NCBI RefSeq assembly: GCF_963666525.1
Contig: NZ_OY762905.1
Span: forward strand, 248,001-312,000
Reading direction: 5' to 3'
Length of the DNA stretch: 64,000 bases
Source: an uncultured Cohaesibacter sp.
GTDB taxonomy: Bacteria; Pseudomonadota; Alphaproteobacteria; Rhizobiales; Cohaesibacteraceae
Part shown: positions 1 through 64,000 of the stretch, piece after piece
Layout of the letters: each line of letters starts with the position of its first letter
Position numbering within the stretch: position 1 is the stretch's first letter
Notes under the pieces: generated by a model
The model's database searches: none
Seen by the model: only the letters and a program-made list of their open reading frames with translations
What the model was told of the DNA's origin: nothing
Program-made: the position numbers and the translations under genes

Positions 1-110
1 TATTGGCGATTTTTACAACGAATGGTTTTGCCCAAATCGGTTCAAATTTGGGGAAAATCGTCTAAATGCGTCTTTTGGCGTCGCAAATAAACCGTATTTA
101 CTGCATTGCA

Positions 111-138
111 TTGACAAATTCGCTCAAAATCGTATGGT
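111..138 (+). promoter_or_regulatory. Candidate sigma70-type promoter
   Basis: TTGACA at 111-116 and TATGGT at 133-138 are separated by 16 bases, in an AT-rich stretch about 90 bases upstream of the DEAD-box helicase start. The rest of 1-229 holds no gene that I can support. This is a motif match only. Confidence 0.4.
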
Positions 139-229
139 TCCGCCAATTCTAAAACCTATGCACGTTTTGAGGTTTGCTCAATCTTGAGAAACACCCAAAG
201 CGCAGCGCAACAATTGGTTCCATCATCTG

Positions 230-1771
230 ATGAATTTTTCGGATCTAGGTCTGAGCGAAAAGGTGCTCGCAGCAGTGAGATCTGCTGGGTATGAAAAGCC
301 GACTCCAATTCAGGAGCAGGCAATTCCCCATGTTTTGGCCAGACGTGACGTTTTGGGTGTAGCCCAAACCGGCACCGGCAAGACCGCCTCCTTCACTCTG
401 CCGATGCTTTCTTTGCTCGAGACCGGACGCGCCAGAGCGCGCATGCCTCGTACTCTTATTCTGGAACCGACAAGAGAACTGGCTGCCCAGGTTGAGCAGA
501 GTTTTGCCGTTTACGGTCAGAACCACCGGTTGACGGTATCCCTTCTTATCGGCGGCGTCTCCTTTGCGGATCAGCTCAAGAAGCTCGATCGCGGGGCTGA
601 CGTTCTGATCGCCACACCGGGCCGTCTGCTTGACCATTTTGAACGCGGCAAACTGCTGTTGACCGGCGTTGACACTTTTGTCGTCGACGAAGCCGACCGT
701 ATGCTGGACATGGGCTTCATCCCGGACATCGAACGCATTTGCAAGCTGCTGCCATTCACGCGCCAGACAGTCTTCTTTTCGGCAACCATGCCCAAGGAGA
801 TCCAGCATCTCGCGGATCAGTTCCTGCACAATCCCGTCAGGGTAGAGGTGGCACCTGCCGCTTCCACCGCCAAGACGATCACCCAGCGCCTGATCTCTTC
901 CGGCTCCAAGCCATGGGACAAGCGCGCTGTTCTTCGCTCGCTCATTGACAATGCCAAGGACCTGAAGAACGCAATCATCTTCTGCAATCGCAAGCGCGAT
1001 GTTGCTACGGTCTGCCGGTCTCTGACCAAACACGGCTACAGCGCCGGCGCCCTTCATGGCGACATGGACCAGACGTCCCGTATGGCAACACTAGACGGCT
1101 TCAAGAAAAACGAAGTCACACTGCTCGTCGCCTCTGACGTTGCTGCCCGCGGCCTCGACATTCCAACCGTCAGTCACGTCTTCAACTTCGATCTGCCAAC
1201 CCATGCGGAAGACTATGTCCACCGCATCGGGCGTACCGGGCGCGCCGGTCGCGAAGGAACTGCAGTTTCCATCGCCACCAAAGCCGACCGCAAATACATC
1301 GACGCCATCGAAGCATTGACCGGCGATACGATCGAATGGATTGGCAATATCGATTTCTCGTCCACTTCATCCGAAGATGATGATGAGGAACGCGGCAATT
1401 CACGCAAATCTTCCCGTCGTGGCCGTGGCAAACAGCGCTCCGAAGCGCCGAAAAACACCGAAGCATCAAAAAAGGCGGACGCTCCCAAGCACGAAGAGCG
1501 CCGTCAGGACAGGGCTCCCGCTCCGCGCAAGAAGGAACAGCCAGCACCAACGCCGGCTCCGGTTTCGGCTCCCGTCAGCGCTGCGGACTATGGCGACCCG
1601 TCGCCGCGTCCCGTTCCCTCCCGCAACGATGCTTCGCGCAACAACAGGGGACGTTCCAAGGATCGCGGTGAGCGGCAAGTGATTGGCATGGGCGATCATG
1701 TCCCTGCATTTCTTCTGTTGCCCATTCGCCCGACCAAGGAAAAGGAACAGAAGAACGGCACTTCCGATTGA
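230..1771 (+). CDS. DEAD-box ATP-dependent RNA helicase (RhlE/DeaD-like)
   Basis: This 513-residue protein unwinds short RNA duplexes using ATP and probably acts in ribosome assembly or mRNA turnover in the cytoplasm. The motifs are in canonical order: Q motif (PTPIQEQAIP, near residue 25), Walker A (AQTGTGKT, near 45), VDEADRMLDMGF (near 150), SAT (near 186) and HRIGRTGRAGR (near 327). After about residue 375 the chain becomes a low-complexity tail rich in Arg, Lys, Pro and Ala, as in RhlE-type helicases that bind RNA through a basic C-terminus. The ATG at 230 begins the conserved DLGLSE segment; no strong Shine-Dalgarno is visible. It is a single-gene unit closed by the terminator at 1831. 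Which DEAD-box subfamily it belongs to is not resolved by eye. Confidence 0.93.
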   Translation: MNFSDLGLSEKVLAAVRSAGYEKPTPIQEQAIPHVLARRDVLGVAQTGTGKTASFTLPMLSLLETGRARARMPRTLILEPTRELAAQVEQSFAVYGQNHRLTVSLLIGGVSFADQLKKLDRGADVLIATPGRLLDHFERGKLLLTGVDTFVVDEADRMLDMGFIPDIERICKLLPFTRQTVFFSATMPKEIQHLADQFLHNPVRVEVAPAASTAKTITQRLISSGSKPWDKRAVLRSLIDNAKDLKNAIIFCNRKRDVATVCRSLTKHGYSAGALHGDMDQTSRMATLDGFKKNEVTLLVASDVAARGLDIPTVSHVFNFDLPTHAEDYVHRIGRTGRAGREGTAVSIATKADRKYIDAIEALTGDTIEWIGNIDFSSTSSEDDDEERGNSRKSSRRGRGKQRSEAPKNTEASKKADAPKHEERRQDRAPAPRKKEQPAPTPAPVSAPVSAADYGDPSPRPVPSRNDASRNNRGRSKDRGERQVIGMGDHVPAFLLLPIRPTKEKEQKNGTSD

Positions 1772-1830
1772 GCCATCTGTGCACGCTTTCTGCTTTTCGA
1801 ACGAACAATGCCGTATGATCCGGCTTGAAA

Positions 1831-1857
1831 CACCCCTTTTCCAAGGGGTGTTTTTTT
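1831..1857 (+). terminator. Rho-independent terminator after the helicase gene
   Basis: CACCCCTT and AAGGGGTG form an 8-bp stem with a 4-base loop, followed by seven T residues. Confidence 0.9.
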
Positions 1858-2036
1858 ATGCCCGCAGACACAAATCCGGTGTCAGTTCCGTGCAAGAGCC
1901 ATCAGAAGCGGCATTTTTCAACCAACCTGGTACAGAATTTTTCCTCCCGGAAACACGAAATCTGCCACATTTAACGTCGTTTTAAGCCTTGATCCAATAA
2001 CATTGCCCAAAATCTGGGGCGAACCGAGGGGATTGC

Positions 2037-3125
2037 GTGACTAGTCACGTAGAAAACGCGATGGACAATAGCGATTTCAAACGCACATATATTTATGGTG
2101 AGTCAGCGCTGGGGAATCTGAAGAAAAATCAGATGCCGGCTTACCCGCGCAACTATGAAATCTGGTACACATACGCAGCCGGCTTCAATCGCGGGCTGAA
2201 CAAGGCAATCAACGACATCCTCCGCACAAGCGGGTCAATCACGCTCTCGCAGCTGGATGCCATCTACAATGAGCATCTGGCACCGAGTCGGCTGGGCGAC
2301 CGCGTCGACGAAGTCGGGGGCAAGATTTCAAATGAAATCCGGTCCATTGTCCGCGAAGTTGAAGGATATATTTCGGCAACAGCCCATTATGGTGACACCC
2401 TTATGGGCGCTTCGCGCAATCTTTCCCAAACGGAAGACCGTCACGTCATTCGCGAAATCGTCAAGGAACTCATTCAGGAAACCAAGGAAGCCGAGGAGCA
2501 GAACCGGACCCTGAGCGAACAGCTGGCAGCGTCGCAAGCGCAGGTGCAGCAGCTTCGCGAGTCACTGGACACCATTCGCTACGAATCCCTGACCGACGAT
2601 CTGACCACTCTTGCCAACCGCAAGCATTTTGATCGGTCACTGGCACAGGCGATCGAAGAAGCTCAGGAAAGTGACGAACCTTTGTCACTGCTGATGACGG
2701 ATATCGACCACTTCAAGAAATTCAATGACACCTATGGCCATCAGACGGGGGATCAGGTGCTCCGCCTCGTGGCAGTGGCAGTCAAACAGAATGTCAAGGG
2801 ACGCGATGTGCCCTGCCGTTATGGCGGCGAAGAATTTGCTGTTGTTCTGCCAAACACCAACTTGCGCCAGGCCGTTGCCGTTGCCGAGAGCATCCGCAAG
2901 GCCGTGATGGCCAAGGAACTGATCAAGCGCTCAACCGGCGAAAATCTTGGCCGCATAACCATTTCCATCGGCTGCTCAACCCTTTCCAAGGGCGACACCA
3001 TTCAGGATCTGATCGAGCGCGCCGACCAGTCGCTCTATGCTGCCAAACGCGGTGGCCGCAATCTGGTCAAGTGCGAAACAGACCCGGACGTCAATCTGCT
3101 GGCCGATGCATCCGGTGCGGCCTGA
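2037..3125 (+). CDS. GGDEF-domain diguanylate cyclase
   Basis: A 362-residue protein predicted to make cyclic di-GMP from two GTP. The N-terminal ~170 residues have no visible membrane segment and end in a helical, coiled-coil-like stretch (QLAASQAQVQQLRESL). The C-terminal half is a GGDEF domain: LTDDLTTLANRKHFD, the metal-binding TDIDHFKKFND and the active-site loop RYGGEEFAVVLP. The product-inhibition site five residues upstream reads KGRD rather than RxxD, so feedback inhibition may be weak. GTG at 2037 is chosen because AGGGGA lies just upstream; an internal ATG at 2061 is the alternative. No EAL or receiver domain is visible, so the input signal is unknown. The N-terminus resembles a family common in alphaproteobacteria. 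Confidence 0.9.
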   Translation: MTSHVENAMDNSDFKRTYIYGESALGNLKKNQMPAYPRNYEIWYTYAAGFNRGLNKAINDILRTSGSITLSQLDAIYNEHLAPSRLGDRVDEVGGKISNEIRSIVREVEGYISATAHYGDTLMGASRNLSQTEDRHVIREIVKELIQETKEAEEQNRTLSEQLAASQAQVQQLRESLDTIRYESLTDDLTTLANRKHFDRSLAQAIEEAQESDEPLSLLMTDIDHFKKFNDTYGHQTGDQVLRLVAVAVKQNVKGRDVPCRYGGEEFAVVLPNTNLRQAVAVAESIRKAVMAKELIKRSTGENLGRITISIGCSTLSKGDTIQDLIERADQSLYAAKRGGRNLVKCETDPDVNLLADASGAA

Positions 3126-3150
3126 GAGCACAAGCCAGACTTGCGATAAC

Positions 3151-3177
3151 AAAAAGCGGCCCTAAGAGCCGCTTTTT
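3151..3177. terminator. Bidirectional terminator between the GGDEF gene and sufA
   Basis: AAAAAGCGGC and GCCGCTTTTT flank a 7-base loop. A-rich and T-rich edges on both sides allow it to stop the converging GGDEF and suf transcripts. Confidence 0.85.
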
Positions 3178-3207
3178 CTGCATCCGGATATTCGTTCGGG
3201 GCCAGTC

Positions 3208-3594
3208 TCAGGCGTTGTTACGCATTGCGTCCAGTGCTGAAGGATCGACAGGCGTCAATTCAACCGACTCGCCGCAACCACAAGCGGATGTCTGGTTAGG
3301 ATTATTAAAAGTCAGCCCCGACCTGAACTTGGTCTGCTCATAGCCAAGCTCTGTCCCCAACAGGAAGAGCACCGCCTTCGGGTCGACATAGACGGACACC
3401 CCCTTTTCCTCGACCAGATCATCTGCAGGATTGACCTCGGTAACCTTGTCCAGCACATATTCCATGCCGGCACAGCCGCCGTTCTTGACGCCAATCCGGA
3501 TGCCCTTGATCGGCTCGTCAGAGCCTTCAACGATAGACTGGATGAAATCAGCAGCCTCATCCGAGATCGACAGAACCTGAAATCTGCCTGCCAT
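3208..3594 (-). CDS. sufA: HesB/IscA-type Fe-S carrier SufA
   Basis: A 128-residue A-type carrier that receives Fe-S clusters from the SufBCD scaffold and passes them to apoproteins. The three conserved cysteines are present: one in GGCAGMEY (near residue 41) and two in the C-terminal CGCGES (near residue 105). Length is normal for the family. It is the last gene of the minus-strand suf operon, 116 bp after the DUF59 gene, and is followed by the terminator at 3151. The name sufA is by operon context; erpA-type members look similar. Confidence 0.9.
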   Translation of the reverse strand: MAGRFQVLSISDEAADFIQSIVEGSDEPIKGIRIGVKNGGCAGMEYVLDKVTEVNPADDLVEEKGVSVYVDPKAVLFLLGTELGYEQTKFRSGLTFNNPNQTSACGCGESVELTPVDPSALDAMRNNA

Positions 3595-3710
3595 ATCCGT
3601 ACCTTCCTAACTACACGTCCAAGCGAGCTGAAGCCCGGGCAAGGACCACAACAATTCCCAGCGCGCCACAAACAGCCAGAGAGCCAGCCGACGCTATTCG
3701 CACGCAGATC

Positions 3711-4103
3711 CTAGTACCAGTTGATGGCGATCTTAGCTTCTTCGCTCATCCGGTCCGGCGTCCAGGGCGGATCAAACACCATGTTGACCTTGACGATACC
3801 GACACCAGCCACAGACCCTACGGCATTTTCCACCCATGCTGGCATTTCCCCGGCAACCGGGCAGCCGGGAGCGGTCAGGGTCATGTCGATTTCGACATTG
3901 CGATCGTCATCGATATCAACCCGATAAATCAGGCCGATTTCGTAGATATCGGCAGGAATCTCCGGGTCATAGACAGTCTTGAGCGCTTCGATGATATCGC
4001 CGGTCAGCCGCTCAAGCTCCGCTTCGGGAATCCCGGAGCCCTGCTTCATGTTCGGCACATTTGGCTCAGCGGCCTCACCATTGCTAACTGTTTCACTCAT
4101 CAT
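3711..4103 (-). CDS. sufT: SUF-associated DUF59 protein (SufT-like)
   Basis: A 130-residue DUF59/MIP18-family protein thought to assist Fe-S cluster maturation or transfer. The conserved core VYDPEIPADIYEIGLIY and the motif LTAPGCPVAGEMP, with the family cysteine, are intact. The first ~25 residues are variable. It lies between sufS (65 bp upstream) and sufA and is read in the same direction, which supports a suf role over the phenylacetate PaaD role of some relatives. The second of two adjacent ATG codons (4100) is also possible. Confidence 0.88.
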   Translation of the reverse strand: MMSETVSNGEAAEPNVPNMKQGSGIPEAELERLTGDIIEALKTVYDPEIPADIYEIGLIYRVDIDDDRNVEIDMTLTAPGCPVAGEMPAWVENAVGSVAGVGIVKVNMVFDPPWTPDRMSEEAKIAINWY

Positions 4104-4167
4104 TTCGAACCTATCTTTCTGTCCCTTGTTCTCTGTTCACCGGAAACCGGCCACACAAGACAGTTCT

Positions 4168-5418
4168 TCATGAGAAAAAGGACCGAGCCTTTACAAGCGC
4201 ATCGGCGAGAACATCAATCTCCGCCTTGGTGTTGTAAAGGCCGAACGAGGCCCGGCAGGTAGATGTCACCCCATACCGGGTCAATAGCGGCTGTGCACAA
4301 TGCGTGCCAGCTCGAACAGCAACACCGGACCGATCGATCACCATCGATACGTCGTGCGCGTGAATACCTTCCAGAGCAAAGGAAATGATGGCGCCCTTTT
4401 CCCTTGCATGGCCGAGAATGCGCAGCGAATTGATCGACCCCAGCTTGTCGTGCGCATAGGCTCGCAAGCTCTCTTCGTGGGCCGCAATCCGTTCACGCCC
4501 GATACTATCCATATAGTCAAGCGCCACGCCCAATCCAATGGCCTGCACAATCGGAGGCGTTCCTGCCTCGAATTTGTGCGGCGCCACGCCATAGGTCACG
4601 CCATCAAGGGTCACGTCCTTGATCATCTCACCACCCCCCATGAAGGGCGGCATGGCATCGAGCAGTTCACCCTTGGCATAGAGCGCCCCGATACCGGACG
4701 GGCCGTAGAGCTTGTGCCCGGTGATCGCGAGAAAGTCCACGTCGAGGTCCTGCACATCGATCGGCATATGTACCGCGCTCTGGCTGGCATCAACCAGAAC
4801 CTTGGCTCCGGCTGCGTGTGCCTTGCGGATCACCTCCTTGACCGGAACGATCGTGCCAATGGCATTGGACATCTGCGTGATGGCGACAACTTTCGTTTTT
4901 TCCGTCAGAAGCTTCTCGAACTCTTCCATCAGGAAATTGCCATCATCATCGACCGGTGCCCACTTGATCACCACACCGCGCCGCTCGCGCAGGAAGTTCC
5001 ATGGCACGATGTTGGAATGATGCTCCAGAATGGAGATGATAATCTCATCTCCCTCACCAAGCACCATGCCACCATAGGAGCTGGCCACAAGATTGATCGC
5101 TTCCGTCGATGACCGGGTGAAAATGATGTTGTCGACCGACGGCGCGTTGAGAAAGCGGCGCACCGTTTCGCGCGCAGCCTCGAACTTGTCAGTCGCCAGA
5201 TTGGACAGGAAGTGCAATCCCCGGTGCACGTTGGCATAATCGTTGGAGTAGGCATCACTGATGGCATCGATCACCACCTTGGGCTTCTGCGCCGAAGCAC
5301 CATTGTCGAGATATACCAATGGCTTGCCATAGACTTCCCGCGACAGGATGGGGAAATCCGCTCGGATGGCCTCAACATCATAATGCTGATCCGCGGCCTG
5401 CGGGAGAGATTGCGTCAT
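4168..5418 (-). CDS. sufS: Group II cysteine desulfurase SufS
   Basis: A PLP enzyme of 416 residues that removes sulfur from cysteine as a persulfide for Fe-S assembly. The PLP lysine is in ITGHKLYGPSG and the persulfide cysteine in RAGTHCAQPL near the C-terminus. Start: the frame is open up to 5448, but ATG at 5418 (MTQSLPQ) has AGGA just upstream and matches the usual SufS N-terminus. It lies 71 bp downstream of sufD. The operon has a second desulfurase at 9844-11031. No SufE-like partner was seen in the window. Confidence 0.94.
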   Translation of the reverse strand: MTQSLPQAADQHYDVEAIRADFPILSREVYGKPLVYLDNGASAQKPKVVIDAISDAYSNDYANVHRGLHFLSNLATDKFEAARETVRRFLNAPSVDNIIFTRSSTEAINLVASSYGGMVLGEGDEIIISILEHHSNIVPWNFLRERRGVVIKWAPVDDDGNFLMEEFEKLLTEKTKVVAITQMSNAIGTIVPVKEVIRKAHAAGAKVLVDASQSAVHMPIDVQDLDVDFLAITGHKLYGPSGIGALYAKGELLDAMPPFMGGGEMIKDVTLDGVTYGVAPHKFEAGTPPIVQAIGLGVALDYMDSIGRERIAAHEESLRAYAHDKLGSINSLRILGHAREKGAIISFALEGIHAHDVSMVIDRSGVAVRAGTHCAQPLLTRYGVTSTCRASFGLYNTKAEIDVLADALVKARSFFS

Positions 5419-5489
5419 GGTCCTAGATCCAGTTTTCGTCCCCCTCATGAGGGGGACTTGTCATCAAAAACAAAGCCTGTGTGCCCCGG

Positions 5490-6797
5490 TCAGTCAGCGA
5501 GGCCAAGACGGTCCAGAATGTAGGCCTCCAACGCTTCCACGAAGCGGTCGTCGGAAACATTTTCGATGGCCTCTGCAAGAAAGGCCATGACCAACATTTT
5601 CTTGGCCAGGTCTTTGGAGATGCCACGCGCCCTGAGATAGAACAGGAGATCCTCATCCAGCTCGCCACAGGTTGCACCATGGCCGCAGACGACATCGTCC
5701 GCGTAGATTTCAAGCTCGGGCTTGTTGTTGAAGGAGGCGTCCTCCGACAGCAAAAGCGCCTGGCTCATCATCTTGGCGTCGGTCTTCTGGGCATACTGCC
5801 GCACAATGATCTGCCCCTGGAACACGCCCACTGCCTTGTCATCAAGCACCGTGCGATACTGCTCCTTGGAATTGCAGTTCGGCACCGCATGATCCATTTT
5901 CAGCGTGATGTCACTGTGGCGCGAGCCATTGACGAGGGACGCACCAAACAGATCGGCATCACTATATTCACCGAGCATTGCCACAAAGGACTGGCTGCGG
6001 ACAAACTTGCCGCTGGCCGACAGGGTGAAATGTTCGAAATGCACATGGCCACCCACAGTCGCGGTAGTCGAACCGAGATGCAGGCCGTTATCGCCCTCAT
6101 TGATGATGCGCAGAACATTGAGTTTGGCATCGTCGGCTACGCGATAATCGATCGCGGTGTTGAGCTGATAGGCCGCCTCATCGCCGGTGAAGGTCTCGAT
6201 CACCCCCACCTTGGCACCCTTGCCGATCACCACGCGGTTGCGCACGGTTGCCATGCCGCCACCAATCATGATGTGACGGATTTCCAGAGGCTTCTCGATC
6301 TGTGCACCCGCGGCGATTTCAACAATCACGCCGTCTTGCAACAGCGCAGTATTGAGCGAAAGCGCAATGTCACCCATGGCAATGGCCGGATCATCGAGCT
6401 GGAATTCCCCAGCCTGCAGCGACTCGGCCACAGAACGCACGGAAATCGCGTCGCCCAGATCCGCCAGATCGGACAGTTCGGCAGAAAAGACGCCGTTGAC
6501 CAGCACAAGGCGGCACGTCTCGACCGCCTTTATGATATCAGCTCCGGTAAGCTGTTGCGCAGCCATGGTGTTGTCAACGGGCTGGGCAAGCGCCAGATCG
6601 GCAGGCATCGCCTTCTTGAGATCAGAGTATTTCCATTCCTCGATCCGTCGCGTCGGCAGGCCATTTTCCTCGAAGGCGGAAGCTGCAGCCGAACGCAGCG
6701 ACGCAAAGCTCTCATTGCCTGGCAGAGCACCCTTGGCGCTCTCGATCAGGCTGGCCAGGGCCTTGTCGGCGGCAGTCTTGATTGCAGGAGTTGTCAT
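5490..6797 (-). CDS. sufD: Fe-S cluster assembly scaffold subunit SufD
   Basis: A 435-residue beta-helix scaffold subunit that pairs with SufB and SufC in the cytosolic SufBC2D complex. The C-terminal core is typical: DASFNNKPELEIYADDVVCGHGATCGELDEDLLFYLRARG in pattern, with the conserved C-GHGAT segment near residue 370. ATG at 6797 is preferred over the longer frame starting at 6842 because GGGAGGTGACC sits directly before it. The start is 13 bp after the sufC stop, so the two are probably translationally linked. Confidence 0.93.
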   Translation of the reverse strand: MTTPAIKTAADKALASLIESAKGALPGNESFASLRSAAASAFEENGLPTRRIEEWKYSDLKKAMPADLALAQPVDNTMAAQQLTGADIIKAVETCRLVLVNGVFSAELSDLADLGDAISVRSVAESLQAGEFQLDDPAIAMGDIALSLNTALLQDGVIVEIAAGAQIEKPLEIRHIMIGGGMATVRNRVVIGKGAKVGVIETFTGDEAAYQLNTAIDYRVADDAKLNVLRIINEGDNGLHLGSTTATVGGHVHFEHFTLSASGKFVRSQSFVAMLGEYSDADLFGASLVNGSRHSDITLKMDHAVPNCNSKEQYRTVLDDKAVGVFQGQIIVRQYAQKTDAKMMSQALLLSEDASFNNKPELEIYADDVVCGHGATCGELDEDLLFYLRARGISKDLAKKMLVMAFLAEAIENVSDDRFVEALEAYILDRLGLAD

Positions 6798-6810
6798 GGT
6801 CACCTCCCGA

Positions 6811-7563
<753 letters not shown>

Positions 7564-7588
7564 GGTTTTGTTTCCTTTGGGGCGTCAC

Positions 7589-8098
7589 CTATTCGGTTTC
7601 GCCATCCCAATAGTCATAGGTGTCCGTTACACGGCCGATATGCAGGAATTCGGCAGAAAGGAAGGAATCTCCCTTCACTCGCGCTACCGCAGCGAACTTG
7701 CCAGAATCGGGATATTCCACGATCTCTGGCTCCACCTTGGTCGAGATGCCGATATATTTCAGCGTTACCGAGCCGGTATTGATGATCTGATGAGCGACAT
7801 CCGCCCCCCCTGCGGGAGCTCCGACAACGTCGCCCTCTTTCACTGAATAGCTATGGTCTCCGAAACGATAGGTGCCCTCACCTTCCAGAATGATGAAGGC
7901 CTCGTCGTTGGCTGCGTGGGCATGAAAGGGATAGGCCTTCTTGCCCGGCTCGACGATGGTCAGCATCATGCCCAGCTTCTTCAGCCCGATCAGCGAGCCG
8001 ATCCGGCCGAGGCGAGACTGGAACTGCTCGCCGTTGCCACCGACCTTCAGCTCAAGATCGGACAGACTGACGACAGGAATAATCGTTTCATTGCCCAT
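7589..8098 (-). CDS. Cupin-domain protein encoded inside the suf operon
   Basis: A 169-residue single-domain cupin. Motif 1 is visible as FHAHAANDEAFIILEGEG (two His and a Glu that usually bind metal) and motif 2 as GDVVGAPAGGADVAHQIIN (third His). It lies 9 bp after sufB and 25 bp before sufC, so it is very likely co-transcribed with them. Cupins of this kind bind a metal and can act as dioxygenases, isomerases or sensors; the sequence does not say which. Its place between sufB and sufC suggests an iron- or cluster-related job, which is inference. Confidence 0.85.
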   Translation of the reverse strand: MGNETIIPVVSLSDLELKVGGNGEQFQSRLGRIGSLIGLKKLGMMLTIVEPGKKAYPFHAHAANDEAFIILEGEGTYRFGDHSYSVKEGDVVGAPAGGADVAHQIINTGSVTLKYIGISTKVEPEIVEYPDSGKFAAVARVKGDSFLSAEFLHIGRVTDTYDYWDGETE

Positions 8099-8107
8099 GT
8101 GTCACCT

Positions 8108-9592
8108 CTAGCCAACTGATCCTTCAAGGGAAATATTGATCAGCTTCTGAGCTTCGACGGCAAATTCCATCGGTAGCTGCTGAATCACATCCTTGACGAA
8201 ACCGTTGACGATGAGGGCCACGGCCTCTTCCTCGCCGATACCACGAGCCTGACAATAGAACATCTGGTCATCGGAGATCTTGGACGTGGTGGCCTCATGC
8301 TCGAAGATGGCTGACGCGCTCTTGCTCTCCACATAAGGCACCGTGTGGGCACCGCACTGATCGCCGATCAGCAGGCTGTCACACTGGGTGAAGTTGCGCG
8401 CATTGGCCGCCTTCTTGTGAGCAGAAACAAGACCACGGTAGGTATTGTTGGACCGCCCGGCAGAAATACCCTTGGAGATGATGCGGGAAGAGGTATTCTT
8501 GCCCAGATGGATCATCTTGGTGCCGCTGTCGATCTGCTGATAGCCATTGGAAATGGCGATCGAGTAGAATTCGCCGGTGGAGTTGTCCCCACGCAGGATG
8601 CAGCTTGGATATTTCCAGGTAATGGCAGAGCCCGTCTCGACCTGGGTCCAGGAGATCTTGGCATTCTTCTCGCGGCAGTCGCCACGCTTGGTAACGAAGT
8701 TGTAGATGCCGCCCTTGCCTTCGCTGTCGCCCGGATACCAGTTCTGGACCGTCGAATACTTGATTTCGGCGTCTTCCAGAGCAATCAGCTCGACCACGGC
8801 CGCGTGCAGCTGGTTCTCGTCGCGCTGCGGAGCAGTGCAGCCTTCCAGATAGGACACGTAGGAGCCCTTGTCGGCAATGATCAGCGTCCGCTCGAACTGC
8901 CCTGTGTTCTGCTCGTTGATGCGGAAGTAGGTGGACAGCTCCATCGGGCACCGCACCCCTTCAGGCACATAGACGAAGGAGCCATCGGTGAACACGGCAC
9001 TATTGAGCGTTGCATAGAAATTGTCGGATACCGGCACCACGGAGGCGAGATACTTCTTGACCAGCTCCGGATGCTCGCGGATCGCCTCGGAAATCGAGCA
9101 GAAAATGACACCAGCCTTTTTCAGCTCTTCCTTGAAGGTGGTCGCAACGGATACCGAGTCGAACACGGCATCGACGGCAACCTTGGAATACTGACGGTTC
9201 TCTTCGGTGACACCGGCCAGAATTTCCTGTTCCTGCAGCGGGATTCCAAGCTTCGCATAGGTCTTGAGAAGCTCCGGATCCACCTCATCAAGGCTCTTCG
9301 GTCCTTCGGCAACCTTCGGTGCGGAATAGTAATAGATTTCGTTGAACTTAGGCTTCGGATAGTCGAGCTTGGCCCATGTGGGCTCCTCCATGGTCAGCCA
9401 GCGCCGATAGGCATCCAGCCGCCACTCCAACATCCATTCCGGCTCATGCTTCTTGGCAGAGATGAACCGGATCACGTCCTCGTTCAGTCCAAGAGGGGCT
9501 TTTTCGGATTCGATATCCGTCACAAAGCCATATTTATACTGGTCAACGTCGATCTGCTTGACTTGATCGACCGTCTCCTTCACAGCAGCCAT
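8108..9592 (-). CDS. sufB: Fe-S cluster assembly scaffold SufB
   Basis: A 494-residue scaffold subunit on which clusters are built with SufC and SufD. Hallmarks are [22 protein letters not shown] ([17 protein letters not shown]), EGCTAP (near residue 254) and the C-terminal [17 protein letters not shown] segment with its conserved cysteines. The length is typical of proteobacterial SufB. GGAG precedes the ATG at 9592. It is read 252 bp downstream of the iscS-like gene. Confidence 0.96.
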
Positions 9593-9843
9593 TTGCTACT
9601 CCATGCTAGCGCGGTTTCAAAGACCGCCGGTCATAGGGCTGCCCGCCCAGTTTCCTGCATTATCGTGGATCCAACACTGGTCTGTTGGCAAAGCAAAAGC
9701 GACGTGAGATGCCCGATCGCAGTTTTTAACTCATCTCATTTTGCCTTGATGCAACAGGCCGAAACCCGCAGCACACCCGCTTAAAACACTGCCTCATCGC
9801 ATGAGGGCAGAAACTTCAAACCGTGAACTCTATATAAGCGCGC

Positions 9844-11031
9844 TCACGACACCTTCTCAATGCCTCTCAAACTATTTTTTGAGTTTTTGACGCATATTTG
9901 TTCAAGAGCACTGATAAGTGCATGTATTTCGGTCTCTTTACTGCTCCAGCCAAGACTCACGCGAATGGCACAGGCCGCCAGAGACGACTCGTATCCCATC
10001 GCGAGAAGCACATGGGAGGCGGATATCTTGCCCGAAGAGCAGGCCGACCCCGAACTGACGGCAACCCCTGACAGATCCAGCCGGATCAGCGTTGTCTCGC
10101 CCTTGAGGCCCGGAATGGCGAACTGACAGCCATTGCCAACCCGCGGAGCCCCTTCGCCGAAGATGACCACGTCCGGAGCCAACTGCCGCAACTGTACTTC
10201 AAAGGCATCCCGCATTCGGGCAAGCCCGTCCATGACCTCGCCCGTCTCAAGTGCCTCACGCACCATCTGGCAGGCGACACCGAACCCGACGATGCCCGCC
10301 ACATTCTCCGTACCGGCGCGCAACCGATTCTCCTGTGGCCCGCCCGTGATCAGCGGCTCCGGCTCGGTTCCCTCATCGGCCATGACCAGAGCGCCGACAC
10401 CTTTGGGGCCACCGAGCTTGTGTGCCGAGAGCGACAGGCTGGTGCAGCCAATCGCCCCGATATCGAGAGGAATACGCCCGGCAGCCTGCACGGCATCGAG
10501 ATGAAAATAGGCGTTGTGAACCTTGGCCAGCTCCCCGATGTCTTCCATCGGTTGAATCACGCCGGTTTCGCTATTCACCGCCATGACGGCAATCATCGGC
10601 CGACCAGCATCCCGATCGTGCGATTCCAGCAGATGTCGCAGTGCATCAAGGTCAACCACGCCATTGGCAAGCACCGGAATTTCAGTACGATCTTCAGGCG
10701 CAAACCGCCCGCCTGACAGCACGGAAGGATGCTCGATAGCACTCACATAGAGATGGGAAGCACGGTCCGGTTGATAGGCGACCTTCATGTTCGGCGACAG
10801 GGCCAGCATGTTCGCTTCGCTTGCCCCCGATGTGAAGATCACCTGACGCGTCACGCCACCAACCAGTTCGGCCACCTGTTGCCTTGCCCGCTCGACAGCG
10901 GCCCTGGCGTCGCGCCCTTCCTTGTGAACCGACGAAGCATTGCCGATGATGTCCCAGGCCGCAACGATGGCTTCCCGGACTTCCGGTCGCAAAGGCGACG
11001 TTGCATTATGATCCAGATAGGCGCGCTGCAT
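9844..11031 (-). CDS. IscS/NifS-type (group I) cysteine desulfurase
   Basis: A 395-residue class V PLP enzyme. It starts with YLDHNATSPL, has the lysine motif SLSAHKLGGPKG near residue 205, and the catalytic cysteine loop SSGSACSSGKISASHVL near 330. The loop is long, as in IscS/NifS, unlike the short SufS loop. AAGGAATCGGT precedes the ATG at 11031. As the first gene of the suf unit it gives the operon two desulfurases, an arrangement seen in other alphaproteobacteria. It could supply sulfur to SufB directly or to tRNA thiolation and other pathways. Confidence 0.93.
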   Translation of the reverse strand: MQRAYLDHNATSPLRPEVREAIVAAWDIIGNASSVHKEGRDARAAVERARQQVAELVGGVTRQVIFTSGASEANMLALSPNMKVAYQPDRASHLYVSAIEHPSVLSGGRFAPEDRTEIPVLANGVVDLDALRHLLESHDRDAGRPMIAVMAVNSETGVIQPMEDIGELAKVHNAYFHLDAVQAAGRIPLDIGAIGCTSLSLSAHKLGGPKGVGALVMADEGTEPEPLITGGPQENRLRAGTENVAGIVGFGVACQMVREALETGEVMDGLARMRDAFEVQLRQLAPDVVIFGEGAPRVGNGCQFAIPGLKGETTLIRLDLSGVAVSSGSACSSGKISASHVLLAMGYESSLAACAIRVSLGWSSKETEIHALISALEQICVKNSKNSLRGIEKVS

Positions 11032-11227
11032 ACCGATTCCTTGTCAGTGCCCTTATAAACTGCCCCGCGGAAACAACTCCGGGACCTTGCTCTATCCATT
11101 TACCACGGCGCCAAAGAAAATTAAGCCGCCTCGAAAAGTTATTTCGTCTAGCCGATGCAAAAAAGCTTGAAATTCAACCATTCATCTGTGCTATGAAGGG
11201 CAATCAAATGGATCGCAGCGCCTTCAG

Positions 11228-11244
11228 TTTTGAACTATTCTAAA
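11228..11244. promoter_or_regulatory. Candidate Irr (ICE) box
   Basis: TTTTGAACTATTCTAAA differs at one position from the pattern TTTAGAA-N3-TTCTAAA that I recall for the Irr iron regulator of alphaproteobacteria. It lies about 200 bp upstream of the suf operon start and 150 bp upstream of the divergent hydrolase gene, in the shared promoter region. Confidence 0.55.
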
Positions 11245-11255
11245 ACAGATTTATA

Positions 11256-11280
11256 AAACTTGCCTCAATTAGTCAAGTTT
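11256..11280. promoter_or_regulatory. Palindromic operator candidate (Rrf2/IscR- or RirA-type)
   Basis: AAACTTGCCT and AGTCAAGTTT form 10-bp arms with one mismatch around a 5-base spacer. It sits 11 bp from the Irr-like box, in the suf promoter region. The TTGAC/GTCAA-like half-sites recall the operators of Rrf2-family Fe-S regulators; that link is inference. No iscR/rirA gene is adjacent. The rest of 11032-11395 has no supported gene. Confidence 0.5.
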
Positions 11281-11395
11281 TATGATCCCATCCTCTTGCG
11301 GGATGCGCAAATGTACACATATTAGTTCGGTGAGCTTCACGCTGAAGCCGCGAGATCCCCATAATGAACCAATGTGAAAGAGGACCGGGCAACCA

Positions 11396-12094
11396 ATGCC
11401 AGAGGTGATCTTTAATGGCCCTGCCGGGCGCCTGGAAGGACGGCTGCATCCCTCCAGAAACCGCAAGGCTCCAATTGCACTTATTCTCCATCCGCATCCG
11501 CGGTTTGGCGGCACCATGAACAACGAGATCATCTATCATCTCTATTACATGTTCGCCCGCCGCGGGTTCACCGTGCTTCGCTTCAACTTCCGTGGCGTCG
11601 GCAGATCACAGGGCACCTTTGACCATGGTGTCGGCGAATTGTCAGATGCGGCGGCCGCTCTGGACTGGGTACAGACCTTCCATTCCGAAGCGCCCGGCGT
11701 CTGGATCGCAGGCTTCTCCTTTGGGGCCTGGATCGGGATGCAGCTTTTGATGCGGCGTCCGGAAGTGGAGGGGTTCATCTCCATCGCTCCACCGGCAAAC
11801 CTTTATGACTTCTCATTCTTGGCCCCCTGCCCGTCTTCGGGTCTCATCACCCACGGCGGCATGGACAAGGTGGTTCCACACAAGGATGTTCAGGCTCTCG
11901 TCGACAAGCTCAAGACCCAGAAGGGCATTGTCATCGATCAGGAAATCATCCCCGGTGCGAACCACTTCTTCAAGGAAGAGACCGATCAGCTGATCAACGT
12001 CTGCGCCAACTATCTGGACAAGCGGATCGGCTTCGATCCGACGCAGCTGGAAGAGATCACGGAAAAGGGCGATCACACCGACGCCTCCGCGTAA
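11396..12094 (+). CDS. Alpha/beta hydrolase (COG2945-like)
   Basis: A 232-residue soluble alpha/beta-hydrolase. Visible elements are LILHPHPRFGGTMNN near residue 25-40, FRGVGRSQG after strand 4, the nucleophile elbow GFSFGAW (Ser near residue 110), an acid in HGGMDKVVPH, and the histidine in PGANHFFKEE near 200. This pattern marks a small family of uncharacterised hydrolases related to dipeptidyl-peptidase-like folds. Substrate unknown. It is divergent from the suf operon and closed by its own terminator. Confidence 0.85.
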   Translation: MPEVIFNGPAGRLEGRLHPSRNRKAPIALILHPHPRFGGTMNNEIIYHLYYMFARRGFTVLRFNFRGVGRSQGTFDHGVGELSDAAAALDWVQTFHSEAPGVWIAGFSFGAWIGMQLLMRRPEVEGFISIAPPANLYDFSFLAPCPSSGLITHGGMDKVVPHKDVQALVDKLKTQKGIVIDQEIIPGANHFFKEETDQLINVCANYLDKRIGFDPTQLEEITEKGDHTDASA

Positions 12095-12113
12095 CGCCTC
12101 AAAATGCACAAAC

Positions 12114-12142
12114 AAAAGGCCGCTCCAAAAGCGGCCTTTTTT
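12114..12142. terminator. Rho-independent terminator
   Basis: A stem of AAAAGGCCGCT with AGCGGCCTTTT is followed by further T residues. It ends the hydrolase gene and can also serve the converging methyltransferase gene. Confidence 0.88.
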
Positions 12143-12163
12143 CATGCGCAGGTTTTGCTCTTG

Positions 12164-12769
12164 TTAGCCCTTGCGAAAGGCAAAGCGGCTCCAGGTGATC
12201 CCCTTGGCCTTGTTGAGCGGCTGGGTTGATTCGACATTGGCGTGACTGACCAGCGTCAGCCCGAGAGTTCTGGCCGCCTCGATGATCTCCTCATCGGTAA
12301 CCTCGAACATCAACCGCCCTTCCGGCGGCTCGCCGTGGCGCACAGTCATCGCCATGAAGCCTCCCGGATTGAGCAGCGCGCACAGACGCTCCATGCCCAG
12401 CACCCGTTCATCAAGATCGAGATGCATCCAGACAGCGATCAAAGTGACAATGTCAAAGGTGCGATCACCAAGCGATGCCAGTTCTGGCAGAGTATCCTCA
12501 AGCCATTCAACGGCTTCAGCCCCGTCTTTGGCCTTGGCAATAGTCCGGAAGGCATCGGTCGGTTCTACTGCCGTCACCTGATAGCCCATGGACGCATAAT
12601 GCAGCCCGTCTCTGCCGGACCCGGCCCCGATATCCAGAACCGTCTGCGGCGGCTCTGGCAACATATGCAGAAACCAGCCGTGCGTCTCTTCGATATCATA
12701 ACCGTCGTATCGCTTTGCCAGACTGCCTGCAGTTACCTCATAACCCCTGTTGCTTGGAACACTGACCAT
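12164..12769 (-). CDS. Class I SAM-dependent methyltransferase
   Basis: A 201-residue methyltransferase of the Methyltransf_11/25 type. Motif I is VLDIGAGSGRDGLHYA near residue 45, the acidic loop AVEPTDAFR follows, and FDIVTLIAVWMHL and LLNPGGFMAMTVRHG represent motifs IV-VI. Start at ATG 12769 is favoured by AGAGGGGAATTC just before it; an upstream ATG at 12802 is in frame but lacks such a site. Substrate unknown. It is read 43 bp after anmK, so the two may share a transcript. Confidence 0.82.
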   Translation of the reverse strand: MVSVPSNRGYEVTAGSLAKRYDGYDIEETHGWFLHMLPEPPQTVLDIGAGSGRDGLHYASMGYQVTAVEPTDAFRTIAKAKDGAEAVEWLEDTLPELASLGDRTFDIVTLIAVWMHLDLDERVLGMERLCALLNPGGFMAMTVRHGEPPEGRLMFEVTDEEIIEAARTLGLTLVSHANVESTQPLNKAKGITWSRFAFRKG

Positions 12770-12812
12770 GAATTCCCCTCTTCTTGTCGTGTTTTCAATC
12801 AAGTGTCGACCA

Positions 12813-13952
12813 TTACACCGGCAATGACAAGACCCCTCCCGATAATGGAGCCTTCACGCCGGTGGTTCGCGGAAATGTAAGTGGCAGTTTCCGCAGGGAC
12901 CGCACAGCCAGATAACCGAACGCTTCTGCCTCCATTGAATCCCCATTCCATCCGAGGGCGTCAGCCTGCATGACCGGACTATCCAGAGCCTCGCCAAGCT
13001 GCGCCATCATGTAGTCATTATGCTGTCCGCCGCCACAGACAACAACCATCTTAGCGGCTTCGCCTTCCTGGATCTCCATATGCTCTAGTCCAAGACAGAT
13101 TGTCTCGACCGTGAAGGCCGTGAGCGTAGCAGCACCATTTTCCAGCGACAACGCCTCGATCGGTGCTATATCAAATGCGTTGCGATCCAGCGACTTCGGT
13201 GCCGCCTTGCGAAAATAGGGGTTGCCCATCAGCGTGATGAGAGCGAGAAAATCGACCGATCCGCTCGCCGCAATTGCGCCCCCCTCGTCCATTGCCAGAT
13301 TGTCCTTTTTGAAAACCCAGTCATTGATCAGGGCATTGCCTGGCCCACTGTCAAAGGCTGTGAGCGTGCCGTCCTTGCCGATCCAGGTGATATTGGCGAC
13401 ACCGCCAATATTGATGATCGCCAATGGTTGTTGCAGCGGAATGACACTCGAAGCCTGAAGCGCCTTGTGATAGATCGGCACCAGCGGTGCGCCCTGCCCG
13501 CCGGCAGCCACGTCAGCGGCCCGGAAATCATGCACAACCGGCATCTTGCAGGCATTGGCCAACGCCTGACCGTTGCCTATCTGAACCGTGATCCCCGCAG
13601 CGGGATCGTGCCAGACTGTCTGTCCATGAAAGCCGATGACATCCGGCTGCAGCCCGCGCGCAGAATCCAGCGCCATCAAACGGCCAACCGCCTCGATATG
13701 CGCTCGGGTGATCAATGCCTCCGCCTCGATGAGGCAACCGGGCCGGGCCGTCCTGTTCTTCATCCCCTGCGCATCCTCCATGGCACGACGCAACAGGATC
13801 TGCTCCGCAGGCTCATAGGGCCTGAAGGCCGAGGCAAGGGACCTGAGCTGTCCTTCTCCATCGGTTTCGATCAGTGCGACATCGACGCCATCGCAGGACG
13901 TCCCGCTCATCAACCCGACGGCAAGCGACAGTTTTTCTTCATTTTTTGCCAT
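12813..13952 (-). CDS. anmK: Anhydro-N-acetylmuramic acid kinase
   Basis: A 379-residue sugar kinase that phosphorylates and opens 1,6-anhydro-MurNAc during peptidoglycan recycling. The diagnostic N-terminal GLMSGTSCDGVDVALIE, the central FHGQTVWHDP, the PVVHDFRAADVAAGGQGAPLVP-like segment and FDSGPGNALIND are all present. Length is normal. It is divergent from tyrS with about 150 bp between them, the common AnmK-TyrS neighbourhood of proteobacteria. Confidence 0.95.
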   Translation of the reverse strand: MAKNEEKLSLAVGLMSGTSCDGVDVALIETDGEGQLRSLASAFRPYEPAEQILLRRAMEDAQGMKNRTARPGCLIEAEALITRAHIEAVGRLMALDSARGLQPDVIGFHGQTVWHDPAAGITVQIGNGQALANACKMPVVHDFRAADVAAGGQGAPLVPIYHKALQASSVIPLQQPLAIINIGGVANITWIGKDGTLTAFDSGPGNALINDWVFKKDNLAMDEGGAIAASGSVDFLALITLMGNPYFRKAAPKSLDRNAFDIAPIEALSLENGAATLTAFTVETICLGLEHMEIQEGEAAKMVVVCGGGQHNDYMMAQLGEALDSPVMQADALGWNGDSMEAEAFGYLAVRSLRKLPLTFPRTTGVKAPLSGGVLSLPV

Positions 13953-14103
13953 TTTTGTCCCCGTCTCCCAATCTTGCTAGTGATCTTTTCCAATAACTTT
14001 GCTAGACCAACTCCCCGAAAGGCCGTCCTGTCCGGTGTGCCCAACATCAAAGACATCTGGCCAGACTAGCAGTAACAACCGTATCTTTAAGGAGAAAAGC
14101 GGC

Positions 14104-15360
14104 ATGACCGCCTTCAAATCCGAATTTCTACACACTTTGAGTGAGCGCGGCTTCATTCATCAGTGCTCAGACCCGGAAGGGTTGGACAAACTCTTTAGCT
14201 CGGAGACGGTAACTGCTTATGTGGGCTACGACTGCACGGCTCCGTCTGTCCATGTGGGCAACCTCGTCTCGATGATGATCCTGCACTGGATGCAGAAAAC
14301 CGGCCATCGCCCGATCGCCCTGATGGGCGGCGGCACCACCATGGTCGGAGATCCGTCCGGCCGCGACGAAACCCGCCAGCTTCTGACCCCGGAAAAGATC
14401 CAGTCCAACAAGGAAAGCATCCGCGAGGTCTTCTCCAAATTGCTCGACTTCGGCGACGGCCCGACCGATGCCATTCAGGAAGACAATGCCCGCTGGCTGC
14501 TCGAACTCAACTATGTCGAATTCCTGCGCGACATCGGCTCCCGCGTTTCGGTCAACCAGATGCTGGCCCGCGATTCCGTCCGTTTGCGTCTTGAACGCGA
14601 ACAGGCCCTGAGCTTCCTCGAATTCAACTACATGCTCCTGCAGGCCTACGACTACACCCAGCTCAACAAGCTCTATGGCTGCCGCCTGCAGATGGGCGGG
14701 TCCGACCAGTGGGGCAACATCGTCTCGGGTATCGACCTGTGCCGCCGGATCAACAATGCCGAATGCTTTGCCCTCACCGTGCCGCTCATCACCAAGTCTG
14801 ACGGCTCCAAGATGGGCAAGTCCGTCTCCGGCGCCATCTGGCTACGTGGCGACATGTACAGCCCTTATGACTACTGGCAGTTCTGGCGCAACGTCTCCGA
14901 CGCCGACGTCGGCCGCTTCCTCAAGCTCTACACCACGCTGCCGATGGACGAAATCCGTCGTCTGGAAGCCCTGCAGGGCAACGAGCTGAACGAAGCCAAG
15001 AAAATTCTGGCAACCGAAGCAACTGCGCTCATTCACAGCCGGATTGACGCTGACAATGCCGCCGAAACCGCCTTCAAGACCTTCGAAGCCGGTCAGGCAG
15101 CGGAAGCCAACCTGCCCACCATCGAAGTCTCTTCCAGTGAGCTTGATGCTGGGATCGGCATTCTGGCAGCCTTCGTCAATGCTGGCCTTGCCAAATCCAA
15201 CGGCGAAGCCCGTCGCTCGATCAAGGGCGGCGCCCTGAAGCTCAATGACGACACAGTGACCGACGACAGCCTTGCACTGACGAAGGCCCATCTCAATGAA
15301 GACGGCGTCATCAAGCTTTCCATGGGCAAGAAGAAACACGTTCTGCTGAAGCTCTCCTGA
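14104..15360 (+). CDS. tyrS: Tyrosyl-tRNA synthetase
   Basis: A 418-residue class I aminoacyl-tRNA synthetase that charges tRNA-Tyr. The HIGH-like signature is PSVHVGNL (near residue 45), the tyrosine pocket [24 protein letters not shown] in pattern (near 185), and the KMSKS-like loop [11 protein letters not shown] (near 237). A C-terminal S4-type RNA-binding domain ([19 protein letters not shown]) closes the protein. ATG at 14104 is chosen over earlier in-frame codons because GGAGAAAAGCGGC lies directly upstream. Confidence 0.97.
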
Positions 15361-15423
15361 GTATTTCCACTGGAGCCACCCGCAAAAAGCCGGCTTCCAG
15401 AGAGGCATGAACAGAAATGAAGA

Positions 15424-15449
15424 AGGCTCCCATTCGGGAGCCTTTTTTG
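15424..15449. terminator. Rho-independent terminator after tyrS
   Basis: AAGGCTCCC and GGGAGCC form the stem with a 4-base loop, followed by six T residues. Confidence 0.9.
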
Positions 15450-15505
15450 TATGCGCCATGAGATCGACCCCAAGATGTCCAATCCCCCTTGAAGAAGAGA
15501 GGACA

Positions 15506-18500
15506 TCAGAACTCGAAGATCTTGCGGAAGACGCCCGGCGCCAGCAGCGAGGCCGGATTGACGATCAGCGTCGGGTTGGCCATGTTTCCCTTCACCACAT
15601 AGGTAATGCCCAGCAGCCCCTCATTCTTGCGGTTGCCTAGCGCCCGTCCGATCACCGGCAGGCGGCTGAAGATATTGTTGACCTTGTAGGCGGGAATATA
15701 GGTTCCCGAGACATTGAGGTTGCGCGACTTCATGTCGATCGACCCGTCGACCGTCGCCCCCAGCACCGGCCCCTTGAGAATGCCCCGGCTGATGTCAAAC
15801 AGACCATTCTCGCCCGTGTATTGGACGGAGAAGGAATCAAACCCGCTGTCGACATTCTGCGTCGAGGACTTGGAGGACTGGCGCTTCTCCACCTGCCCAC
15901 TGATCTGGAAGTCCTTCAGGAACAACGACCCGGCGATGATGTCGATGCCCTTCTGCAGCGCAACCGACAGGGCGAGACGTCCACCGACAACCCGATCCAC
16001 CACCCCGAGAAAACGGAACAGCGCGCCGGCATCGAGCGCTTCGATATGCAGGGTCGGATATTTCTCCATCGAAGTGGTCACCTCGACCGCACTCGCTCCG
16101 TTCAGAAGCCCCCGCGCATCAACTTGCCGAACCTGACCATTGACGACTTCCGCGCTGGCGCTGAGGCCGGAGATCGCCTGACCGGACAAGCCGATCACCC
16201 GTTTGATCTTTGCATTGATGATGACGCTTTCCTTGGATTCAGTCTTCTTGTCCTTTGAAATGAAAGGACTGCCCATCAACTTGCCACGCAAATCAAGCAC
16301 GTCTCCCGACACCGATATGCGATAGGGTCCCTGTCCCTGGCGGGTCACATCCAGCGCCAGCCGGTCCCCTCGACTGAGCTCCAGACGGGTAAGCTTGAGG
16401 GCTTGCAGGCCATCGTCCTTGCTGATCGCAACCGTTCCCTCGGCTTTGAACCCATCGCCCGAAACGGCAAGATCCTTGACCTCGAAATGATCGCCACGAT
16501 CAATGAGCTCAAACGAGGCTGCGCCCCGCACGTTGGGCTTCTTGCTCCACCCCAGTTCACCAAGATCCAGCTCGGCCTTGGTCAGATCCGCCTCCACCTT
16601 TGTCACCTTGGGCGTATCGCTGCTCTGGGTGGCGCGGACGGAAATTGCCCCTCTCAGCCACTCGTCAAGCCCGAGCCCCAGTCGCTTCCTGTCGGAATCG
16701 GTCAACAGCAGATCAAAGCTTGAGGACGTCACAACCTTGCTGTCGTTCGAAGAAGACAGATCGAGTGCCGCACTGATCCCGTCAATGGTCGCCAGCCCCT
16801 TGATGTCCATGCGATCACCGTCGGTATTGATGACCACATCCGCACCGGACACCTCGTGGCCACGCAAGGGCACCTTGCTGGCCACATCCTTGAGGGAGAT
16901 CTGCGCATCATAATGCACGTCATCCAACGTCAGCGGGTCGATAAAGGGGAAGCTCAGTCGTACTTTGGCGCTTGCCGTTCCGCTCAGATCCGAAGCCTTC
17001 TGCTTTTCCTTCTTGAGGGTATTGAGAGGATCGCTGTCAATGATCTCGCCAAACGCCACCGCGCTGCCTTCCCCTTCAAGCGTGACAATGCCGGTCGCCG
17101 GCTTCTGGGAATGATCGGGAATCTCGAACCGCCCGTTGCTGACCGGAAAGAACAGACCGCTTTTGGTCACGAACCGCCCCGCCTCGATCGAGGTCTGGAA
17201 TGTGCGGCCCGTCACGGTTCCCTTGCCTGACAGCTGATTGCTCGACGGTAGATCGCCAAATTCTTTAAGGCTGACATCTTCATAGCCGAACGACCCCTTG
17301 ACCGACTCGTCGGGCAGAACAAGACGCCCCTCTTCATTGCGCGCCAACATGCTTTCGGTCAAGGCGAGGTCAAAGCGGCCGCCGGTTGTGCGCCCACCCA
17401 GAAGATGATTCAACAACCACTTGCGCGCGCCATTGGCGATGTTCACCGGCCACATGTGCAACAACAGATCGTAGGGCATGGCCGAAATGTCAAAGCCCAT
17501 GTTGAGCGCGACTTCGCCGTTTGCCTGGGAAATCGTGCCACTGCCATGCACGCTGCCCTCGTCAGCCACCATCCGGAAATCGTCCACTGTGGCAACGCCG
17601 CTCTTGCGTTCGATGTGAGCAAGCAGCAGGATCTGCTGCAACATGCGACTCGGATGCGGATTGTCACGCGCGGCAAGTTTTATGTTGTCAGCCTCCACCT
17701 GCACCTGAATGTTGCCATCCTCTGTCTCGGGCCAGGCAATGACACCCCGGAATGCTCCTCCGGTCTCGCCAAACAGCACATGACTATCCGACAGCCGCAG
17801 CATCCGCTTTTCCGGCACCCAGTCAAACCGCAACATCGCGCTGTTCAGGTAGGCATCGTCCTTTTCACCAAATTCCAGCAATCCCTCACCGACATTGAGA
17901 ACCATCTTCATGCCGGAAAGCGCTTCCTTGTCATTGAAATCCAGTTGCGCCCGCCCGGCAAAGGCGGAGCTGAAATTGAAATTGACAGTTTCATCGGAAA
18001 AGCGCGGCAAAAGATCCGGAAGCGAAATGTTTTCAAAAACCAGCTGGACAGAACGCCCCCCTCCGCTGGCGTCAGGCGTTGTCAGCGGGGACTCCCCCAT
18101 CGCCGAGTGAATGCGACCATGACGCCCGTCATAGGCGAAATCGATCCGCCATAGGCTGTCTTCCTCTCCCAGAGGATTATAGGCAAAGGCGACATTCCGG
18201 TAGATCTTGTGCTTGTTGAGCACATCATCGTGGAAGGCGATCTCCGTGTTGCGGATGAGGATCTGCGGTGGCCGCCGATCGAGATCCTCGTCGGCCAGCG
18301 GCTTTAGGGCACGCCGCATCGCGTTGATGGCCGACACGAACTGTGGCTCATTGGGATCATAAAGACGCGTTTCGGGAACAGAGTTACTGCTCAGCACGCC
18401 TGGATCCTGTCCGGCGATCAGCAGACGGCCGGTCTCATCGCGCCAGACCTTCACCGACATGCTTAGAATAATGATGCTCTTGGCTCGTATCTGCTGGCGC

Positions 18501-18916
18501 AGAAGCGCAAGAAGATCAAGCTCGAGATCAATCTTGGGCGCCGAAAGAAGCTCCTCATCACCCTCGGACAGCGCCACATGACTGAGCTGTAGAGACAGCC
18601 TTCCATTCTCGGAAAGCCCAATCATCACGTCCTCGATCTGAAGGTACTGGCCTGCGGGAAGAGCCGTCTTGACCAGATTTTCCACCTGATCACGCAACCC
18701 GCTGATCGAGAGAGGCGCGTAATAGAGGCGCAGCACCAATCCCCCAAGCAGCAGTGCAACGATCACCACCAGCGCAATCAGGGCGATCATGATGCGTCGC
18801 TTGGCTTTTGAAGGTTTCCTGATAACGGCGGAGGTAGAGGAAGACAGATCGGAGGCCGCCTTGTCCGGCGCGGAAGGATGCTCGTTATCCGGCGGCGTCT
18901 CCAAGCGATCAGTCAA
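15506..18916 (-). CDS. AsmA/YhdP-like DUF3971 envelope protein
   Basis: A protein of about 1136 residues with an Arg/Lys-rich cytosolic N-terminus, one membrane segment (MIALIALVVIVALLLGGLVL, near residue 45) and a very long periplasmic region of repeated beta-strand segments. The C-terminus (LLGITYVVKGNMANPTLIVNPASLLAPGVFRKIFE) matches the AsmA-like C-terminal domain. Such proteins are thought to be bridge-like carriers of phospholipids between membranes. Start is uncertain: TTG at 18916 has GGGAGG nine bases upstream, whereas an in-frame ATG at 19027 has no clear ribosome site and adds sequence without envelope-protein character. Confidence 0.85.
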   Translation of the reverse strand: MTDRLETPPDNEHPSAPDKAASDLSSSTSAVIRKPSKAKRRIMIALIALVVIVALLLGGLVLRLYYAPLSISGLRDQVENLVKTALPAGQYLQIEDVMIGLSENGRLSLQLSHVALSEGDEELLSAPKIDLELDLLALLRQQIRAKSIIILSMSVKVWRDETGRLLIAGQDPGVLSSNSVPETRLYDPNEPQFVSAINAMRRALKPLADEDLDRRPPQILIRNTEIAFHDDVLNKHKIYRNVAFAYNPLGEEDSLWRIDFAYDGRHGRIHSAMGESPLTTPDASGGGRSVQLVFENISLPDLLPRFSDETVNFNFSSAFAGRAQLDFNDKEALSGMKMVLNVGEGLLEFGEKDDAYLNSAMLRFDWVPEKRMLRLSDSHVLFGETGGAFRGVIAWPETEDGNIQVQVEADNIKLAARDNPHPSRMLQQILLLAHIERKSGVATVDDFRMVADEGSVHGSGTISQANGEVALNMGFDISAMPYDLLLHMWPVNIANGARKWLLNHLLGGRTTGGRFDLALTESMLARNEEGRLVLPDESVKGSFGYEDVSLKEFGDLPSSNQLSGKGTVTGRTFQTSIEAGRFVTKSGLFFPVSNGRFEIPDHSQKPATGIVTLEGEGSAVAFGEIIDSDPLNTLKKEKQKASDLSGTASAKVRLSFPFIDPLTLDDVHYDAQISLKDVASKVPLRGHEVSGADVVINTDGDRMDIKGLATIDGISAALDLSSSNDSKVVTSSSFDLLLTDSDRKRLGLGLDEWLRGAISVRATQSSDTPKVTKVEADLTKAELDLGELGWSKKPNVRGAASFELIDRGDHFEVKDLAVSGDGFKAEGTVAISKDDGLQALKLTRLELSRGDRLALDVTRQGQGPYRISVSGDVLDLRGKLMGSPFISKDKKTESKESVIINAKIKRVIGLSGQAISGLSASAEVVNGQVRQVDARGLLNGASAVEVTTSMEKYPTLHIEALDAGALFRFLGVVDRVVGGRLALSVALQKGIDIIAGSLFLKDFQISGQVEKRQSSKSSTQNVDSGFDSFSVQYTGENGLFDISRGILKGPVLGATVDGSIDMKSRNLNVSGTYIPAYKVNNIFSRLPVIGRALGNRKNEGLLGITYVVKGNMANPTLIVNPASLLAPGVFRKIFEF

Positions 18917-19194
18917 AGTAACATGCCTCCCTATGCACTTCAGTTTCAGTCCCGAACGCCCATGTCGTCCGAGCACATTACCCAGACTGCCCCTTGTTCT
19001 GTTAGGCCAGATTCGGGTACCCCACAAGAGCTTTCTAAGTCGCAGAAGCCCGGGTTGCGGGAATTTTTCTCTTCACCACAACTGACCAATCACCCTATGA
19101 TCCGCAGCGGTGCAAACATCGTAGGATCAATCAAAGACCTGACCAAACCCTGTCTGATCACCTAGACCGCAGAAAAACGACGAAAGGATGACCC

Positions 19195-19359
19195 ATGGCC
19201 GAAACGAAAACGAATCCGGAAACGGGCGATCTTGCCCCTGACTTCACCCTGAAAACCAACGGAGGTGGCGAGATTGCCCTCAGCGCCTGCAAGGGAAAAC
19301 CGGTCGTCCTCTATTTTTATCCCAAGATCCTTTTGCCGGAAATAAAATCAGGTGCATGA
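19195..19359 (+). pseudogene. bcp: bcp peroxiredoxin, 5' part, disrupted by the island
   Basis: Codons 1-44 of a Bcp/PrxQ thiol peroxidase (MAETKTNPETGDLAPDF... ending LYFYPK), with GAAAGGA before the ATG at 19195. After the Lys codon at 19324-19326 the frame enters the island, adds ten foreign residues and stops at 19357-19359. The active-site cysteine (TPGCTTE) is on the other side of the island, at 44607 onward. Joining codon 43 to 44607 restores a 165-residue protein of normal length. The product left here is a 54-residue stub and should be inactive. Confidence 0.93.
19319..19340 (+). other. attL: left island junction
   Basis: Host sequence ATCCC-AAG meets island sequence ATCCTTTTGCCG. 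The island side carries TTTTG four bases beyond the AAG. In the excised circle this faces CAAAA from the right end, giving CAAAA-agatcc-TTTTG, a short inverted-arm core as expected for a tyrosine recombinase. Confidence 0.7.
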
Positions 19360-19444
19360 CTGACTGACTGATTTACATAGATATTTTTTGATGATAGATT
19401 AATCCATAAAAGGAATATAAAAAGTCAACATAATTCATACAACC

Positions 19445-21460
19445 TTGAGTATTTCAGTGTCCCCAAAAATATCAAAAAATAATTGGCAAAAAGCCTACCC
19501 CAAACCCCTTGTTGAAGCTGTGAATGGGTTGGCGTTCAAGCGCGATAATAGAACAACAAAAACCGATACAAAAAACGGTGTAATTTCCTTTTTAATCTGG
19601 TTGGCAAACGATCAAGATTCTCCTGACATCAATCTAATTCATTCCATTTTTGCAGAAGAACAAAACAAGAATATAGATAAGTTGATTGCAGATCCAATTA
19701 AACACAATCGTCTATTCTGTAAAATATTGAACAAATGGTCTAAAGCAATTGAAAGTGATATGGACCCATTTATAAAAAAGGGTTCAAAATCATCTAACCA
19801 AACTAAATATATGAGAGTTTGGAATGCCTGTGATGGAATAGAAAAACTTAGAAAAGAACAAAATTTTCAGTTTATACCAACCTTATTCAAATCTGAATAT
19901 ATCAAAAAACCTTATTCAAGTTCAGAAACATCAAGTGAACACAATAAATCACTTGGTGAAAATGACTGGATAGAACTTGAAGGATTAAAAGGATTTGATC
20001 GAGATAGAAAAGCAATCAATATTATAAGAAATGAATGCATTGAGATATTTGATTTATACGAAAAATTACATAAGTTCGGGCAAATGTTGCTACATAACAA
20101 GCCATTGGGGCCAGAAAATGACCCAGAATCTTGCGAAATTATCAAGCAAGGACTGTTCGATTACAAACAAGCAATTACCAAAACCGGAACTTTCAAAATA
20201 TCTAAATACAGAACACAAAAGCTCTGTAGAGATATTGAAACCTGGCAAAAAGCCAGTGGAATCGACATCACACAAATTCACAGCGATAGAAACCTATTCA
20301 TTTTAGCCTACCGCAGTGCATTTGGCCCTTCATTCCAAGCAGCTTACGCCGCACTGACTATCTTGATATGTGACACAGGTTGGAATGTTCAGCCTGCACG
20401 AGATCTAACCAGATATCCTTATGTCTTCACCTCTGACAAACATTCTATGTTAGCAACCCAATCCATAATCACTGCATTCAAAAACAGAGCAGGCCATCAT
20501 GTGGTTGGATATCTGGGAGAATGTCATGATCTCAATGACACAAAAGCGAAAGTGGCAATGAATCAACTCAAACAACTCATTGCAGAACTTGATAATAATA
20601 ACCCTAATTCTGATGATGACCATACATATGCTGATCTTAAAAAACCCAATTGGGGACACCGCACCTCTGGTGCAAACATCATTGAGCGCTTCCGCATTAT
20701 GGCAGAGACTATGAGATCTGAATTTGGAAGTCATTCTGACGCATTATTCAATGATGAATTCTGGATTTATGTATCAACAAACCTCAACCCAAAACCAAAA
20801 CCAAAACACCATCAATTTGGGCAATATCTATTTGAAAATACAAATCATATTATTGGCAGAAAAGGCTTTACGCACAAAGCAATACGAAAATCAGTACTCA
20901 ATCTAACCCGTCAGGACACCAATTCCTTTGCAGAAACAGCAGCAGTAGCTGGACATTCCGGGTCTGGAGTATTGCAACCCCACTATTTGAATACACCAAC
21001 CATGAATGCTGAATTGGATGCTAGCATCCGACTGTTCCAAGATGCGGTCGAGGGCATTCTGACCCGAGACCTTGACCAAAAAGACATTGCCCAAAAACTT
21101 GGCAAGACAGTCAGAGATCTGGAGCACATAAGGGATGTAGCCCATCAATCTGGCATCTCTGCCACTGTAGGCTTGATCAAACAAACTGATTACGGCTCCC
21201 CCGAAATCCTGCGTTTTGATCCTACAGAACAAAATCTAATGGTCCTGTATGTAACACACAAGAAATTGCGACAAATGCAATTCAACTATCCCAACAAAGC
21301 CCGATATCGTCTGAACTACCTGCCCCTATTGGCTTTGGTCAAAGCCATCGGAAAACAGTTATCAGAACAGGGGCATATGACCAACTATATTCGCTCAGCA
21401 CGCAAAGCATCAAAAATGCTGATCTCAGGCGAAATCTCATTACCAATGTTGGAGGACTGA
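19445..21460 (+). CDS. Large tyrosine recombinase, GinB-like
   Basis: A 671-residue protein with a tyrosine-recombinase catalytic half. Box I arginine is in DTGWNVQPARDLT (near residue 318), box II is HKAIRKSVLNL (near 478), then AGHSGSGVLQPHYLN supplies His (near 502) and the nucleophile Tyr (near 513). A ~110-residue extension follows the tyrosine. The N-terminal ~300 residues are Lys/Asn-rich and unrecognised. The start is unclear: TTG 19445 has no Shine-Dalgarno, and AAGGA lies over 30 bases upstream; GTG 19457 is an alternative. The stop is 3 bp from the next gene. In the integrated state the nearest known upstream promoter is that of bcp. Confidence 0.82.
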   Translation: MSISVSPKISKNNWQKAYPKPLVEAVNGLAFKRDNRTTKTDTKNGVISFLIWLANDQDSPDINLIHSIFAEEQNKNIDKLIADPIKHNRLFCKILNKWSKAIESDMDPFIKKGSKSSNQTKYMRVWNACDGIEKLRKEQNFQFIPTLFKSEYIKKPYSSSETSSEHNKSLGENDWIELEGLKGFDRDRKAINIIRNECIEIFDLYEKLHKFGQMLLHNKPLGPENDPESCEIIKQGLFDYKQAITKTGTFKISKYRTQKLCRDIETWQKASGIDITQIHSDRNLFILAYRSAFGPSFQAAYAALTILICDTGWNVQPARDLTRYPYVFTSDKHSMLATQSIITAFKNRAGHHVVGYLGECHDLNDTKAKVAMNQLKQLIAELDNNNPNSDDDHTYADLKKPNWGHRTSGANIIERFRIMAETMRSEFGSHSDALFNDEFWIYVSTNLNPKPKPKHHQFGQYLFENTNHIIGRKGFTHKAIRKSVLNLTRQDTNSFAETAAVAGHSGSGVLQPHYLNTPTMNAELDASIRLFQDAVEGILTRDLDQKDIAQKLGKTVRDLEHIRDVAHQSGISATVGLIKQTDYGSPEILRFDPTEQNLMVLYVTHKKLRQMQFNYPNKARYRLNYLPLLALVKAIGKQLSEQGHMTNYIRSARKASKMLISGEISLPMLED

Positions 21461-21463
21461 CTT

Positions 21464-23923
21464 ATGTCACAAATTGACATAGCCTATCACAATAAAAAAA
21501 TGGCTGAATATGGCAGACCAGAATGGCTGATCAATAGTTCCTCCACATCTATACAAGAACAGGAACCCAGCCTAAAACACAATATCTGGATAATCCAAAC
21601 CAGAGACCCAGATATAATCCGAGACACCAAGGTCACTATAGATTTTAATCAAGTAATAGATGAATGCAACATCCTATTAACTAATCCATCCAACATCTCA
21701 GATCTACTGACTGCCAAAATTTTTATTGCAGAAGAATTACAAAAATATTTAGATGCCAAAATTGCCAGGAAAAAATTCTTACAGTTAGTATGGATCATGC
21801 GTTGGCGGATCAGTATGGGCATAGAACAAATGCAAGATCTAAATGGCCATTTGTTTGACACCTTCTGCAACACCCTCACAGGATCCGGATCTATACATTC
21901 TCTCATTCCCTTAGAAACACGCTTCGACAATCTCAAAGAAAAAGTCTTGGATGGCCAATTTGAATGGCCAATACGCAAGTACAAAAATCAAACTTTTATC
22001 AACATTCATGCGATCTGCAATGAATTGGGGTTACCCAACACCAAATTGCAACCCCTCTCCATCTGGCCTGATCTGGAATCTTTGATCCTTCAGACAGCGC
22101 CAGACGGCTCTCTAAAACAAATATCCAATCAAAAAACTGATACGTCCATTTCTGAGAATGTTGAAGACCCAAGACTATCTCAAAGTGCTATACGATTTTT
22201 TTTGGATATCTGGTTCACCTTGCGCACCTATTCGGCGCAAGGAATAATAACGCATGATCCATTGCAGTTTGATCCATTTGAAATGGTATCACGCGAAGAG
22301 CTGACCAAACAAATGTCCCGCAAGCCTTCACCCACCGGAAAATCCGGTAGACCTGAAGGGCGGATGGGAACTCCTAGCCCAGAACAGTGGCTGCAGTTGC
22401 TTAACCATGCCGCAATCTGGGTGCTGGATTACAGTCCTGCCATATTGAAAATTTGCGAAGAATCCGCCGCCATTAGGGCAGAATTGTTGTCAAAAATGAA
22501 TCCCAGCGATGCCCGTGCCGCCAAAATGCGCAACAAGATTCAATCTGTCATTACTGAACATAGCCCAATTAATCATCAAAGCTTCCCAAACATCGCCCCA
22601 CGATGGACAGATACACTAACTGCCAAAAAACGAGATATCTTATTATCAGAAGACACTGATCGCATGTCATTGGAGGTAGCACTGGGGCTTCTTGTCACGG
22701 CTTGCCTTATTTTGATTGGTGGGTTCTCTGCACGCCGAAAAATGGAATTGGAAAGCCTGCAAAAAGGGTGTGTCTTTCAAGACCCTATCAATCCTGGTAG
22801 TTGGCTCATGACCAGTTACATTGCCAAAACCATCAAGGATTATTCCACCATTCCGGTCCCTGCTTCTATTAATTATGCAGTAAAAATCCTCGAACAACTA
22901 AGCGCAACAGCAAGGGAACATGAACAACACAGCTGGATTACCAAAATCATCAGCCCAAGATTAAGACCCACTGACTATGAAACAGCAACTAAACATAGAA
23001 AATACATATCAACAAAATTTAATGAAAAACTAAAAAATTTTGCAGAAATGACAGGTGTTGACACAGATGATAATGGTATAAAATGGATATTCACCCCTCA
23101 CCAACTTCGTCGTGCATTTGCAGTTTATTACTATTATGGACAAAAATTTGGTAAACTTGATGCCCTTAGCCGATTTTTACGTCATTTTGACCCTGAAATG
23201 ACCCGACGTTATATCACCATGACCAATCCTGGCATGTTGTCTCATCTGACCCAAATATCCAACAGTGATAGCAAGGAAAGCCAAGACCTCAAGAATGAAG
23301 CAAAAAAGGCGTTCCAAAGCGTCAAGGGGATTGGCAAATGCCATGAAGACGTAAGAATTGACTATCAGGTGAGCAGGATGCTCGACATGTACAACGGCAC
23401 CGAACATCCTATCGGACAAGGCGCCGTTGACTTATATGAACTGCTTGACGAAATGACTGAACAGGCAAGGCACCATGTCTTGATCGATAACTCTTCTAAC
23501 ATCAGCCCTGATGATGAACGGGATTCCTTGATCAAACAGTTGCGCAAAATCGCCCCTAAAAGATACCTGGAACCAATAGACGGTGGGCATGCGCATTGCC
23601 TATTCAACCCTCATGATCCATCCCATATCGCACAAGCTCAATGCCTAAAGGAAAAGAGCATGCATTTGGGGGAAGAAATAAAAGCCGGGCTTCCAGACCA
23701 GGCATATGCGTCCATAGAAATCTGCTCCCAATGCCCACATTGCGCGATGTTCTCCGAGAATATCCAGGTAGTGGAAGAGAGAATAGATCAAGCAATTAAA
23801 ACCGCCAATCATCCAGCAAGCAAAGACATTGAGGTCGCAGCAAGGCAGAAACTTGAGTCATTCAAAAACACATTGAAACAAAACAGAAAAATAGTCGAAC
23901 GCAGTCGGAGGAAAATCCAATGA
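21464..23923 (+). CDS. Large tyrosine recombinase, GinC-like
   Basis: An 819-residue protein. The recombinase domain is in its middle-to-C-terminal part: box I GGFSARRKMELESL (Arg near residue 422), TPHQLRRAFAVYYYYGQ (near 545), LSRFLRHFDPEMTRRYI (His near 572, Tyr near 582). The ~220 residues after the tyrosine include CSQCPHCAMFSEN, a possible metal-binding CxxCxxC cluster near 765. The N-terminal 350 residues are unrecognised. It overlaps the next gene by 4 bp (ATGA), so translation is coupled. It is one of three recombinases in the island. Confidence 0.84.
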   Translation: MSQIDIAYHNKKMAEYGRPEWLINSSSTSIQEQEPSLKHNIWIIQTRDPDIIRDTKVTIDFNQVIDECNILLTNPSNISDLLTAKIFIAEELQKYLDAKIARKKFLQLVWIMRWRISMGIEQMQDLNGHLFDTFCNTLTGSGSIHSLIPLETRFDNLKEKVLDGQFEWPIRKYKNQTFINIHAICNELGLPNTKLQPLSIWPDLESLILQTAPDGSLKQISNQKTDTSISENVEDPRLSQSAIRFFLDIWFTLRTYSAQGIITHDPLQFDPFEMVSREELTKQMSRKPSPTGKSGRPEGRMGTPSPEQWLQLLNHAAIWVLDYSPAILKICEESAAIRAELLSKMNPSDARAAKMRNKIQSVITEHSPINHQSFPNIAPRWTDTLTAKKRDILLSEDTDRMSLEVALGLLVTACLILIGGFSARRKMELESLQKGCVFQDPINPGSWLMTSYIAKTIKDYSTIPVPASINYAVKILEQLSATAREHEQHSWITKIISPRLRPTDYETATKHRKYISTKFNEKLKNFAEMTGVDTDDNGIKWIFTPHQLRRAFAVYYYYGQKFGKLDALSRFLRHFDPEMTRRYITMTNPGMLSHLTQISNSDSKESQDLKNEAKKAFQSVKGIGKCHEDVRIDYQVSRMLDMYNGTEHPIGQGAVDLYELLDEMTEQARHHVLIDNSSNISPDDERDSLIKQLRKIAPKRYLEPIDGGHAHCLFNPHDPSHIAQAQCLKEKSMHLGEEIKAGLPDQAYASIEICSQCPHCAMFSENIQVVEERIDQAIKTANHPASKDIEVAARQKLESFKNTLKQNRKIVERSRRKIQ

Positions 23924-24399
23924 CTGATCAAGATCAACCAGCCCAGAACCTGTCACCAGCAGAAAAAGCAGCAGCAGTCAAAGAAGCTTTTGAAGCCAAA
24001 GTTCTAATCTTGGAACAATGGGCGAAAGATGGCCTTCCTGACAATGTTGATCTCGATGCTAAAGACTTTCCCAAACACAGAGCCAAATTGCGACGTTGGA
24101 CAGGACCAAATCACGATCTTCGTGAATGGATTGATCCTAAAATTGATCAGCCCATAACAGGCAAATACGCAGACCTAACCAAACGCTTTGAACAAGCAAT
24201 AAAAACTATACAGGATCGATCTTCCGCCAAAGGAAATCGCCTCAAAGAGATCAGTCAGGAGCTTGCCTATCTTCGCCAAAAAACAGAGAATCTGGAAATC
24301 CAGAACGCAACACTGATGGGAGACAACAAGAGGTTAAAAGATCACAATGATCGATTACTCTCACAAATTAAAGCCATAGGTAAATATCCGGTTGCTTGA
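23920..24399 (+). CDS. Small coiled-coil protein, GinD-like
   Basis: A 159-residue acidic/basic helical protein. Residues 15-45 are predicted helix (SPAEKAAAVKEAFEAKVLI); residues ~100-150 show leucine-spaced heptads typical of a coiled coil (LKEISQELAYLRQKTENLEI). There is no enzyme motif. It overlaps the GinC-like gene by 4 bp. By position and size it matches the small fourth protein of ginABCD operons and the TnpC of Tn554-type elements, which is needed alongside the recombinases. Function here is inferred from context. Confidence 0.7.
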   Translation: MTDQDQPAQNLSPAEKAAAVKEAFEAKVLILEQWAKDGLPDNVDLDAKDFPKHRAKLRRWTGPNHDLREWIDPKIDQPITGKYADLTKRFEQAIKTIQDRSSAKGNRLKEISQELAYLRQKTENLEIQNATLMGDNKRLKDHNDRLLSQIKAIGKYPVA

Positions 24400-24424
24400 G
24401 CTTGTCGCGGCAGCGTTCAGACTA

Positions 24425-24570
24425 AGGGGCACTGCCCCTGGCGCGGTGCAACGGATCTTCCGCCCACCTTCGCCGCGCAAACGCGGCTGCAGGCGGTTCC
24501 CCGCGAAGACCATTGCACCTTGCCTCCCCGTCCTCGCCGGAGGGCAGAACCGCAGCATGAATGCTGCGGT
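24425..24570. other. GC-rich, highly structured intergenic segment
   Basis: In a 194-bp gap between two AT-richer genes, several hairpins are stacked: AGGGGCA/TGCCCCT (24425-24439), GCCGCG/CGCGGC (24472-24487), a long-range GGTGCAA/TTGCACC pair (24445-24451 with 24513-24519), CTTCGC/GCGAAG (24468-24473 with 24503-24508), and a perfect 10-bp ACCGCAGCAT/ATGCTGCGGT hairpin (24549-24570). The last ends 24 bp before the next start. It could be a structured leader, a small RNA, or a DNA site for the element's own proteins. No T-tract follows, so it is not a standard terminator. Confidence 0.55.
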
Positions 24571-24593
24571 CATGATATTGATGGAGCATCACA

Positions 24594-24769
24594 ATGAGCC
24601 TCAAAGGTAAGAATGGAGCCGATGCCGGCCGGGAATATGCCGACAAATTCCAGGCCTACATTGAAAATGGGAAGAGCACAGGAACTCTTCCCTGGTCTTC
24701 CAATGGCAAATTGAACCGCAGCAAAATGGCTCAGGACCTGAAGTTTGGGCGTGATGTCTTCCGCACCTT
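24594..24769 (+). pseudogene. Small coiled-coil protein gene, 5' part, cut by IS91-type copy 1
   Basis: The 5' part encodes MSLKGKNGADAGREYADKF... to DVFRT. The IS begins at 24770. The 3' part resumes at 27341. Direct joining of 24769 to 27341 keeps the frame (TTT CCC) and gives a protein of about 141 residues. Its N-terminal half has no motif that I recognise. As it stands, translation runs 19 codons into the IS and stops at 24830. Confidence 0.72.
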
Positions 24770-24853
24770 GGACGAAGCCGCTCGCGCGGCAATGGTGCTC
24801 TGGGGAGGCTCCGTTAACCTTCTGAGATAAGTCTGTTTTGCGATCATCGCCGT

Positions 24854-24894
24854 CTGTCTGACGATTGAGGCGTTCTCAATCATCAGACAGGAGG
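24854..24894 (+). promoter_or_regulatory. Hairpin at the ribosome site of the IS recombinase gene (copy 1)
   Basis: CTGTCTGACGATTGAG (24854-24869) pairs with CTCAATCATCAGACAG (24875-24890) over 16 bp with one G-U-type mismatch and a 5-base loop. The right arm runs into the Shine-Dalgarno GGAGG (24890-24894), five bases before the ATG at 24900. Folding in mRNA could limit ribosome access, or block translation of transcripts entering from outside; it could also be a DNA binding site. Confidence 0.6.
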
Positions 24895-24899
24895 TTTCC

Positions 24900-25787
24900 A
24901 TGACGGAGGAGAGAACCACACCCTTACGCCAACGAATGATCGAAGATATGCGCATACGCGGAATGGGCGACAAAGCGCAAAAGGCCCATATCAGGGCGAT
25001 CAAGGATTTTGCAGCCTTTCTTGGTCATACCCCGGACGACGCCACACCGGAAGAATTACGCGCCTATCAACTTCACATGACAGATGCCGGCATAACACCG
25101 ACAACCTTCAATGCCCGTATCGTGGCGCTCCGCTTCTTTTTCACCATGACCTGTGGTCGCGAGGAGATGAAGCGGTATATGCAGTTCCGCAGAGAGCCGC
25201 GCAAGCTGCCAGTAGTTCTGAGCATTGAAGAAGTTTCAGATCTGCTGATGGCCGCACCAGGACCAGGTCTGAAGTACCGTGCCGCGCTCAGCATCGCCTA
25301 TGGGGCCGGGCTGCGGGCATCCGAGGTTTGCAATCTCAAGGTTTGTGACATCGACAGTGACAGGATGCTGATCCATGTCGAACAGGGTAAAGGAGGCAAG
25401 GACCGCAAGGTCATGCTATCTCCGGGCTTGCTGCATCTATTGCGAACCTATTGGCGCGAGGCTCGCCCGGGAGGTTGGCTGTTTCCGGGCAAGTCGACGA
25501 TCAACCCGATTTCACCACGACAATTGAGCCGTGCCTTTGGGTCGGCAAAGAATATGGCCGGGATCAGGAAGACCGCGACCCTGCATACATTGCGACACAG
25601 CTTTGCCACTCATCTGCTCGAAGCCAACACGGATGTGCGGGTGATACAGGTCTTGCTCGGCCATGCCAAGCTGTCCACGACGGCGCAATATACCCATGTT
25701 GCCACCAAGACAATCCGAGACACCGTCAGCCCCTTTGAGATGCTGGCCAGCTTGCAGGATCAAACCGTGAAGCGAAGCCTAGAATAA
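24900..25787 (+). CDS. IS91-associated tyrosine recombinase (copy 1)
   Basis: A 295-residue integrase of XerC/D-like build. It has an N-terminal SAM-like core-binding domain (residues ~10-95, HIRAIKDFAAFLG) and a catalytic domain: YGAGLRASEVCNL (Arg), GKGGKDRKV (Lys), LHTLRHSFATHLLE (His-Arg), LLGHAKLSTTAQYTHV (His and nucleophile Tyr near 275). Many IS91-family elements carry such a gene ahead of the transposase; its role in transposition is unclear. The start has a strong GGAGG. The stop is 13 bp before the transposase start. Confidence 0.93.
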   Translation: MTEERTTPLRQRMIEDMRIRGMGDKAQKAHIRAIKDFAAFLGHTPDDATPEELRAYQLHMTDAGITPTTFNARIVALRFFFTMTCGREEMKRYMQFRREPRKLPVVLSIEEVSDLLMAAPGPGLKYRAALSIAYGAGLRASEVCNLKVCDIDSDRMLIHVEQGKGGKDRKVMLSPGLLHLLRTYWREARPGGWLFPGKSTINPISPRQLSRAFGSAKNMAGIRKTATLHTLRHSFATHLLEANTDVRVIQVLLGHAKLSTTAQYTHVATKTIRDTVSPFEMLASLQDQTVKRSLE

Positions 25788-25800
25788 TCGAGGCACCAAG

Positions 25801-27000
25801 GTGTCTCGCTCCAAGCTGGAGATAGCCGATATCTTTCGACAATATGGCCCAGCCTGGCGACAAGCCAACAAGGGACATATAAGCCTTGACCAACTCAAGG
25901 TGATGTCAGCAATAGAGGCCTGCCGAACCGAGGCGCTTGGCGGGCATGTGGCAGCTTGTGCCAAGTGTGGCCACCATCACATCGCCTATAATTCTTGCAA
26001 GAACCGCCATTGCCCGAAGTGTCAGGGTCCCGCCGCTCGTGACTGGATGACAGCAAGAGCCGAAGACCTGTTGCCAGTCGAGTATTTCCACCTCGTCTTC
26101 ACCCTCCCAGCGGGGATTGCCCAGATTGCCTACTGGAACAAGCGAGCACTCTATGGGCTGTTGTTCAGGAGCTCTGCGGAAACGGTCATGACCATCGCCG
26201 CGGATCCCAAGCGTATGGGTGCCAAGGTTGGAATGACCTCTGTGCTGCATACATGGGGTTCGGCACTGACGCATCATCCTCACATCCATATGATCGTGCC
26301 CGGCGGAGGCCTGTCACCAGATGGCACAAGGTGGGTGGGATCCAAGCCCGGCTTCTTCCTGCATGTGCGGGTGCTATCCCGGCTGTTCCGACGGCTGTTT
26401 CTGGAAGGAATGCTGGCTTTGCATCAGTCTGACAAGCTCGCCTTCTTCGGGGATTTGGCAGGACTATCTGAGCCAGAGGCGTTTGCCGCCTGGTTGGCAC
26501 CACTCCGCAGAACCGAATGGGTGGTCTATGCCAAGCCTCCCTTTGGCGGCCCGGAAGCTGTGTTGGCCTATCTCAGCCGATACACCCATCGGGTGGCAAT
26601 CTCCAATAACCGGCTGATCAGTGCGGATGCCAGTACCGTGACTTTCCGCTGGAAGGATTACCGTATCAAATCGGGAGATCAACAAAAGATCATGCAATTG
26701 GCGACGCCCGAGTTCATCCGTCGCTTCCTGCTCCATGTCCTGCCTGCAGGCTTTCATAGGATCCGGCATTACGGGGTCCTGGCCAGCGCCAACCGCAAGG
26801 CCAACATTGCGAGGATCCGCACAATTCTGGGAGTTGAGCAACCGCAGGAAGATAACAAAGAGGAACCGGCTGCAGAGGTCATTCCGCTAACCCTGCGGGA
26901 ACCCTGTCCTGGTTGCGGTGGCCCCATGCGGATCATCGAGATCTTCCGGCGAGGTCAGAAGCCACTATCCCGGGCGCCACCAAGGGAAAAGGCCGCATGA
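25801..27000 (+). CDS. IS91-family HUH transposase (copy 1)
   Basis: A 399-residue rolling-circle transposase. The N-terminal zinc-binding domain shows CAKCGHHHIAYNSCKNRHCPKCQ (pattern C-x2-C ... C-x4-C-x2-C, residues 38-60). The HUH metal motif is HHPHIHMIVPGG (near residue 160) and the catalytic tyrosine region is AYLSRYTHRVAISN (near 258). A C-terminal CPGCGG pair suggests a second metal knuckle. It begins with GTG at 25801. It should nick single-stranded ends and move the element by a one-ended rolling-circle process. Confidence 0.94.
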   Translation: MSRSKLEIADIFRQYGPAWRQANKGHISLDQLKVMSAIEACRTEALGGHVAACAKCGHHHIAYNSCKNRHCPKCQGPAARDWMTARAEDLLPVEYFHLVFTLPAGIAQIAYWNKRALYGLLFRSSAETVMTIAADPKRMGAKVGMTSVLHTWGSALTHHPHIHMIVPGGGLSPDGTRWVGSKPGFFLHVRVLSRLFRRLFLEGMLALHQSDKLAFFGDLAGLSEPEAFAAWLAPLRRTEWVVYAKPPFGGPEAVLAYLSRYTHRVAISNNRLISADASTVTFRWKDYRIKSGDQQKIMQLATPEFIRRFLLHVLPAGFHRIRHYGVLASANRKANIARIRTILGVEQPQEDNKEEPAAEVIPLTLREPCPGCGGPMRIIEIFRRGQKPLSRAPPREKAA

Positions 27001-27340
27001 GAGATACATTGCACATATGGTCCAAACAGAACCGGCTGCTTCAGTTATGCCGGACAGGATACCTTGCGGCCAAATTCGAAAATCTGATCTCAAGCGGCTT
27101 GTCACGACAGAAGACAACATCAGACTCGATGATCTGGGTGGCCTCAAATGCATGGGTGACGATGAGCCTGCCTCCTGATTATCTGCCGTGCTGCACCATC
27201 GCACCGACCTTCAAAATACTTTCCCCATAGACTGAGCGCAATCCCCGCAGGCTTCTTCCTTGGGAGGATTTTCAACGCGGGCCGAAATCTCATCCAGACG
27301 AGAAATCGCGCCGCGACCCGCATCGAAAATCCTTCACCAA

Positions 27341-27587
27341 TCCCGCCATTGCTGAAATTCTGGCCAATATTGAAGGCAATCCATCTCATCAAACCAATGT
27401 CTCTGAAACCAACACCCAGGCGTCAGGGGCCAAAACCCGAAGAGAAGCCGACGCCATTGATCAAGTCAAAAAACTGCAGGAACGTTTGGCGACAGTCGAA
27501 GAAGAAAACCGTTATTTGAAAGACCAGATGCGAAAAAAAGGCTACGCAGACCTAACCCTGCCGGATATTGGGAGAATGCCGTGGTGA
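27341..27587 (+). pseudogene. Small coiled-coil protein gene, 3' part
   Basis: This is the continuation of the gene broken at 24769, encoding PAIAEILANIEGNPS... and ending RMPW before the stop at 27585-27587. A heptad-like segment (DAIDQVKKLQERLATVEEEN) resembles the C-terminal coil of the GinD-like protein. Its TGA overlaps the GTG start of the helicase gene, so the original pair was translationally coupled; the IS now separates the helicase from its upstream operon promoter. Confidence 0.75.
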
Positions 27588-29887
27588 TCAACCTGACCGT
27601 TCAGATGAACCATATCCGCTGGAGCAAGCCCGGTCATGGAGCCATCATGGTCGGAACGCCAATTGAAGAAAATGCTCCAGGCGGCGATGTGACACCTTTG
27701 ACTATCGCCCTGCCCCAGAAGGCTTTGGGAAACGAGATTGCCCTATCTGGCGATCTGTGGGCCTTACAAGGCGAAATGGAAAAATACCGCGGAAATGATC
27801 AATTCCGGGCCAAGAAAGCCATACTTCTCAGACCATTTGGACGCAACATGATCGCAACCATATCAGGTAAACGCTTTCCTGGTATTGGGCAACAAAAAGC
27901 CATAGCCCTTTGGGATCGATTTGGCGAAGACCTCTGCAACATTCTCAATGAAAGTGATGAAGATGCATTGTCTGAAATCGTCACATTAGAAGCAGCACGC
28001 ATTTTGATTGACGGATGGCAAAAGCTCAATCCCGGTGAAGTGATTGCCTGGCTGGACGCAAACCGCTTTCCTATTGGACTGGGTGCTGCTCTGTTCGAGT
28101 TTTACGGCGAACAGGTCATGGATAAGCTGACGCGAGATCCCTACAGATTGCTGGCATTTGGCCAAAAATGGGAAAAAGTGGACCGAATTGCCATTGATCG
28201 CCTTGGCATGTATCCAACTGACCCCAAACGTGGCCATGCTGCTGTTGCTGAAGCGTTGTATCGTGCCTATGACACTGATGGGCATACGGCCTTGGATCAC
28301 ATAACCCTGAAAGGCATCGTCACAAAACTGCTCGATAACAATGCCTCATTAGCGGAACAGGCAATGAACACTCCCACTCCCGGCGGCTGGCTGCGCGATG
28401 AAAAAAGCGGTCAATACAGCTCAACGGGCGCATGGCTCATGGAGCGCTATATTGCCAAGCGCCTTGCCTCAATGGTTGATGGTACAGAGGTTCCTTCACA
28501 AAAGGACATGTTGTACAGCCATCCGACTGAAATCAGCCCCAGCGAGCGCAATAAAGCCAACAAAGCAATTATGGATTGGGAGAAAGCCAACCATCCATTG
28601 GGGGATGAACAGCGAGAAGCTGTCTGGATGGCATTGACCAATCAGGTTTGCGTCATCAGTGGTGGAGCTGGAGTTGGGAAAACTGCAACCCTGTCTGCTC
28701 TTTATGCCGGTCTTGATGCATTAGGATCTAAAGTGGTTCAAATGGCATTGGCAGGAAGAGCTGCCAAACGTATGGTTGATGTGACAGGCAAAAATGCAAT
28801 GACAATCGCAGGCTTCATCCATGCATCAGACAAAACCTCTCCAGACAAAAACAAAGAAGAGCAAGATGAGCCTGCTTCACGCACCTATGTGGTTGATGAA
28901 GCCTCCATGCTTGATATCGCAAGTGCTTTCCAGGTCTTCCGCAAGATCCGTGCGGGATGTCGCCTAGTTCTGGTGGGTGATGATATGCAATTGCCCCCTG
29001 TTGGCGCTGGCCTGACATTCCATTTGCTCTGCGGAGAAGGTCATATTGTTCCCAGAAAACATCTCTCCCGCGTTTATCGTCAGGATGGAGCCACAGGCAT
29101 CCCCGCAGTCAGTCAATCAATCCGAGATGGCATTTGGCCGTCAATGCCCAAATATAACGGCCCGAGCTTGGGCGTCAGCATCTATCCTTGCAACAAAAAT
29201 GAAATCTCGGATGTAATTGCAAAACTCTATGACGAATTGGTCATTGAGGAAGGCAATGAAGATGAGGTTCAAATACTGGCCAGTTCCAAAGGCGAACGGG
29301 ATCATCGTCCTGGAACAGTAGTCCATATAAACCAGGATCTATATGACAGGCGGTTGAAAGACCAACTTGCCGTCAAATCCGGTGATGAATTGACCGGCTT
29401 TTGTGAAGGCTGTCCAATCATGTTCACTCAGAATGATTGGGATCGGGATCTCTACAATGGATCCTTCGGAACAATCACCAAAGCCTATCAAGAAAAGCAG
29501 ATCCTTCTTGAAAAGGATGACATCGCCAAGCTCCTTCCAATCTCAGACTTTTTGGCATTAGGCCAGAATATCCCTGATGATGCAGAGGTCATTCTGGCTG
29601 AAGCAGAATTTGACGGCATCAATCATCTTCTGTCTGAAAATGACCTTCAAGACAGAGTGCGTCGAAGCTATGCAGTGACAATCCATAAAAGCCAGGGAAG
29701 CCAATGGAACCGGATCATTGTCCCAATGTCCAAGAGCAAACTTCTGGACAGGTGTCTTGTCTATACTGCAATCACCAGAGGGGTAAAGCAAGTAGTTCTG
29801 GTTGGCGATATCGCGACCACACAAAAAGCAGTAACTGAACCAGCAAGAGCTCTCAGTCGAATAACAGGCCTTTCCAAACTGCTTTAA
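27581..29887 (+). CDS. RecD2-like ATP-dependent DNA helicase
   Basis: A 768-residue superfamily 1B helicase. An N-terminal OB-like and helix-hairpin-helix region (ISGKRFPGIGQQKAIALWDRFG, near residue 90) precedes the motor. Walker A is SGGAGVGKTATLSALYA (near 365), Walker B VVDEASMLD (near 440), then LVGDDMQLPPVGAG (near 465) and the C-terminal UvrD-like motifs VTIHKSQGSQWNRIIVP and VYTAITRGVKQVVLVGD (near 700-745). RecD2 proteins unwind 5'-overhang DNA in repair; on mobile elements they may process element DNA. Start is GTG at 27581 or 27584, overlapping the previous stop. It is carried with the gin genes and may belong to the backbone. Confidence 0.88.
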   Translation: MVINLTVQMNHIRWSKPGHGAIMVGTPIEENAPGGDVTPLTIALPQKALGNEIALSGDLWALQGEMEKYRGNDQFRAKKAILLRPFGRNMIATISGKRFPGIGQQKAIALWDRFGEDLCNILNESDEDALSEIVTLEAARILIDGWQKLNPGEVIAWLDANRFPIGLGAALFEFYGEQVMDKLTRDPYRLLAFGQKWEKVDRIAIDRLGMYPTDPKRGHAAVAEALYRAYDTDGHTALDHITLKGIVTKLLDNNASLAEQAMNTPTPGGWLRDEKSGQYSSTGAWLMERYIAKRLASMVDGTEVPSQKDMLYSHPTEISPSERNKANKAIMDWEKANHPLGDEQREAVWMALTNQVCVISGGAGVGKTATLSALYAGLDALGSKVVQMALAGRAAKRMVDVTGKNAMTIAGFIHASDKTSPDKNKEEQDEPASRTYVVDEASMLDIASAFQVFRKIRAGCRLVLVGDDMQLPPVGAGLTFHLLCGEGHIVPRKHLSRVYRQDGATGIPAVSQSIRDGIWPSMPKYNGPSLGVSIYPCNKNEISDVIAKLYDELVIEEGNEDEVQILASSKGERDHRPGTVVHINQDLYDRRLKDQLAVKSGDELTGFCEGCPIMFTQNDWDRDLYNGSFGTITKAYQEKQILLEKDDIAKLLPISDFLALGQNIPDDAEVILAEAEFDGINHLLSENDLQDRVRRSYAVTIHKSQGSQWNRIIVPMSKSKLLDRCLVYTAITRGVKQVVLVGDIATTQKAVTEPARALSRITGLSKLL

Positions 29888-30161
29888 CCGGTTTCGATGG
29901 TTGTGAGGCAGAAACAACAACATCCGCTTTCCCGAAAACAGATAGCGTACAAAGCCTTTCGCTCTTTAATTTTCATGACGGCTTCCTTTAAGAGCAAGCG
30001 CTGCTTTCGCCCCACATTGCGACCGCTGGTCGTGATCTGCGATGAGATCTTCATATGATATTTATGGAGTATCTCCGTGGAGAGTACGCCGGAGTTTCTC
30101 GCTCCTTTGCGGAGTACGCACGGGAGACCGGACGCTCAAGAGCGCGTCAAAAAGTGCTTGA
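29888..30161. other. Gap with no supported gene
   Basis: About 270 bp after the helicase stop. A frame is open over parts of it, but no start, ribosome site or family match is visible. It ends in the relic described next. Confidence 0.5.
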
Positions 30162-30305
30162 TCATTTAGGCTGGGTGATTTGGGTTGTTTTGCGTGCTTT
30201 AATCAGGGCATTCGCGATTCTGAATTCCGGTTCGAGGACTTTGCACGCCTTTTGGAATTCGGGATCTTTTTCCCATTCTTTTTTAATAGTTTTAAAGTCG
30301 ATCAT
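30162..30305 (-). pseudogene. Remnant of an XRE-type antitoxin or regulator
   Basis: A 47-codon frame begins MIDFKTIKKEWEKDP and continues to ALIKARKTTQIT, then stops. This matches the N-terminus of HigA/XRE regulators (a helix with LEPEF.....ALI.AR, followed by the start of a helix-turn-helix). The DNA-binding part is missing, so this is a truncated copy. No toxin gene is next to it. Confidence 0.55.
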
Positions 30306-30617
30306 TGGGTCGCCTTTACACCTCTCTGTCACTGACCGGTTGGAAGAACTCTGCCGCGAAAAGCAAATTGAGCAGGTCAATGCGATACCGCATGCGGAGC
30401 TTGTGATGAGCGACATGATCCAACTCGGTATACCTCATGATACTGCGGTCGGCAACCTCACCGGCACCGCCCATAATCTAAGCGTGCTGCACACAATGCT
30501 TGAGATGTTCGGCATCATTGCTGTCGTCATCGTGCCATCGTGCTCGCGGCTTGTCTTCATTTGTTGGCATAGAGTTGATCCTAGAATTTGGACCATGTTG
30601 CAGCCCACACTACCTGC

Positions 30618-30776
30618 CTTTATACGGAAGCCGAAAAATGGGCGATCATCGCCTCGCTCATCGAAACCTGAAAATTCAATGGCATGGATCTGCATGCTTT
30701 GCTGGCACGAACGCTCAAAGCCATCGTCAATAGCCACAAGCAGAGCGACATCGATGAGCTGGAACTATCCCCGTAA
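30618..30776 (+). pseudogene. IS66-family transposase, C-terminal remnant
   Basis: The frame reads WAIIASLIET, an in-frame stop, then KFNGMDLHALLARTLKAIVN and HKQSDIDELELSP. This is the well-known C-terminal end of the IS66 transposase TnpC (LIETCKLNG...ALxxIVNGHKQSDIDELLPW). The catalytic region is absent. It marks an old IS66 insertion and later deletion. Confidence 0.7.
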
Positions 30777-30781
30777 CGTGT

Positions 30782-30982
30782 GAGCGGAACAGAGGTTACC
30801 TTCAAGATGCCTTTGACGCTCACTTGGATATTCTGCCTGCAGGAACAATTCCTGTGTGGGGCAACAAGCCAGTTGAAGCAGTCAAAGAGGCAATGGAGAA
30901 TTTGGGCCAATCAAAGGGCGTCAATTGCAACGATATAGATGCACTGTTTGATTATGTATTTGAGGAACTTCGGCTCAAGTAA
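30782..30982 (+). pseudogene. C-terminal fragment of an unrecognised protein
   Basis: An open frame without its own start continues directly after the IS66 relic: DAFDAHLDILPAGTIPVWG and DIDALFDYVFEELRLK before a stop at 30980. The amino-acid pattern looks like genuine protein sequence. It probably lost its 5' part to the IS66 event. I do not recognise the family. Confidence 0.4.
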
Positions 30983-31019
30983 ACCAGATGAAGACGAGTT
31001 TTCAGAAACGGTCGCCTAA

Positions 31020-31256
31020 TCATTCCTCCACCCCGAACATGGCTGCCAGCTCGACATCACCGTCATGGATACCTTCGCCCATTGAAATACCTGCCTCCTT
31101 GTAGAGGCCCAACCTGCAAGGATTAGGATCAACTTCGTATTTGATAAGTTGCACAAGCGGCTTACCCGCTTTGGTGATAATCACTTCTTCGCCGGCAACG
31201 CTTCTCTGGACAAGCTCCGAGAGTTTGGCTTTCGCTTCGAGAATATTGACCTGCAT
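31020..31256 (-). CDS. Phd/YefM-type antitoxin, no adjacent toxin
   Basis: A 78-residue protein with the Phd N-terminus: VNILEAKAKLSELVQRSVAGEE followed by VIITKAGKPLVQL. Such proteins bind operator DNA and neutralise a PIN or Fic/Doc toxin encoded downstream. Here the downstream side (below 31020) holds only fragments, so it is an orphan. It sits 58 bp after the HigA-like gene and in the same direction. Confidence 0.82.
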   Translation of the reverse strand: MQVNILEAKAKLSELVQRSVAGEEVIITKAGKPLVQLIKYEVDPNPCRLGLYKEAGISMGEGIHDGDVELAAMFGVEE

Positions 31257-31313
31257 ATTACACCCCTGAATTTCTCTATGATATATCTTGGGCCGGGAGC
31301 GATGACAGAGAGT

Positions 31314-31598
31314 TCATTTGACTATATCGCGTCGGTGTTTCAACTGATCATAATCAGATTGCAGCCCGAGGAAAAAGCCCTCGAACAAACCAAAGTAGCT
31401 GGCAAATCGTCGATCCATATCTGCAGAAATCGCTCGTTTTCCAAGAACGATCTCGTCAATTTGGCTGCAAGGTGCATGAACGGCTCGTGCAAGATCGTCC
31501 CGGCTCAGGTTCATAGGCTTCAGAAACTCTTCCAGCAAAACTTCACCAGGATGAGGGTTTGGCAAATGATCCGCCGGTATATTCGATGATTTCGGCAT
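31314..31598 (-). CDS. HigA-family antitoxin/XRE regulator, orphan
   Basis: A 94-residue helix-turn-helix protein of the HigA type: NPHPGEVLLEEFLKPMNLSRDDLARAV with the HTH near residues 25-60. ATG at 31598 is chosen because AAGGA lies seven bases upstream; a longer frame starts at 31628. HigB toxin genes usually precede higA, but here the preceding gene is the Mrr-like nuclease, 45 bp upstream. It may regulate that gene or be left over from a lost toxin pair. Confidence 0.8.
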   Translation of the reverse strand: MPKSSNIPADHLPNPHPGEVLLEEFLKPMNLSRDDLARAVHAPCSQIDEIVLGKRAISADMDRRFASYFGLFEGFFLGLQSDYDQLKHRRDIVK

Positions 31599-31642
31599 TG
31601 CTCTGTCCTTATTCGCGCCGGGGAACATTCTGTTGGCCGGTT

Positions 31643-32575
31643 CTATCCGTCTTCAGAAAAGAAGTCTTCGTCCAGGCGCTGAACCTGAATGGTGCGATAG
31701 GCCCGGGTTCCCACACCATGTTCAATCATCAGCTCCGCCAACCGGACTCCGTCTATTTGTATCACGCGTTGTGGGAGGCTTCTCGTATATTTCGTCGCAC
31801 TGTCAGTGAAGGATGAGGTGGTCACGAAAACACCTTTTGTTGCGCCGAAGCCAACCAGAGAGCCAACAAACGCCTGCATGTCCGGCCTTCCGATCTTGTT
31901 CGATGAAGCATGCCTCTTGGCCTGAACATATATGCGATCAAGACCCAGTCGGTCTTCATTAATGACGCCGTCCACGCCACCATCCCCAGATCGCCCCAAT
32001 TGCTCTGCTGCGTTTTTATGAGACCCGCCATATCCCATGGCGATGAGAAGATCGACGATTACCTGCTCAAAGAATGCTGGAGAGTTCTCCCTAATTCGAT
32101 CAAGCAATTCGGTTTGAAGGGCGGTGTTCAAGGCTGCAAATGCATCTTCAATCTGCTCCTCAGGAGTTGATGCCTCTTTCGCAGTGTCGTCACCATATTT
32201 CGAACGTGTGGAGGCAACATTTCCTTGCTTCTTGTTTGCCGCATGGTAAGCCGCAAATTGTGGGATGGACAAAAGGTGTTGATAGTCCAGCCTCTGCGGA
32301 TTTGTTGCCAGCAGTCGTTTGCCTGCATCGGAGGCGATGAAACGTCCTCGCGCTGGACAATCAACCAATCCAGCTTTGTGCATATAATACTTCGCCCAGT
32401 GTATCCTATTTTTGAGAATACTCTGGCCGCCATTCTGTAGCATCTTTTCGCATTCTGCAGCTGACAGATCAAAGTCGACAGCAATCTTCTCGGCAAGAGG
32501 CGGAACCCGTTGTTCCGCCTGAGCCGCATAACGCAAGACCGGAAGCATTAATGATTGATAGCCTGGAATGGTCAT
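31643..32575 (-). CDS. Mrr-type restriction endonuclease
   Basis: A 310-residue protein with an N-terminal winged-helix Mrr_N domain (YQSLMLPVLRYAAQ, residues 5-85) and a C-terminal Mrr catalytic domain of the PD-(D/E)xK fold. The active-site pattern is GDGGVDGVINED followed by IYVQAKR (near residue 205-225), preceded by FEQVIVDLLIAMGYGG. Mrr enzymes cut methylated or otherwise modified foreign DNA without a cognate methylase. It is the first gene of a minus-strand run with the HigA-like and Phd-like genes. Confidence 0.92.
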   Translation of the reverse strand: MTIPGYQSLMLPVLRYAAQAEQRVPPLAEKIAVDFDLSAAECEKMLQNGGQSILKNRIHWAKYYMHKAGLVDCPARGRFIASDAGKRLLATNPQRLDYQHLLSIPQFAAYHAANKKQGNVASTRSKYGDDTAKEASTPEEQIEDAFAALNTALQTELLDRIRENSPAFFEQVIVDLLIAMGYGGSHKNAAEQLGRSGDGGVDGVINEDRLGLDRIYVQAKRHASSNKIGRPDMQAFVGSLVGFGATKGVFVTTSSFTDSATKYTRSLPQRVIQIDGVRLAELMIEHGVGTRAYRTIQVQRLDEDFFSEDG

Positions 32576-32707
32576 CTTGCCGTGCGCTTACGGTTTTGCG
32601 ATGCCAATGATTTTTGACACGATGCTCTGCTTTGGCCTTTTACGCGAGACCATGCTGTTTCAGTTGATTTTACCTTGAGGTTCCAGCTCGACATTGCACT
32701 CCCTACT

Positions 32708-32765
32708 CTTCTCAATCCAAGGAATTGGTCACCAAGAATGACTTGGTGACCGGGGAGTTGAGAAG
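32708..32765. repeat. Nested inverted repeat upstream of mrr
   Basis: An inner perfect 10-bp hairpin GGTCACCAAG/CTTGGTGACC (32727-32736 and 32742-32751, 5-base loop) lies inside an outer 8-bp pair CTTCTCAA/TTGAGAAG (32708-32715 and 32758-32765). No T-tract follows. It lies about 130 bp upstream of mrr and 200 bp upstream of the small divergent gene. It may be an operator, attenuator or relic of a mobile element. The rest of 32576-32963 holds no supported gene. Confidence 0.6.
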
Positions 32766-32963
32766 TCGTACCAGGACGACCGCCGCGACCTTTAAGCCGA
32801 AGCTCTGGACATGCGTCGCAGCCTCCCCGACCAAAGATCGAGGAGGTGCCATTTCGGCCGACACCGGCCGCCTGATTTGGAGTTCTCACGCCCCGAGATG
32901 GTGAATACTCCATCCTGCGGGCAACTTAATATGTCTTGGATAATTGTGAAAGGGGGAAGATTG

Positions 32964-33227
32964 ATGCGTGAAGAACTACTGGAATACCTCATTGCAATTA
33001 CTGAACAATTCAAAGGGGCAATTCAGAGCTATAGCAGAGGCTATCGCTGTGCTCGAGAAAAGAACATCGAGTTCACTGGCCTAAGTGGCAGGAAGACTGA
33101 GCTTCTCGACTGCTCCTCAGAGTTTTTGCAACAGAGCCGAGAAAAATTGACCAAAGGCGAGAAAGGAAAACGCTATTTGTTGCAAAATAACAAAAAACCC
33201 CATCGCAAGGATGAGGTTTTCTGCTAG
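32964..33227 (+). CDS. Small hypothetical protein
   Basis: An 87-residue frame from ATG 32964, preceded by GGGGGAAGATTG. The product (MREELLEYLIAITEQFKGAI...) is helical and charged, without a recognised motif. Its last ~12 codons overlap a hairpin with T-rich end (33189-33221), which is unusual and leaves the true 3' end in doubt. Translation is plausible from the ribosome site alone. Confidence 0.45.
   Translation: MREELLEYLIAITEQFKGAIQSYSRGYRCAREKNIEFTGLSGRKTELLDCSSEFLQQSREKLTKGEKGKRYLLQNNKKPHRKDEVFC
33189..33221. terminator. Terminator-like hairpin overlapping the small gene's end
   Basis: AAAACCCCATC and GATGAGGTTTT form a stem around GCAAG with A-rich and T-rich edges, so it could act in either direction. 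Confidence 0.6.
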
Positions 33228-33365
33228 AATTTATTGCTTATGACAGGATCCCAGTTTTCAGGTAGCAGCCGCAGCCATCTACACTCCTGTATCTCTTCGT
33301 CTTTCGACTACTTTACCAACTAAATAACTAATTGGTGCATGAGGAGGGCGTTCTCACCTCATAAG

Positions 33366-34171
<806 letters not shown>

Positions 34172-34369
34172 ACGGCGGGTGAGCGGACATTTGAGGCATT
34201 CATCTCGCTTGCGACAATGGCTGAAGACAAGAAAGAGTTACTCTTCGCGGATTAGCCAGCAGGACTCTCGGGTCGACTCGAAGGGCAAGGAGAAGATCGG
34301 GGCTACACACTGAAAGAACGTATGAGAGAGGCAAAGGAGGTCGATACACATTGCAGGGCATGCGCTTCC

Positions 34370-35578
34370 TTACCGATATTTCTCTCCTGCTTGCTCGCAA
34401 TGCTCAAGCACACGATCAACCCATCGGTCAAACCATACCCACGTCCCGTTGTAATCGCCTTGGCACCCGTATCCTTTTCCCGGATTCCTACCGTCAAGGT
34501 TCTGCCAAAGCACCGTATGGTCGTGCATTTTGAAGTTTGGGAAGCCCGCAGCATTGACTTTCTCGACCACCTTACTGGGTGGAAAGCGCGCCTTGTTGAC
34601 CTCCTTCAAGATTATCTTCTCGATTTCATTCGCTTCGTCACTGCCAGAGGGAACGATTGACACAGCTATGTCTGCGGCCCCTGGCTTTTTGGCTGTCATT
34701 GGCACAAAACCATATGACATTCTATAGGCCGGGTCTTTCATCTGCTCTTCGGTCAGCCCTTTCTCAAAGGATGTAATGGTTGTCTCAAGACTCCTCGGCA
34801 GGCCAGAAGCTTTCTTCAAGGCCGATATCTGTTCGGCGCCGAAAGAAACGAACTGAAGCGCGATAGGAAGACGCTTTTCGAGGCCATACTGAACACCGAA
34901 CTCTTTCTTGAGGAGGTCATTGAAATTCAAAGCACAGGATTGAAGTTTTGCTCCGAGGGCGTCGTCAATTCGGCTCGTTGTCCGGTGTTCAATTTCGTGT
35001 CGAATTTCAATCAGAAACTCGAGGTTCTTGGCGACGCCATCTTTTGCTGGGCATTTTCCTTGCTTCAGGCAATGCCCAAGCTCCCAGTATTTGTCTTCAC
35101 CTGCCTTTGTTTTCTGTCCGGGGTATTTGTAGTCGACGCCCTCGCGCTTGAACCAAGCGTGCAAAAGGTAAGTCCAAGCAATAACCGCAGTTACGATGAA
35201 GAGTTCAGATCGGAATGTGAGCCCTCCTGCATTAAAAGTTTGGACAGCAGCGATCATGGCTTCACGGGCCTTGATCAGTAGTTCATCTCCACGAATGCTC
35301 AAGCCAGTTTCGTGGTCGATGTCGGGCCAAGTTGCTAAAAACGCTTCAAGATCTTCATCCGACGCGGCTTTGACCGCCTTGTGTTTCGCTTCCGTTCGAA
35401 TTTCGCCGATAAGCCGGTGGTTCACAGAGCGCGTTGGTCGAGTGAAATATGCCAGAATATCTTGGTCATTGTACTCGTCTTTGCCGAGCATTGCCTTGAC
35501 CAATGCGACTTCCCATCTTTCTAAGGTGTTGCCCTTGCGCCTTTTAGTTTTCTTCTTGGGCTGTTCTTCCTCGACCAT
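34370..35578 (-). CDS. DUF3644-like protein with HEPN-type RX4H motif
   Basis: A 402-residue protein. A Lys-rich start is followed by ~80 residues that look DNA-binding or linker-like, then a helical segment LIKAREAMIAAVQTFNAGGLTFRSELFIVTAVIAWTYLLHA in pattern, typical of DUF3644. The sequence EIRHEIEHRTT near residue 190 gives an RX4H motif, the catalytic signature of HEPN ribonucleases. The C-terminal third may be a further winged-helix domain. GGAGGTGATGT before the ATG is a strong ribosome site. Given the Mrr and PHP-SMC neighbours, a defence role by RNA cleavage is a reasonable inference. No partner is obvious. Confidence 0.72.
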   Translation of the reverse strand: MVEEEQPKKKTKRRKGNTLERWEVALVKAMLGKDEYNDQDILAYFTRPTRSVNHRLIGEIRTEAKHKAVKAASDEDLEAFLATWPDIDHETGLSIRGDELLIKAREAMIAAVQTFNAGGLTFRSELFIVTAVIAWTYLLHAWFKREGVDYKYPGQKTKAGEDKYWELGHCLKQGKCPAKDGVAKNLEFLIEIRHEIEHRTTSRIDDALGAKLQSCALNFNDLLKKEFGVQYGLEKRLPIALQFVSFGAEQISALKKASGLPRSLETTITSFEKGLTEEQMKDPAYRMSYGFVPMTAKKPGAADIAVSIVPSGSDEANEIEKIILKEVNKARFPPSKVVEKVNAAGFPNFKMHDHTVLWQNLDGRNPGKGYGCQGDYNGTWVWFDRWVDRVLEHCEQAGEKYR

Positions 35579-35918
35579 ACATCACCTCCGTAGAATTGCA
35601 TTGGGCATATCGCTCTCGCGTGCCGACCACGCATTTATCTATGCAACCAAAAACTGTATTATCAAGGAATTTCTACAGCCTGGGGCCTAGTCTTCCAGAT
35701 TGTACGCTAGCACAAAGGACTATTGGGTAACGCTGCCCCTCCTTCGAAACAAAGGCGTAAAGATACTGCTACGTAAGAAGGCAAGTTGGAAAACTGTTCG
35801 CTTTGCTGCCAATAGAGCTTGGCTCATCAACGTCCAGTTTTGGGCTCCAAGCGGTCTGGTGCACCGCGTCATGAATTGAAGACCGTCATATAGAACGTAA
35901 TTGGCAATCGCGGCCCAA
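35579..35918. other. Gap with no supported gene
   Basis: 340 bp between the DUF3644-like gene and IS91-type copy 2. A minus-strand frame (NYVLYDGLQFMTRCTRPLG) from the IS edge down to about 35720 may be a fragment of a gene cut by the IS, but no family or start is recognised. A promoter for the DUF3644-like gene is expected here. Confidence 0.4.
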
Positions 35919-36002
35919 GGACGAAGCCGCTCGCGCGGCAATGGTGCTCTGGGGAGGCTCCGTTAACCTTCTGAGATAAGTCTGTTTTGCGATCATCGCC
36001 GT

Positions 36003-36043
36003 CTGTCTGACGATTGAGGCGTTCTCAATCATCAGACAGGAGG
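36003..36043 (+). promoter_or_regulatory. Hairpin at the ribosome site of the IS recombinase gene (copy 2)
   Basis: Same 16-bp stem overlapping the GGAGG as in copy 1, upstream of the ATG at 36049. Confidence 0.6.
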
Positions 36044-36048
36044 TTTCC

Positions 36049-36936
36049 ATGACGGAGGAGAGAACCACACCCTTACGCCAACGAATGATCGAAGATATGC
36101 GCATACGCGGAATGGGCGACAAAGCGCAAAAGGCCCATATCAGGGCGATCAAGGATTTTGCAGCCTTTCTTGGTCATACCCCGGACGACGCCACACCGGA
36201 AGAATTACGCGCCTATCAACTTCACATGACAGATGCCGGCATAACACCGACAACCTTCAATGCCCGTATCGTGGCGCTCCGCTTCTTTTTCACCATGACC
36301 TGTGGTCGCGAGGAGATGAAGCGGTATATGCAGTTCCGCAGAGAGCCGCGCAAGCTGCCAGTAGTTCTGAGCATTGAAGAAGTTTCAGATCTGCTGATGG
36401 CCGCACCAGGACCAGGTCTGAAGTACCGTGCCGCGCTCAGCATCGCCTATGGGGCCGGGCTGCGGGCATCCGAGGTTTGCAATCTCAAGGTTTGTGACAT
36501 CGACAGTGACAGGATGCTGATCCATGTCGAACAGGGTAAAGGAGGCAAGGACCGCAAGGTCATGCTATCTCCGGGCTTGCTGCATCTATTGCGAACCTAT
36601 TGGCGCGAGGCTCGCCCGGGAGGTTGGCTGTTTCCGGGCAAGTCGACGATCAACCCGATTTCACCACGACAATTGAGCCGTGCCTTTGGGTCGGCAAAGA
36701 ATATGGCCGGGATCAGGAAGACCGCGACCCTGCATACATTGCGACACAGCTTTGCCACTCATCTGCTCGAAGCCAACACGGATGTGCGGGTGATACAGGT
36801 CTTGCTCGGCCATGCCAAGCTGTCCACGACGGCGCAATATACCCATGTTGCCACCAAGACAATCCGAGACACCGTCAGCCCCTTTGAGATGCTGGCCAGC
36901 TTGCAGGATCAAACCGTGAAGCGAAGCCTAGAATAA
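36049..36936 (+). CDS. IS91-associated tyrosine recombinase (copy 2)
   Basis: Identical in its 295-residue product to the copy 1 gene, with all catalytic residues present (R, K, HxxR, H, Y). Confidence 0.93.
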   Translation: MTEERTTPLRQRMIEDMRIRGMGDKAQKAHIRAIKDFAAFLGHTPDDATPEELRAYQLHMTDAGITPTTFNARIVALRFFFTMTCGREEMKRYMQFRREPRKLPVVLSIEEVSDLLMAAPGPGLKYRAALSIAYGAGLRASEVCNLKVCDIDSDRMLIHVEQGKGGKDRKVMLSPGLLHLLRTYWREARPGGWLFPGKSTINPISPRQLSRAFGSAKNMAGIRKTATLHTLRHSFATHLLEANTDVRVIQVLLGHAKLSTTAQYTHVATKTIRDTVSPFEMLASLQDQTVKRSLE

Positions 36937-36949
36937 TCGAGGCACCAAG

Positions 36950-38149
36950 GTGTCTCGCTCCAAGCTGGAGATAGCCGATATCTTTCGACAATATGGCCCA
37001 GCCTGGCGACAAGCCAACAAGGGACATATAAGCCTTGACCAACTCAAGGTGATGTCAGCAATAGAGGCCTGCCGAACCGAGGCGCTTGGCGGGCATGTGG
37101 CAGCTTGTGCCAAGTGTGGCCACCATCACATCGCCTATAATTCTTGCAAGAACCGCCATTGCCCGAAGTGTCAGGGTCCCGCCGCTCGTGACTGGATGAC
37201 AGCAAGAGCCGAAGACCTGTTGCCAGTCGAGTATTTCCACCTCGTCTTCACCCTCCCAGCGGGGATTGCCCAGATTGCCTACTGGAACAAGCGAGCACTC
37301 TATGGGCTGTTGTTCAGGAGCTCTGCGGAAACGGTCATGACCATCGCCGCGGATCCCAAGCGTATGGGTGCCAAGGTTGGAATGACCTCTGTGCTGCATA
37401 CATGGGGTTCGGCACTGACGCATCATCCTCACATCCATATGATCGTGCCCGGCGGAGGCCTGTCACCAGATGGCACAAGGTGGGTGGGATCCAAGCCCGG
37501 CTTCTTCCTGCATGTGCGGGTGCTATCCCGGCTGTTCCGACGGCTGTTTCTGGAAGGAATGCTGGCTTTGCATCAGTCTGACAAGCTCGCCTTCTTCGGG
37601 GATTTGGCAGGACTATCTGAGCCAGAGGCGTTTGCCGCCTGGTTGGCACCACTCCGCAGAACCGAATGGGTGGTCTATGCCAAGCCTCCCTTTGGCGGCC
37701 CGGAAGCTGTGTTGGCCTATCTCAGCCGATACACCCATCGGGTGGCAATCTCCAATAACCGGCTGATCAGTGCGGATGCCAGTACCGTGACTTTCCGCTG
37801 GAAGGATTACCGTATCAAATCGGGAGATCAACAAAAGATCATGCAATTGGCGACGCCCGAGTTCATCCGTCGCTTCCTGCTCCATGTCCTGCCTGCAGGC
37901 TTTCATAGGATCCGGCATTACGGGGTCCTGGCCAGCGCCAACCGCAAGGCCAACATTGCGAGGATCCGCACAATTCTGGGAGTTGAGCAACCGCAGGAAG
38001 ATAACAAAGAGGAACCGGCTGCAGAGGTCATTCCGCTAACCCTGCGGGAACCCTGTCCTGGTTGCGGTGGCCCCATGCGGATCATCGAGATCTTCCGGCG
38101 AGGTCAGAAGCCACTATCCCGGGCGCCACCAAGGGAAAAGGCCGCATGA
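36950..38149 (+). CDS. IS91-family HUH transposase (copy 2)
   Basis: Identical in its 399-residue product to the copy 1 transposase, with zinc-binding N-terminus, HPHIH motif and tyrosine region intact. Both copies therefore look functional. Confidence 0.94.
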   Translation: MSRSKLEIADIFRQYGPAWRQANKGHISLDQLKVMSAIEACRTEALGGHVAACAKCGHHHIAYNSCKNRHCPKCQGPAARDWMTARAEDLLPVEYFHLVFTLPAGIAQIAYWNKRALYGLLFRSSAETVMTIAADPKRMGAKVGMTSVLHTWGSALTHHPHIHMIVPGGGLSPDGTRWVGSKPGFFLHVRVLSRLFRRLFLEGMLALHQSDKLAFFGDLAGLSEPEAFAAWLAPLRRTEWVVYAKPPFGGPEAVLAYLSRYTHRVAISNNRLISADASTVTFRWKDYRIKSGDQQKIMQLATPEFIRRFLLHVLPAGFHRIRHYGVLASANRKANIARIRTILGVEQPQEDNKEEPAAEVIPLTLREPCPGCGGPMRIIEIFRRGQKPLSRAPPREKAA

Positions 38150-38489
38150 GAGATACATTGCACATATGGTCCAAACAGAACCGGCTGCTTCAGTTATGCC
38201 GGACAGGATACCTTGCGGCCAAATTCGAAAATCTGATCTCAAGCGGCTTGTCACGACAGAAGACAACATCAGACTCGATGATCTGGGTGGCCTCAAATGC
38301 ATGGGTGACGATGAGCCTGCCTCCTGATTATCTGCCGTGCTGCACCATCGCACCGACCTTCAAAATACTTTCCCCATAGACTGAGCGCAATCCCCGCAGG
38401 CTTCTTCCTTGGGAGGATTTTCAACGCGGGCCGAAATCTCATCCAGACGAGAAATCGCGCCGCGACCCGCATCGAAAATCCTTCACCAA

Positions 38490-38702
38490 AGCGGACGGTC
38501 AGCTGTCCGGAATACTGCTTCGCGGCATTTTCCAAAGCAGCCCTTCAACGGTTGCCGGAGCAAAACAAGGGTGACCAACCTTGACCTCGAAACGCTTCGC
38601 GAATATTAGTTGGACAGCGCCACGGTTGGTGTGCGATGTCCATGATTACTTCATTTGAGCTTGGATCACGCCGACTGACGACGAGGCTTTTGGAGGTGGA
38701 GA
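38490..38702. other. Gap with possible gene fragment
   Basis: One frame from the IS edge ends RVTNLDLETLREY at 38609, which may be the C-terminus of a gene cut by the IS; family not recognised. The last 100 bp presumably hold the promoter of the PHP-SMC ATPase gene. Confidence 0.3.
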
Positions 38703-41522
38703 ATGAGGGGCGACCTTACAAGCAGCGCAGACAAGGGGGCGCACTTTTACCGCTGCGATTTTCAAGTTCATAGCCCGAGAGATCGCCAATGGACAGGCCA
38801 ACCGCGGATTGGTGACGAAGCCCGCGCCGAATATGCCGCCGCCCTTATCGCTGCGTGCCGGGAGAAGGGTCTGGACGCCATTGCCATCACCGATCACCAC
38901 GACATGGCCTTCATCCCCTATGTCCGGCAGGTCGCCGCGCAGGAAACGGATGCGGAAGGTAACCCCTTGCAGGCCCGCGACCGTATCGTTGTCTTTCCGG
39001 GAATAGAGCTGACACTCGCTGTCCCCTGCCAGGCGATCCTCATCTTGGATGCTGATTTTGAGGACAACCGCTTTGACGCCGTCCTGACGGCATTGACGAT
39101 CACGCCCGCTCCGTCAGGCGACGAAAAAACGATTCAGACGGAACGCCTCGATCACATCGATTCCCTGAAGACCCTGAGGTCCAAACTGGACGAACACAGC
39201 TGGCTCAAGGACCGCTATATCATTCTTCCCAATGTCAGCGGCGAGGGAAAATTCTCTTTGCTCCGTAGCGGCATGGCCCCAAAATACAAGGACATGCCCT
39301 GCGTCGGGGGCTATCTGGACGGCTCAAAGGACGGGCTGAAAAATGGAATTCTGAATATTCTAGCGGGGAAGGAAAAGGATTGGGGCCACAAGCGCATCGC
39401 CTGCATCCAGACTTCCGACAACCGCCGCGAAGATCACGCCGATCTCGGCAACCATTCGTCATGGATCAAATGGGCCAGCCCGACGGCGGAAGCGCTGCGG
39501 CAGGCATGCCTAGCCCAAGAATCGCGTATTTCCGACACTGAGCCAAGTGTTTCTTCGGTCGTCATTACATCGATCAGCGTACAGAACAGCTCTTTTCTCG
39601 GGCCTTTGGAACTTGCCTTCAATCCTCAGTACAACGCGCTGATCGGCGGACGCGGCACCGGAAAGTCCACGATCCTTGAATATCTGCGGTGGGCGCTGTG
39701 CGACCAGCCTCCCGCTGGAAGCGACGACGACACTCCCGACTACCAAGCGCGCCGAGCGCGGCTGATCGAGGGAACGCTCAAGCCTCTTGGCGCGACCGTT
39801 GATGTCGCTTTCACCGTGAACGGCGTGCCGCATCTTGTGCGAAGGGCCAGCAAAGACGGCACCGTGCAGATCAAGGTTGGCGACGATGAACTGCGGCCCT
39901 GCACCGAAAACGAGGTACGCACCCTGCTGCCTGTTCAGGCCTACAGCCAGAAGCAACTCAGCAATGTCAGTGTTCGCCTAGACGAACTTGCAAGGTTTAT
40001 CACCGCGCCGATCCGCACCGAACTCGGGCAGCTCGAACGGCAGATGGACGAACAAAGTGAAAAGCTGCGCAAGAGCTATTCCACGAGGCAGCGCCAGAAG
40101 ATCATCGAAAAGGATATTGCCCGGCTTACCCTGGAAATCCGCTCCTACCAGGAACAGGCGATCAGCATACGCGCATCGCTCGGCGGGCTGTCGCAAGAGG
40201 ACCGGACGCTTCTGGATCTCGGATCGCAATATGACAGCGCCGACCAGGCCATGGATGCCCGCAAGCAGCGTTTGCGGGATGCGGGGGGGCGGATCGATCA
40301 GCTGCTCGAACTGCTCGGCGGCGAAATCCGCGGAGACCTCGCGGGGCTGCCCGATGAGTTTCCCGAAAAGGCGCTGATCGCGAACCTGTCCGCCGAGTAC
40401 GAAGCACAGGCTGCAGAAATCGCAGAAGCGTTGCGCGGGGCCAAGTCCGGCATCGATCAGGCCCTCGCAGAGCGCGAAGACAGCAAATGGTCGCAATGGA
40501 GCGTCCGGCTTGAGGCTTACCGCCAAGCCTATTCCTCTGCGCTGGGCAGATCGTCCGCGCATCGGGATCGGATGGAGCAGCTGAAGAGGCTGGAAGCCAA
40601 GGTCGCATCGCTCCAGAAGGAACATACCCGGCTGTCGGACGAACTCATATCGCTCCAGAAGGCCGGAGAAACCTATCAGTCCGAACAGGATCGGCTGCAC
40701 GAACTTAGAAAGCAACGCGACGGCCTGATCCAGGGACAGTGCGAGGCTCTAACTGAGAGATCCGGCGGTGCCATCCGCGCGATTGTTCACAGGTATTCAA
40801 ATGCAGATGCGTTTTCAGAGCTGCTGAGAGAACGTCTGAGCGGTTCGGGAATCCGCAAAGACCGGATCGAACGCATTGCTGAGGCCATTCTTGAGGCGGA
40901 TGATCCTCACTGCTCATGGCTCGGCACTCTTGAAGACCTCGAGACCTTGGCGAACTTCGATCCCGACAAAGATTCAACCGAACACCTTCCCGAGACCCCG
41001 TTTCTTACCAGCGCAGGCGCGACCAGGGGCGATTGCGATAAGCTCGCTCGCAAACTTTCCCCCGACGATTGGCTGTCACTGTCCCTAACTGAAATCCAGA
41101 GCGAGCCCCATTTCGAGTACCGTTCGCGCGAGGGAGAATACATCAATTTCTCGAACGCCTCGTCAGGCCAGCAGGCAACGGCGCTCTTGCGCACGCTTCT
41201 GAACCAAGCAGGGCCGCCCCTTCTGATCGACCAGCCAGAAGAAGACCTCGACAACCCCGTGATGCAAGAAATCGTCGAACAGATATGGGCGGCTAAAAAG
41301 CGGCGTCAACTCATCTTCGTCAGCCACAATGCCAATCTCGTCGTCAACGGAGACGCAGAGCTTGTCGCCTGGTGCGAATACCGCAAGGCGGGCGATCAGT
41401 CCGGCGGCAAGATAGCGGGAGAGGGAGCCATCGACATTCCAGATGTCCGTGAGGCCATCAAACGCATCATGGAAGGCGGCGCTACAGCGTTCAATCTTCG
41501 CAGAGAGAAGTATGGCTTCTGA
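38703..41522 (+). CDS. PHP-SMC ATPase (TrlF-like)
   Basis: A 939-residue protein. The N-terminal PHP phosphoesterase-like domain has CDFQVHSPRD (near residue 20; the first His of the usual HxH is Gln here) and AITDHHDMAF (near 60). It is followed by an SMC/RecF-type ATPase: Walker A GGRGTGKST (near 320), a long coiled coil with QLERQMDEQSEKL-type heptads (about 430-690), the signature NASSGQQATALL (near 817) and Walker B PPLLIDQPEEDLDN (near 840). The end, GGATAFNLRREKYGF, is typical of this family. Such proteins are found in defence islands and may cleave nucleic acid or nucleotide when triggered; activity here is inferred. GGAGGTG precedes the ATG. Confidence 0.85.
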   Translation: MRGDLTSSADKGAHFYRCDFQVHSPRDRQWTGQPRIGDEARAEYAAALIAACREKGLDAIAITDHHDMAFIPYVRQVAAQETDAEGNPLQARDRIVVFPGIELTLAVPCQAILILDADFEDNRFDAVLTALTITPAPSGDEKTIQTERLDHIDSLKTLRSKLDEHSWLKDRYIILPNVSGEGKFSLLRSGMAPKYKDMPCVGGYLDGSKDGLKNGILNILAGKEKDWGHKRIACIQTSDNRREDHADLGNHSSWIKWASPTAEALRQACLAQESRISDTEPSVSSVVITSISVQNSSFLGPLELAFNPQYNALIGGRGTGKSTILEYLRWALCDQPPAGSDDDTPDYQARRARLIEGTLKPLGATVDVAFTVNGVPHLVRRASKDGTVQIKVGDDELRPCTENEVRTLLPVQAYSQKQLSNVSVRLDELARFITAPIRTELGQLERQMDEQSEKLRKSYSTRQRQKIIEKDIARLTLEIRSYQEQAISIRASLGGLSQEDRTLLDLGSQYDSADQAMDARKQRLRDAGGRIDQLLELLGGEIRGDLAGLPDEFPEKALIANLSAEYEAQAAEIAEALRGAKSGIDQALAEREDSKWSQWSVRLEAYRQAYSSALGRSSAHRDRMEQLKRLEAKVASLQKEHTRLSDELISLQKAGETYQSEQDRLHELRKQRDGLIQGQCEALTERSGGAIRAIVHRYSNADAFSELLRERLSGSGIRKDRIERIAEAILEADDPHCSWLGTLEDLETLANFDPDKDSTEHLPETPFLTSAGATRGDCDKLARKLSPDDWLSLSLTEIQSEPHFEYRSREGEYINFSNASSGQQATALLRTLLNQAGPPLLIDQPEEDLDNPVMQEIVEQIWAAKKRRQLIFVSHNANLVVNGDAELVAWCEYRKAGDQSGGKIAGEGAIDIPDVREAIKRIMEGGATAFNLRREKYGF

Positions 41523-41539
41523 TCCGCCGACACGGGGCA

Positions 41540-42656
41540 GCGGTTGTATTACGCATCCGCAGGTTCGTGTATTTCTCGACCGAATATCCGCCAGACCTGC
41601 GCTTCGCACGGCCTGGCGCATTGTCTGCTGCGTGACGCCCCTGAACGACTGCTTTCCCAATTTTGCTGCAGGAGCCATACCGCGTGGCGACAAGACGGCT
41701 TCCCGCCGGTCATTCTCGTAGTCGAATTTGAAGTCGGTCCTCGAGAAGGTCTGGTCGAGCCGCTGCGATCTGTCGAGAACCGGAACATGTGGCTCGATAC
41801 CTTTCTCATGAACCAGCCAAGCAAGTGTCTCGGCATTGCCATAAGCGCCATCACCGACGAAGCGTTCTGGGTATATACCAAACTTCTCCTCGACACGATC
41901 AACCATATCCAGTGCGGCATTGACTTCCGCCTGTCGGATCGGCGCTGTTGTTTCAACATCAACAATCACAGCATTATCCAGGTCCACCAGATAGTTGGTG
42001 GAATAGGCAAAGATCGAATAGGCCTTCTTTGCTCCAGTAAAGCGTGCTGCCGGATCAACCGGCGAGAGCACCTTTGGTTTCACGGGCGTTGCAGCGCCGA
42101 AAGCGGCATCATCAAGGGTCTCAAAGTATTCTTCTGTCGCCCGTGTGACCCGTTCTGGCGTCCAATCTGATGCTTCAACTTTGTTCAGCCGCTTTGCATC
42201 AGCTTGCACGATAGAAGCATCAACACCCAAAGCCTCCCCACCGACAAGCCCCTCTGCGATGCCGCGGGCCAACACCAGTTCGAAGAGGTAGCGGAAAAGA
42301 TCACTGTCCCGGAAACGGCCATGTCTATTCTTGGAAAATGTCGAATGGTCAGGAACAGGGTCATCCAAGTCCAAACGGCAAAACCATCTATAGGCCAGGT
42401 TCAGGTGAACTTCCTCACAGATGCGCCGCTCGGAGCGAATGCCCATGATGTAGCCGACCAACAACATCCTGATCATCAGTTCTGGATCGATCGAAGGGCG
42501 GCCCTGGCTGCTGTAATAGGGAGCAAGGAAAGATCTGACTTCACCCAGATCGAGAAAGTGGTCGACCTTCCTGAGCAAATGATCTGCAGGAACGTGGTTT
42601 TCGATCGAAAACTCATAAAAAAGTGCTGCCTGTGCAACTTGCCTTGGCCCCAGCAT
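41540..42656 (-). pseudogene. IS1182-family transposase, 3'-truncated
   Basis: Starts MLGPRQVAQAALFYEFSIENHVPADHLL, the conserved IS1182 N-terminus. DDE-type features include GVDASIVQADAKR and ERFVGDGAYGNAETLAWLVHEKG. Homology fades after TDFKFDYENDR (near residue 335), where the expected CPAGK segment is lost to a deletion or frameshift. The last ~150 residues are missing and the open frame then runs antisense into the PHP-SMC gene. The left limit is approximate. No terminal inverted repeats were found. Confidence 0.75.
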
Positions 42657-42868
42657 TCGCAAATCCCCCCCCTTTTTCCTCAAAAGATTGAATCAGGATC
42701 AAGCGATTACTTCAAGAGCGACTTTTTCAACACCATTCACCCGTTTAGCCAGAAACGCACTATGTGCCATAAAATTAAGGCGCTGAGTGAAACGCCTGAA
42801 ATGTCCGCTAGGCAGAGCTCTTAAGGGTGCCTACGTTGCGTTTTGCATCGGCATACGAAAACGAGTAA

Positions 42869-42895
42869 CATACCATGTCATTTCACAATGGTATG
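42869..42895. promoter_or_regulatory. Inverted repeat upstream of the GinA-like gene
   Basis: CATACCAT (42869-42876) and ATGGTATG (42888-42895) are perfect 8-bp arms with an 11-base spacer, about 130 bp before the GinA-like start, in an otherwise gene-free 365-bp stretch. It suits a dimeric regulator, perhaps the small GinD-like protein, though that is speculation. Confidence 0.5.
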
Positions 42896-43021
42896 ACACT
42901 TTCGCGCCCGTATTTCTAAACAATATTGCCATTGCAGAAGATGAAGACACTCAATTTCAATGTTCAATTAGCACTTTGAACTCAGCAAAAGTACTTTCCA
43001 AAGTGTTTCAAGGATAGGACT

Positions 43022-44596
43022 GTGAAAACAACGCCCAAATATGTCTACAAATTATCAAAAGCACCTAGCGACTTTATTTGGGCTGGCAGAGCTGCTCCCG
43101 AGCTTCCAATCCTATGTGACCTAGACGGGACGGTATGGGAGCCGGCTGCCCTATTCTTCGGCTCATCGTTCTGGTACAGCCGCGTAAAAATCTCATCCAT
43201 GCACGATGAAGCCTATATCTTGAGAGAATGGAAGATCTATCTTGATGGCCGCAACATCCCATGGGACGCCGTCAGCGATCAGGTCATGGTGGAATGGCGG
43301 GAGCACCTAAAAGAAATTGGAACCAACCAAAGCACACGGATCAACCGAAAACTGGAACTCATCTTCACATTCTATGAGAAAGCCAAATACTATGGGTTCA
43401 TGGAAACAGATCTAGTCAGCCCCACAGGCCCAATATCATGCCTTGATCAACAACTCCTGCAAACTGCCCGACGCGGATCCCGCAGTAAGCAAAAAGCAAA
43501 TACTCGGGTATGGGCATGCGCAGAAAAAAGTTCAACCACAAGCCGAAAACGCCCCACTCCTGATACCAAAGGGGTCAAGGCAATATTAGCAAACTTGCGG
43601 GATTCCAGAAAAAACTCAAAGACAGGAATGCGTAACTGGCTCATCGCTCGGCTCATGTCCGAAGCCGGTCTCAGAAACCATGAAGTACGCAACTTAACCA
43701 TAACTGCGCTGGAAAACGCTCTGAAGCAAGCAAATATATCCATTCCCGAACCAACTTCTTATGAAACTGCCACAAAACAGGGATGGAAAAACAAAAAATA
43801 CGCTCTGGACAGCATCAGTGAGTGGAGAGAAGGTCAAAACGAACTTCTAAAAAGCATAGCCTACCAAAGAATCAACAAAAACCTCACCTGCATCCATGTT
43901 CATGTGACAGGTAAAGGCGACAAAGAAAGATATGCTCCATTCCCACTAGACCTTGTTGTTGATCTACTCGAAACCGGAATTTGGCATATCCGCCAACAAC
44001 AGTCCCATCAATGGAACAAAAAAGTTCTTCCTGCTGAAATATTGCTTTCCAACCGCCAAAAGCCCCTAGAAAGAAAAACAATTACAGACCTTTTAAAAAC
44101 AGCGTTCAATGAAACAGAAATAGATGGCAGCGGTCATCGACTGAGAGCCTACTTCGCCACCAACTACTCAGAACAATTATGGATCAAGTATCTCAAAATG
44201 AATATGTTTCGATGGGATCAAACCGTTGAGAACCAAATTCTAAACGAACTGACTGAGGCCATGGGTCATAGCCAGGCAACCACAACAATGCGGTACTATC
44301 TTGATTTGGGACGAGCCGCCTATCTGGACAGCGGTGGCAATCCCAAAATGCGGGCCATGAGAAAAGTGGCTGAAGCCATGATAAACCATAGCGAAAAAAC
44401 TGTACCCAGACTCCTAGGAATCCTGGAACGAATTATCAATGTCCATGATTCAATACCCAATGACCAAGACCAAAATTTATTCGAAGACACATTGGATGAA
44501 ATGCTATCAATATATGCTACCTATGGTGGAAATGATCCTGATAATGAGGGGTCAAAAACAGCAAAGCCTTACTTGCGTTTAGTGGACGATTCCTAA
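43022..44596 (+). CDS. Tyrosine recombinase, GinA-like
   Basis: A 524-residue recombinase with complete catalytic residues: MSEAGLRNHEVRNLTI (Arg near residue 215), HVTGKGDKERYAP (Lys near 297), GHRLRAYFATNY (His-Arg near 372), MGHSQATTTMRYYLDLG (His near 414, Tyr near 424), then a ~100-residue tail. An N-terminal core-binding domain occupies about residues 60-140. GTG at 43022 follows AGGATAGGACT. Base composition is AT-rich like the GinB/GinC-like genes, far from it on the map. The stop lies 10 bp before the right island junction, so on the excised circle it would be directly upstream of the GinB-like gene. Confidence 0.85.
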   Translation: MKTTPKYVYKLSKAPSDFIWAGRAAPELPILCDLDGTVWEPAALFFGSSFWYSRVKISSMHDEAYILREWKIYLDGRNIPWDAVSDQVMVEWREHLKEIGTNQSTRINRKLELIFTFYEKAKYYGFMETDLVSPTGPISCLDQQLLQTARRGSRSKQKANTRVWACAEKSSTTSRKRPTPDTKGVKAILANLRDSRKNSKTGMRNWLIARLMSEAGLRNHEVRNLTITALENALKQANISIPEPTSYETATKQGWKNKKYALDSISEWREGQNELLKSIAYQRINKNLTCIHVHVTGKGDKERYAPFPLDLVVDLLETGIWHIRQQQSHQWNKKVLPAEILLSNRQKPLERKTITDLLKTAFNETEIDGSGHRLRAYFATNYSEQLWIKYLKMNMFRWDQTVENQILNELTEAMGHSQATTTMRYYLDLGRAAYLDSGGNPKMRAMRKVAEAMINHSEKTVPRLLGILERIINVHDSIPNDQDQNLFEDTLDEMLSIYATYGGNDPDNEGSKTAKPYLRLVDDS

Positions 44597-44615
44597 ATAC
44601 GTCAAAAAGGACAAC
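44597..44615 (+). other. attR: right island junction
   Basis: Island end ATACGTCAAA meets host AAG GACAACACC, the bcp codons K-D-N-T. The arm CAAAA (44603-44607) mirrors the TTTTG at attL across the exchanged AAG. Confidence 0.7.
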
Positions 44616-44975
44616 ACCCCCGGCTGCACCACCGAAGCTGTGGACTTCAGCGCCCTGTCTACCGAGTTTTCCAAACTCGGCGCCCTTATCATCGGCGTCT
44701 CCCCCGATAGCGTCCAAAAGCATGACAACTTCATCGAAAAGCACGATCTCTCCATCCTGCTGGCCTCTGATCCAGACACCGCCGTTTGTGGGGCCTATGG
44801 CGTGTGGGTTGAAAAGTCGATGTATGGCAAGACCTACATGGGCGTCGAACGCAGCACATTCCTGATCGACGACACCGGCAAGATCGCCAACAGCTGGCGG
44901 AAGGTGAAGGTCAAGAATCATGCTGCCGACGTTCTCGAAGCCATGAAAGGCCTGGTCGCCTCAGAGCAGCCCTGA
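44607..44975 (+). pseudogene. bcp: bcp peroxiredoxin, 3' part
   Basis: Codons 44-165 of bcp. It contains the peroxidatic active site DNTPGCTTEAVDF, the GVSPDSVQKHDNF segment and ERSTFLIDDTGKI, and ends at 44973-44975. The usual PrxQ resolving cysteine five residues after the first is absent (TTEAV), so the enzyme would be a 1-Cys type or use another cysteine. It has no start codon of its own in frame at the junction; without excision no active protein is expected. Confidence 0.92.
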
Positions 44976-45195
44976 GAAAAGACCGGCAATCGCCCATCAC
45001 GACGATGACGCTGGGGTCGGATCAGCCCAGCGTTCGCCTTGCCTGTTAACCACGTCAAGCTTGCCTAAATCAGCAGAATCCCGAGACTTTTCATCCGTCA
45101 CCCCTTCTTTGCAGACAGTCTTTTAAACGAAATATTAACCATATTTGCTGTGTAATAGGTTCCAGTTGAGAGTCTGTCTATTGGCTGGATGTTGA

Positions 45196-46689
45196 ATGCT
45201 GTCTGGAGCAAGAAGTAGAGAGTTCGGGCGCCGCAAGGAACCACATCGCATTATCATCGCTCATGGCGATGTCGTGCAGGACTTTGTCGTTCGTCCATGG
45301 ATCATGTCGAGCCTCGCCTTTCTCGGCGTCGCTTTCAGCGTGCTCTATCTCTCGGCTACTGCCTATCTTGTTTTCCGTGACGAAATCATCACCTTCTCGC
45401 GCTCGGAACAGGCGCAGATGCAAAGTGAATATGAAGACCGCATTGCCCAGCTTCGAAGCCAGATCGACCGCATCGCCAGCCGCCAGATGTTGGACCAGCA
45501 GGCTCTTCAAAGCCACGTTCAGACCCTGATGCAGAAACAGGCGGATTTCGAGGCTTATTCCTCCGTTCTCGAACCGATCATTACCAAGGCCCGCAAGGCC
45601 GGGCTGCCCATTCGCTCCGAGCTGAAGGTACCGCTGCCACGGATCGCCCCATGGCGCCAGAATGAAAAGCAGGCAGATGCCGATCCGGCCCCCGCTAGCG
45701 GACCCAATGTTCAGGCCAGCACTGAGCCGGGCAAACGCCTTGTTGTTGCCAGTGCGACAACCGACGTCACGCCGGAAGCCATCTCAAATCGCTTCGAGGA
45801 ACTGACCCGGCTCGGCTTCCGTAGCACGAATTCCTTTACCGACGCAGCAGAAGCGAATCCGGACACTGGCACAGAAGACGCATTACCAACCGCAGCAGGC
45901 TCGGATGACATTCTGCTTGCCTCCGCTTTCGGTGAAGCGGACCCGTCCATCGTCGACGCACCAGACGCCGCACCGAATGGCAATCAGACCATCTTCAAGC
46001 TCGCCGACGCAGCTGGCAGGCTCGAACAGGAAATGGTTGAGAGCAAGGTCATTCTGCACAACCTGTTGACCGATCTCAGATACAAGTCGAGCCGCGTCGA
46101 GCAGCGCATCGCTGCGCTTGGCATCAAGGTTGATCTGCCGGAAGAGGAAGGCGGCATCGGCGGTCCCTACATCCCCATCACGGAGGATTATGACCACGAC
46201 CAGCTGGCCGAGGATGCCGAAAAGGTGGAACTGGCGCTCGATCGCTTCACCAAGCTGAAGAACCAGGTCATCAAGCTTCCTATCAGCCACCCGCTGGTCT
46301 CTGGCCATCTCAGCAGCAAATTCGGCATTCGCAAGGACCCATTCCTCGACCGGATGTCCATGCATTCCGGTATCGATGTCGCCGACGCCTATGGCTCGCT
46401 CATCCGGGCCGCCGGCTTTGGCACCGTGACCTATGCCGGACCACGCGCCGGTTACGGTCTGATGGTCGAGGTTGATCACGGCAACGGCGTTGTCAGCCGC
46501 TACGCTCACATGAGCAAGGTTCTGGCCAAGGAAGGCGAGAAGGTCACCACAGCCACGGTGTTGGGCAAGGTTGGCTCGACCGGGCGCTCGACCGGCCCGC
46601 ATCTGCACTTCGAGACACGTGTTGGCGGCAAGGCCGTAAACCCCTATTCTTTCCTTATCGCAGGAAAAGAATTGCATAAGTTGATTTAG
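45196..46689 (+). CDS. M23-family metallopeptidase with N-terminal membrane anchor
   Basis: A 497-residue predicted peptidoglycan endopeptidase or activator. A cytosolic N-terminus and one membrane segment (SSLAFLGVAFSVLYLSATAYLVF, near residue 40) lead to a periplasmic coiled coil (QMQSEYEDRIAQLRSQI), a long Ala/Pro/Asp-rich linker, a second coil, and the M23 domain. The zinc ligands are HSGIDVAD (near residue 395) and HLHFETRVGG (near 472), with YAHMSKV between. All catalytic residues are present, so it may be an active DD-endopeptidase. Two other in-frame starts just upstream are possible. Confidence 0.92.
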   Translation: MLSGARSREFGRRKEPHRIIIAHGDVVQDFVVRPWIMSSLAFLGVAFSVLYLSATAYLVFRDEIITFSRSEQAQMQSEYEDRIAQLRSQIDRIASRQMLDQQALQSHVQTLMQKQADFEAYSSVLEPIITKARKAGLPIRSELKVPLPRIAPWRQNEKQADADPAPASGPNVQASTEPGKRLVVASATTDVTPEAISNRFEELTRLGFRSTNSFTDAAEANPDTGTEDALPTAAGSDDILLASAFGEADPSIVDAPDAAPNGNQTIFKLADAAGRLEQEMVESKVILHNLLTDLRYKSSRVEQRIAALGIKVDLPEEEGGIGGPYIPITEDYDHDQLAEDAEKVELALDRFTKLKNQVIKLPISHPLVSGHLSSKFGIRKDPFLDRMSMHSGIDVADAYGSLIRAAGFGTVTYAGPRAGYGLMVEVDHGNGVVSRYAHMSKVLAKEGEKVTTATVLGKVGSTGRSTGPHLHFETRVGGKAVNPYSFLIAGKELHKLI

Positions 46690-46892
46690 GCCTATTTTAA
46701 CTTATCCTTAACACTGCCCTTTCGTCTCACTTTCCCTTGCAGGACGCCAATCCCGCTAACCTCGGCCATTTTCATCCCGCCAACCAGAACGCGATAGCGG
46801 CCGCCCCGCCGTCCTAACCAACATTGTCTTCAGCCAACGGGGTGCGCATCGCCCAGAGCCCGGCGGATCGGCAATGGCAGATCTCAAACAGA
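46690..46892. other. Intergenic, nothing recognised
   Basis: Between the M23 gene and the convergent prfB terminator; no gene or repeat that I can support. Confidence 0.5.
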
Positions 46893-46926
46893 AAAAGGCC
46901 CGAACCAGTCAAGGTTCGGGCCTTTT
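46893..46926. terminator. Strong bidirectional terminator after prfB
   Basis: AAAAGGCCCGAACC and GGTTCGGGCCTTTT form a perfect 14-bp arm pair around a 6-base loop, with A and T tracts on either side. Confidence 0.9.
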
Positions 46927-46996
46927 CAATTTCATCAAGCAAAAGGTTAGGCTGCTGCAGATGCGAGCCCGCCCGGAAGGGGGTGGACACCCTGCC

Positions 46997-48146
46997 CTAG
47001 ACCAGATCTTCGACCTGAGCACCTTCCGTGCCATAGGCACGCTGCGCCAAAGCAGCTTCCATGTATGGCGTCAGGGCACCGTCGAGCACATCCTGAGGAC
47101 TGGTGCTTTCCACACCGGTGCGCAGATCCTTGACCAGCTGATAGGGCTGAAGGACATAGGACCGGATCTGATGTCCCCAGCCGATATCGGTCTTGGAGGC
47201 ATTCTCGGCATTCGCCTTGTCTTCACGGATCTGCAACTCGCGCTCATAGAGACGCGCCCTCAACATGTCCCAGGCCTGAGCCCGGTTCTTGTGCTGACTG
47301 CGCTCGTTCTGGCACTGAACCACAATCCCCGTTGGATGGTGCGTGATACGGACAGCAGAATCCGTCGTGTTGACGTGCTGACCACCGGCACCGGAGGCGC
47401 GGTAGGTATCGATACGGCAATCACTCTCGTTAATCTCGATCTCGATCGTGTCGTCGATCACAGGATAGACCCATACGGAAGAGAATGACGTATGCCGCCG
47501 CGCCTGACTGTCGAACGGCGAAATGCGCACCAGTCGATGCACGCCGGACTCGGTCTTGGCCCAGCCATAGGCATTCTCGCCCTTGACCATGATGGTCGCA
47601 GCCTTGATGCCAGCTTCTTCACCGGCAGTAACTTCAAGCACGTCCACCTTGAACCCGGCCTTCTCGGCCCAGCGCGTATACATGCGCAACAGCATGGAGG
47701 CCCAATCCTGACTCTCCGTACCGCCAGCGCCGGAATGCACTTCGATATAGCAGTCCATTCCGTCCGCCTCACCGGAGAGCATCGTCTCGATCTGCTGGCG
47801 CGAAATGTTTTTCAGAAGCGCATGCAGCGTCTGCTCTGCATCGGTGATCACGTCCTGATCCCCTTCCATCTCGCCCAGTTCGATGAGTTCGATGGAATCG
47901 TCAAGATCCTGATTGGCCTTGAGATAGCCATTGATCGCCGTCTCCAGCTTCTGGCGCTCCTGCATCAGCTTTTGGGCATTCTGCGGATCATTCCAAAGGT
48001 TGGGATCTTCGGCGAGGTTATTCAGTTCAAGAAGGCGTTTCTGGGCAACATCCCAGTCAAAGATGCCTCCTCAGCAGAGCAAGACCCTGCTTGATTTCGT
48101 CGACTACATTCTGGATTTCTGCGCGCATGCGGTTCTCTTCATTCAT
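46997..48146 (-). CDS. prfB: Peptide chain release factor 2 with programmed +1 frameshift
   Basis: RF2 recognises UGA and UAA stop codons and triggers peptide release. The gene starts at ATG 48146 ([21 protein letters not shown]) and reaches an in-frame TGA at 48059-48057 after 29 codons. The shift site is canonical: AGGAGG (48071-48066), a 3-base spacer, then CTT TGA C. A +1 slip reads GAC and continues in the frame ending at 46997, for 382 residues in total. The SPF tripeptide (VRISPFDSQ) marks RF2, and GAGGQHVN is the catalytic GGQ loop. Low RF2 favours the shift, an autoregulatory loop. Confidence 0.96.
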
Positions 48147-48252
48147 CACTGAGAGGACGGCAAGCCGTCCCCGGTCTCAAAAGCATTTCTTTTGACGACA
48201 AAGCGGATGAAAGTGTGACTTCATCCGCTCCGTCAGCATTCGGTATCCGGTT

Positions 48253-50715
48253 TTAATACAGACCACCCGTGCCTTGCGTCAAGGCATGTTCAGCTTCTTC
48301 CGCAGTTACCGGCCGCCCCATGTCTTCGGTAAAGCCGATGACGGAATAGCTGTCCGGCGGCAGGGTGCCCGGCTTGAAGGCCTCCAGAATAACCCCCTCG
48401 CTCTGCGCCGAGGCTCTGAGACCGGTGCGCCGGTCGATCGGGATCAGCTCGATGCCTTCAGGCACCTTGAACGGTTTCTTCGGCTTGTCCTTCAGGGCCA
48501 CTTTCATGAACTCGGCAAAGATCGGTGCCGCCAGATGGCCACCGGTTGCACCGCGCCCCATCGGACGCGGGCGGTCATAGCCGACATAGACCCCGACCAC
48601 CAGATCGGGAGAGAAGCCCACAAACCAGGCGTCACGCTCGTCATTGGTCGTTCCGGTCTTGCCGGCGATCGGCTTGCCAACGACCTTGTTGACGATCGTG
48701 CCAGTACCACGTTGCACCACACCTTCCATCATGGAAGTGATCTGGTAGGCGGTCATCGGGTCGAGCACCTGCTCGCGGTTGTCAATGACCTCAGGCTCCC
48801 TCTGATGATCCCAGCGCTGCACATTGCAGTTCTCGCAAATGCGCTGGTCATGCCGATAGATGGTCTTGCCGTAACGATCCTGCACGCGGTCGACAAAGGT
48901 CGGCGTGATCCGGCGCCCGCCGTTGGCGATCATCGAATAGGCCGTCACCATGCGCAGCACTGTCGTTTCGCCGGCACCGAGTGACATCGAGAGCACCGGC
49001 ATCAGATTGTCATAGATGCCGAAGCGCCGTGCGTACTCCGCCACCAGCGGCATACCCATATCCTTGGCCAGACGCACGGTCATGACGTTTCGCGACAGCT
49101 CGATACCAAGCCGCAGGGTCGATGGGCCGTAGAATTTTCCACCATAGTTCTGTGGACGCCAGAGGCCCTGTCCGCCGCCCTGATCGATTTCGATAGGCGC
49201 ATCCATGACCACGCTCGAAGGCGTATAGCCATTGTCGAGCGCCGTTGCATAGACGAACGGCTTGAAAGAGGAACCCGGCTGGCGATAGGCCTGCGTTGCC
49301 CGGTCAAACTGGCTTTCATCAAACGAGAAACCACCGGCAATCGCCAGAATGCGGCCCGTGATCGGATCCATCGCAATCAACGCACCAGAGACTTCCGGGA
49401 TCTGTTCCAGCTGGAAACTGCCATCCTCCTTGGCGGAGACATAGATCACGTCGCCCGGCGTCAACACATCGGCAACCGATTTCAGGGCCTTGCCCTTGCG
49501 ATCACCCGTAGACCACTTGGCCCACTTCATGTCCTTGAAGGACAGCGTCGTGATCTGGCGCTCATTGATGTTGCCCGGCGTTTCCTCGTCACCCTCTGAA
49601 GGGCGCAGACCGACCGTCGCCTCATTGCCGTCCGCCGTCAGGACAACAGCCATCCGCCATTCAGGCACGTCGGAAAGCGGTTTTTCTGCCAGAAGCGCCT
49701 TGCCCCAGTCACCAGAGATATCGATGGTCTTTACCGGACCGCGCCAGCCCTTTTCCTTGTCGAACGACTCCAGGCCATGGTTGAGCGCGACGCGGGCTTC
49801 CCTCTGCAGATTGACATCAAGCGATGTTCTCACCGACAGACCGCCGTTATAGAGCTTTTCTTCGCCGAATTCCTTGTCGATCCAGCGACGAACCTCTTCG
49901 GCGAAATAGTCGGCCGCAAAGATATGCGCACCACGTGGCCGGAACTTGACCTGCAGGTCCGTAGCCTTGGCCTTGTTGGCCTCTTCCACGGACACATAGC
50001 CGTTGCTGACCATCTGATCGATGACCCAGTCGCGGCGCTCGATGGCCTTTTCCTTGTGGCGGACCGGATGATAGTTGTTCGGCGCCTTCATGAGGGCTGC
50101 AAGATAGGCCATTTCGGAGAGCGAAAGCTCATGCACCGACTTGTCGAAATAGTTGAGCGAGGCCGATCCGATGCCATAGACGCCAATGCCGAAATACATC
50201 TCGTTGAGATAGAGTTCCAGAATCTCGTTCTTGGAGAAGGTCTGCTCGATACGCATGGACAGGAGCGCTTCCTTGATCTTGCGCTCATAGGACTGTTCAG
50301 ACGTCAGAAGAAAGTTCTTGGCGACCTGCTGCGTGATCGTGGACGCGCCGACAAGGCGGCGGTTCTGGCCCATGTTCTTGAGGTTGGTAACAACAGCGCG
50401 GGCGATACCGGTGAAGTCAAGACCGGCATGGGTGTAGAAATTCTTGTCTTCCGCAGAAATGAAGGCTTCCTTGACCCGTTCCGGAATGGCCTGAATGGGC
50501 AGAAACAGACGCCGCTCTCTGGCATATTCGGCCATCAGCTGGCCATCGGCCGCATGAATGCGCGTGGTCACGGGCGGTTCATAATTCCTCAGCGCCGTAA
50601 AATCCGGCAACCCGGCCATCATCGAATTGAGAAAGATATATACAGCGGTGGCGACCACTATGAACAGAACCGAACCTGCGGCAAAGAGAAAGCCGAAGAA
50701 GCGCCAAATTATCAT
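48253..50715 (-). CDS. mrcA: Penicillin-binding protein 1A (bifunctional)
   Basis: An 820-residue class A PBP that polymerises glycan strands and crosslinks peptides in the periplasm. An N-terminal membrane anchor (residues ~5-30) is followed by the GT51 domain with SAEDKNFYTHAGLDF and GASTITQQVAKNF. An OB-like insert spans the middle (about 310-420). The transpeptidase motifs are PGSSFKPF (SxxK, near 470), SRNV (SxN, near 530) and AGKTGTTNDERDAWF (near 670). It is preceded on the same strand by an amidase gene, so two cell-wall genes are adjacent. Confidence 0.96.
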   Translation of the reverse strand: MIIWRFFGFLFAAGSVLFIVVATAVYIFLNSMMAGLPDFTALRNYEPPVTTRIHAADGQLMAEYARERRLFLPIQAIPERVKEAFISAEDKNFYTHAGLDFTGIARAVVTNLKNMGQNRRLVGASTITQQVAKNFLLTSEQSYERKIKEALLSMRIEQTFSKNEILELYLNEMYFGIGVYGIGSASLNYFDKSVHELSLSEMAYLAALMKAPNNYHPVRHKEKAIERRDWVIDQMVSNGYVSVEEANKAKATDLQVKFRPRGAHIFAADYFAEEVRRWIDKEFGEEKLYNGGLSVRTSLDVNLQREARVALNHGLESFDKEKGWRGPVKTIDISGDWGKALLAEKPLSDVPEWRMAVVLTADGNEATVGLRPSEGDEETPGNINERQITTLSFKDMKWAKWSTGDRKGKALKSVADVLTPGDVIYVSAKEDGSFQLEQIPEVSGALIAMDPITGRILAIAGGFSFDESQFDRATQAYRQPGSSFKPFVYATALDNGYTPSSVVMDAPIEIDQGGGQGLWRPQNYGGKFYGPSTLRLGIELSRNVMTVRLAKDMGMPLVAEYARRFGIYDNLMPVLSMSLGAGETTVLRMVTAYSMIANGGRRITPTFVDRVQDRYGKTIYRHDQRICENCNVQRWDHQREPEVIDNREQVLDPMTAYQITSMMEGVVQRGTGTIVNKVVGKPIAGKTGTTNDERDAWFVGFSPDLVVGVYVGYDRPRPMGRGATGGHLAAPIFAEFMKVALKDKPKKPFKVPEGIELIPIDRRTGLRASAQSEGVILEAFKPGTLPPDSYSVIGFTEDMGRPVTAEEAEHALTQGTGGLY

Positions 50716-51204
50716 ATCTGTTCCTACTTAATCCCGTTAAATTCAAGCGTCACGCCATCGGAGACACGGCCAACCTGAAACGCGCCGATCATAAACGCGC
50801 CCATCAGAAACCTGCGGTGAGCACAATCGACTTGCGCCCACCTCGGGGCTGTTTCCTTGTGGCTTGCGCTCTGAGCTGGCCCTTCACCGGTGAACGGAGC
50901 AAACAGCCCGGAAACGCGCTCTGCACTCCAACACCAGCAGTCTCAGTTTCGAAAAGTTCAGCCGCCATCATCAGCCCACACGAACGCCATCAGAACTCGC
51001 ATGATGCGCCCGATCCAATTCACGGACAGACTTATTCTGCTACCAATCATTTTGCAACCATCACATGACATTGGGGCAGCAAAAGGGCTTCGTTAAGAAT
51101 TTTATCCGCACATATTCGGCATTACTGTCAGCACCCGACATGCCTTCAGGACGAGAAAAAGGCCATTCCCGCAACAAGACATCTCCAGCATGAGGTAGCG
51201 ATTC
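50716..51204. other. Intergenic, mrcA upstream region
   Basis: 489 bp between the amidase stop and the mrcA start. No supported gene; short open frames lack ribosome sites. It should contain the mrcA promoter. Confidence 0.5.
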
Positions 51205-52470
51205 TCAGCCGGACCTGGGCGAGAAAAGGCCGCTCGACTGCACAGACCGACTGGCGAAGAATTTGTTAATCGACTTGACGATGGATTTGATGGCCTTGTC
51301 GCGCCAGCTGTCCGACAACAGATCCGCCCTGTCCTCCTTGTTGGAAAGATAGCCCAGTTCAAGCAGCACGCTAGGTATGTCGGGGGCCTTGAGGACGCGG
51401 AAGCCAGCGGAGCGTTCCGGTGACTTTGACAGACGAATGGATGATTTGAGCGCCCCGACCAGTGTGCGGGAATAGAGAGCCGAATGATTGGCTGTTTCCC
51501 GGCGCGTCAGGTCGATCAGGATGTCAGCAACGACATCGTCGGTCTCCTCGATTTCCAGCCCGGCAATCAGGTCGGATCTGTTTTCCTGCTGCGCCAGCGT
51601 GTGCGCCACCGCGTCCGATGCCCTGTCGGAAAGCGTGTAGACCGTTGCCCCGCGCACATAGTGTTCCTTGACGATGTCCGCATGGATCGACAGGAACAGA
51701 TCCGCTTTCTTCTCACGCGCAAAGGCGACGCGCCCACCAAGGGAAATGAACCGGTCGCGGTCTCTGGTCAGCAGAACGCGGAAATGCTTTTCCTTGACCA
51801 GCACATCCCGCAGCGCCTTGGCAAATTCAAGGACGATCGTACTCTCATGCGTACCACTGCTGGAAACAGCCCCGGTGTCGATACCACCATGTCCGGGATC
51901 AAGAACGATCAGCGGGCGACTGTCCTCGACGGCATCGGCGACCTTATCGGCAGCGGCAGACGATATCACCGGCGCCGTGTCCCGCTTGCCGTCCGCCCGG
52001 ATGCGGATCACGTCCCGCAAGGCCTGTTCGGCAAATTCCTTCTTGCTGACCGAAGCCATTTCGATGACCAGCCTTGCCGGGTTGCCATCAACCGATGGCA
52101 GGGTGTAGGCCTTGACCACCTTGGTTGGCTTGGAAAGATCGAGCACTACGCGGGAGCCGGAATGCCCGAAACTGCCAAAGCGAAAATTCTTCACCATGGC
52201 GCGCTCGACCGAGCCGATCCCCTGCTCCATCTGAAAGGTCATGTCGGGCAGGTCGATGACCAACCGATATGGCCCTTCCAGAGCGAAGACACTGAAACCG
52301 ACCGGCTTTTCAACATCAAGGATGAACTCGGCCTTCTTGTCATTGCCGTCCGTTCGGGCACCATGAACCGCAACCGAAGCCTCCCCCCCCTCCTGAGCCA
52401 TCAGGGGCGCGCAGTAAAGGGACATCAGCAGGATCAGAATAGCTTGGAGCAATCGCATAACAGTTGTCAT
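51205..52470 (-). CDS. N-acetylmuramoyl-L-alanine amidase with AMIN domain
   Basis: A 421-residue periplasmic amidase that cuts the MurNAc-L-Ala bond during septal splitting. A signal peptide (residues 1-25, ...LYCAPLMAQ) precedes an AMIN domain (about 30-150, VAVHGARTDGNDKKAEFILD), a linker, and an Amidase_3 domain. Zinc and catalytic residues are VLDPGHGGIDTGAV (His), STIVLEFAK (Glu), FLSIHAD (His) and SVLLELGYLSNKED (Glu). This is the AmiC-type architecture. It is divergent from rne. Confidence 0.95.
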   Translation of the reverse strand: MTTVMRLLQAILILLMSLYCAPLMAQEGGEASVAVHGARTDGNDKKAEFILDVEKPVGFSVFALEGPYRLVIDLPDMTFQMEQGIGSVERAMVKNFRFGSFGHSGSRVVLDLSKPTKVVKAYTLPSVDGNPARLVIEMASVSKKEFAEQALRDVIRIRADGKRDTAPVISSAAADKVADAVEDSRPLIVLDPGHGGIDTGAVSSSGTHESTIVLEFAKALRDVLVKEKHFRVLLTRDRDRFISLGGRVAFAREKKADLFLSIHADIVKEHYVRGATVYTLSDRASDAVAHTLAQQENRSDLIAGLEIEETDDVVADILIDLTRRETANHSALYSRTLVGALKSSIRLSKSPERSAGFRVLKAPDIPSVLLELGYLSNKEDRADLLSDSWRDKAIKSIVKSINKFFASRSVQSSGLFSPRSG

Positions 52471-53304
52471 CCGCCTCTTTCATCGAAACAAGGATCACCG
52501 GCCTTTGGCCGGATCATTGCCAGACCTTGGAACCTCCTGTAAAGGAGCCCCATATCTTGGAAAGCAATGTGGCAACATGACAGCGAATAGCCAGATTTTT
52601 CAGCCGCTGCCACCCCAGAACACTGGAGCCTGAGGGTTAACCACATCTTGACAGAATGCTGCTATCAACATCTCAGCATGGTATATCTGTATATATAAGT
52701 ATAGATAACAAGCAAAAACAGCGTATCAAATCACTTGTTAAGCAGCCTTGCACTTGCATATTTGCGTAAGGAACCCTACAAAGACGATTGGGCCAATGTT
52801 GCCAAGCAATGATCCGATTCGAGAATCCGTATTTCTGGTGAAACACCTGTAAGCCAAGAATACGTGACTGGCGAAAACCCCGACGCCCCCTAAAACGGGA
52901 ACGTCTTCAGGAGTTTCGCGCCGGCGAAGCGGACATGCCAAGCTCTGGCGAGTGACCCGGAAATTCGGGATCGGTCCCGAAGAAAACAACAAATTCGCTG
53001 CAATCTGGAGCGCGTAAATAATATCCGGACTGCATGCCAAGAACCCTGCCGAGGATGAACAGCGTCCTCTGGCATCGAGTATCAACAAGAGGACCCACCC
53101 TGGGATGTGTCAACAAATGGTCCATAGTGCCGGAGATAGCCTTGCAGCTCGACTGCATGCCCTGGCGCTCGGTCATTTGCACAGCCGAAAACCGATTGCG
53201 GTCGGGTCGTCAATAGACAAAAGCGGAGAAGCGCGAACCTGCCGAGCGTCGAGTCATTCGGCCATAACGGTTGTCGGCGCGCTTTTTCGTGGAGACAACA
53301 CTTT
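52471..53304. promoter_or_regulatory. Long divergent intergenic region; likely rne leader
   Basis: 834 bp between the amidase gene and rne. An AT-rich stretch around 52680-52715 (repeated TATA-like steps) could hold promoters. The ~600 bp before rne is long for a leader; RNase E genes commonly have a long 5' UTR used for feedback control by the enzyme. Open frames here lack ribosome sites and family matches, so I leave them out. Confidence 0.4.
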
Positions 53305-56298
53305 ATGGCAAATCAAATGCTCGTTGATGCGACGCATCCGGAGGAAACCCGGGTTGTGGTCGTACGCGGCAATCGGGTTGAGGAATTCGACTTCGAGTCC
53401 GCCAATCGCAAGCAATTGCGTGGCAACATATATCTGGCAAAGGTAACCAGGGTCGAACCGTCCCTGCAGGCAGCTTTTGTCGATTACGGCGGCAACCGCC
53501 ACGGCTTCCTCGCTTTCAGCGAAATCCATCCTGATTACTACCAGATCCCGATGGCAGACCGTCAGGCTCTTCTCGAAGAGGAACTGAGCCACGACGACGA
53601 AGATTTGCACGAAGAAGAAAAGCCGGCTAAGAAGTCGAGACGGCGCCGGTCTTCCAGAAAATCTGAAAACCACAGCTCACGGGCGGCAAAGGAAGAGGCA
53701 TCTTCTGTTGAAACGTCTGAGGCCGACGCTCCGGCAGAGAGCTCCGCAGTTGTTGCCGACGCTGCCGATGAAAGCGAAGGGGCAGCAGAGATCGCGACCG
53801 ACGCCACTCCGGTAGAAACAGCACCTGTCGAAGCTGCCGAAGAAGGTGAGAACGCGCCGGTTGATACCGACGACGCTTCAAGCGACGAGGATGGTTCCAA
53901 CACCCCGCCAGCTCAGGCACATGCCGTTGCTGACGATGAAAGCCTGAGTGCCGATCCGGACGACCTCGATGACGAGGACGAAGAGGAGGAAGAAGAGCTT
54001 TCCGCTTCCGACGACGAGGATGACGACGAAGACGACGACGAGGATGATGAAGAATCCGGCGTCGAGCATGTTGGCGCGGAAGACGCTCTGGAAGAAGTTC
54101 CGGAACGCCGCAGCCGTCGTCGTGCCAAGCAGTACAAGATTCAGGAAGTGATCAAGCGCCGCCAGATTCTTCTGGTTCAGGTCGTCAAGGAAGAACGTGG
54201 CAACAAGGGTGCAGCCCTGACCACCTATCTTTCCCTTGCCGGTCGCTATTCGGTTCTGATGCCGAACACCGCGCGTGGCGGCGGCATCTCCCGCAAGATC
54301 ACCAACGTATCCGACCGCAAGCGCCTCAAGCAGATTGCCTCCGAGCTGGAAGTGGCCGACGGAATGGGCGTCATCCTGCGTACCGCAGGGGCATCCCGGA
54401 CCAAGACCGAGATCAAGCGCGATTTCGAGTATCTGCTGCGTCTGTGGGAGAACGTCCGCGACCTGACGCTGAAGTCAGCCGCACCGATGCTTGTCTATGA
54501 AGAAGGCTCGCTGATCAAGCGATCGATCCGAGACCTTTACAACAAGGACATCGATCAGGTTCTGGTCTCAGGCGAGGAAGGCTACAAGGAAGCCAAGAGC
54601 TTCATGCGCATGCTGATGCCAAGTCACGCGCGCAACGTCCAGCCTTATCGCGAGCCGCAGCCGATCTTCACCCGCATGGGCATCGAAAGCCAGCTGGACG
54701 CCATGTTCAGCCCGCAGGTGACACTGAAGTCCGGCGGCTATATCGTGATCGACCAGACCGAAGCCCTCGTCTCCATCGACGTGAACTCCGGCCGTTCGAC
54801 CCGCGAACACAATATTGAAGACACCGCGCTTTCCACTAACCTGGAAGCCGCCGAAGAGATTTCCCGCCAGCTGCGCCTGCGCGACCTTGCCGGTCTGGTC
54901 GTCATCGACTTCATCGACATGGAAGAGAAACGCAACAACCGTGCCGTCGAAAAGCGCCTGAAGGATTGCCTGAAGTCCGACCGCGCCCGCATTCAGGTGG
55001 GCCGCATCTCGCACTTCGGCCTGATGGAAATGTCCCGTCAGCGTATCCGCACCGGCGTACTCGAAAGCACCATGGACCCATGCCCGCATTGCCAGGGCAC
55101 AGGTTATGTCCGTGCTGCAGCCTCGGTCGCTCTTCTGGTGCTGCGCAGCATCGAGGATCATCTGCTCAAGGGCGTCAACCACCATGTAGTGGTCAGGACC
55201 CGCGGCAATGTTGCTCTCTACATTCTCAACCAGAAGCGCGAGAACCTGTTCGAACTCGAAAACCGGTTCGGCGTGCACATCCATGTTGAAGTGGATGACC
55301 ATCTGGAAGGCAAGCATCTGGAAATCGAACGGGGCGAGCCGCTGGCCCAACCGGTAGCACCGACCCCGACCATCTCCATGCAGACCATGGAAGTGGATGA
55401 CGAAGACGATGAGGCCTTCGAAGCGTTTGAAATGGCTGAAGAGGAAAAGGAACGCGAAGAAGAAAGCAGTTCCAAGAAGCGTCGCCGCCGTCGCCGCCGC
55501 AAGAAATCCCAGTCTGACGCCAGATCACCGCGTGATGAAAATGGCGAGCACGATGCGGAGAGCGATGAAAGCATCGAAGCCGATGATACCGATGAAGTCG
55601 ACGGGACTGCAGAAGCGGGCGAAGACGACGGATCCGGAGACGACAAGCCGAAGAAGAGCCGTCGCAGGGGGCGCCGTGGTGGTCGCCGCAACCGTCGCAA
55701 CCGCGGCAGCGATGCCGAAGCACAGGAAATGACCGCCGAAGCCATGGAAGTCGTCGGTCAGGCCCCGGATTCCTATGGCTTTTCCAGCAGCTTCGATGCC
55801 GAGGACTCAGACTACGAAGGCAGCTCCATGCCGGACGTCTACATTGCCGAAGGTGGAGTTGCCGTACTGGAAAGTAGTGACAACAGCGCTGAAACGACGG
55901 TTGTGCACTCTGAAGAGCCGGCTGAAGAAGTGGTAATTGCTGAAGCGGCAACCGCTCCCGAAGCAGCCGAGGCCCCTGAAGCAGACGCATCAGAGCCAGA
56001 AAGCATCGAAGAGGCTGCAGCCGAAGACGCAACCCCTGCACCGGAAGCAGAAGCAGCGGCCCAAGCATCGGAAGAAGCTCCGGCAGAAGAAGCCACGGCT
56101 CCGGTTGAAGAGACCGCCACACCGGCCGCTCCCGCTGATGAAGCAGAAGCCGCAAGTGAAGAGTCCGCTGCGGAGCCAGTTGAAGAGCCGACCGCTGAGG
56201 CGGCTGAAACGGAAGCAGAGCCCAAGGTGGAAGAGGAACAGCCAGACGACAACCGTCCCAAGCGGACCGGCTGGTGGAACCGTTCCGGCTTTCTCTAA
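53305..56298 (+). CDS. rne: Ribonuclease E
   Basis: A 997-residue endoribonuclease, the core of the RNA degradosome. The N-terminal S1 domain (GNIYLAKVTRVEPSLQAAFVDYG, residues 35-100) is split by a very acidic/low-complexity insert (about 100-270), as in other alphaproteobacterial RNase E. The catalytic part has SIDVNSGR (metal Asp near 495), LVVIDFIDM (second Asp near 535) and the zinc-link CPHCQGTGYVR (near 595). The C-terminal ~300 residues are disordered: Arg-rich blocks (KKRRRRRRRKK, RRGRRGGRRNRRNR), then Ala/Glu-rich repeats, and a conserved end RPKRTGWWNRSGFL. The Arg-rich parts likely bind RNA or partners. Confidence 0.96.
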   Translation: MANQMLVDATHPEETRVVVVRGNRVEEFDFESANRKQLRGNIYLAKVTRVEPSLQAAFVDYGGNRHGFLAFSEIHPDYYQIPMADRQALLEEELSHDDEDLHEEEKPAKKSRRRRSSRKSENHSSRAAKEEASSVETSEADAPAESSAVVADAADESEGAAEIATDATPVETAPVEAAEEGENAPVDTDDASSDEDGSNTPPAQAHAVADDESLSADPDDLDDEDEEEEEELSASDDEDDDEDDDEDDEESGVEHVGAEDALEEVPERRSRRRAKQYKIQEVIKRRQILLVQVVKEERGNKGAALTTYLSLAGRYSVLMPNTARGGGISRKITNVSDRKRLKQIASELEVADGMGVILRTAGASRTKTEIKRDFEYLLRLWENVRDLTLKSAAPMLVYEEGSLIKRSIRDLYNKDIDQVLVSGEEGYKEAKSFMRMLMPSHARNVQPYREPQPIFTRMGIESQLDAMFSPQVTLKSGGYIVIDQTEALVSIDVNSGRSTREHNIEDTALSTNLEAAEEISRQLRLRDLAGLVVIDFIDMEEKRNNRAVEKRLKDCLKSDRARIQVGRISHFGLMEMSRQRIRTGVLESTMDPCPHCQGTGYVRAAASVALLVLRSIEDHLLKGVNHHVVVRTRGNVALYILNQKRENLFELENRFGVHIHVEVDDHLEGKHLEIERGEPLAQPVAPTPTISMQTMEVDDEDDEAFEAFEMAEEEKEREEESSSKKRRRRRRRKKSQSDARSPRDENGEHDAESDESIEADDTDEVDGTAEAGEDDGSGDDKPKKSRRRGRRGGRRNRRNRGSDAEAQEMTAEAMEVVGQAPDSYGFSSSFDAEDSDYEGSSMPDVYIAEGGVAVLESSDNSAETTVVHSEEPAEEVVIAEAATAPEAAEAPEADASEPESIEEAAAEDATPAPEAEAAAQASEEAPAEEATAPVEETATPAAPADEAEAASEESAAEPVEEPTAEAAETEAEPKVEEEQPDDNRPKRTGWWNRSGFL

Positions 56299-56321
56299 GC
56301 CTCAGGTCCCATAGATCATGT

Positions 56322-56356
56322 AAAAGCCGCATCGATTGAATTCGATGCGGCTTTTT
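56322..56356. terminator. Terminator between rne and the aminotransferase gene
   Basis: AAAAGCCGCATCGA with TCGATGCGGCTTTTT forms a long perfect stem with T-rich and A-rich edges, usable by both convergent genes. Confidence 0.9.
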
Positions 56357-56389
56357 GTTTGCCTTGTTTCTTGCTGGGCGGCAGAGACG

Positions 56390-57541
56390 TCAGGCCAGCC
56401 AGTCACCCAGCCGCCGAATGGCTTCCTTCATATGCTCTTCGGTTCCGGCAAAGGACAGCCGCACATACTGGTGCCCCCTCTCCCGATCGAAATCGGCCCC
56501 CGGCGTGATGGCAACGCCAGCTTCACTGAGCGACCGCATGGCAAAATCCATCGAGTCATTGGTCAGCTTGCTGACATTGCTGTAGACGTAGAAGGCCCCA
56601 TCCACCGGCATGAAGTCGCCAAGGCCGATTTCCGGTAGGGCTTTCATCAGATAGGACCGGTTGCGACCATAGCCGGCCTTGACCAGATCCAGCTCCTCAT
56701 AGGCATCAAAGGCCGCAGTAGCGGCCACCTGCGACAGCATCGGCGGGCACAGATAAAGCGACTGGCTGAGACATTCCACGGATCGTTGCGCCAGCGATGG
56801 CAGGATCATCCAGCCAACCCGCCAGCCGGTCATGCAGTAATATTTGGAGAAGGAATTGATGATCACTGCATTGGGTGAAAAGCGCAGGGCCGTCTCCGCC
56901 TTGCTGCCAAATTCGAGGCTGTGATAGATTTCATCCGAGATGAACCAGATGCCAAGCTCGTCGCAAACTTCGACGACAGCCTTCAGCGCCTCAGCGTCCA
57001 TGATGGTGCCCGACGGATTGGCCGGGCTCGCGATCAGCACACCCTTTACCGGCTTTTCAGCATGAACCCGCCGGATGTCCTCGGCAGTCAGGCTCCAGCG
57101 GTCTTCCGCCCGCGTCTCCACCTCGACCACATCCAGCCCCAGAGAGAACAGGATATTGCGATAGGCTGGATAGCCCGGACTTGGCAGGATCACCCGGTCC
57201 CCGACTTCAAACAGAGACAGGAAGGCCAGATTGAATCCTGCGCTGGAACCGGTCGTGACCGCCACCGCCTCTGGCGACACCGTCACCCCATAATGCTCTG
57301 CATAGTGCCGAGCGATGCGTTCTCGCAGGGAGCGGATGCCAAGTGCATCGGTGTAACCGATCCGGCCATCCACCAATGCCTTTTGCGCAGCTTCCCGCAC
57401 CAGCCGTGGCGCTGGAGCCCCCGGTTGTCCAATTTCCATATGGACAATGTCTTTACCCTGCGCGGCCAGTGCATTAGCCTTGGCCATGATGTCCATCGCA
57501 AAGAAGGGTTCAATGGTGCCGCGCTTGGAAATAGTGAGCAT
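56390..57541 (-). CDS. Class I/II PLP-dependent aminotransferase
   Basis: A 383-residue fold-type I aminotransferase. PLP contacts are visible: VTTGSSAGFNLAF (near residue 95), SPANPSGTIM (near 170), SDEIYHSLEF (Asp, near 200) and the lysine motif IINSFSKYYCMTGWRVGW (near 235). The end FDRERGHQYVRLSFAG supplies the substrate-carboxylate Arg. It groups with the aspartate/aromatic aminotransferase-like family; the substrate is not clear from sequence. Confidence 0.9.
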   Translation of the reverse strand: MLTISKRGTIEPFFAMDIMAKANALAAQGKDIVHMEIGQPGAPAPRLVREAAQKALVDGRIGYTDALGIRSLRERIARHYAEHYGVTVSPEAVAVTTGSSAGFNLAFLSLFEVGDRVILPSPGYPAYRNILFSLGLDVVEVETRAEDRWSLTAEDIRRVHAEKPVKGVLIASPANPSGTIMDAEALKAVVEVCDELGIWFISDEIYHSLEFGSKAETALRFSPNAVIINSFSKYYCMTGWRVGWMILPSLAQRSVECLSQSLYLCPPMLSQVAATAAFDAYEELDLVKAGYGRNRSYLMKALPEIGLGDFMPVDGAFYVYSNVSKLTNDSMDFAMRSLSEAGVAITPGADFDRERGHQYVRLSFAGTEEHMKEAIRRLGDWLA

Positions 57542-57707
57542 TTATCTTTTCCTTTTGGCTCTTCCATTTGTCTGTGCCACATTTTCACCATGGCCGCAGG
57601 TAAGGATATTGCCGAATGTTTCGAATCCTTGCTGCCCAGACAGTAAGTGGCTTTGATCTCCGACAGATCTCTTCTGGGGATTGAGAAAATCAAAGAAGGT
57701 TGTGATC

Positions 57708-59156
57708 ATGTTTGAGGGCTTTGGTATCAAGTCTTTGCGGAAAGTTCCACCCACTGCCAGGCAGAAACAGCATGGCATTCTTACCGCCATGCACCGAAAA
57801 GCCCTGTCGGCGCTGATGGTATCGCTCATTGGCCTGCAGCCTTTGCTGTTGGCAAGCACCCCGGCAAACGCTCAGGGTCGCAGCATCAAGCTGGTGCGCG
57901 ATGCCGAAACCGAGGAATTGATCCGCGACTATGCCCGCCCGATCTTCGAAGCCGCTGGCCTCAAGTCAAACAACATCCGCATCCATCTGATCAACGACAG
58001 CCGCTTCAATGCTTTTGTTGTTGATAGCAAGCGCATGTTCATCAACACCGGCACCATCATCGACGCCAAGACCCCCAACGAGGTGATCGGCGTCATCGCC
58101 CACGAAACGGGCCACATTGCCGGTGGTCACATGATCCGCCTGCGTGAGGCAATGCGCCGCGCCCAGACCATCGCCGCCATCGGCATGCTGGCAGGCGCAG
58201 GAGCGATGGCCGCAGGTGCGGCGGCCGGCAGCCCGGATGCAACCCGAGTTGGGAGCGCGGTCGCAGCCGGGTCTACCGGCGTGGCCCAGCGCACCTTCCT
58301 CAGCTATGCCAGGACTGAAGAAACAGCAGCGGACCGTGCGGCTTTGCGCTATCTGGCCAAAACCGGACAATCGGCCAAGGGCATGCTGACCACCTTCGAG
58401 CGCTTTGCCGATCAGGCCCTGTTTTCCAGCCAGTATATGGACCCCTACATCCAGTCACACCCCCTGCCCCGCGACCGCATCGCACAAGTGGAGAATCTTG
58501 CCCAAAAGAGCAAATTCTTCAACCGGACTGATAGCGCCGCATTGCAGCAACGCCACGATCTGGCCCGCGCCAAGCTGGCAGCCTTCACCCAGGACCCGAA
58601 ACGGGTTCTGCGCAGCTACAAGGGAAACGATCTGCCTAGCCTCTATGCACAGGCCATCGTGACCTATCGGATGGGCAACCGGAACAAGGCCATCAAGATG
58701 ATCGATCAGCTTCTCGGCGCACAGCCGAACAATGCCTACTTCTGGGAGCTGAAGGGCCAGGTCTATCTGGAAACGGGACAGCCGGACAACGCCGTGGCCC
58801 CGCTCAACAAGGCGGTTTCCCTGAAGCCCAACGAGGGCATTCTGCGCGTCATGCTCGGTCAGGCAATCATTTCGTCCAAATCCAACCGCAACTATAGCGC
58901 CGCTGTCACGCATCTGCAGCGTGGCCTACAGAACGATCCGGATCTGGCTGTCGGCTATCGCTTCCTTGCCCAGGCCTACGAGAATCTGGGCCGCCGGGCT
59001 GAAGCCGAAATCGCCACCGCCAATGGTTACTTCGCGTCCGGCGACATTGCTTCCGCAAAAGCCATGGCGGCGCGCGCCCAGAAGAAGCTGAAACGCGGGT
59101 CTCCCGAATGGCTTCAGGCTGATGACATCATGTCCTACAAACAACCGAAGCTATAA
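57708..59156 (+). CDS. M48 metalloprotease with TPR repeats (BepA-like)
   Basis: A 482-residue predicted periplasmic protease. The exported part starts with MHRKALSALMVSLIGLQPLLL and a cleavage-like ANAQ (residues 28-55 of this start), so ATG 57789 is an alternative start that places the signal at the N-terminus. The zinc motif is HETGHIAGGH (HExxH, near 130), with the third ligand in ARTEETAADRAALRYL. From about residue 320 TPR-like helices occur (AQPNNAYFWELKGQVYLETG). BepA-type enzymes degrade misassembled outer-membrane proteins; that role is inferred. Confidence 0.9.
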   Translation: MFEGFGIKSLRKVPPTARQKQHGILTAMHRKALSALMVSLIGLQPLLLASTPANAQGRSIKLVRDAETEELIRDYARPIFEAAGLKSNNIRIHLINDSRFNAFVVDSKRMFINTGTIIDAKTPNEVIGVIAHETGHIAGGHMIRLREAMRRAQTIAAIGMLAGAGAMAAGAAAGSPDATRVGSAVAAGSTGVAQRTFLSYARTEETAADRAALRYLAKTGQSAKGMLTTFERFADQALFSSQYMDPYIQSHPLPRDRIAQVENLAQKSKFFNRTDSAALQQRHDLARAKLAAFTQDPKRVLRSYKGNDLPSLYAQAIVTYRMGNRNKAIKMIDQLLGAQPNNAYFWELKGQVYLETGQPDNAVAPLNKAVSLKPNEGILRVMLGQAIISSKSNRNYSAAVTHLQRGLQNDPDLAVGYRFLAQAYENLGRRAEAEIATANGYFASGDIASAKAMAARAQKKLKRGSPEWLQADDIMSYKQPKL

Positions 59157-59396
59157 CAGACGAGAGACATGATGAAGGTCCGAGATTGGCCATTGAATGA
59201 TATGAAACGCGTTGAACCCGGTGGTATTGCGATGCGGCTCCCCCGGAAGTGAGGCCAAAGGTCACAATCAAGTGAACAATTCAAGATTTGTCTCGAAACG
59301 CTTCCGTTCTGGCCTATTCTCCAACGCAGTTTTACCGATTACACCACTTGCTTATCCAGTTTGAAACGCTCTTTAGACGCACAAGGACGCCAAATC

Positions 59397-60188
59397 ATGC
59401 GCCACAGATTTTCGCCAATTTCCTACCTGTTCGCAGCCCTCGCCCTCGTCGGCGTGACCAGCGCGCCAGCCAACGCGACGGAATTCAACAATCTGCAGAA
59501 GAAGGAAATCGAAACGATCATTTCCGACTACCTGCTTGAAAATCCGGACCTTATCCGCAAGGTCTTCACCATTCTCAGCCAGCAGGAAGCCGAGAAGCAG
59601 CAGCAGGCCGAACTGGAACGCGCCGAGAAGGCAAAGCAGGCCGTGGTGGAGCATCAGGACGAGATTTTCAATGGCAAGGACCAGATTGTGCTGGGCAACC
59701 CACAGGGCGATGTCACGCTTGTCGAGTTTATGGATTACAACTGTGGCTATTGCAAACAGGCCTTTGGCAGCATGCTCGAGCTGATGGACACAGACAAGAA
59801 ATTGCGCGTTGTCCTCAAGGAGTGGCCAATTCTCGGCCCGCAGTCGCAGGAGGCAGCTCTGGTTGCCGTGGCTGTGACCAAGGCTGCACCGGACAAATAC
59901 TGGGACTTCCACAAGGCCATGATGACCATGCGCGGTACGGCCAACAAGGAAACCGCCCTTCGTGAAGCCGAAAAACTTGGCATCTCTCGTGATGCTCTTG
60001 AGAAGCTCTACGAAGACAAGACGTCACGCGAACCGATCCAGGATGCCTACCGTCTGGCCGACGCCCTCAATCTGAATGGCACGCCGGGCTATGTGCTCGG
60101 AGACGAGGTCATTCCAGGCTACATTTCGCTTGAAGCCTTCGAGAGCAAGATTTCCAATCTGCGCAGCTGCGGCTCGACCAACTGCTGA
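59397..60188 (+). CDS. DsbA-family thioredoxin-fold protein
   Basis: A 263-residue exported oxidoreductase. A signal peptide (SYLFAALALVGVTSAPANA) is followed by a helical region (QQEAEKQQQAELERAEKAKQ) and a DSBA-like domain with the active site MDYNCGYCKQAFG (CxxC near residue 120) and the cis-Pro segment LNGTPGYVLG. This ScsC/Com1-like layout suggests disulfide formation or isomerisation in the periplasm. ATG 59397 is chosen, with AAGGA upstream and the signal peptide at the N-terminus, over the longer frame from 59361. A second CGSTNC at the C-terminus may form a structural disulfide. Confidence 0.9.
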   Translation: MRHRFSPISYLFAALALVGVTSAPANATEFNNLQKKEIETIISDYLLENPDLIRKVFTILSQQEAEKQQQAELERAEKAKQAVVEHQDEIFNGKDQIVLGNPQGDVTLVEFMDYNCGYCKQAFGSMLELMDTDKKLRVVLKEWPILGPQSQEAALVAVAVTKAAPDKYWDFHKAMMTMRGTANKETALREAEKLGISRDALEKLYEDKTSREPIQDAYRLADALNLNGTPGYVLGDEVIPGYISLEAFESKISNLRSCGSTNC

Positions 60189-60300
60189 TCCTGATTGCGC
60201 AAAAACGGTCGTTATGCGGGCCTGAAAGTTCCGCAACAAACCCGTTCACGAAACACCGGAGACGAGGCGTACAAGGCGCCTCTCCCGCCTTTCCCCAGCA

Positions 60301-60324
60301 GCATTTTCCAAAGCTGGAAAATGC
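60301..60324. repeat. Perfect hairpin between the DsbA-like gene and aroQ
   Basis: GCATTTTCCA and TGGAAAATGC are perfect 10-bp arms around AAGC. It lacks a T-tract, so it may be an operator or a weak transcription end. The rest of 60189-60546 contains nothing else I can support apart from the expected aroQ promoter. Confidence 0.55.
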
Positions 60325-60546
60325 CACAATATGGTCATTTTTGCTGAAAATCATGACGATAAGTAGGAATGAAAAGCATTACCTCCCTTTTCGTATCTTT
60401 TCACTCAGCCAGGGACAGCCTATAAGAAACCAGACGAGTGGGCCGGACAACCGGGCCTGCGCCTGTCGCTTTGCCGAAATTCTGCGAAATTGGCAGGGCA
60501 TGCAGTACATTCTCGCTTTAAAAAGTGCTCTAGCGCGGACTAAAAA

Positions 60547-60996
60547 ATGACCAATACGCTCTTTGTTCTGAATGGCCCCAACCTCAATATGCTTGGTCTG
60601 AGAGAACCAGGCATCTATGGCGCAACCACCTTGAATGACATCAGGGACATGTGCGTCGAGAAGGCTGCATCAATGGGCTGGACGGTTGATTTCCGCCAGA
60701 GCAATTACGAAGGTGTCCTCATCGACTGGATTCAGGAAGCCCGTGAAAAATCCCGCGGGATTGTCATCAACCCGGCAGCCTATACGCACACATCCGTTGC
60801 GCTGCAGGACGCCATTCGGGCAGTCAGCCTGCCAGTCATCGAAGTGCATCTTTCAAACATTCACGCACGCGAATCCTTCCGCCATCATTCCTTTGTTTCT
60901 CCCGCAGCGCTTGGCGTCATTTGTGGGCTGAACGCAAAAGGCTATACAGTGGCGATCGAAGCGCTCGTGGAGCATCTGGAAAAGTCTCAGGCCTGA
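60547..60996 (+). CDS. aroQ: Type II 3-dehydroquinate dehydratase
   Basis: A 149-residue shikimate-pathway enzyme that converts 3-dehydroquinate to 3-dehydroshikimate. Diagnostic segments are LNGPNLNMLGLREPGIYG (with the catalytic Tyr), QSNYEGVLIDWIQEA, INPAAYTHTSVALQDA and EVHLSNIHARESFRHHS (catalytic His). Length is exact for the family. It heads the aroQ-accB-accC run, a common alphaproteobacterial order. Confidence 0.96.
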   Translation: MTNTLFVLNGPNLNMLGLREPGIYGATTLNDIRDMCVEKAASMGWTVDFRQSNYEGVLIDWIQEAREKSRGIVINPAAYTHTSVALQDAIRAVSLPVIEVHLSNIHARESFRHHSFVSPAALGVICGLNAKGYTVAIEALVEHLEKSQA

Positions 60997-61061
60997 TGCC
61001 TGCGTACCAACAGGCTCCCAAACCATGAGAACCTGGTATTAAACCAATGGAATGCGAACAT

Positions 61062-61538
61062 ATGACCAAAGAGAAAAGCAAACTTGATCCTGATTTCATT
61101 CGTCAGCTGGCGGAGCTGGTAAAGTCCCAAGACCTGACGGAAATTGAAATCGAGCAGGACGACTTGCGTATTCGTGTTGCCCGCGAAATCGTGGTGCAGC
61201 AGGCCGTAGCAGCAGCCCAGCCAGCCGCATATGCAGCAGCGGCTCCGCTTGCAGCGCCAGCAGCCGCTCCGGCCGCAGCCGGCAAGGACGCTGATGCAAA
61301 TCTGGCAAACGCAGTTCGCTCGCCGATGGTCGGCACCGCCTATCTTTGTCCGGAACCCGGCGCAGCAGCTTTCGTTGCCGTCGGCGACCAGGTCAAGCTT
61401 GGCGATACGCTGATGATCGTTGAAGCGATGAAAACCATGAACCAGATTCCTGCCACCAAAGCCGGCAAAATCACGGCGATCCTGGTGGAAGACGGCCAGC
61501 CAGTCGAGTTCGACGAGCCACTGGTCATCATTGAATAA
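61062..61538 (+). CDS. accB: Biotin carboxyl carrier protein of acetyl-CoA carboxylase
   Basis: A 158-residue carrier whose biotin is carboxylated by AccC and donates CO2 for malonyl-CoA synthesis. An N-terminal helix ([29 protein letters not shown] in pattern) is followed by an Ala/Pro-rich linker (about 50-75) and the biotinyl domain, with the modified Lys in [11 protein letters not shown] (near residue 125). Start could also be ATG at 61047, five codons earlier. It is 21 bp from accC. Confidence 0.95.
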
Positions 61539-61559
61539 TCAGGAATTTAGGGGAAATCC

Positions 61560-62900
61560 ATGTTTTCAAAGGTTCTGATCGCAAACCGGGGCGAAATCGC
61601 CCTTCGGGTGTTGCGAGCCTGCAAGGAACTGGGCATCCAGACAGTGGCCATCCATTCCACTGCCGATGCCGAGGCAATGCATGTCAAACTGGCGGACGAA
61701 AGCGTCTGTATTGGCCCTCCGTCGGCACGCGACAGCTATCTCAATATCCCGCAGATTCTGGCCGCCTGCGAAATCACCGGCGCTGATGCCGTGCATCCCG
61801 GCTATGGCTTCCTTTCCGAAAATGCGCGTTTTGCGCAGATTCTGGAAGAGCACAAGATCGGCTTCATCGGCCCGAGCGCTGAACACATCCGCATCATGGG
61901 TGACAAGATCGCTGCCAAGCAGACCGCAAAACGGCTAGGCATTCCGGTCGTTCCCGGCTCGGAAGGTGGCGTTGACAGCCCGGAAGAGGCCAAGCGTGTG
62001 GCAGCCGAAATGGGCTATCCCATTCTGATCAAGGCGGCCTCTGGCGGCGGCGGCAAGGGTATGCAGGTGGTTCATTCTGAAGACAAGATCGGCCTTGCCT
62101 TCACGACGGCCCGCTCCGAGGCTCTGGCCAACTTCGGCGACGCAACGGTCTATATCGAGAAGTATCTCGAAAAGCCACGCCATATCGAAGTACAGGTCAT
62201 GGGCGACGGCAAGGGCCACGCCATCCATCTGGGTGAACGCGACTGCTCGCTGCAGCGCCGTCATCAGAAGGTCTGGGAAGAAGCACAGTCACCGGCCCTC
62301 AACGCGGAACAGCAGAAGCGCATCGGCGAGATCTGCGCCACGGCCATGCAGGGTCTGGGCTATTCCGGCGCTGGCACGATCGAGTTCCTGTATGAGAATG
62401 GCGAGTTCTATTTCATCGAAATGAACACCCGCCTGCAGGTGGAACATCCTGTCACCGAGTCCATCACCCGCATCGACCTTGTCAACGAACAGCTGAAGGT
62501 TGCCTGCGGTGCCGGTCTCGACATCAGACAGGAAGATGTGGTTTTCCAAGGCCATGCCATCGAATGCCGCATCAACGCGGAAAACCCGGAAACCTTCGTC
62601 CCGTCACCGGGCAAGATCACCTATTACCACCCACCGGGGGGTCTTGGGGTTCGAGTCGATTCCGGCGTTTATCAGGGCTATTCAATTCCGCCCTATTATG
62701 ACAGCCTTATCGGCAAACTGATCGTCACCGGCCGCAACCGCGTTGAATGCATGATGCGTCTCAGACGTGCGCTGGACGAGTTCGTGGTGGATGGCATCCA
62801 GACCACCCTGCCTCTGTTCCGCAAACTGGTGGACGAGCCGGATATCGCCAATGGTGCCTATGACATCCACTGGCTGGAAAAATATCTCGGCATGAAGTAG
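61560..62900 (+). CDS. accC: Acetyl-CoA carboxylase biotin carboxylase subunit
   Basis: A 446-residue ATP-grasp enzyme that carboxylates biotin on AccB. The N-terminal KVLIANRGEIALRVLRACKE, the glycine-rich KAASGGGGKGM loop (near residue 160), the catalytic FIEMNTRLQVEHPVTE (near 285) and the C-terminal IECRINAENPETFVPSPGKI are intact. GGGGAAATCC precedes the ATG. It closes with the terminator at 62937. Confidence 0.97.
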   Translation: MFSKVLIANRGEIALRVLRACKELGIQTVAIHSTADAEAMHVKLADESVCIGPPSARDSYLNIPQILAACEITGADAVHPGYGFLSENARFAQILEEHKIGFIGPSAEHIRIMGDKIAAKQTAKRLGIPVVPGSEGGVDSPEEAKRVAAEMGYPILIKAASGGGGKGMQVVHSEDKIGLAFTTARSEALANFGDATVYIEKYLEKPRHIEVQVMGDGKGHAIHLGERDCSLQRRHQKVWEEAQSPALNAEQQKRIGEICATAMQGLGYSGAGTIEFLYENGEFYFIEMNTRLQVEHPVTESITRIDLVNEQLKVACGAGLDIRQEDVVFQGHAIECRINAENPETFVPSPGKITYYHPPGGLGVRVDSGVYQGYSIPPYYDSLIGKLIVTGRNRVECMMRLRRALDEFVVDGIQTTLPLFRKLVDEPDIANGAYDIHWLEKYLGMK

Positions 62901-62936
62901 GCCGCCCGAATATCCATTCGGTACAACATCTTGGAG

Positions 62937-62962
62937 GACCGCGCGTTTCGCGCGGTCTTTTT
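62937..62962 (+). terminator. Terminator after accC
   Basis: GACCGCGCG and CGCGCGGTC form a 9-bp stem with a 3-base loop, followed by five T residues. Confidence 0.9.
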
Positions 62963-63020
62963 GCATCATCGGGGACGCCGATAAAGACAGTTCAAAGAGA
63001 GCCGTGATACAGTTTCTGCC

Positions 63021-63647
63021 ATGACAGACGATTCATCCTCATTGGAAATCACCCCCCAGATCCTGCTCAGGGCCTACGCCTGCGGCATTTTCCCCATGTC
63101 CGAGGGGGCCGACGATCCGACCCTGTTCTGGATCGAGCCGGAGATGCGCGGCATCATTCCGCTGGATGCCTTTCATGTTCCCAAGCGGATGGCCAGAACC
63201 ATGCGCACCACCTCCTTCTGGATCAGGGTCGACACGGACTTTGGCGGTGTCATGGATGCCTGCGCGGAGGCCGCCCCCGATCGTCCGACCACATGGATCA
63301 ACGAGCAGATCCACGAGCTTTATCGCGAGCTGTTCACCATGGGCCACGCCCATTCCGTCGAGGTCTGGGACGACGACAAGTTGGTCGGCGGGCTCTATGG
63401 AGTCAGTCTGGGGCGGGCCTTCTTTGGCGAGAGCATGTTCTCCCGGGCACGCGATACCTCCAAGATGGCCCTCATCCATCTCGTCGAGCGCCTCATCGCC
63501 GGCGGCTACACCCTTCTCGACACCCAGTTCATCACCGATCATCTCAAGCAGTTCGGCACGATCGAAATTCCAAAGGTGGAATATCATGCCCTGCTGGATC
63601 ACGCGATGCGCTCCTCGGCGGATTTCTACGCCATCGACAAGCAATGA
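63021..63647 (+). CDS. aat: Leucyl/phenylalanyl-tRNA-protein transferase
   Basis: A 208-residue enzyme that adds Leu or Phe from aminoacyl-tRNA to the N-terminal Arg/Lys of proteins, marking them for ClpAP. Family hallmarks are [34 protein letters not shown] in pattern, and [29 protein letters not shown], with [15 protein letters not shown] near the end. Length is slightly short of the E. coli enzyme, normal for alphaproteobacteria. Confidence 0.95.
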
Positions 63648-63694
63648 CGGTGCTGGCGGAACTGCACGCATCCAACCACAAGCCCCAAAAGCGC

Positions 63695-63722
63695 AAAAAG
63701 CCGGACATGATCCGGCTTTTCT
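63695..63722. terminator. Terminator between aat and the DUF2155 gene
   Basis: AAAAAGCCGGA and TCCGGCTTTT form the stem around CATGA; the edges suit both convergent genes. Confidence 0.85.
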
Positions 63723-63767
63723 TTCGGGCCTCTCGCTGAGGCTTGCCTCTTGGAAGTGTGCCAAAGT

Positions 63768-64000
63768 CTAGTTCGGCTTGGGCACTTCGGTCTCCCGCTT
63801 GCAACCAACCAGCCAGACGTCATAGACCGGATGCTCCACGGCATTCATGCCCGGGCTGGAAGCGAACATCCAGCCGGTAAAGATCCTGCGCACCTTGCGC
63901 TCAAGAGTGATCTCGTCCACCTCGACAAATGCCGTCTCTTCCTGACGTTCCGTTTCAGGGCGCGTATAGCAAACCCGCGGCGTCACCTGCAGCGAGCCGA
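63768..64000 (-). CDS. DUF2155 domain protein, partial (start beyond window)
   Basis: The C-terminal ~77 residues of a protein, open to the window end: VTPRVCYTRPETERQEETAFVEVDEI, RRIFTGWMFASSPGMNAVEHPVYDVWLVGCK. This matches the alphaproteobacterial DUF2155 family, small exported proteins of unknown function often encoded near accBC and aat. Two cysteines could form a disulfide. The signal peptide would lie outside the window. Confidence 0.85.
   Translation of the reverse strand, partial: GSLQVTPRVCYTRPETERQEETAFVEVDEITLERKVRRIFTGWMFASSPGMNAVEHPVYDVWLVGCKRETEVPKPN

Follow-up and report, generated by a model that had tools for sequence, protein, structure and literature searches.

A mobile-element island in the bcp gene of a Cohaesibacter sp., probably of a lineage with the recombination operon order B-C-D-A

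The window, a stretch of 64,000 nucleotides from an uncultured Cohaesibacter sp., carries an island of 25,277 bp (19331-44607) inserted within bcp, an antioxidant gene encoding a peroxiredoxin (Table 1). When both host flanks are spliced in silico, a single open Bcp frame of 165 aa results. All 18 genomes of the genus have a bcp match, and the stretch YFYPKDNTPGCT is unbroken in 16 of the 18, the exceptions being the window genome, with one bcp match in total, and the congener G387; a search of E. coli genomes turned up nothing that matched the bcp site. Removal of related elements likewise restores the frames of bcp in G387 (161 aa), of an SNF2 gene in Rhodovastum (788 aa) and of a resolvase gene in Azospirillum. 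Among the mapped cases, the host gene shares the direction of B in four, at bcp, resolvase, K-channel-like and umuD, and has the opposite one in two (SNF2, recQ); the RecQ, K-channel and UmuD 5' pieces were identified by eye from motifs. Compared as possible imperfect terminal inverted repeats, the ends of the window island read TTTTGCCG on the left and TTTTTGACG on the right (reverse complement), and the likeness is plainer in Rhodovastum (TTTTCGCACAT / TTTTCACACAT). The TTG start of gene B lies 114 bp inside the left end, gene A stops (codon 44594-44596) 11 bp short of where the right core ends, and on the predicted circle, with a 6-bp spacer, gene A would lie 131 bp before gene B. In the integrated island B and C are separated by 3 bp, C and D overlap (gap of -4) and A is 18.6 kb from D. 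These recomputed coordinates agree with the original prediction, which had placed BCD near the left end, A near the right end and 131 bp between A and B on the circle. The span 23923-43022 given there is, in the integrated form, the arc between C and A, with D and the cargo inside it.

Table 1. Features of the island and of the interrupted host gene, in window coordinates.
Feature	Position	Strand	Description
Host bcp, 5' part	19195..19324	+	cut after 43 codons; joined flanks give an open frame
attL spacer, 6 bp	19325..19330	.	framed by the core motif; exact 6 bp not fixable from sequence
Element left end	19331..19444	+	core TTTTGCCG and AT-rich leader of gene B
Gene B	19445..21460	+	671 aa; degenerate tyrosine-recombinase-like; operon position 2; homologue alignment of 7 rows
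Gene C	21464..23923	+	819 aa; large tyrosine recombinase, R-H-R-H-Y, Cys-rich C terminus
Gene D	23920..24399	+	159 aa; coiled-coil protein; GinD/Srap position; alignment of 8 rows
Gene E, first piece	24594..24767	+	58 of about 140 aa; 67% to Rhodovastum E over 58 aa (tblastn)
IS91-like insertion within gene E	24770..27340	+	integrase ORF and Y2_Tnp ORF; 100% identical to 35919-38489
Gene E, second piece	27336..27584	+	53% to Rhodovastum E over 83 aa (tblastn)
Gene F	27581..29887	+	768 aa; RecD2-like helicase; Pfam AAA_30, HHH_RecD2, UvrD_C_2
Cargo, Mrr type IV restriction enzyme	31643..32575	-	Pfam Mrr_cat/Mrr_N; PADLOC mREase_IV
Cargo, DUF3644 protein	34370..35578	-	PADLOC candidate PDC-S19
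Second IS91-like copy	35919..38489	+	Pfam Y2_Tnp/Zn_Tnp_IS91
Cargo, PHP/AAA ATPase protein (Ppl-like)	38703..41522	+	Pfam, PADLOC
Gene A	43022..44596	+	524 aa; tyrosine recombinase; GinA/IntA position; Pfam Phage_integrase 6.9e-13
Element right end	44597..44613	.	core ..CGTCAAAA, ending at 44607, then attR spacer 44608-44613
Host bcp, 3' part	44608..44975	+

The catalytic positions of gene C are invariant in 8 of 8 aligned sequences. Gene B has no Pfam match above the cut-off, and judged by eye from motifs it presumably is without the first Arg and the second-box His and has kept Arg, His and Tyr; its predicted structure (three sequences) had a mean pLDDT of 53 and was set aside. The Pfam matches of gene D are of the coiled-coil type and below the cut-off, profiles of C and A found no match among solved structures, and gene A searched in phages found nothing. 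For comparison, GInt and SE labels were assigned here to loci L008-L010 and L061-L065 from gene order and annotation. In profile comparisons with these sets gene A matches gene 1 with a probability of 98.9% (GInt) and 98.8% (SE-like), and gene C matches gene 3 at 97-99% (98.7% with three GInt-labelled loci). Set against their counterparts at positions 2 and 4, B and D score 2.0% and 11.2% in the GInt set and 8.3% and 2.6% in three SE-like loci; with one Vibrio locus the values are 20.1% for A, which is no match, 0.2% for B and 1.8% for D.

Like a GInt, the window island is a site-specific island with three recombinase-type genes, a small coiled-coil-type gene and restriction cargo. However, in the text available GInts are defined by a ginABCD operon placed at the 5' island end; imperfect direct repeats (10-17 nt) flank them, their circles form with staggered cuts of 6-7 nt, and target genes mostly suffer little damage (PMC5385486). 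Here A lies at the right end, far from D, and the insertion breaks bcp behind codon 43. Such direct repeats are absent from the ends, attL and attR having only AAG and scattered bases in common. With the strand-biased circularizing integrative elements (SEs), which in the available text have the order intA-tfp-intB-srap at the left end, imperfect inverted repeats at their termini, a strand bias and no empty site (PMC10214605), the island shares a catalytically degenerate protein at position 2, a large recombinase at position 3 and ends of the 6-bp-crossover type, but its order is B-C-D...A. SE-6283 also inserts into bcp, but the accessible parts of the reports describe it as carrying its own bcp copy (PMC9345347, PMC5991714), unlike the single match of the window genome. 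The same literature, as far as it is accessible, reports no SE homologues from Alphaproteobacteria (PMC10214605, PMC9345347, PMC5991714). Tn554, set beside the island by its description, has two recombinases, a small third protein and a 6-bp footprint in the portion of text available (PMC10214605), but no counterpart of B. RIT elements also hold three tyrosine recombinases together, but their proteins, as far as the table is accessible, have 315-410 aa and all carry the catalytic Tyr (PMC10214605, Table 1), whereas those of the window have 524, 671 and 819 aa, outside the RIT size range, and are joined by D.

The relatives form a lineage of 15 loci, spanning Alpha- and Gammaproteobacteria, in which A is the last gene: it stands close behind D (B-C-D-A) in 12 and is split from it in three, namely the window island, with homologues of all four genes in the order B-C-D-(cargo)-A, the bcp island of G387 and a plasmid island of Rhodovastum. 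In five gammaproteobacterial loci the names B and/or D were assigned chiefly from where the genes lie, and the order labels of L051 and L052 come partly from open frames. Among 13 plasmid records with a C match, seven were opened first and one more later via another match, and further records were opened for 3 of 17 and 5 of 226. A search of genome contigs with C alone found no relative and one with a 4-row alignment three loci; a class scan gave two of 385 genomes, a larger scan with the profile added none (again 2/385), and viral contigs yielded one locus with a broken C. In Rhodovastum the eight genes B-C-D-RepB-E-F-p369-A lie on one strand with gaps of 1, 2, 38, -4, -1, -8 and 13 nt.

A single origin of the split elements is recovered with C (85/85 and 91/87 in two trees), within a clade of eight rows (100/99) that includes five B-C-D-A rows. 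The A tree groups them at 99/97 and makes Antarcticirhabdus, a B-C-D-A locus that ends on the right with A, their sister (98/99); with C this sister position is weak (82/63) and the monophyly of the split elements moderate. The Antarcticirhabdus contig begins in a repeat (six matches in that genome), in which the left end of the element is lost. Among eight alphaproteobacterial loci, A and C branch alike, details apart. The identification of A as GinA-like, made in the original prediction, is borne out by the profile match to gene 1, but the recombinase phylogeny proposed there gave no single GinA clade that excludes other integrases, since four unrelated integrases fall on both sides in the A tree (A-first group 69/89). 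On the profile match and the A tree, the reading of A as an unrelated integrase was rejected, and a complete ginABCD accompanied by an unrelated integrase at the other end was found in none of the three split islands. The split that the prediction had suggested looking for in other bcp islands is present in G387, as well as on the Rhodovastum plasmid.

The G387 island is of the same build and sits at the same place in bcp; its left core differs from that of the window at a few bases and the right cores are identical. Two species with the same gene set, the same insertion point and near-equal ends exclude chance as the explanation. Between the two islands identity is 96.0% for B, 93.4% for C, 97.7% for D, 94.0% for A and 94.5% for the shared cargo, as opposed to 86.7% and 86.1% for the flanks, and in 200-bp windows it rises from 86.5 to 98.0% across the left end of the island and falls from 99.5 to 85.0% across the right one. 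The step is uneven, with one drop to 86.5% inside the island and some right-flank windows at 93-94.5%. With the genes at 93-98%, the flanks at 86-87% and the change falling at attL as well as at attR, the split form appears to be mobile and to have been exchanged between the two congeners.

Between D and A, all three split elements have the small gene E together with F, which encodes a RecD2-like helicase. The F of the window is 95.7% identical to that of G387 and 59% to that of Rhodovastum. The IS91-like insertion in E is absent from G387, and the window copy may no longer move because its gene E is broken. The helicase alone would be a poor argument for a core role, since a count of search matches gives at least one of some kind in 266 of the 397 genomes in the order. 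The E-F pair also occurs behind unrelated multi-recombinase operons: on rhizobial plasmids, A-first loci of the order recombinase-recombinase-large gene-small gene-E-F are contiguous in four of six further E-bearing records opened, their recombinases being without detectable kinship to the window set in profile comparison (≤ 2.0%). This recurrence hints at a possible helicase role in movement.

The island is probably an integrated mobile element that works in the manner of GInts and SEs and belongs to a lineage with the operon B-C-D-A; in this island cargo would have displaced A. Since the nearest relatives are B-C-D-A and Rhodovastum forms a single run, the favoured reading makes A the distal gene in an operon broken up by cargo. 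The recombinases A and C, together with the degenerate recombinase-fold protein B and the coiled-coil protein D, would act on the two short end sites, and a short staggered crossover would yield a circle that is re-inserted at a preferred gene, here bcp. The operon of the lineage would read from left end to right end with A distal; in one branch E and F lie between D and A, and 3-11 bp separate the stop codon of A and the right crossover. In the window, restriction and other defence-like genes and two IS91-like copies would then have entered between F and A, leaving A far from D and adjoining B on the circle only. A recent change in the window island that placed A and B on either side of the att site was rejected, as the arrangement is common to the whole branch.

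A doubtful extension makes the split branch a distinct family, in which A, B, C and D work with E (small, with a coiled-coil end) and F as replication-type core helpers; F would unwind or copy the circle in a copy-out pathway, a step for which SEs must borrow host factors, and the A-att-B junction would give a circle-only A-B-C-D-E-F transcript. The original prediction proposed instead a contiguous ginABCD cut by its own att site, which would have shifted to a place between A and B; integration would then act as a possible brake, lifted on the circle when A drives BCD. This is quite improbable: on the circle the genes would run A-B-C-D-cargo as they do in A-first elements, with A closely preceding B, and the rhizobial loci are contiguous, A-first and bear E-F, but their recombinases are not detectably related, the split elements are nested among B-C-D-A relatives, with Rhodovastum unbroken from B to A, and the mixed orientation of the host genes makes a conserved outside promoter unlikely. 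No evidence was found for a brake on excision or re-integration; B retains about 114 bp of its leader, with a weak promoter-like match near shuffle level (TTTACA-17-TAGATT, 19372-19400), and since A is downstream in the lineage, its promoter should not drive transcription of BCD while the element is integrated. Promoter scans (three found against 0.8 expected in a 601-bp stretch near B, one against 0.8 near A, none in Rhodovastum) were set aside as evidence. Selection for a layout with essential genes at both ends, so that only elements with full cargo move, is very improbable: the three split elements, from two families, do have essential-type genes at both ends, but the Rhodovastum layout is simply the operon from end to end, and cargo follows no rule of position, lying behind A in Azospirillum and before B in Providencia. 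That two elements are nested or in tandem at bcp, BCD stemming from one and A from the other, is largely refuted and scarcely credible, since despite the unrelated cargo between A and D and the known targeting of bcp by SE-6283 (accessible parts of PMC9345347, PMC5991714), A and C branch alike, identity drops from island to flank for A just as it does for B, C and D, A stands behind D in 12 of 15 relatives, and a second pair of ends was not seen.

In the lineage with A last, there are three different points at which cargo can enter. The gene orders compared here show that the operon order by which GInts and SEs have so far been defined is not fixed, as a lineage with A last exists. In the text available, the SE authors take failed complementation to mean that movement depends on an uninterrupted attL-intA-tfp-intB operon (PMC10214605). 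That inference becomes directly testable with the window island, in which A stands 18.6 kb away from the other three genes and which nevertheless appears to have been exchanged between two congeners.

Joining the host flanks of the island by script restores a single open Bcp frame of 165 aa, and the bcp stretch is uninterrupted in 16 of 18 genomes of the genus, the exceptions being that of the window and the congener G387. Gene A (the GinA/IntA position) closes the island on the right and B starts 114 bp past the left core, such that the two would be spaced by 131 bp on the circle, as the original prediction had placed them. Either attL or attR can be taken to hold the target's own bases, depending on the framing of six bases. 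Since the genome has a single match to the 3' part of bcp, the island brings no spare copy, unlike SE-6283, which targets bcp and has its own bcp copy (PMC5991714, PMC9345347).

A contains a Phage_integrase domain (Pfam, 6.9e-13), C a weak match to it under the Pfam cut-off (0.00083) and B none, and D (GinD/Srap position) has coiled-coil-type Pfam matches only, all under cut-off. Catalytic positions of C show no variation across 8/8 aligned sequences, nor do Arg, Lys, Arg, His and Tyr of A, in which Antarcticirhabdus alone has Gln in place of the middle box's first His. In B, Asn occupies the first Arg position in 7/7 aligned sequences, with the later Arg, His and Tyr kept. In profile comparison with GInt- and SE-like loci, A pairs with gene 1 and C with gene 3 at 97-99%, with only 20.1% for A against gene 1 of the single Vibrio locus; good matches of B to gene 2 and of D to gene 4 are limited to genomes G667/G635 (91.7 and 82.5%), those elsewhere being poor. 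In the proposed SE/GInt mode, A and C would cut and join at both ends with B and D as probable assistants, and the excised circle would re-insert at bcp.

Relatives of C are rare (2/385 genomes of the class sample, 7/397 of the order sample and 13/72,556 plasmid records). On the A-last side, A lies close behind D in 12 of 15 loci, namely Azospirillum (two), Antarcticirhabdus, Pararhizobium, G355, G667, G635, P. aeruginosa, Providencia, Pseudomonas FeN3W, Acinetobacter (A truncated beside an IS) and P. koreensis (A spread over two frames); in several gammaproteobacterial loci of this side, position is the basis for naming B and D. Other genes separate D from A in the remaining three, the window, Rhodovastum and G387, whose bcp island repeats the split that the original prediction proposed to look for in other bcp islands. 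In Rhodovastum eight genes, B-C-D-RepB-E-F-p369-A, share one strand with gaps of ≤38 nt. The A-first order is seen in eleven comparison loci. The defining feature of GInts is ginABCD at the 5' end (PMC5385486), and SE reports, confined to Gammaproteobacteria, include one atypical SE with srap inverted (PMC10214605); searches covering open-licence papers gave no description of the A-last order.

In the C tree (26 rows) the A-first loci all fall to one side of a branch supported at 100/100, and the split three group together (85/85), nested beside five B-C-D-A loci in an alphaproteobacterial clade of eight rows (100/99). Including two rhizobial rows changes these supports to 99/98, 91/87 and 100/100, respectively. 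The A tree (28 rows) unites the same eight rows (100/100) and the split group (99/97), with Antarcticirhabdus as sister (98/99); its A-first group reaches only 69/89, and four unrelated integrases fail to separate from the remaining rows. With both trees rooted at the midpoint, the simplest reading is that B-C-D-A was ancestral in this lineage and that the split arose within it. The original prediction saw integration as a possible brake that would sever ginBCD from the ginA promoter, which requires B, C and D to rely on that promoter; because A is downstream in this lineage, such reliance is not expected. Read-through from A into B could possibly add expression on the circle only. Within the 198-bp gap that precedes A, an inverted repeat (CATACCAT ... 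ATGGTATG) is a possible operator.

Coordinates of the island, its cargo and the elements and targets of relatives
Feature	Locus	Position	Remarks
Island	window	19331-44607	inside bcp; 25,277 bp between crossover spacers
Bcp motif	window	19318-19330 and 44597-44620	YPK/DNTPGC
Gene A	window	43022-44596	stop 11 bp ahead of right core end
Inverted repeat	window	42869-42895	
IS91-like copies	window	24770-27340 and 35919-38489	2571 bp each, 100% identical; tyrosine-recombinase ORF and Y2_Tnp ORF
Mrr restriction enzyme	window	31643-32575	defence-like
DUF3644 protein	window	34370-35578	defence-like
PHP/AAA ATPase	window	38703-41522	defence-like
Element	Rhodovastum (L004)	17893-29364	in SNF2 gene at Walker A motif; joined flanks give a 788-aa frame; A stop codon 3 bp from right core end
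Element	Azospirillum Az39 (L005)	17921 to about 27.8 kb (27804)	in resolvase gene; YARVST/EDQ
K-channel-like frame	Antarcticirhabdus (L011)	about 6640	VTTTGYGD; lies within about 10 bp past A stop
recQ-like piece	Pararhizobium (L013)	about 7930	left only
umuD pieces	Providencia (L059)	about 1.6 and 9.8 kb	flank both sides
Class A beta-lactamase gene	Providencia (L059)	2079-2942	beside plasmid-borne A-last locus
Qat defence genes	Acinetobacter (L066)	11015-13077	beside plasmid-borne A-last locus

The mapped ends and gene orders of relatives show that cargo position varies: ahead of B, in the D-A interval, or behind A. In Azospirillum Az39 the ends leave 3.35 kb of cargo behind A, and in Providencia the bla gene sits between the left umuD piece and B. 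The left element end is lost in Antarcticirhabdus, where the target is seen as a right half only, and the other recQ-like half is absent from the 7.7 kb behind A in Pararhizobium. The mapped targets are coding genes cut at or near conserved motifs, several of them identified by eye.

To its G387 counterpart the island is 96.0 (B), 93.4 (C), 97.7 (D) and 94.0% (A) identical, with 94.5% for the shared cargo and 94.4% for the stretch upstream of A, against 86.7% (4.3 kb) and 86.1% (2.1 kb) for the flanks. In 200-bp windows the left end shows a rise in identity from 86.5 to 98.0 and the right end a drop from 99.5 to 85.0, a step that is uneven, since one island window is at 86.5 and some right-flank windows at 93-94.5. 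This pattern fits an element that arrived separately or was exchanged, rather than one simply inherited along with the chromosome.

In the split elements, the genes that follow D are not arbitrary, in that E and F recur. E (about 140 aa) is 58.6% identical between G387 and Rhodovastum; in the window it is disrupted by an IS91-like copy that G387 lacks. F, a RecD2-like helicase, is 95.7% identical to that of G387 and 59% to that of Rhodovastum, above A (45), B (42), C (about 40) and D (51%). RecD2-like proteins are common generally (matches in 266/397 genomes). Neither E nor F was found in contiguous B-C-D-A loci (30 loci searched, with limited flanks). Among six further E-bearing records, all four rhizobial plasmid loci examined (L086, L087, L088, L089) have E-F behind other multi-recombinase operons, made up of two recombinases plus two hypothetical genes, one large and one small, the helicase annotation being partial in one; these recombinases show no detectable relationship to those of the window. 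As in the window, the Azospirillum cargo includes a PHP/AAA ATPase (26% identity).
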